From: Bacteriovorax sp. BAL6_X
GTDB taxonomy: Bacteria; Bdellovibrionota; Bacteriovoracia; Bacteriovoracales; Bacteriovoracaceae
DNA: 64,000 nucleotides
Assembly: GCF_000443995.1 (NCBI RefSeq)
Contig: NZ_AUMC01000009.1
Coordinates: 248,001 to 312,000, forward strand
Reading direction: 5' to 3'
Part shown: one piece after another, positions 1 to 64,000 of the stretch
How the letters are laid out: each line of letters starts with the position of its first letter
Position numbering within the stretch: the first letter of the stretch is position 1
Made by a program: the position numbers and the translations under genes
The notes under the pieces: model-generated
What the model saw: the letters and a program-made list of their open reading frames with translations, nothing else
Told to the model about the DNA's origin: nothing
The model's database searches: none

Positions 1-546
1 ATCATTTTCAATTAAAGACAGACGATGTCCATCAGTTGAGACAGCTCTTAACTTCCCTTCTACTTCTTGAAAATAAATTCCGTTAAAGTGAAGTCTCGTT
101 TCATCGTTTGAAATAGCATATGAAGTTTTAGTAATTAAGTTTAATAGATCGTCTGAATTTAGCGTGAAAGTATTTTCGCTTCCAAAATGTAATTTAGGAA
201 ATTCATCTGCTTCGTAAATTAAAAGTGAATAATGAATTTCTTCACAATTTATTTTTAGAAGATTTTCACCATCTTCCAACTCAATGTTGATATCTGTGTT
301 AGGAAGTTCTTTTAATATATCAAATAGGTTCTTAGCGTTTATACAAAATGAAGCTGTTCCTTCAGTTGATGCATTAATTGAATACTTTGCTGATACTTCA
401 AGATCTGTAGCTGAAAGATATATTTTATCATTGCTAACAGTTAGTAACGTATATGTTAATATCGGTCTTGAATTCTTCTTATCAATAACAGTTAAAATTT
501 TATTTAATGCATCTCTTAAGTTATCTGTATCAACCCTAAGCTTCAT
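1..546 (-). CDS. dnaN: DNA polymerase III beta subunit (sliding clamp), 5' part only
   Basis: This is the processivity clamp that holds the replicative polymerase on DNA. The minus-strand frame opens at ATG 546-544, behind an AGGAT-type ribosome site, and stays open for 182 codons to the window edge. The N-terminus reads MKLRVDTDNLRDALNKIL, and a later stretch, AVSTDGHRLSLIE, matches the conserved clamp motif around AVxTDGHRL. About half of a normal clamp (about 370 residues) is present; the rest lies outside. It follows dnaA on the same strand with the origin between them, the classical dnaA-oriC-dnaN order. The identification is firm from motif and context. Confidence 0.96.
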   Translation of the reverse strand, partial: MKLRVDTDNLRDALNKILTVIDKKNSRPILTYTLLTVSNDKIYLSATDLEVSAKYSINASTEGTASFCINAKNLFDILKELPNTDINIELEDGENLLKINCEEIHYSLLIYEADEFPKLHFGSENTFTLNSDDLLNLITKTSYAISNDETRLHFNGIYFQEVEGKLRAVSTDGHRLSLIEND

Positions 547-633
547 TTTTAATCCTATCAGAAAATTATTTGTAATGTTGTATAATGGAAAACACTAGTT
601 AGCAAGCGTGTCTAGAGCATTTAACTCTTCTTC

Positions 634-668
634 TTTTTATATATATTTATATATATATTATATATAAT
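634..668. other. Candidate DNA unwinding element (35 bp of only A and T)
   Basis: The run from 634 to 668 has no G or C and is mostly alternating TA. It ends two bases before the perfect DnaA box at 671-679. In bacterial origins the strands open at such AT-rich DNA next to a DnaA box. It could also hold the dnaN promoter, since dnaN starts at 546. Confidence 0.75.
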
Positions 669-670
669 CC

Positions 671-679
671 TGTGGATAA
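671..679 (-). promoter_or_regulatory. Perfect DnaA box beside the AT-rich tract
   Basis: TGTGGATAA is the exact complement of the consensus DnaA box TTATCCACA. It is the only exact consensus box in the origin and directly abuts the AT tract, which fits an anchor site for DnaA loading onto the opened strand. Confidence 0.85.
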
Positions 680-927
680 GTTCATAAGTGGCAACTCCCC
701 TTTTATTAGCTTGTCTTCTCAATTTGGCCATTGTTGGCAAACGTTGACTACTTTTTTTTATGCTTTGCATTCATTCGTATATTATCTAAATTATAACAAA
801 ACTATGATGTTATTAGATTTTTGCTCACGGCCAATTGTGAATAATTTTTTGGCCAAGAAAATTTCTTTAAAAATACCTATTTTGGCCAGTCATTTACTCA
901 CAATTTACAAACATGTTGATAACTTTT

Positions 928-1273
928 TTATCCACGGCCTTAGTTTGTGTCGATAATATTATTAACGGCCGTGAATAAGTTTAGAAATCTTTAATAAAGT
1001 ATTGAAATTATAGTGTTTATTAATTCACAATTAATTTTCTTGGCCGTGGATTGGCCGTCGAGGGCCGTGAATAACTTACATTTCGTAGGACCAAAACTGA
1101 CTAGTCAAATACTGGTGTGAATTTGTCGGCCTAATGACTAGTCACAATATCAACATTCCACAAATTTTTCGTGGATAGAGTCGGGGATTGGCCACTCAAT
1201 AATCCACGGCCGACTGGCCAAATGGCCGGCCAATATTGAGGATGTGAAAATATAAAAGAAAGGCCGTGAATAA
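928..1273. repeat. Composite GGCC + DnaA-box repeats in oriC
   Basis: The motif GGCCGTGRATAA, a GGCC joined to a near-consensus DnaA box, appears at 967-978, 1063-1074 and 1262-1273 on the plus strand and as TTATCCACGGCC at 928-939 on the other strand. Shortened versions are GGCCGTGGAT at 1042-1051 and AATCCACGGCC at 1201-1211. GGCC is strongly over-represented for such AT-rich DNA. Binding by DnaA is likely from the box part; why GGCC is attached is unknown. Confidence 0.75.
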
Positions 1274-1309
1274 CACGGCCTTTATCTTGGTTAGTCAGCT
1301 GACTAGTCA
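1098..1309. repeat. Three perfect TGACTAGTCA palindromes in oriC
   Basis: The 10-bp palindrome TGACTAGTCA occurs at 1098-1107, 1135-1144 and 1300-1309. The last is part of a larger double palindrome with GTCAGCTGAC at 1294-1303. Three exact copies in 212 bp is far more than chance and looks like a binding site for a dimeric regulator of initiation. No matching protein can be named from sequence. Confidence 0.7.
1255..1286 (-). terminator. dnaA rho-independent terminator
   Basis: On the minus strand AAAGGCCGTG and CACGGCCTTT pair around a five-base loop and are followed by a T-rich tract. It starts about 40 bp past the dnaA stop codon. The loop plus stem arm contains a DnaA-box-like TTATTCACG, so terminator and origin repeat are the same DNA. 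Confidence 0.8.
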
Positions 1310-1325
1310 GAAATTTAATAGGGGA

Positions 1326-2957
1326 TTATAACGAATTTTCAATCGTCATAATTGTCTTAGAAAGCATTGGATCTTGAGACAGTTGTTTTGAAATCTTTTG
1401 TTCAGCGTGAACAACAGAGCTGTGATCACGTCCACCAAAGAATTGACCAATCTCTTCATGTGTTGCACTTGCAAGCTTACGACATAAGTACATGGCCACA
1501 AAGCGTGCATTAGCAATATCTTTTACACGTGACTTAGACTTAAGATCAGCAACAGGAATTTTAAAATACTGTGAAGTTTGCTTAGTAATTCCTTCAATTG
1601 TAATTTTCTTTTCGTCTTCGTAGTCTCTAAGTCCTAGAACTTCTTTAACCATCTCTAATTCGATATCGACCTTCATGATGTCAGAGTAGGCTGAAAGCTT
1701 AATTAGAGCACCCTCAAGCTCTCTAATCGAGTTTTTAACATTACATGCAATTAGGTTAACAATATCTTCAGATAGGAATAGGTCAAGATCATCTGCCTTA
1801 GCATTAATAATTGCTACGCGTGTTTCAATATCTGGTTTTTGAATATCAACAACTAGGCCCCATTGTAGGCGAGTTTTAATTCTTTCTTCTAGTCCGTTAA
1901 TCTCTTGTGGAGTTTTATCAGATGTGAAAATTAGTTGTTTTCCTTTTTGATATAGCTCATTAAAGATATGGAAGAACTCACGTTGTGTTCCTTCTTTGCC
2001 TTTAAGTTCATGAACATCATCAATCATAAGAACATCAACTTTATCAGAATACTTTGAACGGAATTCTGGTAGTTGTTTATTACGAATCGATTCAATCATT
2101 TCCTTCATGAAATCACGTGCTGTGATTAAGCAGATTACATAGTGAGGATATTGATTGTGAATACCGTTGGCCATAGCATGTAAGAGGTGAGTCTTACCAA
2201 GTCCTGAATTTGAGTGAATGTAAAGAGATGGATATTTACCTGCTTTACCTGGACTTTTTGCAATCGCAACAGAAGCTGCATAGGCCATATTATTTGATGG
2301 ACCGATGACAAAGTTTTTAAATGTTTTGCTTCGATCGATAACGATATTATTATAGTCATCACTCACGTGATCAATATACTTAGATTCAACTTGTGAAAGT
2401 AGGTCTTCCTGTACCGGTTCAAGGTCTAATGAAAATGAGATTTCATTGGCCGACTTTGGTCTATTTAGACTTGGTTCTATAGGACCATTATTTAAGTGTT
2501 GAGATAGGCTAGGTTGAGCTAAGTTATTGTTATTATTAGCTACAATCTCAATTTGGTATGATTTTCCTAACGTATTTACAATGCTTTGGCTTATTTGGCT
2601 CAGATTCTTCTCAATAAAAGACTTAATAAAGTTAGTCGTTGTTGAAAATATAGCTCTTTCACCATCAATATTCATTAATTTGAAGAAATCGCCTTGGAAA
2701 AATGATGCATATTTTTGAGCATTTACTAATGATCTCAGAGAGTTATGAATCTCCGTGTTCATCATATCTAGTTCTTCAGCACTAAAGAAATCATCAGATA
2801 GGCTAGACTTATTATACGATGGTTGACTCAAATTTTGCTTAATATTGAAGGGATCCTCAATAATATTCTTATTGGCAAGATCTTCTATGTTATTGATTTT
2901 GTTACTTGATGGGTTAGAATTCTTTAAAAATTCATTAAAAGGAAAATTTCCCTGCAT
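1326..2957 (-). CDS. dnaA: Chromosomal replication initiator protein DnaA
   Basis: DnaA binds DnaA boxes and opens oriC. The AAA+ domain shows Walker A (GLGKTH), Walker B (MIDDVH) and sensor regions, and the C-terminal DNA-binding domain carries the signature GGRDHSSVVHA. I chose ATG 2957, preceded by AGGGA at good spacing, over an upstream TTG at 2987; this gives 543 residues. That is longer than the usual 440-470: there is an Asn/Ser-rich N-terminal extension of about 70 residues before the domain-I-like part, and a long linker. The linker encodes one copy of the 14-bp GGTCCTATAGAACC palindrome (2473-2486) as Gly-Pro-Ile-Glu-Pro. Confidence 0.98.
   Translation of the reverse strand: MQGNFPFNEFLKNSNPSSNKINNIEDLANKNIIEDPFNIKQNLSQPSYNKSSLSDDFFSAEELDMMNTEIHNSLRSLVNAQKYASFFQGDFFKLMNIDGERAIFSTTTNFIKSFIEKNLSQISQSIVNTLGKSYQIEIVANNNNNLAQPSLSQHLNNGPIEPSLNRPKSANEISFSLDLEPVQEDLLSQVESKYIDHVSDDYNNIVIDRSKTFKNFVIGPSNNMAYAASVAIAKSPGKAGKYPSLYIHSNSGLGKTHLLHAMANGIHNQYPHYVICLITARDFMKEMIESIRNKQLPEFRSKYSDKVDVLMIDDVHELKGKEGTQREFFHIFNELYQKGKQLIFTSDKTPQEINGLEERIKTRLQWGLVVDIQKPDIETRVAIINAKADDLDLFLSEDIVNLIACNVKNSIRELEGALIKLSAYSDIMKVDIELEMVKEVLGLRDYEDEKKITIEGITKQTSQYFKIPVADLKSKSRVKDIANARFVAMYLCRKLASATHEEIGQFFGGRDHSSVVHAEQKISKQLSQDPMLSKTIMTIENSL
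2473..2486 (-). repeat. GGTCCTATAGAACC palindrome within dnaA
   Basis: One copy of the 14-bp motif, in the DnaA domain-II linker, in frame as Gly-Pro-Ile-Glu-Pro. It has the same codon phase as the copies in mnmE. Confidence 0.8.
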
Positions 2958-3116
2958 GTTGGATTCCCTTGAGCATCTACTCGTCAATTTTTCTTTAATT
3001 ACGTGTTGTGGGGAGAATTTGTATCATGGCCCAAAATCCTAGGCCAATAAAAAAATGGGTTTTTTACGCATGGCCAAATAAATCAATTATTTTGGCCTGC
3101 ACTATGTACAGGGCCA

Positions 3117-3143
3117 TTGACCAGTGATGCGAAATGGTATAAT
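3117..3143 (+). promoter_or_regulatory. rpmH promoter with extended -10
   Basis: TTGACC (3117-3122) and TATAAT (3138-3143) are 15 bp apart, and TGG before the hexamer makes an extended -10. This compensates for the short spacer. It lies 57 bp upstream of the rpmH start in the dnaA-rpmH divergent region, which also holds several TTGGCC/TGGCCA motifs like those in oriC. Confidence 0.7.
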
Positions 3144-3199
3144 ACTAGCCCTTACATTATTAATTTTTAGTTAAACAGTTATAGTTAGGTAGGTTGAAG

Positions 3200-3352
3200 A
3201 TGTCTAAAAGAACTTGGCAGCCAAAAAGAAAGAAAAGAATGAGAGTACACGGATTCCTTAAAAGAATGGAATCTGCAGGTGGGCGTAACGTTATCAAAGC
3301 TCGTAGAGCTAAGGGACGTAAGCAACTTACAGTTTCTCACGGTAAGAAATAA
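3200..3352 (+). CDS. rpmH: 50S ribosomal protein L34
   Basis: This 50-residue, very basic protein of the large ribosomal subunit starts [19 protein letters not shown] and ends TVSHGKK. The TWQPxxxKRxRxHGFLxRM pattern and the C-terminal RAKGRKxLTVS are diagnostic of L34. The last base of its stop codon is the first base of the rnpA start (TAATG), so the two are translationally coupled. Its position beside dnaA is conserved across bacteria. Confidence 0.98.
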
Positions 3353-3711
3353 TGACATCAGTTGATAGCACTTTTGATAAAAGTTCAAGACTGCTATCAA
3401 CTGAAGATTTTTCTTATTTAAGAAAAAATTCTCATGTAGTCACTGATCGTTGGCTTCGTATTTATTACAAGCCATCACGTCTAAACTCTGAAGTTTCTAG
3501 AGTTGGTTTTTCTGTTACTAAAAAAGTCGGTAAAGCTAATAAACGCAATCTTTGTAAGAGAATTATTAGAGAATTCTTCCGTAAGAGTTCCTATCGTAAT
3601 AATGGTAAGGACTTTATGATTGTTGTCTCTAATCGTCTTTTTAAAAATTCACAAAATCCTAAAGAAGATCTTCGTAATTCCCTTGTGAACGCCTTTGCAA
3701 AAATTCAATAA
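3352..3711 (+). CDS. rnpA: Ribonuclease P protein component
   Basis: This is the protein subunit of RNase P, which helps the catalytic RNA remove tRNA 5' leaders. It has 119 residues, the usual size. The basic helix KANKRNLCKRIIREFFR carries the family signature (RNxxKRxxRExFR), and RVGFSVTKKVGKA is the expected preceding strand. It overlaps the rpmH stop by one base. The yidD gene often found after rnpA is absent; 81 bp of apparently empty DNA lead straight to yidC. Confidence 0.96.
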   Translation: MTSVDSTFDKSSRLLSTEDFSYLRKNSHVVTDRWLRIYYKPSRLNSEVSRVGFSVTKKVGKANKRNLCKRIIREFFRKSSYRNNGKDFMIVVSNRLFKNSQNPKEDLRNSLVNAFAKIQ

Positions 3712-3792
3712 AAGATTAACAACTCCTTTATAGCGTGTTAAAAATCTCCATACTTAAGCACTTAAGAAAATACACGTTAGGAGTATTAAAGA

Positions 3793-5259
3793 ATGAATAA
3801 TGACCAAAAACGCACTGTCTTAGCGTTTGTTCTTACTGGTGTAATTGTCTTTACATGGCAAGCACTTTTCAGTTCAAACCAACCAGTTCAACAACCAGTT
3901 AAGCAAGAACAAGTACAAAATCAAAACACACAAGGCACAACAGCTTCTGCAGAAACGAAGCCAATTGCTACGCAAACAAATAAAGCTACTAATCTAACTT
4001 CAGTAACTCTTAAAGCAGGTTCTTTTTTCTATACAGTAAATAGTGATCTTTCTTTTAGTGAAGCTGTTGGAAATAAAACATCAATGACTTTAAAAGAGCT
4101 TTCTGACAAAGATAACTTTTTTAACTTCAAACTAATTGATACGAATAACAATCTACAAAACTTCAACTTTGTTTTTGATGAACAAACTCAAGAGAATGAA
4201 GTTGTAGGTAATGATCTTAATAAGCAAATCTCAATTCGTTTAAAATTAGAAAATGATGGCCGTCTTTCTTACCAGCTTAATGGTGATCAAGATTTTAGAC
4301 TTTCATACAATATGTCAGCTACTGAAAAACAATCTGATAATAGAACTTATCGTCAGTACGTTGTTCAGGGAATAGATACTGATCGTTATAATCTTGAATC
4401 AGACGAGAAAGGTGAGGGGAGCTTAAAGTGGGTTGCCTTAGATTTTAATCACCATGTATTCTTTAATGTATTTAATGAAAAACAAACAATCAATTACATG
4501 GCCACTGAAAACGGTGAGATCTTTTTCCAAACTGTAAATGGAAAGAAGAACTACAATGGTTATGTTCTTTACGCTCTTAAAAATTATGACTACCTTTTAG
4601 GTTTTGATAATCAACTAGATCTTTCAATTGATTTTGGAATCTTTGGAATCTTTGCTGTTCCAATTCTTAAAGCAATGCAAATGCTTTACACTTATGTAGG
4701 TAACTACGGTATTGCTATTATCCTTTTAACAATTGTTATTCGTCTTGCAACTTATCCTCTTCAAGCTAAGTCTTTTAGATCGATGAAAAAGATGCAAGTA
4801 CTACAACCTGAAATCGCGAAGCTTAAAGAAAAATATGCTGATGAACCAATGAAGCAGCAAAAAGAAACAATGGAGTTATTTAAGAGATCTGGTGCTTCTC
4901 CACTAGGTGGATGTCTTCCAATGGTTCTTCAAATTCCAATTTTCATTGCTTTCTATCAAGCAATTTCAAACTCTGTTGAACTTGTTGGTTCACCTTTCTA
5001 TTTTTGGTTAACTGACCTTAGTGCGAAAGATCCGTACTATATTCTTCCTGCAATTATGGGGATTACAATGCTTGTGCAAACAAAGCTTAATCCTTCAACT
5101 TCTGCAGATCCAAATCAACAGAAGATTATGTACATTATGCCGATCGTCTTCATTTTCATCATGAAAGACCTTCCAGCTGGTTTAAACCTGTATTTCACAG
5201 TTTCAAACATTCTGGGAATTGCACAACAACTATACGTTTATAAAACTGCAGAAGCATAA
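3793..5259 (+). CDS. yidC: Membrane protein insertase YidC
   Basis: YidC inserts proteins into the inner membrane, alone or with SecYEG; F1Fo subunits are classic clients. The 488-residue protein has an N-terminal membrane anchor (residues about 8-25), a Gln/Thr-rich linker, a periplasmic beta-domain to about 270, and the conserved C-terminal five-helix core. That core includes ILLTIVIRLATYPLQ with its hydrophilic-groove arginine, and GGCLPMVLQIPIFIAFY. This two-part layout is the Gram-negative form. A TAGGAG ribosome site precedes the ATG. mnmE starts 7 bp later. Confidence 0.98.
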   Translation: MNNDQKRTVLAFVLTGVIVFTWQALFSSNQPVQQPVKQEQVQNQNTQGTTASAETKPIATQTNKATNLTSVTLKAGSFFYTVNSDLSFSEAVGNKTSMTLKELSDKDNFFNFKLIDTNNNLQNFNFVFDEQTQENEVVGNDLNKQISIRLKLENDGRLSYQLNGDQDFRLSYNMSATEKQSDNRTYRQYVVQGIDTDRYNLESDEKGEGSLKWVALDFNHHVFFNVFNEKQTINYMATENGEIFFQTVNGKKNYNGYVLYALKNYDYLLGFDNQLDLSIDFGIFGIFAVPILKAMQMLYTYVGNYGIAIILLTIVIRLATYPLQAKSFRSMKKMQVLQPEIAKLKEKYADEPMKQQKETMELFKRSGASPLGGCLPMVLQIPIFIAFYQAISNSVELVGSPFYFWLTDLSAKDPYYILPAIMGITMLVQTKLNPSTSADPNQQKIMYIMPIVFIFIMKDLPAGLNLYFTVSNILGIAQQLYVYKTAEA

Positions 5260-5265
5260 TTAACC

Positions 5266-6801
5266 ATGATATACGAAACGGATGACCTTCCTATTGTCGC
5301 TTGCTCGACTGGCCTAAATGAAAATACGGCCATAGGGGTTATCCGTTTATCTGGTTTTTCTAATATTGGTTCTATAGGACCATTTTTCAAAAAAGATTTA
5401 TCAAGCCTTGAAATTCGTAAAGCAACTTTTACAAAATTATATGACCAGGACGGAAATTTCCTAGATGAAGTCGTTATTACGTATTTTAAGGGCCCTCATA
5501 GTTATAATGGTGAAAATATACTAGAGATAGCTGCACACGGTAATACGCTCAATTTAAAGCGTATTATGAATGCATTCATTAACTCTGGTGATTTTCGTTT
5601 AGCAAAGAATGGTGAATTCACTTATCGAGCACTAAAGAATAAGAAACTCTCTCTTGCTCAAGTCGAAGGACTTGATGCACTTTTAAATGCTTCTTCTTCT
5701 CTAATGCTTGATGAAGGTCTTAAACTTCTTAATGGAAGCCTTTATCAAAAATACACAGACCTCTACGAAAAGTTCTTAAAACTAAAAGCAGCTGTTGAAA
5801 TTAATATCGACTTTGCTGAAGACGTAGGGGAGGAACAGTCTCAAAAACTATTAGATGATGCTGTTGCTGATATCAGTGGTCATATTACTTCACTTCATCG
5901 AAGTGCCAGTGTGAATGCTAAGAGTTTAATGTCTCCAGACATTGTTCTTTGTGGTGAGCCCAATGCCGGTAAGAGTTCATTATTCAATTTATTTCTAAAT
6001 GAATCGAGATCAATCGTTTCTGATATTGCTGGAACTACTCGTGATTATATTTCGGAATATATTAGTCTTGGAAATGAAACTTTCAAATTAGTTGATACGG
6101 CCGGACTTCGCAATACCACTGACGTTATTGAAGAAGAAGGGATTAAGAGAAGTCGTAATTTAATTGAAAATGCTTTCTATAAAATTCTTCTTGTAAATAT
6201 TAATGAAGTCGAAAAATATCAGTATCACGATATTAAAGAGACTCTTTTTGATGCTCTTATCTTTACACATTTTGATGAATTTAAAGGCTCTTTGAACTTA
6301 GATAAGTTAGAAGAAAAACTTCCAAAGGCTATTAAATACTATAGTGCCGACACTTCAAAAGGCGAAGGAAGTCTTGTTGAAATAAGTGGTCCTATCGGAC
6401 CAGATACACAAAGTGGTTCTATAGAACCAGTTAAAAAAGACCTTGGTCCTATGGGGGCAAGCCACAAGAATGGTCCTACAGGGGCAAAATCTGAAACTAA
6501 TCAGAATACTGGTCCTATAGAACCAGCTCATATAACTGAGTTAATTACTCAAGATATATTGTGTAAGTATACGAAATTACGTAATAGTGATCCTATTTCA
6601 ATAGAGAGACACCGTGTTGTTATCAATGATATTTATAGTAAATTCACAGAGTTTTCTAATAATATCAAGTATTTAGATGATATCGCTATTATATCTTCTG
6701 AAGTTTCAATACTTGAAAAGAAAACTGCTGAACTCATTGGAATTATTAGTCCTGACGATACTCTTACACATATATTTACCAACTTCTGTATAGGTAAATA
6801 A
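5266..6801 (+). CDS. mnmE: tRNA modification GTPase MnmE, with repeat-built insertion
   Basis: MnmE with MnmG makes the 5-carboxymethylaminomethyl group on wobble uridine. N-terminal domain (GPHSYNGEN), G1 GEPNAGKSS at about 229, G3 DTAG at about 277 and the C-terminal CIGK end are all present. The G4 motif, usually NKxD, reads THFD near 333, which may alter guanine specificity or affinity. At 511 residues it is about 55 longer than normal. The excess lies at about residues 374-420, between G domain and C-terminal helices, and contains five copies of the GGTYCTATAGRACC-type palindrome read as G-P/S-I/M/T-E/G-P/A. A sixth copy is at 5368-5381. Confidence 0.96.
   Translation: MIYETDDLPIVACSTGLNENTAIGVIRLSGFSNIGSIGPFFKKDLSSLEIRKATFTKLYDQDGNFLDEVVITYFKGPHSYNGENILEIAAHGNTLNLKRIMNAFINSGDFRLAKNGEFTYRALKNKKLSLAQVEGLDALLNASSSLMLDEGLKLLNGSLYQKYTDLYEKFLKLKAAVEINIDFAEDVGEEQSQKLLDDAVADISGHITSLHRSASVNAKSLMSPDIVLCGEPNAGKSSLFNLFLNESRSIVSDIAGTTRDYISEYISLGNETFKLVDTAGLRNTTDVIEEEGIKRSRNLIENAFYKILLVNINEVEKYQYHDIKETLFDALIFTHFDEFKGSLNLDKLEEKLPKAIKYYSADTSKGEGSLVEISGPIGPDTQSGSIEPVKKDLGPMGASHKNGPTGAKSETNQNTGPIEPAHITELITQDILCKYTKLRNSDPISIERHRVVINDIYSKFTEFSNNIKYLDDIAIISSEVSILEKKTAELIGIISPDDTLTHIFTNFCIGK
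5368..6524 (+). repeat. Six GGTYCTATAGRACC-type copies within mnmE
   Basis: Copies start at 5368, 6388, 6415, 6445, 6472 and 6511. The first is in the N-terminal domain and the others are in the insertion before the C-terminal helices. Two (6445 and 6472) are decayed at their right half (GGGGC). Every copy is read in the phase GGT-YCT-ATN-GRN-SCA. Confidence 0.8.
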
Positions 6802-6839
6802 TATATAAACCATTGATTTTTCTCAAAATATAGCTTAAA

Positions 6840-6855
6840 TGTTCCACGTAGAACT
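6840..6855. promoter_or_regulatory. parS: parS centromere site 1
   Basis: TGTTCCACGTAGAACT differs from the known parS form TGTTCCACGTGGAACA at two positions. ParB binds such 16-bp inverted repeats near the origin. parA and parB lie 2.6 kb downstream. Confidence 0.85.
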
Positions 6856-6878
6856 TTATTATCAGAACTGTGTCTATT

Positions 6879-6894
6879 TGTTCCACGTAGAACA
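6879..6894. promoter_or_regulatory. parS: parS centromere site 2
   Basis: TGTTCCACGTAGAACA has one mismatch from a perfect 16-bp palindrome. It lies 39 bp from site 1, in the mnmE-mnmG gap. Confidence 0.88.
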
Positions 6895-6906
6895 AATCTA
6901 GGCAAA

Positions 6907-6922
6907 AGTTCCACGTGGAACA
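6907..6922. promoter_or_regulatory. parS: parS centromere site 3
   Basis: AGTTCCACGTGGAACA contains the perfect palindrome GTTCCACGTGGAAC and is followed by a second overlapping CACGTG (6921-6926). It ends 20 bp before the mnmG start, so ParB bound here could affect mnmG transcription or translation. Confidence 0.92.
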
Positions 6923-6942
6923 CGTGTGAAATCGGAAATTAT

Positions 6943-8784
6943 ATGTTTGATGTAGCCATCATTGGTGGAGGACATGCAGGTCTTGAAGCTGCCTGGGCCG
7001 CCGCTCAATTTGATTTAAAAGTTGCAATTATAACAATGCCAGGTGTGAGTATAGCATCGGCTCCATGTAATCCTGCAGTAGGTGGAGTAGGTAAAGGACA
7101 AGTTGTAAGAGAGATCGATGCCCTTGGTGGTATCATGGGGAAGTTAGCAGATAGAAGTGCTATCCAATATCGTACTCTTAATGAATCTAAAGGCTATGCT
7201 GTACAATCAACTCGAGTACAGATTGATAAGGAAGTATATGCTAGGAATGCAGAAGCGGAAGTTGCTGCAAATGATAATATTACTGTTATTAGAGAGATGG
7301 TCGAAAGAGTAAGTAGAGATCAAGAGTTCTTTCTGATTAAAACAGCTGAGGCCGGGTATCTTTCTAAGAAGATCGTTGTTACAACTGGTACATTCTTAGC
7401 TGGTAAGATGCATACAGGAGAAGAACAATTAGATGGTGGCCGTGTCGATTGTTTGAAAGCTGATTCTCTTGAGAATATCTTTGTGGGTGTAACAGCACTT
7501 AAGACTAGGTTTAAGACTGGAACTCCCGCACGTCTAAAGAGACATACAATAGATTTTTCTAAGATGGTAGAACAGGAAAGCGATCCGGCTGCAGTAAACT
7601 TTCATTTTGGACACGATTTAAACGAGAGATTCATTGATCAGGTTTCTTGCCATCTTACTAAGACTAATGAGAAGACTCTTGGAATTATACGTGACAATAA
7701 GGAACGAAGTCCTATCTTTAATGGACAAATCAAAGGTGTTGGACCGAGATATTGTCCATCTATTGAGGACAAGGCCTATCGTTATGAAGATAAGGATGTT
7801 CATCACGTCTTTGTTGAACCAGAATCACTAGAGTTAGATACATTTTATCCAAATGGGATATCTACATCGCTTCCACGTGAGATACAGCTAGACTTTATCC
7901 GTACAATAGAAGGTTTAGAGAATGCTGAGATTGCTATCTATGGTTATGCTGTTGAATATGATGTTGTTGATACAACCTGCCTTGATAGAACTCTTCAATC
8001 GAAAGAAATGCCTGGTCTCTATTTCGCAGGACAAGTAAATGGTACTTCTGGTTATGAAGAGGCCGCTGGGCAGGGATTGATTGCAGGTATTAATGCCGCT
8101 AGATCAGCTATTGGCGCAGAGAAGTTTATATTAGATCGCGAGGATTCATATATTGGTGTCATGGTAGAGGATCTAGTTTCAAATAAGAGAGATGAGCCTT
8201 ATAGACTATTTACTGCACGTAATGAAAACCGCCTCTATGTAAGAGAGGATAACACAATTCTACGTATGAAAAAGTATCGTCAACAGTTAGGATTGTATGC
8301 AGCTGTGGACCAATATCAAGAAGCTTTTGAAAGGAGCTTTAATATTATTTGGAATGTAGCTAAGAATTATACATATAAAGCTAACCCAAATAATAAAGCA
8401 TATTTCAATGATAAAGGATATGGACCACTTAATTCTAATATCACTCTAGCGGAGCTATCAAAGAGAGCACATTTAAATCCAGTTGATGTGCTAACTGCGG
8501 AGTTAGGTGAGAATAATATGGCCTTCGATCCAAATGTTATTCGTACAGTAGCTATCTCTCTTAAATACGAAGGGTATATTGATCGTGCATTAGTGGAGAA
8601 TGCAAAAATAAATCGTTTGAGTAAAAAGCCAGTTGATTGGAAGGTGTTAGTAGCAAGTGAAAATATATCATTTGAATGCCGCCAACGTATTACAGAAATA
8701 AAGCCAGAAAGTTTTGGCCAATTACAAAGAATAGTAGGGATTCGTCCTGCAACCTTAGCCTATGTAGCAGGTAATATTTTATGA
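6943..8784 (+). CDS. mnmG: tRNA uridine 5-carboxymethylaminomethyl modification enzyme MnmG (GidA)
   Basis: This FAD enzyme is the partner of MnmE in wobble-uridine modification. The N-terminal dinucleotide fold GGGHAGLEAA, the family stretch CNPAVGGVGKGQVVREIDALGG and the mid-protein FAD-binding region GLYFAGQVNGTSGYEEAAGQG identify it. Length 613 is typical. The start ATG follows a weak ribosome site in the DNA carrying parS sites 1-3. Its stop overlaps the rsmG start by 4 bp (ATGA). Confidence 0.97.
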   Translation: MFDVAIIGGGHAGLEAAWAAAQFDLKVAIITMPGVSIASAPCNPAVGGVGKGQVVREIDALGGIMGKLADRSAIQYRTLNESKGYAVQSTRVQIDKEVYARNAEAEVAANDNITVIREMVERVSRDQEFFLIKTAEAGYLSKKIVVTTGTFLAGKMHTGEEQLDGGRVDCLKADSLENIFVGVTALKTRFKTGTPARLKRHTIDFSKMVEQESDPAAVNFHFGHDLNERFIDQVSCHLTKTNEKTLGIIRDNKERSPIFNGQIKGVGPRYCPSIEDKAYRYEDKDVHHVFVEPESLELDTFYPNGISTSLPREIQLDFIRTIEGLENAEIAIYGYAVEYDVVDTTCLDRTLQSKEMPGLYFAGQVNGTSGYEEAAGQGLIAGINAARSAIGAEKFILDREDSYIGVMVEDLVSNKRDEPYRLFTARNENRLYVREDNTILRMKKYRQQLGLYAAVDQYQEAFERSFNIIWNVAKNYTYKANPNNKAYFNDKGYGPLNSNITLAELSKRAHLNPVDVLTAELGENNMAFDPNVIRTVAISLKYEGYIDRALVENAKINRLSKKPVDWKVLVASENISFECRQRITEIKPESFGQLQRIVGIRPATLAYVAGNIL

Positions 8785-9446
8785 TGAAAGACACAGAGTT
8801 TTGCCAAAAGTACCTAGAACAAATCAACGGTCCTTTTGCAGGAATTAACTTAACAAGAATTAATACACCAGAAGAGTTTTTTGATAAGCAATATGTAGAT
8901 AGTGTTAAGCCTATCGAAAATGTTGCTTCACTTAAGAAGATCTATGACAAGACTAAGATCCATGTCGATATTGGTTTTGGCGGAGGCTTTCCTTTGTTAC
9001 CACTTGCTAGCTTAAATCCAGATAAGAAGTATATTGGATTTGAAGCAAGAGGGAAGAAGTCGAAGGTTGTTAATCAGATTGCCGAGGCTATTGGTCTTGC
9101 TAATGTTAAGACTTATCATCAAAGATTTGAGAACGTGTACTTTGATCGCGACTGTACAATTACATTTAAGGCAGTATCGACAATACAGAATCTTCTTCCA
9201 TTAATAATCACAGATAAGACTGTAAACGTTATCTTCTACAAGGGGCCAAACTTCTATGAATTAGAAGATCTAGATTGGCTTGGAAATAAGTGGGAGATAG
9301 TTGAAGAGACTCTTGTTGATATTCCTAATACAGAAGGGCGTATGATGATTGCCCTACGTAATAAGAATGTTCTACGTGGAACAGAAATTACGACTTTTAG
9401 AAAAAATAAAAATAAAAATCTTGTCACTTTGTCTTCATTTCTTTAA
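8781..9446 (+). CDS. rsmG: 16S rRNA (guanine-527 N7)-methyltransferase RsmG (GidB)
   Basis: RsmG methylates G527 of 16S rRNA using S-adenosylmethionine. The binding loop DIGFGGGFPLLPLA is the family's DxGxGxGxPG-type motif, here GGGFPLL, and IGFEARGKKSKVV is the following strand. The 221-residue protein has a short Lys/Asn-rich C-terminal tail (NVLRGTEITTFRKNKN onward) after the methyltransferase fold; a parS site (9368-9383) is encoded in it as Asn-Val-Leu-Arg-Gly-Thr-Glu. It is translationally coupled to mnmG. Confidence 0.93.
   Translation: MMKDTEFCQKYLEQINGPFAGINLTRINTPEEFFDKQYVDSVKPIENVASLKKIYDKTKIHVDIGFGGGFPLLPLASLNPDKKYIGFEARGKKSKVVNQIAEAIGLANVKTYHQRFENVYFDRDCTITFKAVSTIQNLLPLIITDKTVNVIFYKGPNFYELEDLDWLGNKWEIVEETLVDIPNTEGRMMIALRNKNVLRGTEITTFRKNKNKNLVTLSSFL
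9368..9383. promoter_or_regulatory. parS: parS centromere site 4, inside the rsmG coding end
   Basis: TGTTCTACGTGGAACA is a 16-bp inverted repeat with one mismatched pair. It lies inside the codons for the RsmG tail and 100 bp before parA, as in other bacteria where parS sites overlap genes near parAB. Confidence 0.86.
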
Positions 9447-9482
9447 AAATATAGTAACAACTATATCTTTTGGGAGACATAA

Positions 9483-10334
9483 ATGGCTAAAATTATTGCA
9501 CTCATGAATCAGAAGGGTGGTGTTGGTAAGACAACTACTACAATTAACCTTGCTGCCTGCCTTGCAGTAGCCGAGAAAAAAACTCTGGTAATTGACCTAG
9601 ACCCTCAGGGTAACGGTAGTGTTAGTTTAGGGCTTGATTCAGCGCAGCATAATGGAAGCAATATCTATCATGCAATGATTGGTAAAACAGATATTCGTGA
9701 ATGTATCTACGAAACTGAATTACCTAATCTTCATATTTGTCCATCTGATAATAACTTATCAGGAGCAGAGATTGAGTTAGTAAGTGAATTCGCTAGAGAA
9801 TCAAAGTTAAAGACAGCTTTTATGCCAGTGATGGATTCTTACGACTATATCCTAATTGACTGTCCTCCTTCACTTGGTCTTTTAACTGTGAACGCGCTTA
9901 ATGCTGCTCATAGCTTTATTGTACCAATGCAAACTGAATATCTTGCAATGGAAGGTCTGGCACAACTTGTAAATACAGTAAAACTTATTAAAGCAAATTT
10001 AAATCCTACATTAGAAATGGACGGAATCGTCCTTACTATGTTTGATGGAAGAGCATCTCTTCACAAACAAGTTTCTGAAGAGATTAGAAGGCACTTCGGC
10101 GAAAAAGTATTTCAATCGGTAATACCTAGAAATGTAAAACTCGCCGAGTGTCCATCTTTTGGTAAACCAATTATCCTTTACGATATTGAATCAAAAGGTT
10201 CTGAAGCTTACTTATCACTAGCTAAAGAACTTATTATTAAAGATCGTGCACAATCAGTAGAAATTCAAAATGAATTACCACAAGTTCCATCGTCAAATGA
10301 AATAGATGGTTCACTAGCTGGTAATATTCAATAG
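9483..10334 (+). CDS. parA: Chromosome partitioning ATPase ParA (Soj)
   Basis: ParA is a dimerising, nucleoid-binding ATPase that moves ParB-parS complexes apart. It shows the deviant Walker A KGGVGKTTTTINLA near residue 10, LVIDLDPQGN, and Walker B YDYILIDCPPSLG. The 283-residue length without an N-terminal helix-turn-helix marks the chromosomal Soj type. A GGGAG ribosome site precedes ATG. parB starts 16 bp downstream; the four nearby parS sites complete the system. Confidence 0.97.
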   Translation: MAKIIALMNQKGGVGKTTTTINLAACLAVAEKKTLVIDLDPQGNGSVSLGLDSAQHNGSNIYHAMIGKTDIRECIYETELPNLHICPSDNNLSGAEIELVSEFARESKLKTAFMPVMDSYDYILIDCPPSLGLLTVNALNAAHSFIVPMQTEYLAMEGLAQLVNTVKLIKANLNPTLEMDGIVLTMFDGRASLHKQVSEEIRRHFGEKVFQSVIPRNVKLAECPSFGKPIILYDIESKGSEAYLSLAKELIIKDRAQSVEIQNELPQVPSSNEIDGSLAGNIQ

Positions 10335-10350
10335 GTGAGGGGAAGAGACA

Positions 10351-11316
10351 ATGGCTAAGAAAATGGCGTTAGGAAAAGGTATGGGATCATTACTTGGTGG
10401 CACTCAAGGTGCTTCCAAAGCATCAAAGGCTCAAGCAGCTTTTTCTGATCTTCAAAAGGTAGCAGCTGATAATCCAGCTCCTACAAAACCAGTGCTAAAT
10501 ACAACTCCAGCTGCACAAGTAGAAACTAATCCTTCAATGCTTGATATTACAGTAATTCATGCAAACCCAAACCAACCGAGAAAGATCTTTAAAGAAGAAG
10601 AGCTTCATGAGCTTTCAAACTCAATTAAAGAAAACGGCGTTATTCAACCACTTATTGTTGTTAAGGCCGATAATGGATATGAACTTGTTGCTGGTGAAAG
10701 AAGACTTCGCGCTTCAAAACTTGCTGGTCTTACACAAGTTCCTGTTGTGATCAAAAGAGCAACTGACCGTGAAAAAATGGTTATGTCGATCATTGAAAAC
10801 GTTCAAAGATCTGATCTTAATTGTGTTGAAGAGGCACTAGCTTACTTTGCATTGATGGAAGATTTTAATTTAACTCAAGAAGAAGTTGCAAAGAAAGTTG
10901 GAAAGGAAAGATCTACAGTTGCAAACTTCTTACGTATCCTTAAATTACCTCGTGATGTTGTTGAACTAATTCAGAAGGATCAACTTTCATTTGGTCATGC
11001 TAAAATTTTAGCTGGTATTAAGGAAAGAGAAGATTGTATTCGTATTGCAAATAAAGCAGCGATTGATAATCTATCAGTACGTGAAACTGAAAAATTAATT
11101 AAGTCTGCGAAGAGACCAACAAAAGTTGGCAAAGAAGAAGAAAGCTTCGACTTTTTTAATGGAAAAATGTCACAGTACCGTGAAAAATTAGAACAAAAAA
11201 CTGGTTATCATTTCGGTATTAAAACAAATAAAAACGGTGGAGGAGAAGTTTTACTTAAGTTCTCTAATGAAGCTGAATTCAATGATATTTTTGAATACTT
11301 ACTTTTAAATAGATAA
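10351..11316 (+). CDS. parB: Chromosome partitioning protein ParB
   Basis: ParB binds parS, spreads as a CTP-dependent clamp and stimulates ParA. The N-terminal ParB/Srx domain shows NPNQPRK, the CTP-binding GERRLRAS (about residue 114) and ENVQRSDLNCVEEA. A helix-turn-helix follows (TQEEVAKKVGKERSTVANFLRIL), then the C-terminal dimerisation domain. The first 60 residues are an Ala/Lys-rich linker that begins KKMALGKGMGSLLGG, the usual ParA-stimulating peptide. Length is 321. The parB-bactofilin gap contains three GGTCCTATAGAACC palindromes. Confidence 0.97.
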   Translation: MAKKMALGKGMGSLLGGTQGASKASKAQAAFSDLQKVAADNPAPTKPVLNTTPAAQVETNPSMLDITVIHANPNQPRKIFKEEELHELSNSIKENGVIQPLIVVKADNGYELVAGERRLRASKLAGLTQVPVVIKRATDREKMVMSIIENVQRSDLNCVEEALAYFALMEDFNLTQEEVAKKVGKERSTVANFLRILKLPRDVVELIQKDQLSFGHAKILAGIKEREDCIRIANKAAIDNLSVRETEKLIKSAKRPTKVGKEEESFDFFNGKMSQYREKLEQKTGYHFGIKTNKNGGGEVLLKFSNEAEFNDIFEYLLLNR

Positions 11317-11335
11317 TGTTTTATTGGTCCTATGG

Positions 11336-11408
11336 GACCAGTCTTTATGGCCGGTCCTATAGAACCAAGATTTAAATCAAATATGGTCCTATAGAACCAG
11401 CCACGGAA
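11336..11408. repeat. Three GGTCCTATRGRACC palindromes between parB and bactofilin gene
   Basis: Copies lie at 11336-11349 (GGTCCTATGGGACC), 11363-11376 and 11395-11408 (both GGTCCTATAGAACC). They fill most of the 103-bp gap, spaced 27 and 32 bp apart. The same motif occurs in mnmE and dnaA. They may bind a protein or form small RNA hairpins between parB and the next gene. Confidence 0.8.
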
Positions 11409-11419
11409 AGGGTAGATTT

Positions 11420-11752
11420 ATGACACAAGGAACAATGGCAGCAATTATCGAAGACGGGTGTAAACTCGAGGGTAATATTACACTGAACGGTGTAGGGCGT
11501 ATTGCGGGAATTGTGAACGGAACTATCTTTTCAAATGATACGGTAATTATTTCCGAGGCCGCTGTAATTAATGCAGACATTATTGCTGATGTAATTATGA
11601 TCAGTGGAATTGTAAAAGGTGACATCAAGGCGACTTCTCGCGTTGAAATTATCAAGCCAGCTCGCTTTGAAGGGACTATCACTACACCTTCGCTTATTGT
11701 GGAAGACGGCGTTATTTTCCATGGTACAACGAAGATGCACGACGATAAATAA
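11420..11752 (+). CDS. Bactofilin, cytoskeletal polymer protein
   Basis: Bactofilins are beta-helical proteins that polymerise without nucleotide and act in cell shape, polarity or ParABS positioning. This 110-residue protein shows the repeating short-strand pattern (GNITLNGVGRIAGIVNGTIFS ... ADIIADVIMISGIVKGDI ... GTITTPSLIVEDGVIFHG) typical of the family and little else. Placement directly after parAB resembles the parAB-bactofilin clusters of deltaproteobacteria, where bactofilins bind the ParABS system. A GGAAAGGG ribosome region precedes ATG. Confidence 0.9.
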   Translation: MTQGTMAAIIEDGCKLEGNITLNGVGRIAGIVNGTIFSNDTVIISEAAVINADIIADVIMISGIVKGDIKATSRVEIIKPARFEGTITTPSLIVEDGVIFHGTTKMHDDK

Positions 11753-11819
11753 TTAAATAAATTTGATTATTTACAACTTAAATAAATATTAACAATCATT
11801 CAGAAAAAAGCGGTTTATC

Positions 11820-11848
11820 TTGACGATAGGCCAGATAAAGTTTAATTA
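11820..11848 (+). promoter_or_regulatory. Candidate promoter of the ATP synthase cluster
   Basis: TTGACG (11820-11825) is followed 17 bp later by TAATTA (11843-11848). It lies 49 bp before the first atp gene in a 144-bp gap. The -10 is a weak match, so this is tentative. Confidence 0.4.
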
Positions 11849-11896
11849 TTAGTGAACTTTTAACCAATCTTATTACACAATTTGGGGTAGTCACTA

Positions 11897-12340
11897 ATGG
11901 ATACTATCAATACAGTATTAAACTCTCTAGGTATCAACTCTACTTTTTTCATTCAATTGGCCATCGTTACAGTTCTTTACTTTGTAACTAGAAACCTAAT
12001 TTGGTCTAAGCTTCAAGAAGTTCTTGAGAATCGTGAAGCAAAAACTACTAAAATGGAATCGGGTGCTGACGAAAAGACTCGTCTTGCGACTGAGCTAGAA
12101 AATGAATATAAGTCAAAAATTGAAGGTGCTCAATCTGAAGCTTTCAACTTAATTCAAAATAAGAAAGAAGAAGTTACTAAGCGTGAAGCAGTTAAAGTAA
12201 AAGAACTTGCTAATAAGCTTGAAGCAGAAGCTAACTCAGAAAAGGCAAAGTACTCTCAAGAATTAGAAGAGAAGAAAGTTGCTATCATGAAAGATGCTGA
12301 TGAACTTTCAGCACTTCTAGTTGATAAAATTGTACAGTAG
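11897..12340 (+). CDS. atpF': ATP synthase subunit b' (peripheral stalk)
   Basis: A stalk subunit linking membrane a/c with F1. It has one N-terminal membrane helix (residues about 13-30, FFIQLAIVTVLYFVTRNLIW) followed by a long charged coiled coil to the end, 147 residues in all. Two different b-type genes in a row (this and the next) imply a b/b' heterodimer rather than a b2 homodimer. It is first in the cluster; atpB and atpE are not in this window. Confidence 0.88.
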   Translation: MDTINTVLNSLGINSTFFIQLAIVTVLYFVTRNLIWSKLQEVLENREAKTTKMESGADEKTRLATELENEYKSKIEGAQSEAFNLIQNKKEEVTKREAVKVKELANKLEAEANSEKAKYSQELEEKKVAIMKDADELSALLVDKIVQ

Positions 12341-12363
12341 TTATTAAATTATAAGGATACTAA

Positions 12364-12891
12364 ATGAAATTATTATTAGCTCTAGTTTTTAGTAATATCG
12401 TATTTGCAGCTGGTGGTGAGTACCACGGTGGTCATTTATCAGACCTACTAGTTCCTGCAATTAACTTCACAATTGTTTTTGGATTCATGGCATGGAAAAT
12501 TATCCCTTTCATGAAAAATTCATTTGTAGAAAAAGCAGATTCTATTAAGGATCTTGTTGAGTTTGCAGCTGAGAAAGATGCAAAAGCAGAAAAAGAATTA
12601 TCAGCTTCAAAAGCTAAGCTTGATAATATCGAAGGTGAGAAAGAACAAATTATCACTAACGCTAAAAAAGATGGTGATAAATTTGAAGAAACTTACGTTC
12701 AAGAAATCAAAGCATCAATGGAAAAGATGGAAGTAGATTCTTCTCACAAATTAGAATCTGAAAAGAAGATGATGCTTAAACGACTTAATGAATCACTATT
12801 AGATGAAGTAATCTCTAAAACAAAGAATAAAATTCATTCTGATAGTTCATTATCAAATAAAGCAACAAGCAATTTAATTTCAAGACTATAG
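12364..12891 (+). CDS. atpF: ATP synthase subunit b (peripheral stalk)
   Basis: The second stalk subunit, 175 residues. A hydrophobic N-terminal segment that looks like a cleavable signal (MKLLLALVFSNIVFAAGG) precedes the membrane helix (LVPAINFTIVFGFMAWKIIPF), then a Lys/Glu-rich coiled coil. The signal-like leader is an uncommon feature seen in some proteobacterial b subunits. It is 23 bp after atpF' and 16 bp before atpH. Confidence 0.88.
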   Translation: MKLLLALVFSNIVFAAGGEYHGGHLSDLLVPAINFTIVFGFMAWKIIPFMKNSFVEKADSIKDLVEFAAEKDAKAEKELSASKAKLDNIEGEKEQIITNAKKDGDKFEETYVQEIKASMEKMEVDSSHKLESEKKMMLKRLNESLLDEVISKTKNKIHSDSSLSNKATSNLISRL

Positions 12892-12907
12892 TTCTAGGGT
12901 TAGTAAG

Positions 12908-13447
12908 ATGAAAGAAAAGAATGTAGCCAAAGCGTATGCAAAAGCGATTTTCAGCCTAGGTAAAGAGTCTAATATTAATACAGCACAAGAGCTTACTGCT
13001 CTTACAGAAGTAATCAATGCAAGTAATGATTTAGAAAACGTAATGTTTCTAGATGTATTTACGATTGAAGAAAAAACTTCTGTTCTTAATGACGTATTAA
13101 CAAAGTTAGGGCTTTCTCAAGTTGTAAAATCATTTATTAATTTCCTACTTCAAGAAAAGAGAATTGGTATTCTGCCTTTAATCTTTAAAGAAGTAATCGT
13201 TATGGATGATCATGAAAAAGGTTTCATGAGAGGAACAATTGAAGGTAATGCAGATTCAATTGATACTGAGTCACTTAATAAGATCAAATCATTTATTAAG
13301 TCACAACTTGGATCAGAACCTGAGTTAACTTATACAAAAAACGAAAAAATTACAGCAGGTGTTCGTGTGACAGTTGAAGACTATCAAATCGATGCATCTG
13401 TAGATAAACAACTTAATACTTTAAAAGAATCAATTATAAATGGCTAA
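12908..13447 (+). CDS. atpH: ATP synthase subunit delta
   Basis: Delta joins the peripheral stalk to the top of the alpha3beta3 head. The 179-residue protein has the N-terminal helical bundle start AKAYAKAIFSLG, the mid segment FINFLLQEKRIGILPLIFKE and the C-terminal KITAGVRVTVEDYQIDASVDKQLNTLK, matching the family's GG(V/I)xI..D..IDxSvxxqLxxL. Length and position between b and alpha are standard. Confidence 0.94.
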   Translation: MKEKNVAKAYAKAIFSLGKESNINTAQELTALTEVINASNDLENVMFLDVFTIEEKTSVLNDVLTKLGLSQVVKSFINFLLQEKRIGILPLIFKEVIVMDDHEKGFMRGTIEGNADSIDTESLNKIKSFIKSQLGSEPELTYTKNEKITAGVRVTVEDYQIDASVDKQLNTLKESIING

Positions 13448-13469
13448 TGGCCAATTATTGTAGAGGTAA

Positions 13470-14981
<1,512 letters not shown>

Positions 14982-14998
14982 TTAATTGAGGAGCCATA

Positions 14999-17300
<2,302 letters not shown>

Positions 17301-17417
17301 GCAAAATTGACTGGCTAAGGCCAGTCTATTGTTTGCTTTGCTGGCTCCCCGTGAAGGGGGCACTCTTTATCCGAGAGCGAGGGGTTAGGCCCGAGCGGTT
17401 CGCTTAAGGAGCAAAAA
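17301..17417 (+). repeat. Structured stop-codon-linked intergenic element, copy A
   Basis: It begins with the base after the atpD stop. The first part folds as a long hairpin: GACTGGC-TAAG-GCCAGTC inside an outer AAGCAAA/TTTGCTT stem. A second domain is closed by GCTCC (17344-17348) and GGAGC (17408-17412) and contains CCCC/GGGG, CTCT/AGAG and GCG/CGC helices, ending GGAGCAAAAA. The same plan recurs after ychF and etfA. There is no clear T-run, so it is not a plain terminator. It sits between atpD and atpC and may set epsilon levels or mRNA ends. Confidence 0.75.
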
Positions 17418-17441
17418 TAATGCTTAATTTATAAGGATTAA

Positions 17442-17855
17442 ATGATGAGTAACTTTGTTGTAAATATTCTAACGCCTAGCTCAGTTGTTGCGAAGAACGT
17501 ACCAGCAGACTCAGTTTTCATTCCAACTTTAAAGGGTGAGATTGAAGTTCTTGATGGTCACACTCATATTGTTGAGAAGCTAGCTACTGGTAGCGTTGCT
17601 GTACATGGTGATGATTCTGAAAGATTCTTCACTGTTACTGACGGTATCGTAAAGGTTTTAAATGACCAAATTACTATCCTATCTCTGACTTCAGAAGAAA
17701 ATTGTCAGATTGATGAGGAAAGAGCTACAAATGCACTAATTTACGCTCGTGAAAAGCTGAAAGGAACACTGACTGATGAAGAATTAGTTAAGTATCGTCG
17801 CAAGCTTGAAAGAGCGGAACTTAGATTACAACTAGTTAAGCAAATTTCTAAATAA
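17442..17855 (+). CDS. atpC: ATP synthase subunit epsilon
   Basis: Epsilon is a small F1 rotor subunit that also inhibits hydrolysis. The 137-residue protein shows the N-terminal beta-sandwich with VNILTPSSVV and DSVFIPTLKGEIEVLDGHTHIVEKL (family: P...G.i.vL..H.p.v..L) and a C-terminal helical hairpin. Start ATG-ATG at 17442/17445 follows ATAAGGA. It is the last gene of the cluster and is followed by a strong terminator. Confidence 0.94.
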   Translation: MMSNFVVNILTPSSVVAKNVPADSVFIPTLKGEIEVLDGHTHIVEKLATGSVAVHGDDSERFFTVTDGIVKVLNDQITILSLTSEENCQIDEERATNALIYAREKLKGTLTDEELVKYRRKLERAELRLQLVKQISK

Positions 17856-17861
17856 TAGATT

Positions 17862-17889
17862 AGGCCCTGAAAACAGGGCCTTTCTTTTT
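17862..17889 (+). terminator. Terminator of the ATP synthase operon
   Basis: AGGCCCTG and CAGGGCCT form an 8-bp stem with an AAAA loop, followed by TTCTTTTT. It begins 7 bp after the atpC stop. Confidence 0.92.
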
Positions 17890-17960
17890 CCTATTTAAAT
17901 AGTATCGGCAAATTCTGCCTCTTAAGTCCTAAATACACCAATAGTGAGAAAATAGAGCTA

Positions 17961-19520
17961 ATGATTATTAGGTTTATTTATCTCTTCATTTCTTTATTTT
18001 TAGCAAATGCGTACGCATTAAATGGTGGAGATATAGTTACTCTTAAACCTAAGAGTTTTGATGTTAAAGAAACATTTGAGTTACATAAGCGTTTTGTACC
18101 ACCTATTGCATATCAAGGGCATGTTGAGTCCGATGAGATTGTTATGGCAAGCTCAGGCGTCCAGAAAGGTGCCAAAGTAAGCGGTAATATTAAAGATGGT
18201 GAAGATCTCGTATTCTTTTCTTATGGTGATAATAAAGGTAAGAAAGAGGCCCTCAAGAAGCCTTCGGGTTTATCGAAAGTACCTATTGTTAAAGCAAAAC
18301 CGACAGTATTAGGAAAACCTAAAAACTATAAACCTGTCATTGATTTTTCAAGCTTTATTCAATCAGCTGCACGTAAAAAGAAATCAGTTTCAAACTTCAA
18401 GGTGAAACTACGTGAGTTTGGTCCTAAAGGCATATCAAAAAATAATTTAACTGATTTTGACTTAGTTCCTACTTATAACTTAAACGAGCTATTTACTGAT
18501 GCTGGGATGGGAGAGATTACTATTCCAATTTCTAGTGGTGATAACTTTTCAACTTTTCGGGGTTCAGTTGCTGCGCAGGGAATTATTAGAACTAATTTTG
18601 AGTTAAGTGCACGTAGTGATACGACCTTTGATATTCCTGTTATTAATGGTGATTATCTTTTTAAGATTTTAGAAAAGAATAAAGTGAAGGAAGAAACAGG
18701 CGCCCATATACTTGTGGATCTTGGTGATAAAATAGATACATCTACATTCATGGGTAGCTTTAAAAAGAAGGTTTTCTTAAATAGGAACTTTAAAGAGGTA
18801 GATCCCGGAGATGCCTTCGTGTACGAGCTCTATCTTGATGTTGAATTAGGAAATCATCTAATTAAGTATATGGACTTTAAGGGCAAGGTTGCACAAAAAA
18901 TTATCCATCTTGTACAAGATGAACTTACATATGAAGCACCTTTACTATTAGATGCGAAGGCAATCAGCTTTTCGGTTTATGAAGAGAACCTAGCTGCTAA
19001 AACCTTACAGTCTCTAAATTTAAACAATAATGATATTCGATATTTTAATCGTGAAATTACTGCCGCTAAAGTTGGCCTTAATCGCTATAAAATTCTTACC
19101 CCATTGCGGGATGCTAGTTTTAAACACTATATTGAAGTTGGCAAAGAGACTTCGGTCTTTGTGGGATTTAACGACATTAAAAAAGTCGTAATACCATCGA
19201 TTGAGTATATTGATTATTTAAAAGAGCTTTTTCAAAATCGGGCCGATAATGGTGCATGTGTTATTCAAATTAACTTGAATAATCCACTGGTTGGTTTTGA
19301 AGCATATATGTCTTCACAGCGGCCTTCTGGATCATATGATTTTTATTATATGGACAAAGATGGAACAGTTAGTGCTGAAATCACAGGGCTTACGGAGAAG
19401 GTATTTGTTATCTCTCATGATTACGGGATAATGAATACTAAGATTGACTCTGGGGACGGCAATATCCAATACACGCAAAGTTTCTGTACTGAAGGATTAT
19501 ATATTATTGAAAATATCTAG
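17961..19520 (+). CDS. Exported protein of unknown function
   Basis: I do not recognise this 519-residue protein. It has a clear N-terminal signal peptide (IIRFIYLFISLFLANAYAL, cleavage likely after about residue 19), a Lys-rich low-complexity linker (about 85-150) and then beta-rich sequence without membrane segments. Two cysteines near 433 and 513 could form a disulfide, consistent with the periplasm or outside. It is transcribed with the small barrel gene 41 bp downstream. Confidence 0.75.
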   Translation: MIIRFIYLFISLFLANAYALNGGDIVTLKPKSFDVKETFELHKRFVPPIAYQGHVESDEIVMASSGVQKGAKVSGNIKDGEDLVFFSYGDNKGKKEALKKPSGLSKVPIVKAKPTVLGKPKNYKPVIDFSSFIQSAARKKKSVSNFKVKLREFGPKGISKNNLTDFDLVPTYNLNELFTDAGMGEITIPISSGDNFSTFRGSVAAQGIIRTNFELSARSDTTFDIPVINGDYLFKILEKNKVKEETGAHILVDLGDKIDTSTFMGSFKKKVFLNRNFKEVDPGDAFVYELYLDVELGNHLIKYMDFKGKVAQKIIHLVQDELTYEAPLLLDAKAISFSVYEENLAAKTLQSLNLNNNDIRYFNREITAAKVGLNRYKILTPLRDASFKHYIEVGKETSVFVGFNDIKKVVIPSIEYIDYLKELFQNRADNGACVIQINLNNPLVGFEAYMSSQRPSGSYDFYYMDKDGTVSAEITGLTEKVFVISHDYGIMNTKIDSGDGNIQYTQSFCTEGLYIIENI

Positions 19521-19561
19521 TTTGAGAGAAAATTACTAGATTTATCTTATGAGGAGATTGT

Positions 19562-20065
19562 ATGAAAAAGATTTTAATTGCAATGATGATTATGATTGCT
19601 GGTTTCCAAGCACAAGCTGGAATTTATGTTGAGCCATACCTAGCTTATAATATTCTAGGTGAAACTGATGGTGATGATACTACAGGTACAAATATCGGTG
19701 GTCGTTTAGGTTATTCTTTACCAATGCTTGTTAGTTTTGGACTTGATTATAATATGGGTTCTTATACGATTGATAGTGCATTAGGTGATGTTGACGCTGA
19801 TACTACTAATCTTGGTGCATTTGTTGCAGTTGATTTACCAATTCTTTTAAGAGGTTATGCAAGTTATTACTTCTCTTCTGATATAGATACAGGAAGTGTT
19901 TCTTATGATGGTTCAGGAATTGCTGTTGGTGTTGGTTTTACAATGCTGCCATTTGTTTCACTTAACCTTGAGTACAGAGCAATGAGTTACGATGGCTCAG
20001 GAGCTGTTTCAGACTTTGATGCTAAGGAAATTCTTGTAGGAATCTCGGTTCCTCTTGATCTTTAA
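19562..20065 (+). CDS. Small outer-membrane beta-barrel protein
   Basis: The 167-residue protein has a signal peptide (MKKILIAMMIMIAGFQAQAG) and then alternating amphipathic strands typical of an eight-stranded OmpA/OmpW-like barrel (GRLGYSLPMLVSFGLDYNMGSY, VAVDLPILLRGYASYYF, SLNLEYRAMSYDG). The C-terminus ends VGISVPLDL, close to a barrel-targeting last strand. Family not determined. GAGGAGA precedes ATG. Confidence 0.8.
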   Translation: MKKILIAMMIMIAGFQAQAGIYVEPYLAYNILGETDGDDTTGTNIGGRLGYSLPMLVSFGLDYNMGSYTIDSALGDVDADTTNLGAFVAVDLPILLRGYASYYFSSDIDTGSVSYDGSGIAVGVGFTMLPFVSLNLEYRAMSYDGSGAVSDFDAKEILVGISVPLDL

Positions 20066-20087
20066 TTTTAAAAAAATTAACGAATAT

Positions 20088-20116
20088 AAAAAGGCCCACA
20101 TTAGTGGGCTTTTTTT
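20088..20116. terminator. Bidirectional terminator
   Basis: GCCCAC-ATTA-GTGGGC with A-tract before and T-tract after (20094-20116). It serves the barrel gene on plus and overlaps the stop codon of the patatin gene on minus. Confidence 0.88.
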
Positions 20117-21293
20117 ATGATTCGTATTCTTTATTGTTGAATATTTCCATTGTTCGTTTGTAGCCAGCTTCTAGCATCTTTGTCATTTTCTTTGGATTTA
20201 AGCTAAAAATATCAGCGAAGAAAAGATTGTAATCATCATGCTTAGGGTAAATATCGATAAGCTTCACATCTGGATTAAAATTAAGCTTTCTTTCAATAAT
20301 AGATGTAATATGACGACGCTGTTCATTACTAAATTTTTCATTAAGCATATATTGATTAACAGTATCAATTATATCTTGAGCTGCAATACGTCTAGCTCTA
20401 GAGTCAACAATCTTCTTTTGAATCATTAGGTAAATGGCCTGTGTACAAATGGCAGGAAGCCCATAATTTGCAAGTGAACCAATCTCATCTTGATAGTGAT
20501 AAGGAGTATGGGTCCAACTTGAGATGATATACTCACAACTATTATCAACAGCAACATGAGTAGAGAGAGTTTCACGAATCTCACCATCAATATAGAAATC
20601 TGTCGTATCTGTTACTGTATTATGAATTGGATACGGAGTATAAAAAGGTGGTACACTCATTGAGGCAGTGGCCGCCTCTGCAATTGGAATATCTGTATAG
20701 TAATGGGCTGTTGGATCATGGCTAGGGTTTGGATAATTATAACGAGAAAATATAGTCTTTCTTGAGTTATCTAGCTGTGTGGCAATAATAAATAAATCAG
20801 CATCATAATCATCGAAGTTATTAGATTTAATTATATTATTTAATATATATTCGTGTAGTCCAGTTGTCGAAAAAAGACCTGATACAGTCATGATAGGTTT
20901 TAAAAGACTTTTGATAACCAGTGGAAAACCATCTAATGGATCATATAGATTTGGATGATGAGGTTTTAAACTGGGTCTCTTTAGAGAAAGCATATCCTTA
21001 TATGTAATAGGTTTTAGCCCAGTTTTATTTTTATGAATAAAGGCCTCAATAACATCTAAGGGTGAATGGCCAGAAGCTAAAAAAAGACTAATTAGTGCAC
21101 CCGCACTTGAGCCAACATAAGTTGAAATTTCATAATCAGGATTAATATCGGAATGATTATGTTTGAAAGTAAATCCAAGGTCGTGAAGCGCCCAACTAAC
21201 TCCAAGGTGCCATGCGGCAGCTTTAACGACACCACCTGAAAGAACTAGGGCAGTCTTTTTATTCCTGAAGTTTTCTATATCAACTCTGTTCAT
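20115..21293 (-). CDS. Patatin-like phospholipase
   Basis: Patatin-like enzymes hydrolyse lipid acyl chains with a Ser-Asp dyad. The N-terminal oxyanion region is ALVLSGGVVKAAAWHLGV, the nucleophile elbow GSSAG follows in TYVGSSAGALISLF, and the catalytic aspartate is in the DG motif YIDGEIRE. No signal peptide is evident. I chose ATG 21293, giving 392 residues. The frame extends to a TTG at 21353, but TATAAT lies seven bases before this ATG on the minus strand, which would yield a nearly leaderless mRNA. In predatory bacteria such lipases may act on prey lipids, but that is inference. Confidence 0.88.
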   Translation of the reverse strand: MNRVDIENFRNKKTALVLSGGVVKAAAWHLGVSWALHDLGFTFKHNHSDINPDYEISTYVGSSAGALISLFLASGHSPLDVIEAFIHKNKTGLKPITYKDMLSLKRPSLKPHHPNLYDPLDGFPLVIKSLLKPIMTVSGLFSTTGLHEYILNNIIKSNNFDDYDADLFIIATQLDNSRKTIFSRYNYPNPSHDPTAHYYTDIPIAEAATASMSVPPFYTPYPIHNTVTDTTDFYIDGEIRETLSTHVAVDNSCEYIISSWTHTPYHYQDEIGSLANYGLPAICTQAIYLMIQKKIVDSRARRIAAQDIIDTVNQYMLNEKFSNEQRRHITSIIERKLNFNPDVKLIDIYPKHDDYNLFFADIFSLNPKKMTKMLEAGYKRTMEIFNNKEYES

Positions 21294-21371
21294 AAAAAAA
21301 TTATACTCGAAATACGAATTTATGTATTGATAATTTTTGGCAAAGCACGTCAAGTTGGTTAAAATTAAGAA

Positions 21372-21686
21372 ATGATTTGGATGGACATAAATGACTATTC
21401 ATTGTTGAAGGGAATCTCAATATCAACAATTCGTCGCTATATAAAAAGAGATAAATTAATTTGGAAATTTGACCAGGGTAAATATCTGATTCAAATGAAC
21501 GAGTGGGAATATAACGATTCACTAAGTGCATCAAACGCCATCGTATACCTAAAGCGTTTACAAGAAGAACATGAACTTCTTAAAAAAGAATTAATTAAAA
21601 CCAAGCAAGAAAATAATGAATATAAAATGCTCGTAGATCTCTACGAAGGTCGTCTCAATGAAAATAATCAAATTACTTATAACTAG
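21372..21686 (+). CDS. Small helix-turn-helix / coiled-coil protein
   Basis: A 104-residue protein whose first half (YSLLKGISISTIRRYIKRDKLIWKFDQGKYLI) looks like a MerR/excisionase-type winged helix-turn-helix, reading a recognition helix STIRRYIKRDK. The second half is a short coiled coil (LKRLQEEHELLKKELIKTKQENNEYKML). It could start at ATG 21381. Its end overlaps the following exported-protein gene by 29 bp, so they are co-translated. DNA binding is plausible but unproven. Confidence 0.65.
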   Translation: MIWMDINDYSLLKGISISTIRRYIKRDKLIWKFDQGKYLIQMNEWEYNDSLSASNAIVYLKRLQEEHELLKKELIKTKQENNEYKMLVDLYEGRLNENNQITYN

Positions 21687-23145
21687 CTTTTTACTTTTAC
21701 TATCTCTTGATGCATTTGCTTCACCAAGTGCACGTCGATGTATGATTTTACCTGTAAGGGACTCTGTCGGTGGGGCACTTGGATATGAAGTTTTTGCCAA
21801 AGTTGAAGGTTATCTAAAGTCTTCACGTTGGTGTTACTATCAATATAACTCTGAAATTATCAATATATTATCAAACTATAAGAAGAATTTAGATGCAGCT
21901 TTAGAAAATCCGAAAGTTATAAAATTGGTTTCGGAGAAAACAAATGCTGGCTCATTAATTAAAGTCAAAATTGAAAGCCTACCAAAGGGAGTTGCCGTCA
22001 ATATGCAAATCTTTGGTGCAAATGGTAGAGATATTTATTTTAATGAAAAGATTGAACTCAATAGTGATGATCCTGGATTAATTGCTCAGACAGTCAATAA
22101 TTGGCTAGATCAATATGAAAAACAAATTCCTTATGATGCTCGAGTATTGGGAGTCCTTGGTCAACAGTTCTCTATTGATCTTGGAAAGGATGCCGGAATT
22201 TTTACTGATTATGAAGTGAAAGTTGTGCGACCTATGCGACGTAGAAAGCATCCTCTTCTTCAAGAAGTTGTTGATTGGGAAACTAAAACAATTGCTACGG
22301 GAAGAATTGTTCACGTTGGTGAATCCCTCTCTCAAGTAAAAGTTCTTCGTTACGAAGACAAGAGTCTTATTCAAGCTGAAGATTGGGTATTAATTTCTAA
22401 GAATACAAAAGACTCTGAAAAGAGAAATTTAAAATATGATCCAGTTGAAGGCAATGATCGTACATCTTCATTTGGAAGACTAGGAGAATTCGGACTGGCC
22501 CTCAAAATTGGGACTGGATCTAATAATAATTCATCAATTTCAAATGGGACAAAATCAATTAACGGAGTTGATTTTGCGATTGCTTTTGATAGTGAACTTT
22601 GGCTTACAAGAAATTATTGGGTAGGACTTGAGTTAGAAAAAGGTTTTGGGAAGTATTCAAAAGATGCGGGAAATTTAGTTTCTGATAGTAATTCGATGGA
22701 CTCATCACGTTTTAGACTTCTTGCTGGTTATAAATATCTACCTATGGGCTTCTTCTATGGCCCTCAGGTTGACGTCTTCTTTGGCTATGGTTCATATACG
22801 CATGGTTTTGATAATCAAGTTGCAGATGGTTTTACTGAAATTAATTTTAGTGGAATCTTAGTTGGAGCCAAAGCAAGCATGCCACTCGTAAGAGGAATTA
22901 GAATTTATTTTCAATTCGATTTTATGCTTGATCCTGGCTATGAAGAAGATGTTTCTATATTTGGTAGTGCAAAAGATACAAGTAACTTCCATGTCGCCGC
23001 TGGCGCGGAATATAAGTATGGACCAAATATCAATCTTTATGGTGGAATCGACTACTTAAGTGATAAAGCTGAATTTGCAAGTGATGGTACTAAAGTAACA
23101 GTTAAGAACACGGCCTTGAAGGGTGGTGTGAAATTTGCATTCTAA
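21658..23145 (+). CDS. Exported two-domain outer-membrane barrel protein
   Basis: A 495-residue protein with signal peptide (MKIIKLLITSFLLLLSLDAFA). The soluble N-terminal part (about 25-260) contains a TolB/FlgT-like alpha/beta stretch and a small beta-domain (VLGQQFSIDLGKDAGIFTDYEVKVV). The second half has repeating aromatic amphipathic strands (FRLLAGYKYLPMGFFYGPQVDVFFGYG) and ends GGVKFAF, a typical terminal strand with C-terminal Phe. The protein at 56571-57518 has a comparable soluble-plus-barrel plan. Function unknown. Confidence 0.75.
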   Translation: MKIIKLLITSFLLLLSLDAFASPSARRCMILPVRDSVGGALGYEVFAKVEGYLKSSRWCYYQYNSEIINILSNYKKNLDAALENPKVIKLVSEKTNAGSLIKVKIESLPKGVAVNMQIFGANGRDIYFNEKIELNSDDPGLIAQTVNNWLDQYEKQIPYDARVLGVLGQQFSIDLGKDAGIFTDYEVKVVRPMRRRKHPLLQEVVDWETKTIATGRIVHVGESLSQVKVLRYEDKSLIQAEDWVLISKNTKDSEKRNLKYDPVEGNDRTSSFGRLGEFGLALKIGTGSNNNSSISNGTKSINGVDFAIAFDSELWLTRNYWVGLELEKGFGKYSKDAGNLVSDSNSMDSSRFRLLAGYKYLPMGFFYGPQVDVFFGYGSYTHGFDNQVADGFTEINFSGILVGAKASMPLVRGIRIYFQFDFMLDPGYEEDVSIFGSAKDTSNFHVAAGAEYKYGPNINLYGGIDYLSDKAEFASDGTKVTVKNTALKGGVKFAF

Positions 23146-23175
23146 AATGACAATCTAAATTAGAAGAGAAATTAA

Positions 23176-25053
23176 ATGAATAGAATTAAAGAATTGGCAG
23201 ATCAAATTAAGATCCATAAGGCATTGTACTATGCTGGAAAACCAGAAATTTCAGATATTGAATATGACAAATTAGAAGATGAGTTAAGACAATTAGATCC
23301 AGATAACTCTGTACTTAATCTTGTTGGTTCAACAATCACATCACTAGATAAAGTAAAACACGATAAGAAAATGCTTTCACTTGGAAAAACTTATAAAGTG
23401 GATGAGTTAATCTCTTGGGCCAAAAAACATGAGGTCTTAGGGATATATAAAGTAGATGGAGTTTCTTGTTCTCTGATCTACGAAGGTGGTCATTTAGTAT
23501 TAGCAAAAACTAGAGGTGATGGCACTTACGGTGAAAATATCACACAAAAAGTACAATGGATGAAGGGAGTTCCTGGATCTATCTCTATCAAAGAGAGAAT
23601 AGAAATAAGAGGTGAGATGTATTGTGATGAGCAATCATTCTTTCATCTATCAGAAACAATGGTTTCCCAAGGATTAGAAAGGCCTTCATCACAACGAAAT
23701 ATCGTTGCTGGACTAGTGGGGAGAAAAGAGAATATTAGCCTATGTTCTTATATAAATTTTAAGGCCTTTGATTTAATTGGCCTAGAGTTTGAAAAAGAAA
23801 GTCAAAAATATGAGACGCTTAAGAAAGAAGATTTCGATATTCTTGAATATACTCTCATGCATACAAAAAAAGATTATGAAGTTGCAATTGATGACGCCAA
23901 AGATTTCATGGCAAATGGTGATTATCTGATTGATGGACTTGTATTTGTCTATAATGAAATAAATCTACATGATGAACTTGGGGAAACTGCTCATCATCCT
24001 CGTTATAAGATGGCCTTTAAATTTGAAGGGGAAACGGTACAGACAACTCTTAATTCAATTACATGGCAAGTATCTAGAAATGGAATTTTGACTCCTGTAG
24101 GTGAGGTAGAACCTGTTTCCATTAGTGGTGCTGTGATTTCTCGAGTGACTTTGCATAATTATGGAATGGTTAAACAACATAATTTAAAAGCAGGGGATAA
24201 GATCGAGATAATTAGAAGTGGAGAAGTTATTCCTAAATTTCTTCAAACAATTGAAGAGTCTCAAAATGAATTCTTAATACCTGAATGTTGTCCAAGTTGT
24301 GAGTCTGAAGTTGTCATCGAAGACATTAGACTTTTTTGTAAGAACCCTGCTTGTCCAGCTCAAGTTAAAGAAGCGATATTAAACTTTATTCAAAAAATAG
24401 GTATTGATGATCTAAGTTCTAAACGACTTGAAGAGATGATTCGTAAGAAGTTGGTAACAACAATTGAAGATCTTTATAAGTTAGAAATGAATCAGCTACT
24501 AACACTTGATAAAGTAAAAGATAAACTAGCAACAAAACTTCTTACAAGTATTGAAGGATCAAAGAAGGCTGATTTAATAACATTTATCTCGGCTCTGGGT
24601 ATTACTGGTGGTGCTTATAATAAGTGTGAAAAAGTTGTACATGGTGGATTTGATTCAATAGAAAAGCTATTAAATATGAATGCAGATGAGCTTGCAACTC
24701 TTGAAGGATTTGCAGAAAAGTCAGCTACAACTTTTATAAACTCATTACAAGAAAAGAAAGAATTAATTAAAAATCTACAAGCACTTGGTTTCACTTTTGA
24801 AGTATTAGAAGAAGAGGCTGGCTCTGGATTGGCTGGATTAAAAATTTGTATTACTGGTTCTCTATCACGAAAAAGAAGTGACATTGAAAAAGATATTAAG
24901 GCCGCAGGTGGAACACCTGTTGGTTCTGTTAGCAAGAACACTGATATTCTTCTTACAAATGAAACAGAAGCTAAATCTTCTAAATATAAGAAAGCTCTAG
25001 ATTTAGGAATTACGATTAAGACAGAAGATGAAGTAATGGGAATGATTGATTAA
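23176..25053 (+). CDS. ligA: NAD-dependent DNA ligase
   Basis: LigA seals nicks using NAD+, joining Okazaki fragments. The adenylation lysine is in YKVDGVS (KxDG, about residue 97). The zinc finger reads CCPSCESE ... FCKNPACPAQ, followed by helix-hairpin-helix repeats and a C-terminal BRCT domain (GLKICITGSLSRKRSDIEK). At 625 residues it is somewhat shorter than the usual 660-680, but no domain is missing. The stop shares its last base with radA's start (TAATG). Confidence 0.97.
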   Translation: MNRIKELADQIKIHKALYYAGKPEISDIEYDKLEDELRQLDPDNSVLNLVGSTITSLDKVKHDKKMLSLGKTYKVDELISWAKKHEVLGIYKVDGVSCSLIYEGGHLVLAKTRGDGTYGENITQKVQWMKGVPGSISIKERIEIRGEMYCDEQSFFHLSETMVSQGLERPSSQRNIVAGLVGRKENISLCSYINFKAFDLIGLEFEKESQKYETLKKEDFDILEYTLMHTKKDYEVAIDDAKDFMANGDYLIDGLVFVYNEINLHDELGETAHHPRYKMAFKFEGETVQTTLNSITWQVSRNGILTPVGEVEPVSISGAVISRVTLHNYGMVKQHNLKAGDKIEIIRSGEVIPKFLQTIEESQNEFLIPECCPSCESEVVIEDIRLFCKNPACPAQVKEAILNFIQKIGIDDLSSKRLEEMIRKKLVTTIEDLYKLEMNQLLTLDKVKDKLATKLLTSIEGSKKADLITFISALGITGGAYNKCEKVVHGGFDSIEKLLNMNADELATLEGFAEKSATTFINSLQEKKELIKNLQALGFTFEVLEEEAGSGLAGLKICITGSLSRKRSDIEKDIKAAGGTPVGSVSKNTDILLTNETEAKSSKYKKALDLGITIKTEDEVMGMID

Positions 25054-26423
25054 TGGCCAAGAAAAGTAAAAAAGTTTTTGAATGTTCAAACTGTGGATTT
25101 CAAACTGCAAAATGGATGGGACGTTGTACAGATTGTGGCGAATGGAATAGTTTTGTTGAAGAAACTTTTACACCTGTTCAAGAAAGTATAAAAGTTAAGG
25201 CCGTTGGTGAAACAGCTCCAAAAAAATTAAAAGAAATTGAAGTTGAAACATATAATCGTGTAAGTACTGGTATTGGAGAATTCGATCGTGTTGTTGGCGG
25301 AGGATTAGTTCCGGGGTCTCTTATTCTAATTGGTGGTGAGCCAGGGATTGGAAAGTCAACACTACTAACCGAAATGCTTTCAAAACTATCAGGTCAGCAA
25401 AGTGATCAAAGTTTTCTATATGTTAGTGGTGAAGAAAGTGAGGGACAGGTTGCAGGACGTGCAAAACGAATGGGCCTAAAAAATGATTCATTTTATATTT
25501 ATAATGAAACAAATTGGCAAAATATTTTAAATCAAATTAAGAAGATTAAGCCACGATTTATGGTTTTAGATTCGATTCAAACGACTACTTCGAGTGAGTT
25601 ACAATCACCTCCAGGTACTGTCTCACAAATTCGTGAAGTTACTTATGAGTTAATGAATCATGTGAAGGCTACTGGCATTACATGTTTTGTTGTAGGCCAT
25701 ATTACAAAAGATGGCGCAATTGCTGGTCCAAAAATTCTTGAGCATATGGTCGATACGGTAATTTACTTTGAAGGTGATCAATTTGGTCACTATCGTATGC
25801 TTAGAGCTATTAAAAATCGATTTGGAAATACGAATGAAGTTGGCATTTTTGAAATGCAAGAAGATGGACTTAATGAAGTTAAGAATCCTTCGCAATTCTT
25901 TTTAGATGATGATCTTGAAGACAGTTTTGGAAAGAGCTTAACTTGTATCAAAGAAGGGACACGACCTTTATTTGTCGAAGTACAAGCTCTTGTGGCAGAA
26001 AATAAATTTGGAAATGGTAGACGTACGACTCAAGGTCTTGATAATAATCGCGTTGCCATGATGGTTGCGATCATTGAAAAGTATGCAAATATTCCGATGG
26101 GCATGAATGATATCTATGTCAATGTTGTTGGAAGTATGAAGCTTACGACTCGAGAGTCAGACTTAAGTATCATTGCAGCTCTATTAAGTTCATATAAGTC
26201 TAAACCAATCCCTAAGGATACTGTCTTCCTTGGAGAAGTGGGGCTTACTGGTGAAGTTAGAACTGTTCCACATATGGAGATGCGAATTAAAGAAATGGAA
26301 CAACTTAATTATAAGACCCTTGTGGCCTCTCCAAAGGTTGCTAAAGATTATTCAAAGAAATCAAAATTAAAAATTATACCAGTTAGAAAAGTTACAGATA
26401 TTTTTAAAGTACTAGGGGACTAG
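25053..26423 (+). CDS. radA: DNA repair protein RadA
   Basis: RadA is a RecA-like helicase that drives branch migration in recombination. The N-terminal C4 zinc finger (CSNCGFQTAKWMGRCTDCGEWNS), Walker A GEPGIGKST (about residue 97), the family motif KNRFG and the C-terminal Lon-like domain (GEVGLTGEVRTV) are all present in 456 residues. It is coupled to ligA. A stem ACTAGGGG/CCCCCTAGT spans its stop codon but lacks a strong T-run. Confidence 0.97.
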   Translation: MAKKSKKVFECSNCGFQTAKWMGRCTDCGEWNSFVEETFTPVQESIKVKAVGETAPKKLKEIEVETYNRVSTGIGEFDRVVGGGLVPGSLILIGGEPGIGKSTLLTEMLSKLSGQQSDQSFLYVSGEESEGQVAGRAKRMGLKNDSFYIYNETNWQNILNQIKKIKPRFMVLDSIQTTTSSELQSPPGTVSQIREVTYELMNHVKATGITCFVVGHITKDGAIAGPKILEHMVDTVIYFEGDQFGHYRMLRAIKNRFGNTNEVGIFEMQEDGLNEVKNPSQFFLDDDLEDSFGKSLTCIKEGTRPLFVEVQALVAENKFGNGRRTTQGLDNNRVAMMVAIIEKYANIPMGMNDIYVNVVGSMKLTTRESDLSIIAALLSSYKSKPIPKDTVFLGEVGLTGEVRTVPHMEMRIKEMEQLNYKTLVASPKVAKDYSKKSKLKIIPVRKVTDIFKVLGD

Positions 26424-26436
26424 CCCCCTAGTATAT

Positions 26437-27915
26437 TTAGAAGTTTATTTGAATATACTTATTCCAGAGTTTCTTTTTATAGTCGTAATATTCGGCATTA
26501 GTTGTAGAAGATTTAAAGAATGATTCTTTCTCCCATTGCTTACTAACATCATCAATAGACATTAGACCAGCACCGATAGCAGCAGCTAAAGCCGCACCAT
26601 ATGAAGTTGTTTCAATAACTTTTGGCCTCGTAACATTAATACCTGAAATATCTGCTTGAATTTGCATTAGCAGATTGTTTGCAACGGCACCACCATCAAC
26701 TTTAAACTCTTCAAGATCACTACCCATATCACTTTTCATCGCTTTAATTAAATCATTAATGCTTAAAGCAATCCCTTCAAGGGCCGCACGACAAATATCG
26801 TTTGTATCTGTAGCTCGGGTCATTCCAATTAATGCAGCTTTCGCATGGGGTTTCCAATATGGAGAGCCAATTCCAGTAAAAAATGGAAGTAGTAAAAGAT
26901 CTTTAATTTGATTTAAATCTTTAATAGCATTTGCTTTATCTTCTGTTTGAGCAGCATTATCGATGATTTCGAGATTGTCTCTAAGCCATTGTACACATGC
27001 TCCTGCAATATAGCATGAGCCTTCAAGAGCATAATAAGTCTTACCCTGATATTTATAAGCAACTGTCGTTAGCAGGCCGTGCTCAGAATATTTCTTTTCC
27101 TCACCTGTGTTAACGAGCATAAATGCACCGGTACCATAGGTACATTTTCCAGTTCCCTTTGTGAAACAAGCTTGGCCAAAGAGGGCGGCTTGCTGATCTC
27201 CTAATATTCCGTTAATAGGAATTCCGTCTGGTAAAAAGTCTAGGCCTTTTGTTTGTCCAAAATCATAAATAGATTCACATACTTCAGGCAAACAAGTCTT
27301 ATCTACTCCAAGGATTTTACAGAGATCCTCATCCCAATTACACGTCTCTAAAGACATTAATAATGTTCTAGAAGCATTGGAAACATCTGTTCTATACGCT
27401 TCACCATTTGTTAGGCGATAAAGCAGAAAAGTATCAATCGTCCCAAAACGTAGGTCATGATTTTTATAAGCTTCCTTCACATATTGATTATTATTTAATA
27501 ACCAGTGCATTTTTGTTCCTGAAAAATATGGATCTAGTGGAAGCCCTGTGACTTTTTTGAAGTTGTCCTCGTGGGCCTTCATGCTCTCACAGTAGTCTGC
27601 TGTTCTGCGATCTTGCCAAACGATGGCCTTTGCCAGAGCATCACCTTTACGTGTAAAGGCACAAGTTGTTTCTCGTTGATTGGTTATACCAATCGAGATA
27701 ATTTCTTTAGCATCAATACTATTTCTTTTAAGAACACTTTTAACAGTGTGCTTTACACTCTTCCAGATTTCATCGAGATCATGTTCAACCCAACCTGTAT
27801 CAGGAAAGTATTGTTTAAATTCTTGATTCTCCTTATCAACAAACTTAAACGTTTTAGCATCGATTATAGTAGCAGTAGTACCTGTGGTACCTTGGTCTAA
27901 AGATAAAATATACAT
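26437..27915 (-). CDS. glpK: Glycerol kinase
   Basis: GlpK phosphorylates glycerol to glycerol 3-phosphate. The FGGY-kinase fold starts LSLDQGTTGTTATIID, with ATP/glycerol motifs NQRETTCAF, WQDRRTADYCE, GILGDQQAALFGQACF and KVDGGAVANNLLMQ. Length 492 is normal. The gene stands alone here with no glpF or glpD next to it. Glycerol or lipid-derived glycerol use fits a lipase-bearing organism, but is inference. Confidence 0.97.
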   Translation of the reverse strand: MYILSLDQGTTGTTATIIDAKTFKFVDKENQEFKQYFPDTGWVEHDLDEIWKSVKHTVKSVLKRNSIDAKEIISIGITNQRETTCAFTRKGDALAKAIVWQDRRTADYCESMKAHEDNFKKVTGLPLDPYFSGTKMHWLLNNNQYVKEAYKNHDLRFGTIDTFLLYRLTNGEAYRTDVSNASRTLLMSLETCNWDEDLCKILGVDKTCLPEVCESIYDFGQTKGLDFLPDGIPINGILGDQQAALFGQACFTKGTGKCTYGTGAFMLVNTGEEKKYSEHGLLTTVAYKYQGKTYYALEGSCYIAGACVQWLRDNLEIIDNAAQTEDKANAIKDLNQIKDLLLLPFFTGIGSPYWKPHAKAALIGMTRATDTNDICRAALEGIALSINDLIKAMKSDMGSDLEEFKVDGGAVANNLLMQIQADISGINVTRPKVIETTSYGAALAAAIGAGLMSIDDVSKQWEKESFFKSSTTNAEYYDYKKKLWNKYIQINF

Positions 27916-27952
27916 ATTTACTCCAGTATAAGAGTTAATTTATAGTAAAAAG

Positions 27953-28171
27953 CTATTCAGTTAATTTTACACCGGGATTGTGGCCAGGGTAATTACGCGC
28001 AATGCTGTTGATTGCAATTTCCCATTGTTTAGCTAAAAAGAAGTTACTTCCCTTTAGAAGTGAGACGGAAAGTCCGATTAAGATTACAAGTAAAAAGATG
28101 AACTCGACAAAGGTTTGCCCAGCTTGATTTAGAATTTTTTTCTCTAGCTCTTTGTCCTGCGTTTTTTGCAT
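27953..28171 (-). CDS. TadE-like pseudopilin-type small protein
   Basis: A 72-residue protein with one membrane helix. The motif AGQTFVEFIFLLVILIGLSV matches the TadE/TadG and Flp-type entrance (G-Q-x-x-V-E-F followed by a hydrophobic helix). Such proteins are minor pilins of Tad pili. No tad machinery is adjacent, so the partner genes must be elsewhere. It ends 38 bp before glpK on the same strand. Confidence 0.65.
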   Translation of the reverse strand: MQKTQDKELEKKILNQAGQTFVEFIFLLVILIGLSVSLLKGSNFFLAKQWEIAINSIARNYPGHNPGVKLTE

Positions 28172-28224
28172 AGTGCAATCTTACCTATTTAAGTGTATAA
28201 TACCATTCTAACTGGGGTTAAGAG

Positions 28225-28788
28225 TTGAGTACAGAAAGAAAAAAATTTCCATATAAGATCATTCTAGTTGCATGCGTTCTAGTTCTTGGATCATTATTTG
28301 TGACTGATGAAAGTTTTACAACTGCCAAGGTCGCTGGTGTGGATGTTAAAAAGATTCAACATTATGAATCAATGCTCGTTCGTCCTGATTTAAAATCAAC
28401 AGAAGGTAAAACTTATAAAAAAGAAGAGTTGTCTAAGGGTGTTGTCATTTTAAATTTCTGGGCCAGTTGGTGTACACCTTGCCTCGAAGAGTTTCCAAGT
28501 TTGGTTAGCCTTCGTTCTGAAATTAAAGATCCAAAACTTAAGATTATTGCAGTAAACTCTGATGAAGGTCAAAAACAACTAAAGAAGATTAAAGATGTTG
28601 TAAAAAAATACAATGTTAACTTTGATGTTGTTAAAGATACCCAAGGTAAGTTAACGGATGCTTTTATGGTTTCTGCCATCCCTGTATCAATCGTTTACAA
28701 AGATGGCCGTGTCGTTGAAGTTGCAAAGGGCTCTAAAGATTTTAACTCTGAAGAGTTCAAAGAAAAAATTCGCGAGTGGCTTAAATAG
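28225..28788 (+). CDS. Thioredoxin-like thiol-disulfide oxidoreductase (TlpA/ResA type)
   Basis: A membrane-anchored periplasmic thioredoxin. Residues about 8-26 form a signal anchor; the active site is WASWCTPCLEEFPS (CxxC), and the cis-proline lies in AIPVSIVYKDG. Length 187. The start codon is TTG at 28225, with GGGGTTAAGAG upstream and no in-frame ATG before the membrane segment. It is divergent from the TadE-like gene and its last 8 bp overlap the convergent hutI. It may act in cytochrome c maturation or disulfide reduction. Confidence 0.88.
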   Translation: MSTERKKFPYKIILVACVLVLGSLFVTDESFTTAKVAGVDVKKIQHYESMLVRPDLKSTEGKTYKKEELSKGVVILNFWASWCTPCLEEFPSLVSLRSEIKDPKLKIIAVNSDEGQKQLKKIKDVVKKYNVNFDVVKDTQGKLTDAFMVSAIPVSIVYKDGRVVEVAKGSKDFNSEEFKEKIREWLK

Positions 28789-30007
28789 AATTCTTATCAA
28801 CTGCTAGATTTCTTCCCCAATTATAAGTAATTTCAGAAATTGTATTCGTTTTAAAGATACTGAAACGAGGTTTAAACCTTTCGATGATAGCACCTTGGTC
28901 ATATTTTCCAACAGCAGCAGCTGCATTCAAAGTAATTCCTGCCCACATTTGAGTCATGTTTATTTTATACATAGGTGCACAGATTGATGCTAGTAGAAGT
29001 AGGTTATCGCAATGGCAAGAACCTGGATTATAGTCTGATGCAATTGCAAGTTTACAACCGCCATCAGCTAGTTGTTTAGCATCTGCTTTAGGTTTACCCA
29101 AGAAAATTCCTGTACCTGGAAGAACTGTTGCGACTGTCTTCGATTCTGCTAATTTTTTTATTCCATCTTCTGTCGTGCACAGAAGGTGGTCAGTACTAAG
29201 GGCGCCTAATTCACAGGCAAGAATAGCACCTTTATTGTCATTGAATTCGTCAGCATGTGTCTTTAATGGAATTCCATATTCTTGAGCAACTTGAGCTAAT
29301 TTCTTAACGTCTTCAGTATTGAAGTAGCCTTGTTCATGGAAAATATCCACGCAATCGATGATATTAAGAGGAGCAACCTTGCGAAGAAGCGGTATTACAA
29401 TTTCATCCATATACTTCTGTGTTGAATCGTAATTCTTTGGAAGTGCATGAGCAGGCATAAAAGTATTGAAAATTTGAATTTCTGGTGCAAATTCTTCTTT
29501 TAGCTTTGCGATTAACTTTGTCATTCGCAATTCACCTTCAAATGAAAGTGAATAACCAGATTTAATTTCAATCGTACCTACACCGTAACTCGCAATTCTC
29601 TTAATTCTATCACGACAACTATTCAGTAATTCTTCATCAGTTGTGTTATTAGTTCCATTTGAAGTCGCAACAATTCCACCACCAGCTTTGGCTATTTCTT
29701 CATAATCAGCACCATTTAATCTCATTTGGTATTCATTTGCACGATTACCTCCAAAGATAAGGTGTGTGTGAGAATCAACAAGTTCTGGAGTAATAACATA
29801 GCCTTCCAGGTCTTTAACTATTTTTGCTTTTTTTAGATATTCTACAGGAATATTATCACTGTCACCAACCCACACGATTTCATCTTCTTCGAATACGATT
29901 GCGCCGTGATGAAGAATAGAAATATCTTCAGGAAGAAGATTGCGGCCATCTTTTTTTTGGGCCGCTTCAAGAGTTAAGACTTCGTTAATATTCTTGTAGA
30001 TAATCAT
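28781..30007 (-). CDS. hutI: Imidazolonepropionase
   Basis: HutI opens the imidazolone ring in the third step of histidine breakdown. It is an amidohydrolase: the first metal motif is DSHTHLIFGGNRANEYQMRLNGADYEEIAKAGGGI, the signature region of the enzyme, followed by THADEFND and ASDYNPGSCHCDNL. Length 408 is typical. ATG overlaps the hutH stop by one base. Urocanase (hutU) is not in the window. Confidence 0.96.
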   Translation of the reverse strand: MIIYKNINEVLTLEAAQKKDGRNLLPEDISILHHGAIVFEEDEIVWVGDSDNIPVEYLKKAKIVKDLEGYVITPELVDSHTHLIFGGNRANEYQMRLNGADYEEIAKAGGGIVATSNGTNNTTDEELLNSCRDRIKRIASYGVGTIEIKSGYSLSFEGELRMTKLIAKLKEEFAPEIQIFNTFMPAHALPKNYDSTQKYMDEIVIPLLRKVAPLNIIDCVDIFHEQGYFNTEDVKKLAQVAQEYGIPLKTHADEFNDNKGAILACELGALSTDHLLCTTEDGIKKLAESKTVATVLPGTGIFLGKPKADAKQLADGGCKLAIASDYNPGSCHCDNLLLLASICAPMYKINMTQMWAGITLNAAAAVGKYDQGAIIERFKPRFSIFKTNTISEITYNWGRNLAVDKNSI

Positions 30008-31545
30008 TACTGTAACTTTCCTGTGTGCTTTTCAACTGCTCTCAGTAGTTCTCCATTAGAAATTAGGGCCTCGATATTATTGATATCACGATAGAAAACT
30101 CTATCTTCTACAATTTTATCAACAGACTTTCTAATGTGTGAAATTAGCTCTTCAATTGCAGGTGAAGATTTAAGAGGGCGATGAAACTCAATAGCTTGCG
30201 AATTACAAAGTAGCTCAATTGCTAAACATTTTGTCGCGTTCTCAATTACTTCATGAAGTTTACGTCCTGAAGTTACACCCATTGAAACATGATCTTCTTT
30301 ATCTGTTGATGTTGGAACTGAGTCCACACTTGCTGGATGGCATAGATATTTATTTTCAGATGTTAAAGCTGCCGCCGTAACGTGTGCAATCATCAGACCA
30401 CTATTAAGGCCAGATTCTGGTGTTAAGAATGCTGGTAGGTCAGAGAACGTTGGGTTCATCATTTTCTCGACACGTCTTTCACTGATATTACAAAGTTCTG
30501 CAATACCAATTGCTAGATAATCCATTGCCATAGCAATAGCTTCTCCGTGAAAATTTCCACCAGAGATAACTTCATCTTCTCCTAGGAAAATAAGAGGGTT
30601 ATCTGTAACCGCATTTAGTTCAATGCCTAAAACTTCTTTAGCGTGCGCAAGAGTTTGTCTTGAGGCACCGTGAACTTGAGGAACACATCTTAATGAGTAA
30701 GGGTCTTGAACCTTTCCACAGTCAACATGTGAATTTAAGATTTCACTACCTGCGATGATATTGTTTACGTTAATTGCACTTGCAAGTTGACCAGGATGTG
30801 GCTTAAGGCCGTGAATTTTATGATCATATGCTCTTAGTGTTCCACGAACTCCATCAAGAGTTGTTGCAGCACAAATATCTGCTATACGAACTAGGTTTTC
30901 TGATTGTTTAATTGCAATTGCACCAAGTGCTGCCATTACGGCCGTACCGTTAATAAGTGCAAGCCCATCTTTTGGTCCTAGGATAACAGGTTCTCTACCA
31001 ATATCTCTAATGGCGAAATCAGAACGAACTTCCTTTCCACCATAGATAACTTCGCCTTCACCAATAAGTGCTAGGGCAATATGTGAAAGGGGAGCAAGGT
31101 CACCTGAGGCACCAACAGAACCTTTTTCAGGTACCACTGGAATAATATCATTGTTGATAAACTCAATTAACAATTCGATAGCGTCAATAGTTACACCAGA
31201 GAATCCTGAGGCAAGACAATTTGCTCTAAGAAGCATAATTGCTTTTGTGACTTCTTTAGAAAAAGGTTTACCAACTCCAGTACAGTGCGAACGAATTAAG
31301 TTAACTTGAAGTTGAGATAAATCTTCTTTTTTAATATGTTTGTCAGATAAAGCACCAAATCCAGTGTTAATACCATAAACTGGCTCACCTTTGTCGACGA
31401 TATTTTGTACATACTGTTTTGATTTTAAAATATTTTCACGAGCGATGTCGCTTAGTTTAACTTTAACTGTCTCTTTTTTTGCAAATGATACTTCATAAAT
31501 GTCATCAACACTTAGGCTGTGGCCATCGATAATAATTTCTTTCAT
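30007..31545 (-). CDS. hutH: Histidine ammonia-lyase
   Basis: HutH removes ammonia from histidine to form urocanate. The residues that form the MIO cofactor are in GSVGASGDLAPLSH (Ala-Ser-Gly). Also present are YGINTGFGALS, PQVHGASRQTL and ENKYLCHPASVDSVPTS. Length 512 is normal. First gene of a two-gene unit with hutI; amino-acid use for energy fits a predatory or proteolytic lifestyle. Confidence 0.97.
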   Translation of the reverse strand: MKEIIIDGHSLSVDDIYEVSFAKKETVKVKLSDIARENILKSKQYVQNIVDKGEPVYGINTGFGALSDKHIKKEDLSQLQVNLIRSHCTGVGKPFSKEVTKAIMLLRANCLASGFSGVTIDAIELLIEFINNDIIPVVPEKGSVGASGDLAPLSHIALALIGEGEVIYGGKEVRSDFAIRDIGREPVILGPKDGLALINGTAVMAALGAIAIKQSENLVRIADICAATTLDGVRGTLRAYDHKIHGLKPHPGQLASAINVNNIIAGSEILNSHVDCGKVQDPYSLRCVPQVHGASRQTLAHAKEVLGIELNAVTDNPLIFLGEDEVISGGNFHGEAIAMAMDYLAIGIAELCNISERRVEKMMNPTFSDLPAFLTPESGLNSGLMIAHVTAAALTSENKYLCHPASVDSVPTSTDKEDHVSMGVTSGRKLHEVIENATKCLAIELLCNSQAIEFHRPLKSSPAIEELISHIRKSVDKIVEDRVFYRDINNIEALISNGELLRAVEKHTGKLQ

Positions 31546-31570
31546 CTTTGTCGTCCTATTTTGTCTAATC

Positions 31571-32224
31571 TTATCTTAATGTCTCTATTTGTGTTTTATA
31601 TTGATCCTTGGCCTTGCCGAAAATATACGATCCAGCAACAAGGTTGTGAGCACCTTTATCAAGGCATAGCTTTGCTGTGTCTTGATTGATCCCACCATCA
31701 ACTTGTATTTGTAGTTTTAAGTTATTCTCTTTTTTCAATTTATTAAGGTAATCAATTTTATCTAAAGCATTTGGCATAAAACTTTGCCCACCAAAACCTG
31801 GCTCAACAGACATAACGAGAAGTAGATCGATCTCTTTTAGTAGATCAAGTGGAATACTCTCTAAATCTGTAGATGGCTTAACAGATAGTCCAATACTTTT
31901 ATAATTGTTGCGATACTTCTTAATCATTGCATGATGATCACAATTGATTTCAAAGTGGTAAGTTATATTCTCAATTTCAGAATCTTTTAATGCTTCAAAG
32001 TGGAACTCTGGGTTTGTCACCATTAGATGGACATCAAGAGGAATATTAGTGATTTTTTTAATCTGTTTAATTACGGGAATTCCAAATGTTAGATTTGGAA
32101 CGAAGTGGCCATCCATAACATCAAGATGAAGCCAAAGATCCTTTACATCCTCAATTTCCGAGATATCAGATATTAGATTTGTAAAATCAGCAGCTAAAAT
32201 GCTTGGTGAGATAATTGTTTGCAT
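31571..32224 (-). CDS. rpe: Ribulose-phosphate 3-epimerase
   Basis: Rpe interconverts ribulose 5-phosphate and xylulose 5-phosphate. The TIM barrel shows ISPSILAADF, LHLDVMDGHFVPNLTFG, DVHLMVTNPEF, SVEPGFGGQSFMPNALDKI and VDGGINQDTA. Length 217 is typical. It lies 25 bp downstream of hutH's region and 22 bp after fmt on the same strand. Confidence 0.96.
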   Translation of the reverse strand: MQTIISPSILAADFTNLISDISEIEDVKDLWLHLDVMDGHFVPNLTFGIPVIKQIKKITNIPLDVHLMVTNPEFHFEALKDSEIENITYHFEINCDHHAMIKKYRNNYKSIGLSVKPSTDLESIPLDLLKEIDLLLVMSVEPGFGGQSFMPNALDKIDYLNKLKKENNLKLQIQVDGGINQDTAKLCLDKGAHNLVAGSYIFGKAKDQYKTQIETLR

Positions 32225-32246
32225 CTAAATCCCCTTAGCAATATTG

Positions 32247-33191
32247 TTATGAAATTATAAAACTATCGAATTTATTAGTAAGGCCATTAACTGCGTCTGT
32301 ATCACGACATGCTTTTTTACCTTCAAGTTGGATCATATTTAGCCTTATTGTCGAATCAGTACATCCAACTAAAATTTTATTATCCGCTACTTTTACTTCA
32401 CCAGGTTTAAGTCCAGCATTGTCATACTTCGATATCTCAATAACTTTTAAGCGTTTCTCATTTAAGAAACAATAAGTGCCTGGCCACGGCTTTAGCGCTC
32501 TAACTTGGTTATGAATTGTATTAAAGTCACTTTCTAAAAACTTGATATGACCGTCTTCTTTCTTAAGAGTAGGAGCAAAGCTTACTTTCGACTCGTCTTG
32601 CTCATAAGAAGTAAGTTCGTCATTGAGAATGTCAGTAATGAAATCATTAAGTGTTAAAGAGGCCGCAAATTTAAGCCTTGTGTAAAGCTGTCCACCAGTT
32701 TCATCAAAAGATATATTAAGCTTTGATTCTTTAACAATATCACCAGCATCCATTTTCTTAACCATCTTTTGAATAGAGACGCCTGTTTGCGTATCACCAT
32801 TTAAAAGAGCATATTGAATAGGAGCTGCTCCTCGATACTTAGGAAGTAGAGAAGTGTGAATATTAAAACATCCAAGCTTCGGTTTATTTAATACTTTTGA
32901 GCCAAGGAATTGAGCAAAAGCCAGAACTAGATAAAAATCTGCATCAACTTCATCTAGTAGCTTTAGAAGCTCTTCATCCTTATTTATATTTTCTGTTTGA
33001 TAGAATTTAATCTTATTGTCTTTGCAATAAGTAATTACAGGAGGTGATTGTAGTTTTTGTCCTCTTCCTGCTGGCCTATCTGGCATACTAATAACAAGCT
33101 TAAGATCAATTTGTGGGTGATTGGCCAGAAGTTCTAAACTTGGGCATGAAAAATCTGGTGTACCAAAGAATACTGCCTTAAGTTTTTTCAC
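32247..33191 (-). CDS. fmt: Methionyl-tRNA formyltransferase
   Basis: Fmt formylates initiator Met-tRNA using 10-formyl-THF. FFGTPDFSCPSLELL begins the protein, and NIHTSLLPKYRGAAPIQYALLNGD contains the SLLPKYRGAAPI signature with catalytic His and nearby Asp (MDAGDI). Length 314 is usual. It shares one base with def, forming the classic def-fmt pair. Confidence 0.97.
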   Translation of the reverse strand: MKKLKAVFFGTPDFSCPSLELLANHPQIDLKLVISMPDRPAGRGQKLQSPPVITYCKDNKIKFYQTENINKDEELLKLLDEVDADFYLVLAFAQFLGSKVLNKPKLGCFNIHTSLLPKYRGAAPIQYALLNGDTQTGVSIQKMVKKMDAGDIVKESKLNISFDETGGQLYTRLKFAASLTLNDFITDILNDELTSYEQDESKVSFAPTLKKEDGHIKFLESDFNTIHNQVRALKPWPGTYCFLNEKRLKVIEISKYDNAGLKPGEVKVADNKILVGCTDSTIRLNMIQLEGKKACRDTDAVNGLTNKFDSFIIS

Positions 33192-33781
33192 TATCTACCC
33201 TTAACCCTTTTCATATATCTCTTTGTTAAAAAGTTTCTTTTAAGAGTTGAAAGCCTTTCAAGAAAAACAATCCCATCGAGATGATCATTTTCGTGTTGAA
33301 TACAAACAGATAGAAGACCATCGACTTCTAAGACTTGTTCATTTCCTTCAATGTCTTGATATGTAATACGAATTTGTTCTGAGCGTTTTACTTCTTCGTA
33401 AATTCCTGGAACCGAAAGACATCCTTCTTCATAAAGAATTTCTCCTTGAAGTTTTTCAATCTTAGGATTGATGAAAATTCTTGGATTAAAATTTGATAGC
33501 TCTTGATCTTTTGTCCCGTCAGCACGAGTAATTTCTTTGCTATGAAAATCAATATCCATAACAAAAATGCGATCTGAAATACCAATTTGTGGTGCTGCTA
33601 AACCAATTCCCGGTGCATGGTACATTGTATAAAGCATATCCTTACAAAGTTTTTTTAGCTCTTCATCAAACTTTTCAACTGGAGCTGCTACCTTTTTTAG
33701 AACAGGTGCTGGGTAAGTAAAAATCTCTAGCTTTTCACCTTCTAGAGTGTAATCTTTTAAAAATTCTTCTGATTTATTCAT
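33191..33781 (-). CDS. def: Peptide deformylase
   Basis: Def removes the formyl group from new proteins. All three metal-site motifs are present: GIGLAAPQIG, EEGCLSVPG, and QHENDHLDG (HExxH). Length 196; a longer internal loop (residues about 80-105) is charged. First in the def-fmt-rpe series. Confidence 0.97.
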   Translation of the reverse strand: MNKSEEFLKDYTLEGEKLEIFTYPAPVLKKVAAPVEKFDEELKKLCKDMLYTMYHAPGIGLAAPQIGISDRIFVMDIDFHSKEITRADGTKDQELSNFNPRIFINPKIEKLQGEILYEEGCLSVPGIYEEVKRSEQIRITYQDIEGNEQVLEVDGLLSVCIQHENDHLDGIVFLERLSTLKRNFLTKRYMKRVKGR

Positions 33782-33836
33782 GGGATTCTTATAGCATGTG
33801 TGCGATGCACAAGTCTAGTGTTCAGCTGTAAATCAT

Positions 33837-34943
33837 TTATGTTAAACGTCTGTTTTTAAAGAAGATAAGAACAATTACAATAGTGAACAGGAAGGGGACA
33901 GAAAATGTCGCTAAGAAAGGACTTATTTTCAAGTTCTTACCTAGCTCAATAAAATATGATTGCACTAACCAGTATAGAATAGTGAAAATAAAGATAAAGG
34001 CAACACTGCGTCCAAATGAACTATTACGGCGGTTTGGATTAAAGATACTAGTTGCTGCAATAAGTGCGAAGATTATACAAATAAGTCCTTCGGAAATATG
34101 CATATAGAACATAACTAGATATTCATTAACATTGATACCATTATTGTTAAGTTGGCTGATATAGTCGTAAAGCCTTAGAAATGTTAGCGTTGATATATCT
34201 GCTTCAATTTTAGTGAACTCTTCAATACTTTCATTGAGGTTAATAGGTAGTTCGACAATATCTATTTTTGGAAAAGATGGAGATTCAAGTTCATCGTAAC
34301 CTACTCCATTAGTCGGCCACCATCTCTCTGTTCGAGAGTCATAGCTTAGCATTTTATAAGTATCTATTTTTGTGAGCTCACGGCCTGAGTTATAGTGATA
34401 TATTGTTACTTCATTTAATGTATTTGTTTTCTTATCAAAGCTTGAAAAAGCAAAGTAGTACTTAGGAGACTTGTACCAGATCTTACCAGATTTAATTGTG
34501 GAAGAAGAAAGCCCTTTCTTTTTAAAAACTCTAAATTTTTCATCTGGACTATCTAGGATACTGAATCTTTGAGAATTTATATAAGGACTAATATAGGCAC
34601 TTAGGATAAATTGAAAAATTGCAACATAAATAGAAGTTAACAGGATATCTCTAAGATAGCTTTGTCGAGAGTAGCCCCCGGCGAAGATTGCAACGAGCTC
34701 ATTTCGACTTTTGAGTTTATTAATTGAAAATAAGCTACCTATCAGACATGAGATTGGAATAACTTTAATTAAGAAGCTTGGTAGTTGTATAAAGTAACTT
34801 AAAAGAACTTCTTTTGCCGTTACATTTTCTCTTAAGAAGCCAGAGATTAGATTTCCTAGAGAAAGTAACAAGAGTAGAACCACTGTCGAAGCAGCGAAGA
34901 ATTTTAGCCATTCTCTTGTGATTAGGTTTTTAACTACACTCAT
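33837..34943 (-). CDS. LptF/LptG-family permease (YjgP/YjgQ)
   Basis: LptF and LptG form the membrane part of the ABC transporter that extracts lipopolysaccharide from the inner membrane. The 368-residue protein has the family plan: three N-terminal helices (LITREWLKFFAASTVVLLLLLSLGNLISG...), a periplasmic domain (about 125-260) and three C-terminal helices. ISCLIGSLFSINKLKSRNELVAIFAGGYS is the coupling segment. I cannot say whether it is LptF or LptG. ATG overlaps the stop of the upstream gene (ATGA). Confidence 0.9.
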   Translation of the reverse strand: MSVVKNLITREWLKFFAASTVVLLLLLSLGNLISGFLRENVTAKEVLLSYFIQLPSFLIKVIPISCLIGSLFSINKLKSRNELVAIFAGGYSRQSYLRDILLTSIYVAIFQFILSAYISPYINSQRFSILDSPDEKFRVFKKKGLSSSTIKSGKIWYKSPKYYFAFSSFDKKTNTLNEVTIYHYNSGRELTKIDTYKMLSYDSRTERWWPTNGVGYDELESPSFPKIDIVELPINLNESIEEFTKIEADISTLTFLRLYDYISQLNNNGINVNEYLVMFYMHISEGLICIIFALIAATSIFNPNRRNSSFGRSVAFIFIFTILYWLVQSYFIELGKNLKISPFLATFSVPFLFTIVIVLIFFKNRRLT

Positions 34944-35647
34944 CTTAATATTTTATAGATTAAATAAATTAATGGTTTAATTAATAACTTATTAAAAATG
35001 AAATCTAAAGACTTATTCTCTTTAAATATCTTAACTATATGAGGTGAGACCTCGTAATAGTAATTAATGAATTCTTGTCCTAATTTATATTTTGCTAGAG
35101 TTGGTTTTATACCTCTTAATGTATTAAGAAGGTCTTCATTATTTGGGTAAGCATGTGTTGCCAAATAACAATTTTTAGAACGTACATTAATTTTATCGTA
35201 AGCTTGTTGAAAAACTTTTTTATTATGGGCCTGCCCTGATCTAAGAAATTTTTTTACGATTTGAGCATTAGCGTGTTGATATTTATAGCCAATTGAAAAG
35301 GCAATAAACTGTTGCAAGCAACGCATTGATTCGCCACGAAGCTTAGGACTTTTGTCATATGATTTTGCAAGATTCCAGTAGGCTTGACTGATTAATAAGA
35401 GTTCAGAAATATCTTTTTGAGGATCAAACATTTTTGGTGTTAAATGTTTTTCTGTTGTTCGATTATATGCAGCTAAAATTCCTAAGTAGTGATTGAATTT
35501 CTCAACACTATGAGGAATATCGTTTTTTGCGACAAAATCGAGTGCAAGCTTTAAGGTTTTTAATCGCTCAGAATAAGCGTTCCTAACACCTTCGTTAAGC
35601 TCTTCTTCACCGTCCTTGGATTTATTTTGGGGCTTCTTTGTTGCCAT
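34940..35647 (-). CDS. CFI-box-like C-terminal domain protein
   Basis: A 235-residue protein, helical and basic, with no signal peptide. The C-terminal part, CYLATHAYPNNEDL ... GQEFINYYYEVSP, resembles the CFI-box domain (CFIATAAYG ... G..fv..YY..SP..A) found in many deltaproteobacterial proteins, and the last residues are hydrophobic-basic. The resemblance is from memory and partial. It is translationally coupled to the LptF/G-type gene, suggesting an envelope role. Confidence 0.6.
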   Translation of the reverse strand: MATKKPQNKSKDGEEELNEGVRNAYSERLKTLKLALDFVAKNDIPHSVEKFNHYLGILAAYNRTTEKHLTPKMFDPQKDISELLLISQAYWNLAKSYDKSPKLRGESMRCLQQFIAFSIGYKYQHANAQIVKKFLRSGQAHNKKVFQQAYDKINVRSKNCYLATHAYPNNEDLLNTLRGIKPTLAKYKLGQEFINYYYEVSPHIVKIFKENKSLDFIFNKLLIKPLIYLIYKILR

Positions 35648-35659
35648 CTTATCAGCTTT

Positions 35660-36538
35660 TTAAAAACGATATGAAACGGAAAATGATGTTTCTTTGATAT
35701 CTTGTTCAACTTGTTTTAAATCAATTGACTCCTTAAGACTTATGTTTCTGATAGCAAAGTTTAGTGTAAGTTTTGGTTGAATCCAACTTAGTCCAAAACC
35801 AGAGCCTGATTCTAGTGCAATTTGATCATCATACATACCGGCTCTAAGATAGAAATCGCTCAAAACTCTGAACTGAATGGCTGCACGCCATAAAGAATTT
35901 TCTGAAATTTCTTCATTGTAATTTGCTCCAGCATCTAACATTAGAGAGATATATTGTTGAAACTGATATTGCATTCCTAAAACAGCTTTTGTGTTATTAG
36001 GTGACTTTTCAAATGGATCCATAGCAACAAGACCTAGCGAGAAATTAGGTGTGATAGCGTGGAATACACCAATGTTAACTTGTTGATAATCACTTTTTTC
36101 TTTAACACCAAGATAGATATCTTCACGCTTCATGTCTTGATATGTAAATCCTAATGAAGACTTGCGACCGATTGTAGAAGCAAATGATGTTGATATTTGT
36201 TTATAATTTTCTTCACCGCTTTTTGCTTTTACATATGAAATAGATCCCTTTAGGGCCTTTGAACTATCTGAGGCTATAACAGCATAATTAGTTGAGTTTC
36301 CAATAGGTGAATCATTTAGGTCCGTATTATCTGCCTTCGTTTGTTCCAAATAGACAGACGACATATTAAAGAAGGCAATTGGCGCAGGATTTAGAATAGT
36401 TGCTTCATCCATTAGTAATGAGGCAACTCCAGCGCCACCAGTCGACTTAAGACGGGTAGTCTTATAGTCCAAAATCTTTGCAGATATATTGAATTGTAAA
36501 ACTAATAAAGTAGCAGTTAATGAAAGTATTTTAGTCAT
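35660..36538 (-). CDS. FadL/PorV-like outer-membrane barrel protein
   Basis: A 292-residue protein with signal peptide (LSLTATLLVLQFNISAKI). The segment GGAGVASLLMDEATILNPAPIAF is the plug-like motif common to FadL/PorV/TraF-like barrels (GAGxA...DExxxxxNPA). Repeated amphipathic strands follow and it ends SFSVSYRF with terminal Phe. Ligand unknown. First gene of the three-gene run to the LptF/G-type permease. Confidence 0.72.
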   Translation of the reverse strand: MTKILSLTATLLVLQFNISAKILDYKTTRLKSTGGAGVASLLMDEATILNPAPIAFFNMSSVYLEQTKADNTDLNDSPIGNSTNYAVIASDSSKALKGSISYVKAKSGEENYKQISTSFASTIGRKSSLGFTYQDMKREDIYLGVKEKSDYQQVNIGVFHAITPNFSLGLVAMDPFEKSPNNTKAVLGMQYQFQQYISLMLDAGANYNEEISENSLWRAAIQFRVLSDFYLRAGMYDDQIALESGSGFGLSWIQPKLTLNFAIRNISLKESIDLKQVEQDIKETSFSVSYRF

Positions 36539-36680
36539 GTATTATCCTTAATGTATATGACAATTATAATCACAAATTTAAATTTCGTCACTTAATAGTG
36601 ATTGACCAAAATACTCAATGTTTTAGTTGTTACGACGAGATTACTTTTTTGGTAATATAAGAGAATAATTTAGGAGATAT

Positions 36681-37706
36681 ATGAAAGTAATAACTTTGTT
36701 GGCATCTATTCTAACTATAAATGTATTCGCTGCGATTCCTTCACTTGAGGGTCTGTTGAGAAACTCATCTAATAAAGAACTTGATAAACAGCTTGTTGTT
36801 GCACACGTTGTAGTTAAACGTGTTGGAGCTGATGAAGAGTTTTCAACAAGTGAAAATCTTGTCACAAATTATTTCAAATATATGTTCATAACGTCGGAAA
36901 GTGAAAAGGACTATAAAAAGTCACTTGTAATTCGTTATGACGATCCCACGTATAGTGTGTCGGGAGTCTCAAATGTAAAGGCCTTTGATAATGTAGAGAA
37001 ACTCTTAGGTCGAGATATGACTAAGGACATTTTACAAAGCTCAATTCTTAGCTACACATATAATAGTTCTCTCGGTTTTAATAAAGTCTTTAAAGCTATA
37101 GAACCAAATTACAAATCAAACTCTGATCTTATCAATAAAGAAAAGGCATCCTTAATTGAGGATTATAAAAACTTTCTTGTAAAAAAGAAAGAATACGAGA
37201 AGAAGGCCAAAGAGTATGAAGAATCAGTTGGAGAAGCACCTATTTCTCCGTTGGAATCAGATAATGATCAGAAACAAGCTGAACTAAAAAGTATTATGAG
37301 CTCGTCACTATATAAGGGAAGTAATAACTTAAAGTTAGAAAAGCGAAATCGTGAATTTGTTTGGTCAATAAAATTAGATAATATTAAGGGTGAATTTAAA
37401 AATGAAAATCATCAACTAATCTATTTGGATTTAAGCACTGACAATGGGAATTACACGATAGTTCCTAAGAGTTTTGTTACTTACAATGGCCAATATACAC
37501 TACCAAAATATATTGAAATAACGACTTCTGATTATCGTTATCAAATTGAAATACCTACTTACTATCTTCTTAACTCAACTAATAAGTCGATAGCTGATCG
37601 TACGCGTGAATACATGAGATATCTTGAGCGAAATAAACAAAGAAAAGGAACTCAAGTTAACGTTGAAGGCCAAGAAATTGAAGCTGATATAAATTTATTA
37701 TTCTAG
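36681..37706 (+). CDS. Exported protein of unknown function
   Basis: Not recognised. A signal peptide (MKVITLLASILTINVFAA) precedes a 320-residue mature protein. A Lys/Glu-rich coiled segment lies at about 150-215, then a beta-rich C-terminal part (DNIKGEFKNENHQLIYLDLS ... PKYIEITTSDYRYQIEI) vaguely like LolA/outer-membrane carrier folds, which I do not claim. AGGAGA precedes ATG. It may be co-transcribed with the next gene 96 bp away. Confidence 0.7.
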   Translation: MKVITLLASILTINVFAAIPSLEGLLRNSSNKELDKQLVVAHVVVKRVGADEEFSTSENLVTNYFKYMFITSESEKDYKKSLVIRYDDPTYSVSGVSNVKAFDNVEKLLGRDMTKDILQSSILSYTYNSSLGFNKVFKAIEPNYKSNSDLINKEKASLIEDYKNFLVKKKEYEKKAKEYEESVGEAPISPLESDNDQKQAELKSIMSSSLYKGSNNLKLEKRNREFVWSIKLDNIKGEFKNENHQLIYLDLSTDNGNYTIVPKSFVTYNGQYTLPKYIEITTSDYRYQIEIPTYYLLNSTNKSIADRTREYMRYLERNKQRKGTQVNVEGQEIEADINLLF

Positions 37707-37802
37707 CTAAGTGTCTGTTATTACAACTTAGTTGATATTAGTCTTTAAGTATTTCTAAAATTATCCGATATGACTTAAGCGATACTTTAAGTAGGGTAAT
37801 AT

Positions 37803-39785
37803 ATGAAAAAGGCAATTCAATTTAAGTTTTTAATTTGTACACTAGCACTGGCTTCTACCCAGGCAAAGGTTGTTTTCTCAGGTATGGGATCGAGTGGGAC
37901 TCGAAGTACAAATCAATCTACGGCCGGAACAGTAACGGTTTCATCATCGAGTCAATCAACAACGATTGAGTGTCGAAGAGATGATGCAGTTTCATATGGG
38001 TTTATGAAGACACTTCTTTTAGGAGATACTCCAAGTTACACCATTGCAAATGGGAAAATCTTAGTAAACCTACCAACAAGAGTTTCAGCATGTATTAAAG
38101 ATATAAGTGCGGAAGCAATTTCAAATCCTATTGATAATAATGTTTACTTGAAGTTCAATGTGAAAATTGATTCTAGTCAGTATCCTGCTGGAACACAATC
38201 AATTGAAAAAGAATATGAAAAATGTATGGCCCATCTCTCTGGTGGAGATTCATCTTTTTATACAGTTGATAAGTTAAGAGAGAAAGGACACCTTGCTCCT
38301 CCTGTAACTCTGGACACTGATCTACCGGATATTGATGCAAATAGAAATTCCGAATTAGTAATTGCTTCAACAAATAAAGACTTTGACTATAAAAATGATA
38401 TGCCATTTGGATTAGCAAATGTTGCTCAACATACTTCGTTCAGTGATCCTTCATTCAATTGTATGGATTATGCAAAGCCAGCTGATAAGAAGGTAATGGC
38501 AAATAAGACTACGGAATATGAACTTCGAGAAGAGGCCATTGCTGCCTGTAATGGAAAAAATCTTACAGATATTTCTGAAAGTCTTAAAAAGCTAAGAAGT
38601 GACTCGGGTGGAAATTATGATGATCTCACGAGAATTCTTTCTGGTATACAACATCAACTGATAGATGAAGAAGTCAATAAAATGGTTGCTAGAATGGAGC
38701 AAATTGAAAGTGATATTTCTCCATCTGTTGAGGACGTAAAAGAAGGTGATAAGTTTGGTGTTAGTAAAGAAGCTAGAAAGAAGCTGCTTCAAGAATACGC
38801 AAGTCATATGAATAAGTTTTCAAAAGAGCTACTTCCTGCAATGAAGGATGAATTAAAACATTTAATGGAAGAATATGCAGATTTAGGTGATAGTGAATCT
38901 GATGAAAGACGTAAGGATCAGATTCATGAATCAATTGAAAGAATAAATGATGTAATTGCTAAGTTTAATCGTCAAAATGAAAATGGTGCTGAATATAAGA
39001 AAGTTGTTGAAGCACTACGTGAAGGCAATATGCAAACTTCAGGTAGAAAGATTTTATCTGGTATTGTGCTTGCGCAAGAATTCTCTCATGTGAAACTTGA
39101 AGGGACTAATAAAAGAAATGTAGAAGAAGCTGAAAACAATAGTGAAAGAAGTATTGCACGTCTTAAACAAGGAACACTTGCTGATTGGGGTGATGAGGCC
39201 CTTATTAGAGCAGGAGATAATTCTCCAATTAAAAGACGTCAACAAATTTTAAAAGGTATCCAACAAAGAGCTTCAAAAGATCGTAAAAATTATATGACAA
39301 AACTTAACGCTTACGATGACTATATTCAACAATATGCTCAAGATCTTGCTAGTAGTTACTGTACTTCTGGTGGAAGTTACGAAGATTGTATGACTGTTAG
39401 AAGTACTTATCTTCCATATATCTATAATCAATATAGTTCTTGGAAACAAAATTCTTATCAAGATTATAACCAATCATATAACGCTAAATATGGTGCTGCT
39501 TATAATGAACAAAAGAGTATCTTAAGTCGTTTTAATGGTCTTTATAGTAATTACAAGCTAAATGCTATGCAGAGCCAGTTAGCAGGAGCGTCGTCAAGTA
39601 GTCCATTTGATCTTTGGACTGGTGCAGATAATTCGTATTCTTCAGGAATCCCTGGACTGAACTTCGATTTATCAGGAGCTTCTAATGGTAACTTTAATAA
39701 TGGCGGTTGGGATAATAGTTTTAATTTGATGCAACCGCAGCAGAGAACACCTAGTAGTTCAACATGGACTAATCCATATCGATAA
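37803..39785 (+). CDS. Large exported coiled-coil protein of unknown function
   Basis: A 660-residue protein with signal peptide (about residues 1-21). Residues 22-60 are Ser/Thr-rich. A long helical, charged region (about 230-500) has heptad-like segments (KLMEEYADLGDSESDERRKD). The C-terminus is low-complexity, rich in Ser, Asn, Gly, Tyr and Pro. Several cysteine pairs (e.g. YCTSGGSYEDC) suggest disulfides outside the cytoplasm. Composition suggests a surface or secreted structural protein. No family recognised. A perfect terminator follows. Confidence 0.7.
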   Translation: MKKAIQFKFLICTLALASTQAKVVFSGMGSSGTRSTNQSTAGTVTVSSSSQSTTIECRRDDAVSYGFMKTLLLGDTPSYTIANGKILVNLPTRVSACIKDISAEAISNPIDNNVYLKFNVKIDSSQYPAGTQSIEKEYEKCMAHLSGGDSSFYTVDKLREKGHLAPPVTLDTDLPDIDANRNSELVIASTNKDFDYKNDMPFGLANVAQHTSFSDPSFNCMDYAKPADKKVMANKTTEYELREEAIAACNGKNLTDISESLKKLRSDSGGNYDDLTRILSGIQHQLIDEEVNKMVARMEQIESDISPSVEDVKEGDKFGVSKEARKKLLQEYASHMNKFSKELLPAMKDELKHLMEEYADLGDSESDERRKDQIHESIERINDVIAKFNRQNENGAEYKKVVEALREGNMQTSGRKILSGIVLAQEFSHVKLEGTNKRNVEEAENNSERSIARLKQGTLADWGDEALIRAGDNSPIKRRQQILKGIQQRASKDRKNYMTKLNAYDDYIQQYAQDLASSYCTSGGSYEDCMTVRSTYLPYIYNQYSSWKQNSYQDYNQSYNAKYGAAYNEQKSILSRFNGLYSNYKLNAMQSQLAGASSSSPFDLWTGADNSYSSGIPGLNFDLSGASNGNFNNGGWDNSFNLMQPQQRTPSSSTWTNPYR

Positions 39786-39814
39786 AAAAAGGCTTCCAAT
39801 TGGAAGCCTTTTTT
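39785..39814. terminator. Bidirectional terminator
   Basis: A perfect palindrome, AAAAAAGGCTTCC paired with GGAAGCCTTTTTT through AATT, lies between two convergent genes. It works in both directions. Confidence 0.93.
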
Positions 39815-39819
39815 ATTTC

Positions 39820-41280
39820 TTAAAACTTAATGTCAGCACCTAGATATATTAGGTAAGTATCATTTGTTTCATTTGGAGTCGCGGCATTTGAGAATGCGTA
39901 GTAGTCTCCAACAAAGAAGTAACCTAGGTTTGCATTTAGTGTTACAGAAGTATTCCACTTATAAGAAAAGTTAGAATCAATTTCAAAACCAAGATCATCA
40001 GCTTGATCTGCATTTGCAGTGAATCTCTTATTCTTCTCGTGATTAATAGCATCTGAACCAGATTTAGCAACTTGATCAGCTTTTGCCCAGACAACAGAGT
40101 TTGTCCAAGACCAAGTTCCTGAGTCATATCGATGAGCGAACTTTGCATAAGTAGCGTTTGCAATTCCAGAGTTGAATACATTTTGATTTGTATCTGCAAT
40201 GGCCGCTAGGTTATAGCGAAACATGATATTTGCAACTTGAAAGTTTGGATTTAAATACATCGCTCCATAAGTTTGGTTGTCAGCATCTGAACCAGAAACC
40301 ATACCAAAGTCAAAGTGGAATGTGTGATTTGTATTTAGCTTATATGTGTTATTAAGTAGGAATGCCTTCGCATCTATTTCTGTATCTGTTACACCTGGAT
40401 AAATTTCACCCATATCACCAGTCATTAGAGGAACTTCTGCTTCAACTGTGTATTTACCAAATGTTTTTTTCAGGTAAAGGTCAATCATTGTAACACTAGT
40501 TGCACCAAGATCTGTTTCAGTTGTATCACCATCGACATCTGTTTGAATTCCTGTTGCTGATCCAGAAGTGTTCTTATTGTAAAGAGCACCGAATGTGAAT
40601 TCCTTATCTAGGTTTTCATATAATAGAGAAATTCCCATTTCCTTAACACGACCAGTTTTAGTTAGATTATTTGCTTTAATTTTTGAATAATATGGAGAGA
40701 ATTTAAAGTTTCCAATTTTGAAATCAATCGTGATCCCATCTCTCATCGAAGCAAATCTTGAACCCGGAGTATTTCCATCATTATAGATTGCACCCATACC
40801 CCAGTTAAACTTTTGACGTCCAACTGTATAAGTTGCTGTATCTGAATAAAATACTGCATTGGCCTGTGTTAGGTTAACTGGATTGTCCGTTACAGTATTA
40901 AAAGAGTAGCGAGCGTTAGCATATGAATTAGTTGCTACTTGAGTCTTTGTTCTTCCATCATTTGAAGAGTCACCAAAATTTCCACCATAACCATAGCCCG
41001 AAGTTAACTCAGCATTAATCGTCGTCGAATCATTAACAATGATAGTTGGCTGTAACTTAAAGATATATGTTTGAAAATTAGATGAATCTGGATCCGCATC
41101 TGACATATCAAAAGCTTGGTCACCATTATCAAGTGGTCCAGCGCCTTGTTGAACTGAGCGGTTATAATCACCAAGAGAGTGTAGGTCTGTTTGTAGTTCA
41201 CCATGCCAGTCAATTGGAAGTGCCAGTGTAGAAGTTGCTAACGTGGCAAGAATTGCGGCCTTATTTAAGTTCTTTAACAT
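39820..41280 (-). CDS. Porin-like outer-membrane protein
   Basis: A 486-residue protein with signal peptide (LNKAAILATLATSTLALPID). The mature part has about 16 or more alternating strands, acidic turns rich in Asp/Asn/Thr, and tyrosines at strand ends (TYTVGRQKFNWGMGAIYNDGNTPG). It ends IYLGADIKF, a typical terminal barrel strand. It resembles large proteobacterial porin or capsule-type channels. Substrate unknown. Confidence 0.78.
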   Translation of the reverse strand: MLKNLNKAAILATLATSTLALPIDWHGELQTDLHSLGDYNRSVQQGAGPLDNGDQAFDMSDADPDSSNFQTYIFKLQPTIIVNDSTTINAELTSGYGYGGNFGDSSNDGRTKTQVATNSYANARYSFNTVTDNPVNLTQANAVFYSDTATYTVGRQKFNWGMGAIYNDGNTPGSRFASMRDGITIDFKIGNFKFSPYYSKIKANNLTKTGRVKEMGISLLYENLDKEFTFGALYNKNTSGSATGIQTDVDGDTTETDLGATSVTMIDLYLKKTFGKYTVEAEVPLMTGDMGEIYPGVTDTEIDAKAFLLNNTYKLNTNHTFHFDFGMVSGSDADNQTYGAMYLNPNFQVANIMFRYNLAAIADTNQNVFNSGIANATYAKFAHRYDSGTWSWTNSVVWAKADQVAKSGSDAINHEKNKRFTANADQADDLGFEIDSNFSYKWNTSVTLNANLGYFFVGDYYAFSNAATPNETNDTYLIYLGADIKF

Positions 41281-41359
41281 AAGTTGTTATTCCTTTTATA
41301 ATTTAACAAAATTGTACTGAAATAATATAAGATGACTTTATATAACGTCAAAAAAATAG

Positions 41360-43210
41360 GTGTATTCAAAGGTGTTTAAAAAACGATTAAAGATATTATT
41401 ATTCTTGATAGTTGGATTAATTGGCCTATGTGTCATGTATTCTATCAAAACAATAAATGACGCAGACTTAACACGTATAATTTCACCTAAGACAGTTGAT
41501 GCAAATACAAAGACTATTCTGTTTGAGGAAGGCAGCTTTGTTAAGAAGCGTGATTTTCTGTTTTTTAAGGCAAACTCTAGAGACGAGCGTTTTAACTCTG
41601 TCTTTTTTGACAAATTTGATGAGCCTAAAAAATCAATATTAAGTGTTAAAGAAAGTTTCGAATTAGATTCAGTTCGTAAGAATGATTGTAATTATATTCG
41701 CTGTCTTCAGTATAAAATTAACTTCTATAATATTCCTATTATTCTCTCTAAAGGACTTATTGGAATTGAGGATTTTCGCTTTCTTGAGCATATCGGAATT
41801 GATTATATATCGATTATTCGTGCCATTATAGCAGATATTAAGGCCGGGGCCCTCGTTCAAGGTGGCTCAACATTAACGCAACAATTAGTGAAGAATATCT
41901 ATTTTACTAATGAAAAATCTTTTAGCAGAAAAATTAAAGAAGCTATTCTAGCAGTTTATATTGATTTTAAATTCGATAAGTCCTCAATCCTGGAAGCCTA
42001 CTTCAATGAAGTATTTTGGGGGAGCCTTGGTGGAATTAGGATTAAGGGTGTTAACACAGCTGCTGTACTATACTTTAATAAACCAATTTCGGAACTAGAC
42101 CCGTATGAATCTGCTATCTTGGTATCGATGCTAAAAGGTCCAAATTATTATCATCCAATATATCGTACAGAAAGGCTAAGAGGTCGTGCAGACTTTATAT
42201 TTAATAAACTACAAAGCTTAGAACTCTTTGATAAGAACACTGATTATCAATGGTCAGATAAGAAATGGCAGAGTTGGCAAAAACAATTAATTTCTTTTCA
42301 AAATGACTCTTTTTACGAAGCGATTTATTTAACAACAACTAGAATTAATAAAGATCCACAATTGAGTGAATATCGTTTTTTTAAAACAGTTATGGCTTCA
42401 AAGAATCTTTTACGTGACCTAAAGGATATTGAGGAAAATCTGGCCGTAAAGATAGCCTTCGGTGGACAAAACCATAAGAGCTTTTACTATTCAAAATTTG
42501 AACGAAATGTTGAGAAGGCTTTTAATGAAGAACGTCATGGGGTTGGCTCAACTCTTAAGCCGGTTCTCTTTCAGATTTACTTGGAGCAAGGTTATAAGAT
42601 CGAAGATATGGTCTCAACTGAACCAATTACTTTAAATCTTATAAGTGGTAATTGGACGCCTTCGGAGTCACATACACCTTCAGCAAGTGAGTACCCAATT
42701 TCTCAAGCGCTGCAAGAATCTTTAAATAATCCTGTCGTAAGACTTGCGCACGATATTGGCTTTGATAAAGTAGAGGCGATTTTAAAGAAGAAGATTCCTC
42801 ACTTAAAGACACCTCTAGCAGAATATCCCGCCCAGCTGTTAGGAGCTATCGAATTGTCTGTGGCCGAGTTATTCAATTTATATACAGACTTTATGTCAGC
42901 GCAGTGTAGTAGCGGATCTGGTGTCTACGAATCACTAGCAGACCCAAGTCAAACAACAATTAGACGAATGGTTAAACCAGCACTTAGACAACAGCATTTT
43001 TTTGGAAAAACGGGAACTTCTAATAATGGCTTTGATAATCTCTTTGTAGGTTATGATGGCCATGACCTTTTTACGATCTGGGTCGGGTATGAAGGTGTTC
43101 GATCAAATAAGAAAAGTTTAAGACTTTACGGGAGCACGACCGCATTCAAGCTTTATCAAGAGATAATCTTGTACTCTGGCCAACGAATTGCGTCTTTGGC
43201 CTGTGAATAA
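41360..43210 (+). CDS. Class A penicillin-binding protein (glycosyltransferase + transpeptidase)
   Basis: This enzyme polymerises and crosslinks peptidoglycan. An N-terminal membrane helix (about 10-28) is followed by a GT51 domain with the catalytic motif EDFRFLEHIGID, GGSTLTQQLVKN and RKIKEAILA. The transpeptidase part shows SxxK as GSTLKP, SxN as SLNN, and KTGTS. It has 616 residues, shorter than PBP1a/1b. The start is probably GTG at 41360 (or GTG 41372); no ATG lies before the membrane helix. Resembles PbpC/PBP1b types, but I cannot assign the subtype. Confidence 0.92.
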   Translation: MYSKVFKKRLKILLFLIVGLIGLCVMYSIKTINDADLTRIISPKTVDANTKTILFEEGSFVKKRDFLFFKANSRDERFNSVFFDKFDEPKKSILSVKESFELDSVRKNDCNYIRCLQYKINFYNIPIILSKGLIGIEDFRFLEHIGIDYISIIRAIIADIKAGALVQGGSTLTQQLVKNIYFTNEKSFSRKIKEAILAVYIDFKFDKSSILEAYFNEVFWGSLGGIRIKGVNTAAVLYFNKPISELDPYESAILVSMLKGPNYYHPIYRTERLRGRADFIFNKLQSLELFDKNTDYQWSDKKWQSWQKQLISFQNDSFYEAIYLTTTRINKDPQLSEYRFFKTVMASKNLLRDLKDIEENLAVKIAFGGQNHKSFYYSKFERNVEKAFNEERHGVGSTLKPVLFQIYLEQGYKIEDMVSTEPITLNLISGNWTPSESHTPSASEYPISQALQESLNNPVVRLAHDIGFDKVEAILKKKIPHLKTPLAEYPAQLLGAIELSVAELFNLYTDFMSAQCSSGSGVYESLADPSQTTIRRMVKPALRQQHFFGKTGTSNNGFDNLFVGYDGHDLFTIWVGYEGVRSNKKSLRLYGSTTAFKLYQEIILYSGQRIASLACE

Positions 43211-43282
43211 CTAGGCAAAATTTAAAAAATTCTTGTCAAAAATAAGAAACTAGCTTATATATTACATACAAATCTACATTGC

Positions 43283-43358
43283 TGGGGTATCGACAAGTGG
43301 CTAAGTCAGCAGATTTTGATTCTGCCATTCGAAGGTTCGAGTCCTTCTACCCCAGCCA
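43283..43358 (+). tRNA. tRNA-Gln (anticodon TTG)
   Basis: A 76-base cloverleaf. Acceptor TGGGGTA pairs with TACCCCA. The anticodon stem GCAGA/TCTGC encloses TTTTGAT, with TTG as anticodon. The T arm reads GAAGGTTCGAGTCCTTC. Discriminator G and CCA are encoded. It is a single isolated tRNA 34 bp before prs. Confidence 0.97.
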
Positions 43359-43391
43359 TTTTCTCACGGAATAAGAGAAAGGAATAAGGTG

Positions 43392-44336
43392 ATGAAAAGG
43401 ATCGTTCTCGTATCAGGCACGTCAAATCCAAAACTTTCTTCCGATATTTCCAAAATCTTAGATGTACCCTTAGTTGACCCCCAAGTTATTAAATTTGCAA
43501 ATGGTGAAACTTTTTGTGAGATCGAACAAAATGTTCGCGGTGCTGATGTTTTTATTATTCAGTCAACGTGTGCACCAGTAAATGATAACTTAATGGAGCT
43601 TCTAATTATGATTGATGCTCTTAAGAGAGCATCGGCAGCTTCGATAACAGCAGTAATTCCACACTATGGATATTGTCGCCAAGATAGAAAGGCATCGCCT
43701 AGGACTCCAATTTCGGCAAAGCTTGTTGCTGATTTAATTACGGTAGCTGGAGCAAATCGCGTTATTACGATGGATCTTCACTCTGGGCAGGTTCAAGGGT
43801 TCTTCAATATTCCATTTGATAATATTTTCGCTTCTCCTGTATTACTAAGTCATATCAAAAGAGAATTAGTTACTGAGAATACGATATTTGTTTCACCAGA
43901 TGCCGGTGGAGTTGAGCGTGCTCGTCATTATGCCAAGAAGTGTAAGTGTGACATTGCCATGATTGATAAGCGACGTACTGGTAAAAACGTTGCAAAAGCG
44001 ATGAATATTGTAGGTGATGTAAATGGTAAGGACTGTATTATTCTCGACGATATGATCGATACTGCGGGAACTTTAATTGAAGCGTGTAATGCGCTAAAAG
44101 ATAATGGCGCAAGAAGTGTTGTTGCCTGTGCTACTCATCCAGTCTTTTCGGGGCCGGCAATTGAAAGAATTAATAACGCTGAATCTTTAAACAAGGTTCT
44201 AGTGACAAATACGATTCCTCTGAGCAAAGAGGCACGTGAAAGCGGTAAGATTATATCTGTTTCGGCCGCTGAAATATTGGCCAAATCGATTCATCGCACG
44301 TTTAATAACGACTCTGTTAGTTCATTATTTTTATAA
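43392..44336 (+). CDS. prs: Ribose-phosphate pyrophosphokinase
   Basis: Prs makes PRPP from ribose 5-phosphate and ATP for nucleotide, His and Trp synthesis. Motifs: NGETFCEIEQNVRGADVFIIQSTC, PYYGYxRQDRK-type PHYGYCRQDRKASPRTPISAK, DLHSGQVQGFF and the PRPP loop DDMIDTAGTL. 314 residues from ATG 43392; a GTG just before is also in frame. prs-pth-ychF is a common bacterial grouping (often with rplY, absent here). Confidence 0.97.
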   Translation: MKRIVLVSGTSNPKLSSDISKILDVPLVDPQVIKFANGETFCEIEQNVRGADVFIIQSTCAPVNDNLMELLIMIDALKRASAASITAVIPHYGYCRQDRKASPRTPISAKLVADLITVAGANRVITMDLHSGQVQGFFNIPFDNIFASPVLLSHIKRELVTENTIFVSPDAGGVERARHYAKKCKCDIAMIDKRRTGKNVAKAMNIVGDVNGKDCIILDDMIDTAGTLIEACNALKDNGARSVVACATHPVFSGPAIERINNAESLNKVLVTNTIPLSKEARESGKIISVSAAEILAKSIHRTFNNDSVSSLFL

Positions 44337-44347
44337 ACGGATAACCT

Positions 44348-44929
44348 ATGAATTATTTAATTGTTGGACTCGGCAATCCGGGTTCAGAGTATAAAGGAAC
44401 CAGACATAATATTGGCTGGGATGTTATGAACTTCATCAAGCCTATTAAAGACTTACCATTTAAAGAAAAGTTTAAAGGTATTTGGTCTTCGTTTGAAACT
44501 GATGAAGATAAGTTCTATATACTTATGCCTCAAACTTATATGAATCTAAGTGGTGAAAGTGTTATTCCATTTGCTCAATATTTTAAGATTGAGCCAGATA
44601 ATATTCTAGTTATTCACGATGAATTAGATTTACCTTGGGGAACAGTTGCGTTTAAAGATGGTGGCGGTCTTGCTGGACACAATGGCCTAAAGTCAATTGC
44701 CGGACAACTAGGACACAATAATTTTAAACGTTTACGTATGGGGATTGGGCGCCCTCAACACGGAAGTGTTTCCGATTGGGTACTTGGTCGCTATTTTGGT
44801 GCTGAAGCTGACTTTATTGATGATTACTTAGAAAAAGCTTCAAAAGCCGTTGAATGTTATGTAAAAAATGGTTTTAAAACAGCTATTCAAAGATATAAAA
44901 AGAAACAATTACTAGATTTAAGTAAATAA
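44348..44929 (+). CDS. pth: Peptidyl-tRNA hydrolase
   Basis: Pth frees tRNA from dropped-off peptidyl-tRNA. Conserved motifs: VGLGNPGSEYKGTRHNIGWDV with catalytic His, PQTYMNLSGESV, IHDELDLPWG and GHNGLKSI. Length 193 is normal. It lies 11 bp after prs and 16 bp before ychF. Confidence 0.97.
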   Translation: MNYLIVGLGNPGSEYKGTRHNIGWDVMNFIKPIKDLPFKEKFKGIWSSFETDEDKFYILMPQTYMNLSGESVIPFAQYFKIEPDNILVIHDELDLPWGTVAFKDGGGLAGHNGLKSIAGQLGHNNFKRLRMGIGRPQHGSVSDWVLGRYFGAEADFIDDYLEKASKAVECYVKNGFKTAIQRYKKKQLLDLSK

Positions 44930-44945
44930 ATATCAGGAGATAATA

Positions 44946-46055
44946 ATGGCCCTAAATTGTGGGATTGTAGGACTTCCAAATGTTGGTAAATCAACGATTT
45001 TTCAAGCTCTAACTTCGGCACCAGCTGAAGCTGCTAACTTTCCATTTTGTACAATTGAACCAAATATTGGAATTGTAAATGTTGGTGATATCCGCATGCA
45101 AAAAATTGCAGAAATCATTGGGCCACAAAAAGTAATTCCAACAATCGTAGAGTTCGTTGATATTGCAGGTCTTGTTAAGGGTGCATCAAAAGGTGAGGGA
45201 CTTGGTAACCAATTCCTTGGAAATATTCGTCAAGTAAATGCAATCGTTCACGTTGTTCGCTGTTTTGATGATCCAAATGTTGTTCATGTTCACGGTGAAG
45301 TTAACCCTGTTGATGATATTGAAACTATTAATATGGAGCTTGCTCTGGCGGACCTTGAAGTTGCGCAAAGAAAGCAAACAAACCTTCCAAAACTGATGAA
45401 GAATCAAAATAAAGAAATTTCTTCAAAGGCCAAGATGTTAGTTCCTGTACTTGAGAAACTAATTGCTCATTTAGAGCAAGGTTTAGCTGCACGTATTCTT
45501 GATCTAGATAAAGAAGATATTGAACTTATTCGCGACCTGAATCTAATTACTCTTAAACCTACACTTTATCTATGTAATGTAGATGAGGATAGTGTTGGTG
45601 AGGACAATGACTATGTGAAGGCCGTGAAAGAGTTTGCTGAGAAGGAAGGTTCTCGTGCAATTAAGATTTGTGGAAAACTAGAGTCTGAGATTGCAGCTCT
45701 AGAAGATGAAGCAGATAAGAAAGATTTTATGGAAGCTGCTGGGATTGAGATTTCTGGTTTAGAGACTCTAACACACGAAGCTTACAATATGTTAGGTCTT
45801 CGTACATATTTTACTGCTGGTGTTAAGGAAGTTCGTGCTTGGACTTTTAAGGATGGTGCTAAGGCTCCTGAAGCTGCTGGTGTTATTCACACTGATTTTG
45901 AAAGAGGATTTATTAAAGCTGAGATCTATCACTATGATGATCTGATTGCTAATGGTTCTGAAGCAAAAGTTAAGGAAGCTGGTAAACTTCGTATAGAAGG
46001 TAAAGAGTACGTCGTAAAAGATGGTGATATTATCCACTTTAGATTTAATGTTTAA
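44946..46055 (+). CDS. ychF: Ribosome-binding ATPase YchF (Obg-like)
   Basis: YchF is an OLA1-type P-loop NTPase that prefers ATP and binds ribosomes. G1 is GLPNVGKSTIFQALT, G3 is DIAGLVKGASKGEGLGN, and the ATP-specific G4 reads CNVDED in place of NKxD. The C-terminal TGS-like domain ends GDIIHFRFNV. Length 369 is usual. Its TAA stop (46053-46055) is directly followed by a structured repeat element. Confidence 0.97.
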   Translation: MALNCGIVGLPNVGKSTIFQALTSAPAEAANFPFCTIEPNIGIVNVGDIRMQKIAEIIGPQKVIPTIVEFVDIAGLVKGASKGEGLGNQFLGNIRQVNAIVHVVRCFDDPNVVHVHGEVNPVDDIETINMELALADLEVAQRKQTNLPKLMKNQNKEISSKAKMLVPVLEKLIAHLEQGLAARILDLDKEDIELIRDLNLITLKPTLYLCNVDEDSVGEDNDYVKAVKEFAEKEGSRAIKICGKLESEIAALEDEADKKDFMEAAGIEISGLETLTHEAYNMLGLRTYFTAGVKEVRAWTFKDGAKAPEAAGVIHTDFERGFIKAEIYHYDDLIANGSEAKVKEAGKLRIEGKEYVVKDGDIIHFRFNV

Positions 46056-46183
46056 GCACCCGCGAAATTGACTGGCTTAGGCCAGTCAATTGTTCGCGGT
46101 GCTAGCTCCCCAATACTTTAGCTAGAGAAATATATTCAACAAGCCGGGTTCAAGCCCGGCTTTGTTGTCTCTGGAGCAAAAAA
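46056..46183 (+). repeat. Structured stop-codon-linked intergenic element, copy B
   Basis: It starts at the base after the ychF stop with GCA. Hairpin 1: GACTGGC-TTAG-GCCAGTC within GCGAA/TTCGC and GCACC/GGTGC stems. Domain 2 is closed by GCTCC (46105-46109) and GGAGC (46173-46177) and includes a 12-bp hairpin with six GC pairs (GCCGGG/CCCGGC) at about 46139-46168. The end is GGAGCAAAAAA. About 40 bases here are identical to the reverse complement of each 117-bp unit at 52.4-52.8 kb. Confidence 0.78.
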
Positions 46184-46213
46184 TCTTTGCATAAGAACTT
46201 ACTTTTTTATTAT

Positions 46214-48265
46214 TTACAATTGTGATGAAATTGCACGTTTTGCTTCTTTTTTAGGGAAGGCATTGAAAGTCGATGCCACACTCTTTTCTAAAATATAATT
46301 ATCTTTCATTAGATTATAGAAGAAGAAATTACGATAAATGAGTTTAACGTACAACCTTGTTTCTTTATATGGAATTTGTTCAATTTGAAATATAGGATCT
46401 TCAACATCCATTAGGTCCTGCGCCCATCTCGTAACTTTGGTAGGTCCGGCGTTATAAGATGAAAGTGCATAAATGATATTGCCATCAAATCTATTTAAGA
46501 GTTGCTTAAAGTATCTCACTCCTGCATCAATATTTTTATGAGGCTTTAGAAGTTCATCTGTTTTTCTAAATGTAGTCATTTGTCTAGCTGTTGCTGGCAT
46601 TAGCTGCATTAGCCCTAGCGCACCTACTGCTGATTTTGCGTTTGGATTAAAAGCGCTTTCTTGTCTAATGATTGATAGTACTAGAAGAGGATCTATGTCA
46701 GCATTAACACCCTCGATCTTATCTAAGTGTAGAACAGGAAAGAGTGTTGTGATGTCAATCTTTGATGGTCTAATAAGGTTTAGATCAATTGTTCGAGAGA
46801 CTAGCTTGAAACTTGATAAGAAGTCACCGCTTTCTTTAAAGTGATGGAGGAAGTAATTAAAGATTGCTACACGTTGTTCTTCGATAGGAAGAGTATCAAT
46901 CTTATTTTTATTTGTAATATCAGTTTCTGGATTAAATCGAATGAATTCGTAGATAAGCTTATCGACTTTACCGAAGAATTTTAATTCGTGCCAAATATTA
47001 GATTCACGAATATTTCTTTGTTTTATTTTACTGAAATCTGCTAATTCTAGCTTAGGAAGATTAACTGTGTTTTTATGAAAGTATAATGATTTTACGTAAT
47101 TTTTATCAAACTCAGGAAGGTAGTCCTGGGCAATAATTGAATAGAAACTTAGTGGATTACTATTAATCATTAGTTTGAATAAGTGCTTAGCAAGGGACTC
47201 ATTGCCATCTTTCATATAACTATATGCAATCCAAAATTTTGTTTTAGTGTAGAGATTTGAGAAATCATCAATTAGTTTATAATCTTGAACAGTGACAATA
47301 CTATCTTTGTAGTTTTCATGCTTTATCGAATTCCAAAGAAGTAGAAATAATGACTCGTTCTTTGACTCGTCGTTATAGCTAATTTCATAAGAACGGGCAA
47401 AATAACGATTGGCATTCTTTAGATCATCATTATTTAATAATAACTTTCCAATATAGCGTATACGCTTCCATGATGATTTCTTATAAATGTAATCTTCGTT
47501 GGCTTTTTCAAAAGTTAAAAACTTTGTTAATTGTGAATTGATATCTGACTTTTTAGTAGCATTGTTTTTAACAAGTTTTTTGATTTCTCTATATTGCTTA
47601 ATAAATTCATTAGTAATCGTAAGCTTATTCTTCTTTATACGGTGTAGGTTCTTTTGAAAGAGGAGTGTAATGTCTTTATCGAAATCGATATGTGAATAAA
47701 GTCGTGAATCTATCTTAACGCCGTTGATAAGTGTGATTTCAATTAATTGTTTTTTTATGTGCTGGTAGATCTTTGAATCTTTGTTAACTTCTTCAAGTTT
47801 CTTGATAAAGAGAGTGTTTCGAGATGTCGCTAAATACTGAATGGCCTTAGCAAAATTCTCTTCATCTTCTAAGATATTACTATAGTACTTATCATTTATA
47901 AGATAGTTTACGGTATGGAAGCAGTAATTTTTTATATTACGAACAAAATCGTCTTCAACACGATTTGTATTATTACTTTTTATATTACATGAAAAGTATT
48001 GATCTTTCTTAAGTGAGGTTTTTAATTCACTTAAAAACTCTAGATGAGTTAAATAGTTTTTGAAAATACCACCGTCTTTAATGGATTTTATTGCGCTGGA
48101 TATTTTACGATTTGGTAGACGCTTTCTTTTTAGAATGCGTTCAATCTCAGAAATATAGCGAGCAGCTTTAAGCTCTTTATCCTTGAGAGACTCTTTCGCA
48201 ATGCTTGTAAAAGACAAACTTGCGGTAATTGAAAAAAGAAAAAACTTTTTACCCAATAAACTCAT
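46214..48265 (-). CDS. Soluble lytic murein transglycosylase
   Basis: The enzyme cleaves peptidoglycan glycan strands to anhydro-muropeptides. The Slt domain is C-terminal: SIIRQESAFNPNAKSAVGALGLMQLMPATARQM with the catalytic Glu of the ES motif, then YNAGPTKVTRWAQ. A signal peptide (KKFFLFSITASLSFTSIA) and about 500 residues of helical superhelix precede it, as in E. coli Slt70, total 683. The start overlaps the upstream HAMP gene by 17 bp. Confidence 0.93.
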   Translation of the reverse strand: MSLLGKKFFLFSITASLSFTSIAKESLKDKELKAARYISEIERILKRKRLPNRKISSAIKSIKDGGIFKNYLTHLEFLSELKTSLKKDQYFSCNIKSNNTNRVEDDFVRNIKNYCFHTVNYLINDKYYSNILEDEENFAKAIQYLATSRNTLFIKKLEEVNKDSKIYQHIKKQLIEITLINGVKIDSRLYSHIDFDKDITLLFQKNLHRIKKNKLTITNEFIKQYREIKKLVKNNATKKSDINSQLTKFLTFEKANEDYIYKKSSWKRIRYIGKLLLNNDDLKNANRYFARSYEISYNDESKNESLFLLLWNSIKHENYKDSIVTVQDYKLIDDFSNLYTKTKFWIAYSYMKDGNESLAKHLFKLMINSNPLSFYSIIAQDYLPEFDKNYVKSLYFHKNTVNLPKLELADFSKIKQRNIRESNIWHELKFFGKVDKLIYEFIRFNPETDITNKNKIDTLPIEEQRVAIFNYFLHHFKESGDFLSSFKLVSRTIDLNLIRPSKIDITTLFPVLHLDKIEGVNADIDPLLVLSIIRQESAFNPNAKSAVGALGLMQLMPATARQMTTFRKTDELLKPHKNIDAGVRYFKQLLNRFDGNIIYALSSYNAGPTKVTRWAQDLMDVEDPIFQIEQIPYKETRLYVKLIYRNFFFYNLMKDNYILEKSVASTFNAFPKKEAKRAISSQL

Positions 48266-48812
48266 TGAAACGACCTTCCATACTTTTTAACTTAGTGACT
48301 ACATCACTTAAGATTAATTTCTTATCGTCAGGTACAACTTGTTGTAGGTTTTTTAAGTAGTTGCAGATTTCATCAATATAGACAGTGTCCTCCTTGAAAT
48401 TTGTTTGGAAGTACTCAACTGTTAAATTAACTTCATCTGCTACATCTTGAAAATAATCACCTTCTCTAAATGAAAGTTTTCTTTCAAACCCTGTGTGTCT
48501 AAGTCCAGCAAGATATTGTTTTAACTTATAAAGTGGTCCTGCAACTTTGTGAGTAAAGAAAACACATACTACAAAGATGAGGATACCAAAAAATGCTTGG
48601 CATAAAATGAGGAAGTTTAAAAGATCACTCTTCATTGTTGCAATATGCTCAGCAGATTGTGGAAATTTTTCTGAAATATTGGTTAACACCTGATAAATCA
48701 CAAGTGGGTAGAACGCACTAAGAACTAAGATTACGATACAAATTAGTGCACTGAACCTCAGTTGAAATTTAGAGTCGACTATGATTATTGAACGCTTATA
48801 TGGTTTAGACAC
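48249..48812 (-). CDS. Two-helix membrane protein with HAMP-like domain
   Basis: The 187-residue protein has two membrane helices (about 20-42 and 68-90) with a short periplasmic loop. After the second, FFTHKVAGPLYKLKQYLAGLRHTGF is the family start of a HAMP-type linker (AGPLYxLKxxL), followed by a helical tail (DYFQDVADEVNLTVEYFQ). There is no kinase or methyl-accepting domain. Such short HAMP proteins occur in deltaproteobacteria with unknown function. Coupled to the transglycosylase gene. Confidence 0.75.
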   Translation of the reverse strand: MSKPYKRSIIIVDSKFQLRFSALICIVILVLSAFYPLVIYQVLTNISEKFPQSAEHIATMKSDLLNFLILCQAFFGILIFVVCVFFTHKVAGPLYKLKQYLAGLRHTGFERKLSFREGDYFQDVADEVNLTVEYFQTNFKEDTVYIDEICNYLKNLQQVVPDDKKLILSDVVTKLKSMEGRFNEFIG

Positions 48813-48961
48813 AATTTCTCCAAACTTTAATTTAGTTTCTTTAGTAATTATAGCATCTTATGAATTTTGTTGTAGGGCAAAAATTTGCTTTACTCGTTGA
48901 ATAAGTGCCCAATATTTAATAAAATCCTCGCGTAAAACATAAAAAAACTGAGAGAATTAGT

Positions 48962-50104
48962 ATGCTAAATATTGAAGTAGTGAAAAGTAAATTAGTTGAG
49001 GTTAATAACCCAAACACAGGTAAGTCTTTATTAGATGAGAATCGTTATAAGGATATTGCAATTGAAGATAAGAAAGTAACTATTGTTTATAACCGTGATG
49101 GTATCTCACCTGCGCAAAAACGTGAGATTGAAGATGCTATTGTTAATTCACTATCAACAGTAGTTAGTGAAGATGATCTTTTCATTAAAACTATTTCAAC
49201 TCAAGAGGCTCCAGCTCAACAACAGCAAAAGCCTCAACAGGGTGCAAAGCTTGAAGTTGGTCACGCTAAAGCAGCTCCTCAAAAACGTGATATCCAGGGC
49301 GTTAAGAAGATTATTGCTGTTTCATCTGGTAAGGGTGGAGTAGGGAAAAGTACAGTATCTGTAAACTTGGCCTTAGCTCTTAAGAATCAAGGTAAGAAGG
49401 TTGGTCTACTAGATGCAGATATTTATGGGCCTTCGATTCCAATGTTACTTGGACAAAGAAATGCAAAACCTCTTGCTACAGATGATAAGAAAATTGCCCC
49501 TATAGAAGCACATGGAATTAAGTTCATTAGCTTTGGTTTATTTATCGAAGAAAAGGACGCCGTAATTTGGCGTGGACCAATGCTTGGCGGAGTTCTAAAT
49601 CAATTCCTTTTTGATGTTGACTGGGGAGAGCTTGATTATCTTGTTCTGGACCTACCTCCTGGAACAGGAGATGTTCAGTTATCAATTGCCCAGACATTAA
49701 ATCTAAGTGGAATCGTTGGTGTATCAACTCCACAAGATGTTGCTCTTCTTGATTCAAGAAAGGGCTTCAATATGTTCGAACAAGTTAATATCCCGGTTTT
49801 AGGGCTTATTGAAAATATGAGCTACTTTGCTCCAGATGATATGCCAGAGAAAAAGTACTATATCTTTGGTGAAAAAGGTGGGGCCGATATTGCTAATGAA
49901 TTAGGTTATCCATTCTTAGGTGAAGTACCGATCGAAATCGCACTTCGTGAATCTTGTGATAAGGGAATTCCTTATATGTCTAATAATTCATACGAAAATA
50001 GGCCAGTATGGAAAGCATATTCCGGTATTGCAAAAAAGATCATTGAAATAGAAAATAATGATGGTGAGGGAAAAGGTTTTTTCTCAAAAATTTTCAAAAG
50101 GTAG
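48962..50104 (+). CDS. Mrp/NBP35-family iron-sulfur cluster carrier ATPase
   Basis: Mrp/ApbC proteins carry Fe-S clusters to targets. An N-terminal MIP18-like domain (about 1-75) and a Gln/Ala-rich linker precede the ATPase: deviant Walker A SSGKGGVGKSTVS, DADIYGPSIPMLLG, LVLDLPPGTGDVQL. The CPxC cysteine pair that usually bridges the cluster after ENMSYF is missing (APDDMPEKKYYIFG); I recall similar cysteine-less versions in some other phyla. Length 380. Confidence 0.93.
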   Translation: MLNIEVVKSKLVEVNNPNTGKSLLDENRYKDIAIEDKKVTIVYNRDGISPAQKREIEDAIVNSLSTVVSEDDLFIKTISTQEAPAQQQQKPQQGAKLEVGHAKAAPQKRDIQGVKKIIAVSSGKGGVGKSTVSVNLALALKNQGKKVGLLDADIYGPSIPMLLGQRNAKPLATDDKKIAPIEAHGIKFISFGLFIEEKDAVIWRGPMLGGVLNQFLFDVDWGELDYLVLDLPPGTGDVQLSIAQTLNLSGIVGVSTPQDVALLDSRKGFNMFEQVNIPVLGLIENMSYFAPDDMPEKKYYIFGEKGGADIANELGYPFLGEVPIEIALRESCDKGIPYMSNNSYENRPVWKAYSGIAKKIIEIENNDGEGKGFFSKIFKR

Positions 50105-50107
50105 TAA

Positions 50108-50641
50108 ATGTCCATCATACAGAAAATTGAAGAGCAGTGCTCTTTTAATTTCACTGGTAGAATTAATATTTTAAAAAGAGCCGATCGACAGTTCTTGGGC
50201 GTTATTTATATTAGCGAGGGAATTGTTGTTGCGGCCCAATTCTCTAAGAAGACAGGGCTTAAGGCTCTTTATTCTCTTGTTATATTTGAAATGGATCATA
50301 TTGAAGAATTCACTCTTGTGGCCGAGCCAGAGGTAGTTTCTGAAAGTGATTATGAATTCAAATTAAAATTTAGTGAGTTGAAGAGCAATATTGAAAACGC
50401 TTACTCACAGCACTTAAAGGCGAAGTCACTTCGCCCACCAGAAAATATTCACATTTTGATCAATTCCGCGTTTATAAAAAATGGAAAAAAGACTGGTGCA
50501 AATGAATTTTTACTATTAAAAACTATAGCTGAATACAGCAAGGTTAAAGATATTTACAGCAATTGCGAATTATTTGATTTTGAAGTTACCCAAGCATTAG
50601 TGAATCTAAGAAAAATGGGTGCCTTGAAGGTCGTAAAGTAG
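50108..50641 (+). CDS. DUF4388/PatA-like N-terminal domain protein
   Basis: A 177-residue cytoplasmic protein. The N-terminal part (FTGRINILKRADRQFLGVIYISEGIVVAAQFSKKTGLKAL) follows the DUF4388 pattern: FtG.l.i......G.iyf..G.iv.A......G..Al. These domains are common in deltaproteobacterial regulators and gliding-type GTPase systems. The C-terminal part is helical with a possible winged-helix end (TQALVNLRKMGALKVV). It is 4 bp after mrp and 10 bp before the next small gene. Confidence 0.65.
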   Translation: MSIIQKIEEQCSFNFTGRINILKRADRQFLGVIYISEGIVVAAQFSKKTGLKALYSLVIFEMDHIEEFTLVAEPEVVSESDYEFKLKFSELKSNIENAYSQHLKAKSLRPPENIHILINSAFIKNGKKTGANEFLLLKTIAEYSKVKDIYSNCELFDFEVTQALVNLRKMGALKVVK

Positions 50642-50650
50642 GAGTTTTAA

Positions 50651-50842
50651 ATGAAAGATCAAACACATAACCAAGGCAATCTTAAAGAGCTTAAAGTTAT
50701 GATCGAAGAAAACGTTGTTACCTCTTTTGAGCTAATGTCTCAGAATACTGGGATTGAGCTTGAAGAGCTTATTGTAGTCGCTCTAAAGCGCTTTAGAGCT
50801 TCTCATAGTGATTATGAGAAGAAGACTTTCCAAGTTGATTAA
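50651..50842 (+). CDS. Small protein of unknown function
   Basis: A 63-residue acidic helical protein preceded by TAGGAG. The middle part (LMSQNTGIELEELIVVALKRFRA) could be a ribbon-helix-helix-like or short helical pair. It ends the mrp-DUF4388 unit and is followed by a good terminator. Position and ribosome site support it as real. Confidence 0.65.
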   Translation: MKDQTHNQGNLKELKVMIEENVVTSFELMSQNTGIELEELIVVALKRFRASHSDYEKKTFQVD

Positions 50843-50859
50843 ATATTATTCATATTAGA

Positions 50860-50890
50860 GTAGACACACCTTATGGTGTGTTTACTTTTT
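50860..50890 (+). terminator. Terminator of the mrp unit
   Basis: GTAGACACACC and GGTGTGTTTAC pair (one G-T) around TTAT, followed by CTTTTT-type tract. Confidence 0.85.
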
Positions 50891-50995
50891 CTACAGTGTT
50901 AAAAATTTAACAGTCTGATTCCTAAACAATCCAAGAGTTTTTATTAAATCCGAACGTGTTTTCATGTAGTTAGCAGATATACGTATTTGTTCAAT

Positions 50996-51012
50996 TTGGC
51001 ACGAGTGTTGCT
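50996..51012 (+). promoter_or_regulatory. Sigma-54 (RpoN) promoter
   Basis: TTGGCACGAGTGTTGCT matches the consensus YTGGCACGNNNNTTGCW at every defined base: GG at 50998-50999 and GC at 51010-51011 are exactly 12 bp apart. Transcription would begin near 51023, with the ribosome site TAGGAGC and ATG at 51046. Sigma-54 promoters need an enhancer-binding ATPase, so the gene is switched by a specific signal. Confidence 0.9.
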
Positions 51013-51045
51013 TCTATATACGCATATAGGTTTTAGGAGCACTGT

Positions 51046-52224
51046 ATGAAAGCAACAGCTATTTACAAGAAATTCATTATCGCATCAGTACTATCAGGGT
51101 CATTCCTTGTATTCGGTGGAATTTACCAAGGAATTTCAGTAACTGATAACTCATTTATGCAACAGAAAGATATTTCTTTTGAAAAGAGAGTAGATGAGAG
51201 TGTTGATCGTATCGTTGCTTCATCTGATCGTGATAAAGTTTCAGTTCAATACCTACCGGTAGCTGAATATTCTCAAATTATTGATGGCCAGTGGGAAATC
51301 GTTAGAGTTGAAAATCACGAAGGAAATGAAATCTTTAATGAAAAAAATGTTAACTCTAAAAGATTAGTAGATATGAAGCTAATTGGTACAGGTCTTGTTC
51401 AGCTTAATGATAGTGAAGAGTATACTTTTGATGTTTCTTTCCTTCATGAAAATAATAAAAATATCTCTATCTTTAGAGCTTACGAAGATGGTTTTGAATT
51501 AATTGAAGCTAGAAAAGTTATTGAAGAGAAAATAGAAGAGACTTTAGAAGTTAATATTGATAAAGAGCTTGAAGAAGTTGCAGTTATTGATGAAAACGAA
51601 AGAAGAGAATTAGTTATTGAAAGAGTTGTTCTTCCACAACTTAATAACAAGCTAATTCGTGGTGAAGATAAAATTGAAGGAAGTGTGACAGTTGGTCCAA
51701 ATGGTATTCAAGGTCTATACTTCAATGTTTTTGATAAAGATATCAATGAAGTTCTTGGTGACATCAAGCTTAAAGATGGAAGCTCTTTTGAAGTTGAACT
51801 TCAGGGACAACTATCACACGGTGTATTTGCTAGAAATGGTGAAAATGGTTACCGTCTAAGATTTACTACTGGTCCATATGCTGGTGGTCTTATTAATTAT
51901 GTAACTTATGATGAACTAGAAAGAGTAAATGCTGAATTTGAAAATATGGAAAGAGCAAAAGAAGAATCACGTTTTGAAAGATCTCTAACAGAAGAAGGAT
52001 CTTTTGAAAATGATATCAACTTAGCTCAAAGTAATGCAAATCCAGTATCTTTTGAGAAACAAAACGAAGAGCAAGCTGAAGAAGAGAGATACGAGGAAAG
52101 ATACGAAGACGAGCAGTACGAGGAAGAAGCTTTAATTGATGACCCAGCTGCTAGATTTGAAGAGCAACAAGAGCTTGAGTACGAAAGACAAGAAGAATTA
52201 GACAGACAAGGTTATGGATTTTAA
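51046..52224 (+). CDS. Exported acidic protein under sigma-54 control, unknown function
   Basis: A 392-residue protein with an N-terminal membrane/signal segment (FIIASVLSGSFLVFGGIYQGISV, about 10-32). The middle is beta-rich, with two similar parts (IDGQWEIVRVENHEG... and IQGLYFNVFDKDIN...GVFARNGENGYRLRFTTGPYAG). The last 70 residues are extremely Glu/Arg/Tyr-rich (EEQAEEERYEERYEDEQYEEE), a charged tail or coiled coil. I do not recognise a family. It stands alone between two terminators. Confidence 0.8.
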   Translation: MKATAIYKKFIIASVLSGSFLVFGGIYQGISVTDNSFMQQKDISFEKRVDESVDRIVASSDRDKVSVQYLPVAEYSQIIDGQWEIVRVENHEGNEIFNEKNVNSKRLVDMKLIGTGLVQLNDSEEYTFDVSFLHENNKNISIFRAYEDGFELIEARKVIEEKIEETLEVNIDKELEEVAVIDENERRELVIERVVLPQLNNKLIRGEDKIEGSVTVGPNGIQGLYFNVFDKDINEVLGDIKLKDGSSFEVELQGQLSHGVFARNGENGYRLRFTTGPYAGGLINYVTYDELERVNAEFENMERAKEESRFERSLTEEGSFENDINLAQSNANPVSFEKQNEEQAEEERYEERYEDEQYEEEALIDDPAARFEEQQELEYERQEELDRQGYGF

Positions 52225-52257
52225 TCCTAAAATATAAAGAGAGAAGAGAAGATAAAA

Positions 52258-52284
52258 CAAAGGCCCTCAAAATTGAGGGCCTTT
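52258..52284 (+). terminator. Terminator after the sigma-54-driven gene
   Basis: AAGGCCCTC-AAAATT-GAGGGCCTT, then TTTAT. It lies 34 bp after the stop at 52224. Confidence 0.88.
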
Positions 52285-52303
52285 TATGTATTCGATTTAC
52301 GAA

Positions 52304-52900
52304 GTTTATTTGCTCCTGAGGCGAACCGCTGGGGCTTGTACCCGGCTTGTTGAATATGTAATTCATTTCATTGCACAGAGGCCTAGCACTGCAGGGAATA
52401 GATTGATTATTGCAATAACTTTCCCATTGGCCTAGAGACAACAAAGCCGGGCTTGAACCCGGCTTGTTGAATATGTAATTCATTTCATTGCACAGAGGCC
52501 TAGTACTGCAGGGAATAGATTGATTATTGCAATAACTTTCCCATTGGCCTAGAGACAACAAAGCCGGGCTTGAACCCGGCTTGTTGAATATGTAATTCAT
52601 TTCATTGCACAGAGGCCTAGTACTGCAGGGAATAGATTGATTATTGCAATAACTTTCCCATTGGCCTAGAGACAACAAAGCCGGGCTTGAACCCGGCTTG
52701 TTGAATATGTAATTCATTTCATTGCACAGAGGCCTAGCACCGCAGGGAATAGATTGATTATTGCACTAACTTTCCCATTGGCCTAGAGACAACAAAGCCG
52801 GGCTTGAACCCGGCTTGTTGAATATGTAATTCATTTCATTGCACAGAGGCCTAGCACCGCAGCCAATAGTTTGCCTTTGGGCAAACAATACTGCAGATGC
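52304..52900 (-). repeat. Structured stop-codon-linked element, copy C, expanded as a 117-bp tandem array
   Basis: Read on the minus strand, it starts at the base after the etfA stop with GCA and a hairpin GTTTGCC-CAAA-GGCAAAC. Four full 117-bp units follow (plus-strand 52742-52858, 52625-52741, 52508-52624, 52391-52507), differing at only a few positions. Each unit has a stem GGCCT/AGGCC, the GCCGGG/CCCGGC hairpin shared with copy B, and a GGGAA/TTCCC hairpin. The last partial unit switches to the AGCGGTTCGC module of copy A and ends GGAGCAAATAAA. This region of 676 bp between 52225 and 52900 holds no other gene I can support. Confidence 0.85.
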
Positions 52901-53854
52901 TTACAATACCTTCTTAAGCTCTTCTTGTAGAAGAGGTACGATTTGGAAAAGGTCTCCAACAATACCGTAGTCAGCTTTAGTAAAGATTGGCGCATCTGGG
53001 TCAGTGTTGATTGCAACAATAACCTTAGATGTTCTCATCCCTGCTAAGTGCTGAATAGCACCTGAGATACCACAAGCGATGTAAAGTGATGGAGCAACAG
53101 TTTTACCTGTTTGACCAACTTGCATTGCGTGTGGAGCATATCCTGAATCAACTGCAGCACGTGAAGCACCAACAGTTGCACCAAGTACTTCTGCTAGGTC
53201 TTCAAGGATTTTGAAGTTTTCAGCAGACTTCATCGCACGACCACCAGAAACGATGATATTCGCTTCAGTTAGGTCAAGCTTCTCAGAAGCTCCTTTAACG
53301 ATTTCTTTGATAACAGCTTTGATATCACCTGCGTTCGCAGCAACTTCATTAGTTGCTCCAGCACCAGCTGTAGGTGCTTCTGGCATACCAAGAGCGTTTG
53401 GTCTTACTGTAATGAAACCTGGCTTAGGTCCATCAAGTTCAACTTTAGCTAGAACCTTACCTGCAAATAGTGGTCTTGTTCCCGCAAAGTTGTCACCATC
53501 CATTACATAATTTGTAACTTCTGAGGCCATACCTGCATCGAACATACCAGCTAGTCTAGGCATGAGGTCTTTTGCAAGAGAAGTCGCACCAGCAAATACG
53601 TAATCGTAATTTGAACCGATGAACTCTTTAAGTGCGTTAGCGTAACCTTCTGGTGAGTACTGATCTAAGTTTGCACCTTTTAGGTTATGTACGTTAGCAG
53701 CACCATATTTTGCTAGGTCAGCAGCAGCGTTTGCACCCATGTCGCCAACAACTGCAACGTCAACAGTGTGACCAGCAAGCTTTCCTAGGATTTCAAATGT
53801 AACAGATTTAACTGTTTCACCACTTGTTTCTGAAAATACTAATACTTTTGCCAT
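52901..53854 (-). CDS. etfA: Electron transfer flavoprotein subunit alpha
   Basis: EtfA binds FAD and passes electrons from acyl-CoA dehydrogenases to the quinone pool. The C-terminal FAD domain carries VSGGRAMKSAENFK, GASRAAVDSGYAPHAMQVGQTGKTVAPSLYIACGISGAIQH and NTDPDAPIFTKADYGIVGD, all diagnostic. Length 317. It lies 14 bp after etfB. Its TAA stop (52903-52901) abuts the 117-bp repeat array. Confidence 0.97.
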   Translation of the reverse strand: MAKVLVFSETSGETVKSVTFEILGKLAGHTVDVAVVGDMGANAAADLAKYGAANVHNLKGANLDQYSPEGYANALKEFIGSNYDYVFAGATSLAKDLMPRLAGMFDAGMASEVTNYVMDGDNFAGTRPLFAGKVLAKVELDGPKPGFITVRPNALGMPEAPTAGAGATNEVAANAGDIKAVIKEIVKGASEKLDLTEANIIVSGGRAMKSAENFKILEDLAEVLGATVGASRAAVDSGYAPHAMQVGQTGKTVAPSLYIACGISGAIQHLAGMRTSKVIVAINTDPDAPIFTKADYGIVGDLFQIVPLLQEELKKVL

Positions 53855-53868
53855 TTTAATAATCTCCC

Positions 53869-54657
53869 TTAGATAACCTTAGCTTCTTCTCTTAAAAGCT
53901 TAACAACTTCAGCAACAACACCTGCTTGAGCAGCTTCATCCATTGCATCAAATTTCTTACCAGCTGGTTTCTCTGGTGGAAGTTGAAAACCTGAATACTT
54001 AACACGACGATCATCAGTAGATACACCTACATCTGATAGTGAGTGTTGAGCAAGAGGCTTTCTTTTAGCTTTCATAATACCTGGAAGAGAAGCGTAACGT
54101 GGGCTGTTTAGCCCTTTGTTTGCAGCGATAACAGCTGGAGAAGTTACTTCGTAAACTTCTAGTGCTCCACCTTCGATTTCTCTTTTAAGAGTGTATTTTC
54201 CACCTGCTTCTTCGCAACCATCAACAACAGTTACTGAAGGCATACCTAGCATTTGAGCTAGAAGTTGTGGAACTTGAAGACAATCGTCATCAATAGCTTG
54301 TTTACCAGTGAAGATAACATCTGGATTTTTACCTGACTTTTCAATTGCACCCTTAAGTGCCTTAGCAGTCATGTAAGAGTCTAAGTTGTCATCAGCTTCA
54401 ACTAGAATTGCATCGTCAGCACCCATTGCAAGAGCTGTTCTTAGTGCTTCAGTGTCCTTGACACCACCAACTCTAACAACTGTTACAGTTGAGCCACTGT
54501 TAGCTGCTTTTGTTAGAAGTGCTTGCTCTACCGCAAATTCATCATATGGATTCATGATCCACTTAATCGAAGAAGTTTCGATATAAGATCCATCACCATT
54601 TGGAGTAATTTTAGTTTCCGTGTCTGGAACTTGTTTAATACATACAAAAATGTTCAA
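53869..54657 (-). CDS. etfB: Electron transfer flavoprotein subunit beta
   Basis: EtfB binds AMP and pairs with EtfA. Features: CIKQVPDTETKI start, IMNPYDEFAVEQAL, IFTGKQAIDDDCLQVPQLLAQMLG and SPRYASLPGIMKAKRKPL, the recognised beta signature with the Leu-rich docking region. 262 residues. Only 2 bp separate it from the acyl-CoA dehydrogenase stop upstream. Confidence 0.97.
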   Translation of the reverse strand: MNIFVCIKQVPDTETKITPNGDGSYIETSSIKWIMNPYDEFAVEQALLTKAANSGSTVTVVRVGGVKDTEALRTALAMGADDAILVEADDNLDSYMTAKALKGAIEKSGKNPDVIFTGKQAIDDDCLQVPQLLAQMLGMPSVTVVDGCEEAGGKYTLKREIEGGALEVYEVTSPAVIAANKGLNSPRYASLPGIMKAKRKPLAQHSLSDVGVSTDDRRVKYSGFQLPPEKPAGKKFDAMDEAAQAGVVAEVVKLLREEAKVI

Positions 54658-54659
54658 TT

Positions 54660-55805
54660 TTAGCTCCTTGTAAAAATTTCTTTAGCAATAACTAATCTTT
54701 GTATTTGTGAAGTGCCTTCATATATTTGAATGAGTTTGGCGTCTCTCATTATTTTTTCAACTGGATACTCTTTGCTATAACCATAGCCACCGAATATTTG
54801 TACCGCATCTGTTGCTACTTTCATGAACATATCAGCGGCCTTAGCTTTTGAATATGAAGAAAGTTCTGGATTTGGTTTTCCATTATCAATTGACCATGCT
54901 GCTTTTTGAACAAGTAGGCGAGAGGCCTCAATCTCAATGCCCATATCGGCAATCATCATTTGAATAGCTTGATGTCGAGAAAGAGGTACACCGAATTGTA
55001 CTCTTTCACCTGCATACTTTACTGCATGGTCCATGGCGCATTGTGCTCCACCTACTGCCGAGCTAGCAACCATTGGTCTTGAGTGGTTTAATGTGGCCAT
55101 TGCAATTGGCCAACCTTGACCTGGCCCACCCAAAATATTTTCTTTTGGAACTTTTACATTTGTAAATGTCACTGCTCTTGTGTCAGAACAGCGATGTCCC
55201 ATTTTATTTTCTTTTTCACCAAGCTCGATTCCCTCGGCTTTGCCATCAATAACAAGTGCCGTGATACCTTTGTGCTTTAATGTCGTGTCTGTTGTTGCAT
55301 AAACGACAAAAAGATCAGCATAGCCTGCATTTGTAATCCACATCTTATTTCCGTTCAATAAGTAGTGATCACCATTATCTTTGATTGTTGTTTTGATACC
55401 TGCCGCATCAGATCCGTAACCTGGTTCTGTTAAACAGAAGGCCGCAATTTTGTAGTCCTCAGTAAAAGGTGTTAAGAACTTCTTTTTTTGCTCGTCGCTA
55501 CCGCCGATAACTATTGGAAGAAGGGCAAGGTCATTTGCCATAATCGCCGTATTCATTCCGAGACAACCGTAAGCTAGTGCTTCTGTTATAATCATTGAAT
55601 CAATAGTTGAAAAGCCTGCACCGCCGTATTCTGTAGGAATACATGTGTTAACTAGTCCTAGCTCCCACGCTTTACGAAGAATTTCGAGAGGCATCTGGGC
55701 CTTCTCATCATATTCGCCAGCTTTTGGCATCATCTCATTTTTTGCAAATTTCATTGCAAGTTCTCGAATTTCTTTTTGCTCGGAAGTTAATTCAAAGTTG
55801 ATCAT
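54660..55805 (-). CDS. Acyl-CoA dehydrogenase
   Basis: This FAD enzyme oxidises an acyl-CoA to the 2-enoyl form in beta-oxidation or amino-acid breakdown. CLTEPGYGSDAAGIKTT and WITNAGYADLFVV are the FAD/substrate motifs, and the catalytic base lies in IYEGTSQIQRLVIAKEI. 381 residues, short-chain type size. It forms an operon with etfB and etfA, its electron acceptor. The substrate chain length cannot be read from sequence. Confidence 0.94.
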   Translation of the reverse strand: MINFELTSEQKEIRELAMKFAKNEMMPKAGEYDEKAQMPLEILRKAWELGLVNTCIPTEYGGAGFSTIDSMIITEALAYGCLGMNTAIMANDLALLPIVIGGSDEQKKKFLTPFTEDYKIAAFCLTEPGYGSDAAGIKTTIKDNGDHYLLNGNKMWITNAGYADLFVVYATTDTTLKHKGITALVIDGKAEGIELGEKENKMGHRCSDTRAVTFTNVKVPKENILGGPGQGWPIAMATLNHSRPMVASSAVGGAQCAMDHAVKYAGERVQFGVPLSRHQAIQMMIADMGIEIEASRLLVQKAAWSIDNGKPNPELSSYSKAKAADMFMKVATDAVQIFGGYGYSKEYPVEKIMRDAKLIQIYEGTSQIQRLVIAKEIFTRS

Positions 55806-55913
55806 GATGGAACCTATTGTTCGAAAGATAATGTGACATTATTATAGATATGTTTTCAGTATTTAGTAAATAGGTAATAAAGACTTAAGATACCGTAATA
55901 AAACACGTTGGTA

Positions 55914-56381
55914 CTATTCGAGTGGTGTTGCATCATTATGTTCTAGATCAATAATTTTGTAATATGATTTGTATTCGTTGTAGCTTGGAAGATCTTTTAA
56001 CGGTTCGAGAACAAAACTACGTTTTCTAAACTCTTTATGAGGAATAGTTAAACTCTCTGAGTGGTAATTTAATTTATCAATAAAAATAATATCGATATCA
56101 ATCTCTCTTGGACCCCAGTGGTATCGGTGTTTGCGTCCTAACTTTTCCTCTATTTTTTTTGCAATGTGCAAAATCCCTTCTGGACCGATTTCTTGAGTTG
56201 TCTCTAGCTCTAAAACGATATTATAAAAGTTTGGTTGATCTTGGGGGCCGTATGGTGGTGATTCAAAAATACGACTTGAATATGCCTTGCCCTCAAGGGC
56301 CAATTCGATTTCTTTAGATGCGATAAGTAGCATTTCTGTTTTGTTATCTAAATTTGAACCGAGGCTAAAGATGATCTTCAT
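55914..56381 (-). CDS. folK: 2-amino-4-hydroxy-6-hydroxymethyldihydropteridine pyrophosphokinase
   Basis: FolK pyrophosphorylates the pterin precursor of folate. It begins with SLGSNLDNKTEML (sLGSNlg) and contains ESPPYGPQDQPNFYN and the signature RYHWGPREIDIDIIF (GPR.iDiDil). Length 155 is typical. It shares one base with the stop of the small lipoprotein gene upstream. Other folate genes are not adjacent. Confidence 0.95.
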   Translation of the reverse strand: MKIIFSLGSNLDNKTEMLLIASKEIELALEGKAYSSRIFESPPYGPQDQPNFYNIVLELETTQEIGPEGILHIAKKIEEKLGRKHRYHWGPREIDIDIIFIDKLNYHSESLTIPHKEFRKRSFVLEPLKDLPSYNEYKSYYKIIDLEHNDATPLE

Positions 56382-56581
56382 TAATTAGAATTTGACTGTT
56401 TTGAAGACTTCTTATTTTCTTCTTTTTTATCATTACTCTTAGTGAGTGACTTAGGTCTTAGAACCTTTTTATTTTGTTCAATAAATGAAGGAAAGTTATC
56501 GTTCTTAGGTTTTGGAGGAGCTTTAACGCCACATGAAACACCTAGGATCGAAATGATTGCGAAAAATATTTTAGAATTCAA
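56381..56581 (-). CDS. Small LptM-like lipoprotein
   Basis: About 66 residues if TTG 56581 is the start (NSKIFFAIISILGVSCGVK). The lipobox GVSC is followed by GVKAPPKPKN, matching the CGxKxPxxxP start of LptM/YifL-type lipoproteins, which in E. coli help LptD assembly. A longer start (up to 56614) would make a worse signal. The start overlaps the end of the barrel gene. The Lys/Ser/Asn-rich tail is unstructured. Confidence 0.6.
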   Translation of the reverse strand: MNSKIFFAIISILGVSCGVKAPPKPKNDNFPSFIEQNKKVLRPKSLTKSNDKKEENKKSSKQSNSN

Positions 56582-57518
56582 GTGCAAGGCCAACTCCCAT
56601 AACATCTGTACCAATGTCTACACGTAAAAACCATCCAGGAACAAGTCTTTTGAAACCTGTCGCACCAAATACAAATTCATCTTGTTCGACACTTGCTACT
56701 AGGTCAAGTTCTCTTTGGGCCTGGTCACTACCAACCTTAGATACATCTCCTGCTCCGGGACTGTCAGCAGTTGCAAATTTATAACCAATATATGGCATAA
56801 ATACTGTGTATAAAGGGCCTTCAAAAGCATATTTAGCTCTGAAGATATATTGATTAACAGCTGTATCGATATCTTCGGCAGGAAAGGCACGTATTAAATG
56901 TCTTCCAATAAAGCCTTCAACCCAAATATTCTTTTCAACTTGAAATGACCAAGCTGCATTGTACTGAGTATTTGTATCTTGTTTCCCAGCTGTATTAAAA
57001 CCATCGACAAGTCCAATTCCTACAGATGCTATATTGTCATTTTTGATAACACCTGTTTGTTGGTTGTCTTCACCATACAGGTCTTCTTCTAATAATGTCG
57101 TATCGTCATAAAGTGATTCACTATCTGTGATTTTAAATTGATCTTCAGCGTTCTCTGTAGGCTTACCGTATGCAGAGTCATCACCTCGTAGAATTTGTAC
57201 ATCTTGGTTGATAAAGAAGTTTGTGAATAATTCTTCATTGTAGACTTTTGTGATCTTTACTGCAGCTTGGTTCTCTTCTTGTTTTGGAACAACCCCACGA
57301 GCGACAGGAACCTTATTAATAAGGATAGTAATATAGTCACCTTTAGCGAAGCTATCCTGACTATTACTAACAAGGATTATTCTTCTAGTCCCTGATATTC
57401 TCAATAGCTTCTCATTCGCTAAGTCATAGTTAGCGGAGTTGGAAAAATCATTCACTGCACTTTGAGAAAAAGCAGTAGTTGATAAAAATAGTAAGAATAG
57501 GAACAATATATTCTTCAT
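56571..57518 (-). CDS. Exported soluble-plus-barrel outer-membrane protein
   Basis: A 315-residue protein with signal peptide (NILFLFLLFLSTTAFSQS). Residues about 30-110 form a small beta-domain (RRIILVSNSQDSFAKGDYITILINKVPVARGVV), then an acidic linker, then a beta-barrel (IASVGIGLVDGFN..., WSFQVEKNIWVEGFIGRHLI) ending GVGLALEF with terminal Phe. The layout resembles the protein at 21658-23145. Function unknown. Upstream of the LptM-like lipoprotein, overlapping it by 11 bp. Confidence 0.72.
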   Translation of the reverse strand: MKNILFLFLLFLSTTAFSQSAVNDFSNSANYDLANEKLLRISGTRRIILVSNSQDSFAKGDYITILINKVPVARGVVPKQEENQAAVKITKVYNEELFTNFFINQDVQILRGDDSAYGKPTENAEDQFKITDSESLYDDTTLLEEDLYGEDNQQTGVIKNDNIASVGIGLVDGFNTAGKQDTNTQYNAAWSFQVEKNIWVEGFIGRHLIRAFPAEDIDTAVNQYIFRAKYAFEGPLYTVFMPYIGYKFATADSPGAGDVSKVGSDQAQRELDLVASVEQDEFVFGATGFKRLVPGWFLRVDIGTDVMGVGLALEF

Positions 57519-57636
57519 ACGGAAAAATTGTACATCGCATGAAGAAATTAGTCTAGGCGGTTAATATTTAAATATATATTTAAAATAACCGAAGGGAATT
57601 ACATATAATTGTTACTATTTGAAAGGGGTAATTACC

Positions 57637-58299
57637 ATGAAAAAGATATCTTTATTATTTCTAGTCTCATCTTTAATGTTCACGTCATGTTCGTTCTTTA
57701 AAAATAAAGAAGGTGAAGTTGCTGTCGCAGAGCAGGCCGAAGAAATCTCTATTGATGATTCTGACTTTGTTGTTGATGCAAATGAAGATTTAGATCAACT
57801 AGAAGAATCTTCTGTAATGGCGTCATCAGATGAATCAGTTGCAGTTCTTGGTAGTGAGTCTGTTTCGCCAACTGATGAAATTCTATTAGAAGAAAGTGTT
57901 GCACTAGAGAAAGATGTAGTCGTTACAGCATCAGACTATTATGAAGTTCAAAAAGGTGAGACACTTATGTGGATCGCTTTTAAACTATATGGTGACTATA
58001 GAAAGTGGAGAGATATTCAAGCAATGAACCAAGAAGCTTTAGCTGACGGTCTACAAGCTGGTGATAAAATTAAATATCAAAGTGGTCAATATAATTGGAA
58101 CCCTGTTGGACTACCTCACTTAATTAGAAGAGGTGAAACACTAGGTGTTATTTCACAAGACAAGTATGGAACTCCTGCAAAATGGAGATCAATTTGGGAC
58201 AACAATAGAGATATGATTAAAGATCCTAATTTAATATTTGCTGGATTTACACTTTATTATGTACCAGAGGAAAGAGATGTTGCTTCCGAGTCTATGTAA
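57637..58299 (+). CDS. LysM-domain lipoprotein
   Basis: A 220-residue lipoprotein: KKISLLFLVSSLMFTSCSF has a lipobox FTSC. A Glu/Ser-rich acidic linker (about 25-105) leads to two LysM-type peptidoglycan-binding domains, YYEVQKGETLMWIAFKLYGDYRKWRDIQAMN and HLIRRGETLGVISQDKYGTPAKWRSIWDNN. I chose ATG 57637 with AAAGGGG upstream. A TATAAT at 57604 may be its -10. It probably tethers the outer membrane to the wall. Confidence 0.88.
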   Translation: MKKISLLFLVSSLMFTSCSFFKNKEGEVAVAEQAEEISIDDSDFVVDANEDLDQLEESSVMASSDESVAVLGSESVSPTDEILLEESVALEKDVVVTASDYYEVQKGETLMWIAFKLYGDYRKWRDIQAMNQEALADGLQAGDKIKYQSGQYNWNPVGLPHLIRRGETLGVISQDKYGTPAKWRSIWDNNRDMIKDPNLIFAGFTLYYVPEERDVASESM

Positions 58300-58324
58300 T
58301 TAATGTATAATAAATTAGTTATAT

Positions 58325-58350
58325 AAAGCTCTCATTATGAGAGCTTTTTT
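58325..58350 (+). terminator. Terminator after the LysM gene
   Basis: AAAGCTCTC-ATTAT-GAGAGCTTTTTT; 8-9 bp stem with a T-run, starting 26 bp after the stop. Confidence 0.92.
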
Positions 58351-58366
58351 ATTTTATACTTTATAG

Positions 58367-59122
58367 ATGATGAGAATTTTAATCTTTTTAACAATATTTA
58401 CTTTAACGTCATGTACTTATTTTTATAAGAACGATAACGACTATCCTTATAATTACCAAGATACATTTACATCTCAAGATTATTTGAATCATCTAGAAGG
58501 GATCGCTAATTTATTTATTGCAAATAATAGAGTAAAAAAAGCTAATCAAAGATCTCGTCGTTATTTAAATAAAATAGCAAAAGAACTTTATCTTAATAAC
58601 CAAGGTCTTTTTCAAAAAGATGACTTTGGGATCAATTTCTATATTGTTGAAGATAATAGAAATTTCTATTTTTCGCTTCCAAAAAATAATGTCTTTATGT
58701 CCAGAGGCCTTTTAAGAAACTATATGAATAGTGAAAATATCTTTGTAGCTGTTTTACTTGGTGAGCTTATTAGAAGTAAAATAGGGATTTATGAAAGAAA
58801 GAGGCTTATACCTCTCAACTCGTATACGATAGATGATATGATTCGTATCAATAGTCTAGATTTAAACGCTAAGCGTGACTTAAATAATTTGGTTTACGAA
58901 GTTTTAATTAAGTCAGGGTATGATCCTGAAGCACGTCTTCTATGGTTACAAACTCTAAACCGACAATCAATCAGCTTTAGTGTACAGGGAGTTCATTCTC
59001 ATGAACTATCAAAAGAAGAATTCTTACTGAAAAACTATATGGTAAATAGTGGTGAAGATAAAAATTTGATTTTTGAGAAAAATTCATCACGCCAGTTTTA
59101 CTATTTTAAAGAAAGTATCTAA
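58367..59122 (+). CDS. Lipoprotein resembling an inactive M48 metallopeptidase
   Basis: A 251-residue lipoprotein (RILIFLTIFTLTSCTYF, lipobox LTSC). The order of M48 landmarks is kept: INFYIVEDNRNFYFSLPKNNVFMSRGLLRNYMNSENIFVAVLLGEL, and later KSGYDPEARLLWLQTL. However the zinc motif HExxH is replaced by GELIR, and the second zinc Glu site is not evident. If related to M48 (BepA/LoiP-like) it would be a non-catalytic scaffold or chaperone. The family relation is my reading of spacing. Confidence 0.62.
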   Translation: MMRILIFLTIFTLTSCTYFYKNDNDYPYNYQDTFTSQDYLNHLEGIANLFIANNRVKKANQRSRRYLNKIAKELYLNNQGLFQKDDFGINFYIVEDNRNFYFSLPKNNVFMSRGLLRNYMNSENIFVAVLLGELIRSKIGIYERKRLIPLNSYTIDDMIRINSLDLNAKRDLNNLVYEVLIKSGYDPEARLLWLQTLNRQSISFSVQGVHSHELSKEEFLLKNYMVNSGEDKNLIFEKNSSRQFYYFKESI

Positions 59123-59134
59123 TGAGTATTTAGG

Positions 59135-60076
59135 ATGAATAAAGAACTAATTATACATAAGCTGAAAGAAGCTGGTTTTTATAATAATGAGAGTTTGTTA
59201 GAGAAACTTTCTGGTGATGCTTCAAGTAGAGAGTACTATCGATTAACAAATACGTCGCAGTCTTTTGTAATATGTATTGAGTCACCTAATGGTCAACAAA
59301 GTTGTGATTTTAATACGGTCACAAATAATATTTTAGATAATATCAAAACACCTGAAATATTTTTCTACGATCCAGAGTTCTCAATTCTTGTTTTAGAAGA
59401 TATTGGCAGTGTCTCACTTAAGGACTTTTATCAAGATTCAGGTTTAAGTAAACATATTCAAGCAGTAGAAGATATTAAAAAGTATCAACAAATGCCTTTA
59501 GGCTTTTGTATGAATCGAATCTTTGATAGAGAAAAAATTGGATTTGAGTTTGATCTCGCTTGTAACTTTTTCTTGAATCAATACATGGGTGTTACTTTAG
59601 ATTTTAAAGAGAAAGACATAGTTAAAGATGTTCGAGAGTTCATTATTGATTATTATGAAGCTCATAGAGATGTTGTCTGTCATCGCGATTATCATTCTAA
59701 TAATCTATACGTAAAGGATAATGTTCTATTTCATATAGATTATCAGGATATGAGAGTTGGCCCAAAAATGTATGATTTAGTCTCATTAGTTGATGACTGT
59801 TATATAAATTTCTCTGAAGAAGAAAAAAAGAAATTACTTCTTACTTATGATGAGGGATTCCACGAAAAATATGGCCATGATTATCATATAGTACAAGTTC
59901 AACGTACATTTAAAGCTCTTGGAAGCTTTTCATACTTAAAGATTGATAAGAATAAAGATGGGTATCTTCAGTTCATTCCTACAAATTTAAATAAGCTAAT
60001 TAGTATCTGTGAAAAAAGTTCAATAGAGGTGTTTAGATCTTTTTCTGATATTTTAAAAAGAGGTTTAAATGATTAA
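59135..60076 (+). CDS. amgK: AmgK-like sugar kinase (aminoglycoside phosphotransferase fold)
   Basis: AmgK phosphorylates cell-wall MurNAc/GlcNAc at C1 in the peptidoglycan recycling bypass. The 313-residue protein shows the nucleotide loop GDASSREYYRLT, the catalytic loop CHRDYHSNNLYV (HxDxxxxN) and the metal motif IDYQDMRVGPKMYDLVSL. It overlaps the next gene, a MurU-like uridylyltransferase, by 8 bp. This pairing is what supports AmgK over a general phosphotransferase. Confidence 0.83.
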   Translation: MNKELIIHKLKEAGFYNNESLLEKLSGDASSREYYRLTNTSQSFVICIESPNGQQSCDFNTVTNNILDNIKTPEIFFYDPEFSILVLEDIGSVSLKDFYQDSGLSKHIQAVEDIKKYQQMPLGFCMNRIFDREKIGFEFDLACNFFLNQYMGVTLDFKEKDIVKDVREFIIDYYEAHRDVVCHRDYHSNNLYVKDNVLFHIDYQDMRVGPKMYDLVSLVDDCYINFSEEEKKKLLLTYDEGFHEKYGHDYHIVQVQRTFKALGSFSYLKIDKNKDGYLQFIPTNLNKLISICEKSSIEVFRSFSDILKRGLND

Positions 60077-60896
60077 GACTTGTTTCATCGCGAGTGCTGG
60101 CTTTGGTACTAGAATGGGGAATTTAGGCAAGATTATTCCTAAGCCTTTATGGCCTTTCTTTAATCTCAGACTGCTAGATTTACAAGTTGCGTATGCTAAG
60201 ATGTTAGGTTGTGAAAAAATTTATATTAACTCACATCACTGCCATGAAGAAATGCAGAACTGGGCACAAGGTAAAGATGTTGTCTTGCTTCATGAACCGA
60301 CGATTCTTGGAAGCGGAGGATGCATCCATAATCTAAAAAAATATGTTGATGACGAGATTATTTTTATTATTAACTCTGATCAATTCTACTTTTTCGACTT
60401 TTCTCAAATTAATGAAGATATTAAAAGAATGCTTGAAGATGATGCTATTGCACACTTGTATGCAATTAAAGTTGATCACGATGCTACTTATAATGAGACA
60501 AAAGTTATTGATGGGAAGTTGTCTAGTATTGCTCCTCATGAAGGAACTAGTAGTTATTTAACTTATTCAGGGGTTGGAATACTAGACCTAAGTAAAGTTC
60601 CTCAATTAGAAGGTGAGTCTTCCTTTTTTAAAACAGTAGCCGATTTTAAGAATAAAAATGTTCACATGAGTTTACCAAAAGAACCTATTTTTTTAGATTT
60701 AGGAACGTTAGATAAGTATATTGATGTTATCTCCGAACTTGAGAAACTCCCTACAGTTATTAAGAAGTTTGTTGCGGCAATTGAAGAATTAGACGGTGTC
60801 GATTTCAAGTCAACTTCTACTATGGAATGGGCCGGTGTCACATTTAACTTTGACACTAATACAATATCTTACGAGGGAAAAGACTATTCTTTTTGA
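60069..60896 (+). CDS. murU: MurU-like sugar nucleotidyltransferase
   Basis: MurU makes UDP-MurNAc from MurNAc 1-phosphate. The N-terminal nucleotide-binding signature is ASAGFGTRMGNLGKIIPKPLWPF, with LHEPTILGSGGCIHNLKK and the metal-binding INSDQFYFFD. Length 275 is slightly more than the usual 225 because of a C-terminal extension after about 235. Coupled to the amgK-like gene. A plain hexose-1-phosphate nucleotidyltransferase is the alternative. Confidence 0.8.
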   Translation: MIKTCFIASAGFGTRMGNLGKIIPKPLWPFFNLRLLDLQVAYAKMLGCEKIYINSHHCHEEMQNWAQGKDVVLLHEPTILGSGGCIHNLKKYVDDEIIFIINSDQFYFFDFSQINEDIKRMLEDDAIAHLYAIKVDHDATYNETKVIDGKLSSIAPHEGTSSYLTYSGVGILDLSKVPQLEGESSFFKTVADFKNKNVHMSLPKEPIFLDLGTLDKYIDVISELEKLPTVIKKFVAAIEELDGVDFKSTSTMEWAGVTFNFDTNTISYEGKDYSF

Positions 60897-61072
60897 GTAA
60901 CTTCTTTAATACAGTCTACAGGACAGACAAGTGTGCATGCATTACATAAAGTACACGCCCATGGTTCAATTGTATATTTACCCTTGTCCATAAAGATAGC
61001 CTTTTCTGGACAAATGAGCCTGCAGTTATCACACTCTATACAACGTGAAGAAATTTCGAGATAATAATCCAT
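60884..61072 (-). CDS. Small 2[4Fe-4S] ferredoxin
   Basis: A 62-residue electron carrier with two full cluster motifs: CIECDNCRLICPE and CTLCNACTLVCPVDC (CxxCxxCxxxCP each). Its 3' end overlaps the MurU-like gene by 13 bp in convergent orientation. No redox partner gene is adjacent. Confidence 0.93.
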   Translation of the reverse strand: MDYYLEISSRCIECDNCRLICPEKAIFMDKGKYTIEPWACTLCNACTLVCPVDCIKEVTQKE

Positions 61073-61110
61073 ATATTAATTATAACAAAATTTGAAATTT
61101 AAGGTAACAA

Positions 61111-61815
61111 TTGCACAATACTGACACTCTAACATTCAAATTGCTAAATATTCTGTTTGTGGTATTTTCTCTGTTTTTTTTGCACACATGTTACTCACTT
61201 GATGCAGATGTTTCAGCAATTGACTTAAATCGTTTTATAGGAATTCTCACAACATATAAAATTACGACTGCACTTGCGGCTTTCTTAATATTTAAAGTTC
61301 TATTTATGGGAGAATTTACTATAGTGATATTGTCAGTCTTTGTACTCAATATCTTTTATAAGGTTTTTTCACTATTCTTAGTGGAGTATGACAAAATAAT
61401 TCTCCTTATGGCAGTTATCTTCTTATTAGTTTCATACAATATGATTCTGCTATTAAAAGAAGAATTAGCACAAGCAATTTTTAAACCAATTTTTACGAAA
61501 GAGAATTTTAATTTTGACGGATTCTGCTCTCTCGAAGGAAGTGTCTACTTATCTTCTGGTTCTTGTTTACCTGTTAAGATTTCTAACTGTGACGATAAGG
61601 GAATCGTTATCTTTACTAGCGAAAAAATATCTAAGGGTGAAAAAGTAGAATTTGAGTTAGAATATGAAGGTAAGAAATTTATTGATAATTTTTGTGTCGA
61701 ATTAGTTTACCCAAATGGATATGGGTTAAAGTTATTATCAACGATAGAAGATAATAATTATAACTGGATTACACTTTATAATATTTTGAAACGTCGAGGA
61801 ATTGTTTCATTATAA
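61111..61815 (+). CDS. Membrane protein with PilZ-like C-terminal domain
   Basis: A 234-residue protein. The N-terminal 120 residues hold about four membrane helices (ILFVVFSLFFLHTCYSL, ILTTYKITTALAAFLIFKVLFM and others). The C-terminal 100 residues (GSVYLSSGSCLPVKISNCDDKGIVIFTSEKISKGEKVEFELEYEG) look like a PilZ beta-barrel, but the RxxxR c-di-GMP motif is not clear. Start is TTG 61111 after AAGG. Divergent from the ferredoxin. Confidence 0.62.
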   Translation: MHNTDTLTFKLLNILFVVFSLFFLHTCYSLDADVSAIDLNRFIGILTTYKITTALAAFLIFKVLFMGEFTIVILSVFVLNIFYKVFSLFLVEYDKIILLMAVIFLLVSYNMILLLKEELAQAIFKPIFTKENFNFDGFCSLEGSVYLSSGSCLPVKISNCDDKGIVIFTSEKISKGEKVEFELEYEGKKFIDNFCVELVYPNGYGLKLLSTIEDNNYNWITLYNILKRRGIVSL

Positions 61816-61833
61816 TCTAGGAAGGATCGTTTA

Positions 61834-62271
61834 ATGTTTAAGTATTTAATCATTTTATTAGTTTTTATTTCATGTAATTCGAACAAGTCACCAGAAGGTG
61901 TTTTAAAAGGCTTTATTGAAAAAAGACTTAATAACGAAATTAAAGTTGATGACTTAGAGGACTATTTAACAGGAAGTCTACTTGAGGAATACACTCAAGC
62001 ATTAACTGATGACCCTAAAAAGTTAAATGAGATGTCAAAATATGAGAAGTCTCGCTTATCTATTGTATATAAGAACTGTTCAGGAGACGAGTGTTCCATT
62101 ACTTACTCTGTCTCTTATGATGACGAGGCCACTGACGGTAAGGCCAAACAAGATGTTTCAATTTCTGTTAAGAAGATAGCTCTTATTATAAAAAAAGATG
62201 ATAAGTGGTTAATATCAGATATTAGTGATGTGAAGTCATTTTACGAGTTTAAAGAGTCGGAAGTTCGTTAA
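61834..62271 (+). CDS. Small lipoprotein of unknown function
   Basis: A 145-residue lipoprotein; FKYLIILLVFISCNSN gives the lipobox FISC. The mature part (SPEGVLKGFIEKRLNNEI ... GDECSITYSVSYDDEATDG ... KKDDKWLISDISDVKSF) resembles the DUF4878/NTF2-like lipoproteins that have P...v..F......d......l. Cys pair near 87-92 may be bonded. It is 18 bp after the PilZ-like gene. GGAAGGA precedes ATG by a normal distance. Confidence 0.7.
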   Translation: MFKYLIILLVFISCNSNKSPEGVLKGFIEKRLNNEIKVDDLEDYLTGSLLEEYTQALTDDPKKLNEMSKYEKSRLSIVYKNCSGDECSITYSVSYDDEATDGKAKQDVSISVKKIALIIKKDDKWLISDISDVKSFYEFKESEVR

Positions 62272-62301
62272 GATATCCTCTTCCTTACCGATAAGTAAGG
62301 C

Positions 62302-62646
62302 GTGAAAAGTGGCAAAATTTTAGATCTTTCATTTGAGAAATTAGTTGGAGAAACTTTCAATTTAACAGAAAGTGCCAATTCTAATGCTCATCAACTAAAT
62401 TATATTTCAGAAATTAAGTCGTATCGACTTTGGATAGCTGGTACTTTTATCGATTTCCCAAAAGGACTTTCCTTTATAGATGATCTCAAAAAAACGAGTT
62501 TTATCGAGTTGAAGCTTTATGACAAGGCCCTTAATAATGGCCTTAAAGAAGTGCTCAATAGCCACGAGGACTTGGTGGTTTATATGATGGATGAAGATAT
62601 TTTTATTGAAGCAAAAGAATATAAAGAAATAAAAAAAGCGGCTTAA
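62302..62646 (+). CDS. Small cytoplasmic protein of unknown function
   Basis: 114 residues, no signal peptide; start GTG 62302 after GTAAGG. It has an alpha/beta mixture (SYRLWIAGTFIDFPKGLSFIDDLKKTSFIELKLYDKALNNGLKEVL). No family recognised. The stop codon lies inside a strong terminator, which supports it as the end of the 61111-62646 unit. Confidence 0.62.
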   Translation: MKSGKILDLSFEKLVGETFNLTESANSNAHQLNYISEIKSYRLWIAGTFIDFPKGLSFIDDLKKTSFIELKLYDKALNNGLKEVLNSHEDLVVYMMDEDIFIEAKEYKEIKKAA

Positions 62647-62662
62647 GAGCCGCTTTTTTTTA
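62629..62662. terminator. Bidirectional terminator
   Basis: AAAAAAGCGGCT-TAAG-AGCCGCTTTTTTTT. It overlaps the stop of the small plus-strand gene and closes the convergent endonuclease IV gene. Confidence 0.93.
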
Positions 62663-63493
62663 TAGTGTATTGTAATAATTTTTAAGCATTAATGCATCAT
62701 CTTCTAGGTTTGGTGAATTACAAATCATATATCCACCACAACCATTCTTCTTAAGTGACTTAAGAAGATCTTTCCAGTTAAAGTCAGACTTCTCAAGGTT
62801 AAGATGCTTTAGATCACCTTTAGAGTTAGTGCTGATTCCTGAAATATGAATGTGCATATTTTTAACTGAGTCTTCACCTAGTTCCTCTTTGAGTTTTGCA
62901 ATTACTTCATCAAACTCTTCTTCAGAGTTGTATTGATTAGTACGTGCATATAGGTGAGAGAAGTCCATACATGGGCGACAAGAGTCTACATTCTTAGTTA
63001 AGCTGATTAGTTCTTCTAATGAACCAAACTGTGAAGTCTTTCCTGTTAGTTCTGGACGAAGCTCGATTTCAATATCAAGTCTGCTTAGTCTTTCTTCGAT
63101 TACATTCATTGATTTTTCAACTAAGTCGAATACATCATATGGAGAATCTTTCATATAGAAGGCAGCGTGGAAAGTCATTGATTCTGCACCACAAAGGTCA
63201 GAGATCTTTGCTGTTTGAATGATTCTTTCAACTGAAGAATCAATCTTATCCTGCTCCCTAGCATTTAGATTGATATAGTATGGGCCGTGTGAAGTTAATG
63301 GAACGCCTAGCTCATATGATACTTTTCTTAGATTAGAAGAAACTTCTTCCTTCATTCTTACGCCGTGTGCAAACTCAAGTTGCATACAATCAAGTCCAAG
63401 TTCGTGAATTCTTTTAACACCTTCTACTGGATTGTTCTTTTTAACTGTAGAATTAGGAACACCTGCTGTACCAAAAAGTAGCTTAGTATGCAT
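62660..63493 (-). CDS. Endonuclease IV-like AP endonuclease (TIM barrel)
   Basis: Nfo-type enzymes cut DNA at abasic sites with three zinc ions. The 277-residue protein keeps most expected ligands: H in TSHGPYYINL, H in TFHAAFY, E in IELRPELTG, D and H in CMDFSHLYAR, H in MHIHISG, and KGDLKH. The final Glu ligand (usually ESP near the C-terminus) appears as NSPNLEDDA. The short, KGExKH-type ending is like archaeal and thermophile versions rather than E. coli Nfo. With one ligand changed its activity is uncertain. Confidence 0.82.
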   Translation of the reverse strand: MHTKLLFGTAGVPNSTVKKNNPVEGVKRIHELGLDCMQLEFAHGVRMKEEVSSNLRKVSYELGVPLTSHGPYYINLNAREQDKIDSSVERIIQTAKISDLCGAESMTFHAAFYMKDSPYDVFDLVEKSMNVIEERLSRLDIEIELRPELTGKTSQFGSLEELISLTKNVDSCRPCMDFSHLYARTNQYNSEEEFDEVIAKLKEELGEDSVKNMHIHISGISTNSKGDLKHLNLEKSDFNWKDLLKSLKKNGCGGYMICNSPNLEDDALMLKNYYNTL

Positions 63494-63701
63494 TCAAAAT
63501 ACCCCTTCTGCTTATATTTAAAACGTTAATGCCTTGTGTATCACAATTACGTATTCCACAATAGTCGCGCTGCGAAATCTTGTGTCTGGCGCTTCATATA
63601 TATGCGCTTTTGTCTAACTGTGATTCAGATGACTTATAGCCGGATTTTGGATTTGGGTCTATAATTAGAGAATATCTTGTAAAAAAAATAGGGACAAAAA
63701 T
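63494..63701. other. Promoter-bearing gap with no gene seen
   Basis: A 208-bp gap between divergent genes. A TATAAT hexamer at 63660-63665 (plus strand) is the only clear element. I see no RNA gene or repeat. Confidence 0.4.
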
Positions 63702-64000
63702 TTGTTTAGTGTATTAATTTCATATTTATTAAGTCTTTTCATCGTCTTTATTCAGGTATTTTTCCTGGCCGGAGGCTTCATTGTATTTAGCACGAACTTA
63801 CATATTTCGAGTTCGGTCGTACTTGCTACATTAATTTATGTAATTTCATTTACTTACATTATCCCTTCCGTCGTTTTGGCCAGACTAAACCCTGTTCGAT
63901 TAGATAAGAAAGTACACGTGGCCATTTTTAATAAAATTAATGGGCTTCATTTTAGAGGTAATAAAGGTAGGTTGAAGTTTTTCGAGAGTAAGAATGCTCC
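63702..64000 (+). CDS. Membrane protein, incomplete at window end
   Basis: An open frame from TTG 63702 to the window end, 99 complete codons. GGGAC lies 6 bases upstream. Upstream stop at 63666. It has two membrane helices (SYLLSLFIVFIQVFFLAGGFIVFS and VVLATLIYVISFTYIIPSVVLA) followed by a basic stretch. TATAAT at 63660-63665 could be the -10, though close to the start. Too little is present to name a family. Confidence 0.55.
   Translation, partial: MFSVLISYLLSLFIVFIQVFFLAGGFIVFSTNLHISSSVVLATLIYVISFTYIIPSVVLARLNPVRLDKKVHVAIFNKINGLHFRGNKGRLKFFESKNA

Follow-up and report, generated by a model that had tools for sequence, protein, structure and literature searches.

The genome to which this DNA belongs (genus Halobacteriovorax, 3.23 Mb) contains a family of repeats that share a covarying fold and begin exactly at the stop codons of genes; they are present in some species and absent from the same sites in others, and they have been copied within a genome. 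We favour, as the probable explanation, a non-autonomous, RNA-structured, REP/MITE-like mobile repeat family that inserts at the stop codons of translated genes. Since only the reading frame makes a triplet a stop codon, the location of all 17 loci at stops, with none found elsewhere, calls for one of two things, each of which would be new: targeting coupled to translation, or strong selection for a fold with its start at the stop.

Copies in the window and their fold

Three copies lie in the window, the whole 64-kb stretch of DNA that was analysed. They follow atpD, ychF and etfA, and the sequence bears out the positions given for them in an earlier note on this DNA: each starts directly after a TAA stop, and each continues with GCA.

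17298–17338, plus strand: TAA stop of atpD (17298–17300) and hairpin 1 (sequence, alignment and folding)
17343–17416, plus strand: domain 2 of the atpD copy, closing stem GGCTCC..GGAGC, type B hairpin 2 (tandem G-A, 17372–17402) (folding)
46053–46104, plus strand: TAA stop of ychF (46053–46055) and hairpin 1 (sequence, alignment and folding)
46105–46183, plus strand: domain 2 of the ychF copy, closing stem GCTCC (46105–46109)/GGAGC (46173–46177), with a TTTAGCTAG box at 46117–46125 and a type A hairpin 2 at 46137–46167
52852–52903, minus strand: TAA stop of etfA (52903–52901) and hairpin 1 of the first unit (sequence and folding)
52304–52851, minus strand: five tandem domain-2 units of the etfA copy, closing stem GGCC/GGCC, type A hairpin 2

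In the predicted fold of the atpD copy the stop bases 17299–17300 are paired with the 3' arm, and a local hairpin at 17343–17361 competes with the domain 2 fold. The etfA copy is a tandem array with a period of 117, 4.6 copies and a 98% match. Its last unit (52352–52308) is a chimera of both hairpin-2 types with a type B/GGAGC end, a sign of recombination between copies. Against dinucleotide shuffles the RNA folding z-scores are -3.1 for atpD, -9.0 for ychF and -4.9 for the first etfA unit; that of the last, degraded etfA unit, at -0.25, is not significant against such shuffles.

The fold of the family was drawn by hand as 32 pairs. In the alignment 91.1% of the cells are paired, against 74.1% after shuffling and 29–42% when the structure is slid along; these percentages lean towards the structure to which the alignment was fitted, and the slid controls guard partly against this. 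Changes on both sides are found in 19 of the 32 pairs, with a covariation score of 0.412 (shuffled, 0.165 ± 0.016), and the two-domain fold is well supported. The abundant compensatory changes support the earlier proposal of a structured family under selection for its fold, and the covariation proposed for the closing stem, GCTCC/GGAGC against GGCC/GGCC, is a real double change (alignment pairs 55–176 and 56–175).

Two helices make up hairpin 1, an outer one at the stop and an inner one, the latter kept in such unlike sequences as GACTGGC/GCCAGTC, GTTTGCC/GGCAAAC, GGCCGCC/GGCGGGC and ATCTTAGC/GCTAAGAT. Domain 2 is closed by one or the other of the two stems and encloses hairpin 2, which is either CAACAAGCCGGG..CCCGGCTTTGTTG (type A) or, with the helix frame unchanged, has tandem G-A pairs (type B). 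In three copies (L035, L038, L045) an additional module of about 50 nt, for example AGGATGAATGGTATGTCCACGAAGGCAGGATCCGAGAGTGGAC, lies in domain 2, flanked by the two arms of the outer helix of hairpin 2. Folds of single sequences agree on hairpin 1 in nearly all copies and on the closing stem less often. A cross-species alignment of stop hairpins was too uneven for a second covariance model.

Are these simply ordinary terminators, or chance similarities? Stable hairpins are present near the stop in several other genes of the window. However, the elements have no U-run, a separate terminator often comes after them, and they form one cross-hybridising, covarying repeat family; this explanation is already refuted, and its probability is next to nil. 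The earlier note knew of no named family with this plan, and comparison with Rfam agrees, the copies having no relevant match even at E<=1. Two further candidates were rejected. A tRNA- or tmRNA-like domain had been suggested by GGGTTCAAGCCC, but the window's only Rfam match is a tRNA elsewhere, and the motif is a covarying hairpin that reads GCCTGCATTTATGCAGGC in other copies. Stop-codon readthrough or recoding would use a frame that is open behind the stop in a few copies (e.g. etfA, L040) and closes early in most.

Distribution of the family and its stop codons

With the atpD and ychF copies as BLAST queries, and with R1, a covariance model of 15 copies, about 25 units were found at 17 loci of the genome (G000). 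The three elements of the earlier note are thus all present, and the genome-wide total is 17 loci, not three. All 17 begin at an in-frame gene stop in the orientation of the gene, 10 at TAA and 7 at TAG. No copy was found away from gene stops in the model search, which uses a prefilter that strongly decayed copies elsewhere could escape; the sole additional R1 match in the genome is the antisense of the ychF hairpin. The genes that bear elements, named by reading their translations without a database search, are atpD, ychF, etfA (tandem), ahcY, an M3 peptidase, a putative lipoprotein, a hypothetical protein (three tandem units), relA/spoT, rpsA, a lysine-rich protein, nuoI, groL, lpdA, nfuA, metG, guaA and tex. 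Most of these are core genes by their translations, and they are probably highly expressed. The groL copy has lost hairpin 1. Downstream of the element behind the lysine-rich protein gene (L040) there is a tandem repeat, GCGACACTTTAGCGAAGCTAAAGTTAGCAAAAACTATCTCATATAACCAAGA.

If gene stops make up about 12% of intergenic TAR trinucleotides, which is a rough estimate, the chance of finding 17 of 17 loci at stops is near 1e-16. TAG is used at 7/17 element sites and in 13/60 window genes (p 0.056), an excess that is only suggestive. A Fisher test against sibling stop codons was circular, the genes having been chosen for TAG, and was discarded. Among the bearer stops of this genome and of the congener copies read there is no TGA, a codon that is scarce generally (3/60 window genes).

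The covariance search proposed in the earlier note yielded additional copies in this genome and in congeners, all linked to stops and with abundant compensatory changes. The outcome named there as contrary to the idea (no further copies, or copies without stop linkage or compensation) was not seen. The GCA that follows the stop is common to the three window elements but marks only one subfamily, and outside it the junctions read TAG-CG, TAG-TGC, TAA-CTG and TAA-ACA. Scans of GTDB contigs and viral contigs for exact patterns gave matches at about the number expected by chance. A search of the family with concatenated elements mainly drew in a different repeat family. About 20 genomes of the bacterial family contain a different two-hairpin repeat with conserved CGCTTTACCGTTGTGC .. 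ATGCATGGGCGGA, which is not stop-anchored and has no Rfam match; it is found at L226 (the G007 groL 3' region), L229–L247, L253 and L254, and at G000:C3:730973-731038 (L272).

Empty sites, duplicated copies and the stop codon

Orthologous 3' ends, 71 in all, were read for 14 bearer genes in congeners and two other genera. At 67 of the 71 there is no element: a plain terminator or the next gene comes after the native stop, and the position of the protein end is unchanged. The atpD–atpC gap in congeners, for example, is only about 12–20 nt. Empty orthologous ends with the protein end in place indicate that the elements are insertions and not inherited UTRs.

Diverged elements of the same plan are also found at stops in congeners: behind nqrF (three tandem units) and groL in G003, ahcY in G001, ahpC, fusA and groL in G005, and fusA in G004. 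In G007, which belongs to another genus, they follow groL, fusA and rny. For the G005 groL, G004 fusA and G007 elements, family membership rests on plan and position instead of a model score. The G007 copies at groL and rny share 106 identical nt beginning with the TAG, with different codons before it, and all three genes are empty in G067 of the same genus. The pair is a case of within-genome copying with its left boundary at the stop. The earlier suggestion of a mobile element at stop codons is thus supported by the empty orthologous sites and by the 106-nt identical copies in unrelated genes, although elements at groL and ahcY, which several species have, could in part reflect ancient inheritance. 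Directly behind the nqrF and rpsA terminators of G007 there is a tandem repeat of another kind, GGAGGCG..CGCCGAACAACCC..GATCGGGTG (L090, L163).

The stop codon and the element appear to be linked. CTA forms the end of hairpin 1's 3' arm in nine TAG copies (the rny duplicate left out); among the TAA copies that do not belong to the TAAGCA subfamily, 5/7 have TTA there. Within that subfamily most 3' arms have TGCTA, and with this sequence one A of the stop would bulge out. Likewise, rpsA and guaA (G000) and ahpC (G005) have TAG with the element, and TAA in all empty congener orthologs read; fusA has TAA with the element in G007 and TAG without it in G067. From this coupling, and from the change of stop that accompanies the element, it follows that the third base of the stop, if no more, is probably part of the element, or else was adapted to it later.

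Does the anchoring reflect selection instead of targeting? The elements could be cis-acting 3'-UTR regulators whose fold protects or tunes highly expressed mRNAs, with copies surviving only at stops. The core, probably highly expressed bearers, the compensatory changes that keep the fold and the fact that several species have elements behind groL, fusA and ahcY would all suit such a role. However, random insertion predicts neutral intergenic copies or decayed remnants, of which none were found in the model search, and most orthologs manage without an element; we consider this account unlikely, while giving it some weight. The G007 groL/rny pair with its 106 identical bases, together with the empty congener, makes the question of targeting or selection testable.

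Possible routes of insertion, probable effect and known systems

The genome has four Y1 transposase genes of RAYT-like size, and no reverse transcriptase was found in it. A retroelement was rejected on the latter ground. No R1 match lies less than about 2 kb from a Y1 gene in this genome or in congeners, and a RAYT-linked REP was likewise rejected, the Y1 genes being present but without a neighbouring element copy. A different inverted repeat, TATCGACGTACC (L177, L268; G000:C9:239410-240309 and 13 sites), brackets one Y1/RAYT-like gene and occurs in the genome mostly as pairs about 200 nt apart. L268 closely follows L036's stop-anchored element. As a control, this repeat is found 6–1176 nt from the nearest stop and never at 0.

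Could a RAYT-like Y1 transposase nevertheless mobilise the elements as REPs, by recognition of TAR beside the hairpin, as GTAG-REPs are mobilised by their enzyme? Four genes of fitting size, a hairpin directly 3' of TAG or TAA that resembles the GTAG-hairpin plan, and the ability of GTAG-REPs to supply stops (PMC3733652) speak for it. Yet no element copy flanks the Y1 genes, and TATCGACGTACC, the repeat beside one of them, nowhere falls exactly on a stop. Nor does TAR specificity explain the restriction to stops in frame: alone it would also give intergenic copies, and as none were found in the model search, translation-coupled targeting or selection is needed. Mobilisation of this kind is rather improbable.

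More radical is a mobile element that targets the translation stop itself, through insertion linked to ribosomes that are terminating, or to cleavage of the mRNA in the A site behind TA. This would be a nucleic-acid parasite that reads the reading frame; we know of no transposon class that does so, and regard the idea as a long shot. In the form of an RNA-level event, in which the element enters at a terminating ribosome, for instance where the mRNA has been cleaved behind TA in the A site, and gets back into DNA by way of a cDNA, it is more doubtful still. Frame-specific targeting needs translation, the seemingly element-borne third base is consistent with a join after TA, bearers lack TGA and expressed genes are preferred; against this, no reverse transcriptase was found in the genome, and TGA is rare regardless (3/60 window genes). 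To our knowledge there is no precedent for translation-coupled or RNA-level insertion at stops.

Under the favoured explanation, a mobile REP/MITE-like family, a non-coding repeat unit of typically 100–190 nt would insert at a gene's stop codon and supply at least its third base. The stop would thereby become the foot of hairpin 1, with TAG facing CTA and TAA facing TTA or TA. In the mRNA, hairpin 1 would be followed by the second domain closed by GCTCC/GGAGC or GGCC/GGCC, and a structured 3' UTR would begin at zero spacing behind the terminating ribosome. The fold may act as RNA, either like REP hairpins close behind a stop, by slowing the last ribosome, or by shielding the 3' end of the mRNA. 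The family is a natural set of structured 3' UTRs for the study of stop-adjacent folds on highly expressed mRNAs.

Like GTAG-REPs and REPINs with their RAYT (PMC3733652, PMC2817692, PMC3116915), the elements are short, palindromic, non-coding and mobile, and REPs too lie mostly behind genes, with GTAG-REP ends that often supply TAG stops (PMC3733652), a precedent for stops carried by an element. Here 17/17 loci lie at stops. REPs and REPINs are otherwise defined by a single palindrome of about 20–40 bp with an unpaired GTAG or CGTC tag and by flanking their own RAYT/Y1 gene; the present units are about three times longer (about 100–190 nt), have two domains and neither a fixed GTAG tag nor a constant unpaired one, number about 25 where REPs often number hundreds, and are all at stops and not beside a RAYT gene. 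Several copies share CGTC/GACG with CGTC-tagged REPs, flanking the inner stem of hairpin 1, but the tag of those REPs is at an unpaired end, whereas in the elements CGTC is paired with GACG within the outer helix. We know of no description of CGTC-REPs as stop-anchored.

Bacterial MITEs (ERIC, Correia/NEMIS, RUP; PMC2229807) are likewise non-coding, about 100–200 bp long, transcribed and folded, with TA at the insertion point. The elements differ in being confined to gene stops and in lacking terminal inverted repeats, ends such as TAAGCACCC and GGAGCAAAA not being inverted repeats in the copies read. TA on both sides is found in lpdA, G003 nqrF, G005 ahpC and G005 fusA and not in most copies. 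Integron attC sites are folded sites behind ORFs that sometimes overlap the stop. The elements, in contrast, are single sites behind core genes and not cassette arrays, and the RYYYAAC/GTTRRRY core pair is absent from their ends in the sequences read.

The lack of defining features of REPs, MITEs and attC sites lowers the claim to membership in these classes, but not that to working like a stop-proximal REP. According to work cited in PMC12306157, E. coli REPs that lie no more than 15 nt behind a stop are proposed to stall ribosomes, and they share with the elements a hairpin directly behind the stop. A regulator of this stop-proximal kind lowers translation from within 15 nt. Compared with the REPs described there, the elements have zero spacing, a stop that can itself pair and a second domain that follows. 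The geometry fits, and the likely effect of the elements is that of stop-proximal REPs.

Follow-up and report, generated by a model that had tools for sequence, protein, structure and literature searches.

Four almost identical 117-bp units stand in tandem just past the stop codon of etfA in Bacteriovorax sp. BAL6_X, and the locus raises the question of what such an array is and whether it could act in the message that carries it. TRF (98% matches, score 1021) reports no other tandem array in the window, the whole 64,000-nt stretch of DNA analysed here. The locus is made up as follows.

51046-52224, plus strand: convergent gene facing etfA (ORF list).
52259-52284, no strand assigned: bidirectional intrinsic terminator between etfA (minus) and the convergent gene (plus), from a terminator search.
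52310-52343, minus strand: single 3′ end, the C module, of type B (GGGTACAAGCCCCAGCGGTTCGCCTCAGGAGC), from sequence comparison with other copies.
52332-52873, minus strand: tandem array of 117 bp × 4.6 copies in the 3′ UTR of etfA (TRF).
52391-52507, minus strand: unit 1 (numbered in plus-strand order), the same as unit 2 (comparison of units, as for the next three).
52508-52624, minus strand: unit 2.
52625-52741, minus strand: unit 3, with 2 differences from units 1 and 2.
52742-52858, minus strand: unit 4, the closest to etfA, with 3 differences from units 1 and 2.
52848-52903, minus strand: etfA stop codon and single 5′ hairpin P1 (A module), from an R1 match at 52847-52896, an R3 match and the fold.
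52901-53854, minus strand: etfA, host gene of the array (ORF and protein match).

Along the etfA strand, the stop codon is followed by a single P1, the four cores and a partial one, and then by a different 3′ end and the terminator. The four units had been placed at these coordinates in the preliminary description, and their registers are exact; no base separates units 1 and 2, and the other two show differences at 1-3 positions, a near-identity consistent with the recent or homogenised expansion suggested there. The three hairpins claimed for each unit appear in the fold of one unit, which at −36.2 kcal/mol (shuffled mean −24.0, z = −3.9) beats 200 of 200 shuffles; across the 691-nt array region both strands fold better than their shuffles. 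The partial fifth unit (52332-52390) does have a different 3′ module (AGCGGTTCGC at 52321-52330, minus strand), and this matches the atpD copy, which reads AGCGGTTCGC...AGGAGCAAA. The idea of a core amplified within a complete element also holds: P1 occurs once at the etfA stop, the P2/P3 core is repeated and the different 3′ end occurs once. The stop codon itself (52901-52903) overlaps the foot of the P1 stem. At the far end, the last core joins the type B 3′ end near a common GGGTWCAAGCCC stretch and its P2 is mismatched, GGCC against GGAGC. Since the GGAGC of the type B end finds no GCTCC partner anywhere in the array, the etfA element is regarded as a chimera.

What is repeated in the array is the middle part of one member of a dispersed repeat family, which has about 17 loci in this genome (3.23 Mb, 10 contigs; copies located by search only) and seven in four relatives. 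BLAST with one unit returned dispersed partial copies, ten of which were fetched and compared, and three covariance models built from the family were searched through the genome, where they find 16 P1-bearing loci and one groEL remnant. Congeners contribute six loci in three genomes (groEL and nqrF in G003, ahcY in G001, and ahpC, fusA and groES in G005). Beyond the genus a single copy, at ahcY of G121, was found with R3 in 291 genomes of the phylum, and the R1 scan of 115 genomes of the family gave no copy outside the genus. A second R3 match among the phylum genomes lies inside a coding frame and was taken as chance; another candidate, at G000:C3:410635 in the array's own genome (E 0.002), resembles coding sequence and was set aside, no element being visible. 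Two members besides the array lie in the window.

17298-17415, plus strand: single copy with P1, P2 and the type B 3′ module, between atpD (stop 17298-17300) and the gene at 17442.
46053-46180, plus strand: single copy with P1, P2 and type A P3, starting at the ychF stop codon.

From its position we take the gene at 17442 to be atpC. The copy at ychF is a further family member that was absent from the preliminary description. Searches of phages, plasmids and viral contigs gave no matches to the element. The Rfam scan of the window returned tRNA only, and seven element loci gave nothing at gathering score, the sub-threshold matches at relaxed thresholds being taken as chance. Among the genome literature on Bacteriovorax/Halobacteriovorax, PMC5760749, the paper looked into, does not describe the repeat.

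The copies compared share a common plan, in which P1 comes first and is followed by P2, whose 5′ and 3′ strands enclose a variable domain. P1, a long hairpin, carries a conserved internal loop of the ATTG/TATTG type. The 5′ strand of P2 sits in YTAGCTCC or YTAGGCC after P1, its 3′ strand is GGAGC or GGCC, often with AATGGGAAAGTT next, and the helix closes the variable domain through GCTCC/GGAGC, GGCC/GGCC, GCCCC/GGGGC and other pairs. That domain, which contains P3 or another module, is a CAACAAGCC...GGCTTTGTTG hairpin in type A and a GAGCGAGGG...CCCGAGCGGTTCG module in type B, and in the relatives it holds other modules too. A complete element is a multi-helix structure of ~115-190 nt.

These helices covary. 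With rows that are related, so that shuffle tests overstate significance, P1 scores 0.491 against 0.201 when shuffled (0/500 shuffles) and at most 0.185 when its partners are slid, with 87% of alignment cells pairing; P2 and P3 of the type A copies together score 0.411 against 0.144, with 98.6% pairing. P2 across all variants, including GCCC/GGGC, GCCCC/GGGGC, GCGCC/GGCGC and ACCTC/GAGGT, reaches 0.642 against 0.233 shuffled, with 96.7% of cells pairing and 5/5 pairs changed on both sides; its rows were hand-picked and spacer-joined, and the figure tests whether strands already selected can pair, not whether they can be discovered. Judged by fold energies, P1 favours the transcript strand over its complement in 20 of 21 copies (p = 1e-4 by Wilcoxon test on related rows); the alignment for G-U versus A-C counts had misaligned rows. 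For whole elements the strand difference in stability is weak (p = 0.045).

Several elements contain further structure. A second hairpin module, with a conserved GAAGGCAGGAGCCGA loop and variable stems, is nested in some of them in both orientations (L117, L116, L137, L120), and in relatives it forms degenerate repeats beside tRNA 3′ ends (G003:C9:10392; G004:C475:33-192). At the guaA locus (L113, G000:C10:912880-913200) a further 3′ half, unlike the first and carrying a GGAGCAATGGGAAAG of its own, lies within the outer P2 (GCGCC/GGCGC), which looks as though an element had been placed inside another. Downstream of the element at G000:C10:273586 (L103, 220-401) lies a short tandem repeat of about AGCGACACTTTAGCGAAGCTAAAGTTAGCAAAAACTATCTCATATAACCAAG in ~three copies. 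In the nqrF array (G003:C14:262923-263283) YUAGCUCC can pair with the stop-codon side of P1 or within an extended P2 (GTTAGCTCC/GGAGCTAAAC), which gives two mutually exclusive folds.

The position of the element is fixed with respect to its host gene. At 23 of 23 P1-bearing loci the start of P1 lies 0-8 nt from the stop of a co-oriented gene; a script sought a reading frame ending at each P1 for 22 loci, and the G121 copy is the 23rd. Seven of the 22 distinct host stops are UAG and 15 are UAA, with no UGA; the window genes use 40 TAA, 11 TAG and 3 TGA. All three bases of every UAG stop (7/7) are paired with CUA on the far side of P1 at a probability of 0.8 or more. Most UAA stops lie partly in P1. 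Those of metG and groES are paired with UUA, in the GC-type copies just the final base of UAA is paired, and at G003 groEL the stop is mostly unpaired. Since stop-codon pairing by itself is not rare (15 of 54 window genes have a paired base there), the anchoring argument rests on the consistent register of P1 and on covariation.

The hosts are mostly core housekeeping genes, among them atpD, rpsA, fusA, groEL, ahcY, guaA and metG. NCBIfam places atpD, ychF, rpsA and guaA above cut-off; matches for relA/spoT, an oligopeptidase A-like, a NuoI-like, a NifU-domain and an S1-domain protein, and etfA, are below the family cut-offs. The S1-domain protein is presumably Tex, and ahcY, metG, lpd, groEL, groES, fusA, ahpC and nqrF carry the names that we assign from reading their sequences. 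Mean codon bias of the hosts is 0.567, as against 0.463 for other window genes (p = 2e-4), with groEL and rpsA as the reference, themselves hosts and left out of the test, and window genes only as background.

Comparison of orthologues reveals gain and loss. EtfA shares 89% identity with the Bacteriovorax sp. DB6_IX protein, the next matches being from other Halobacteriovorax/Bacteriovorax genomes, and downstream of etfA in DB6_IX, MedPE-SWde, ARS37 and others there is a terminator only and no element. Downstream of ahcY the element is found in its own genome and in G001, and is absent in G003, G004, G005 and G015, which have only the terminator. It is also found at this gene in G121, which belongs to another genus, so the ahcY element occurs in three species of two genera; ahcY may be a site occupied long ago and since lost in some lineages, or one that the element prefers. 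Most examined orthologues of the host genes are without the element, and any function must therefore be dispensable. A target-site duplication and the 3′ boundary of the element were looked for, and none could be fixed.

Tandem growth has taken other forms elsewhere. Three 119-bp units at C10:754897, 90-95% identical, are each a whole P1-P2 element, and three 153-bp units at G003 nqrF (two identical, one 89%) include the terminator in the unit. Because the boundaries of the duplicated unit differ at each locus, slippage or unequal recombination is indicated rather than a fixed cassette. These two other tandem loci, and the orthologues that have none, make plausible the earlier suggestion that core copy number may vary between strains, on a comparison base of one genome per species.

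We lean towards the view that the array is part of a BOX-like modular interspersed repeat, A-B(n)-C, that forms RNA structure flush with stop codons in 3′ UTRs. The stop-codon placement suggests that the element works in the mRNA as a structured tail. It would be transcribed as a structured 3′ UTR, and the last ribosome would have to open the stem flush with the stop codon. As ribosomes leave, P1 would refold at the stop codon, where it could shield the end of the message from 3′-5′ exonucleases and/or slow ribosomes at termination, as E. coli REP may do. The near-identical cores would allow copy number to grow by slippage or unequal recombination. Structure by itself could also reflect a hairpin needed for mobility. 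A bolder proposal, offered tentatively and in our judgement unlikely to be correct, is that this is a new class of 3′ UTR RNA element in which a stop codon within a covarying helix couples termination to mRNA folding, so that the element would tune the core genes of these predators and tandem expansion would alter its dose.

Mobility is the starting point of the alternative that survives best, a purely selfish non-autonomous element (MITE- or REPIN-like), with hairpins that function in transposition and copies that persist only where they are harmless, just past stops. Dispersal, presence or absence at orthologous sites, patchy counts (17 loci against 1-3 in relatives), modules swapped between copies and the four Y1/RAYT transposase genes of the genome all speak for it. 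Harmlessness would, however, allow many other intergenic sites, yet every P1 copy is found at a stop and always in the same orientation; the stability of P1 favours the transcript strand, and a target duplication is not seen. The flanks of the four RAYT genes, moreover, lack the element and hold other palindromes, and on these non-matching flanks the RAYT transposases are rejected as mobilisers; no IS with ends matching the element was identified among the Y1/RAYT transposases of the genome. We consider a wholly selfish origin of this pattern doubtful, while taking it seriously.

The RAYT-like Y1 genes lie at G000:C9:239665, C6:335668, C10:366500 and C3:756167. Palindrome-like words particular to each gene (GGTACGTCGATAC..., GGTGCCATGCTCC..., GGTACCCGCGCCCC...) flank at least three of them, and single words of this RAYT type are seen just downstream of some stop-codon elements (L104, L111, L127).

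The conserved internal loop of P1, in helices that covary strongly, could instead be the binding site of a trans-acting protein or small RNA that coordinates growth-phase genes of the predatory cycle. Hosts drawn from translation, energy and nucleotide metabolism would suit such an RNA regulon, as would the recurrence at ahcY. Only a fraction of such genes carry the element, however, their orthologues are usually without it, and the candidate factor corresponds to no identified binding protein; we hold a regulon to be improbable.

Weak or reinforced intrinsic termination is suggested by P3 of type A, in which a U-rich stretch (UUUGUUGU, counted from where the GC stem ends) comes after a GC hairpin. 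This P3 is present four times in the array, and four matches resembling terminators are seen there on the strand of etfA. The U-run is missing, however, from type B and other copies, and a canonical terminator already follows the element at etfA, at ahcY and at a lipoprotein gene. The G005 copy sits between groES and groEL, presumably one operon. This role is very unlikely. Least credible of all is a coding role, whether for a repeat protein or for small RNAs processed to 117 nt: although 117 = 3 × 39 and a 188-aa ORF (52151-52717, minus strand, the etfA strand) runs through the array, we reject that frame as coding, for it overlaps the 3′ end of a real gene in antisense and owes its existence to the tandem copies, and variation in the family tracks base pairing; the processed RNAs of the preliminary description find no support in an etfA 3′ UTR where the one promoter-like match is weak and not above chance.

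The usual view of small interspersed repeats is that they are parasites whose placement is loose. This family keeps to stop codons and to one orientation, forms pairs with UAG or UAA, and is seen again at ahcY across two genera. It offers a clean natural test of whether repeats are kept for their action on translation termination or mRNA decay, and it also provides a possible copy-number marker for predatory marine bacteria.

Among known systems, the MIRU-type repeats of mycobacteria are likewise tandem and intergenic, but in this family the repeated core belongs to a structured element of greater length. Integron attC sites are structured and placed right after stop codons, as is the element, whose hosts are in contrast scattered housekeeping genes. 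The integron integrase model gives 8 weak matches in this genome, none over cut-off, and 14/14 control genomes are likewise below it; with the integrase not over cut-off, identity with attC is rejected. Neither the RAYT flanks nor the integrase search linked a mobilising enzyme to the element.

In E. coli, REPs near stops reportedly make ribosomes stall ahead of the termination codon (Liang et al. 2015), and REPs can block exonucleases (Newbury et al. 1987), both as cited in PMC12306157. The likeness to REP/BIME lies in structured hairpins just past stop codons, within the 15 nt that serve as the criterion for REP action on termination at all 23 P1 copies. The element here is, by contrast, much longer and multi-helix, with the stop at or in the stem, unlike the RAYT-flank palindromes. 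The closest anatomical parallel is BOX of Streptococcus pneumoniae and S. suis, boxA-boxB(n)-boxC, with a variable tandem core that is structured if transcribed (PMC3049150). Our comparison concerns anatomy, not identity: the Bacteriovorax family begins at the stop codon on the sense strand and has about 17 loci, and the full A-B(n)-C arrangement of 5′ and 3′ modules around tandem cores is found only at etfA. In both systems small, modular, interspersed repeats place single 5′ and 3′ ends around a tandem core.
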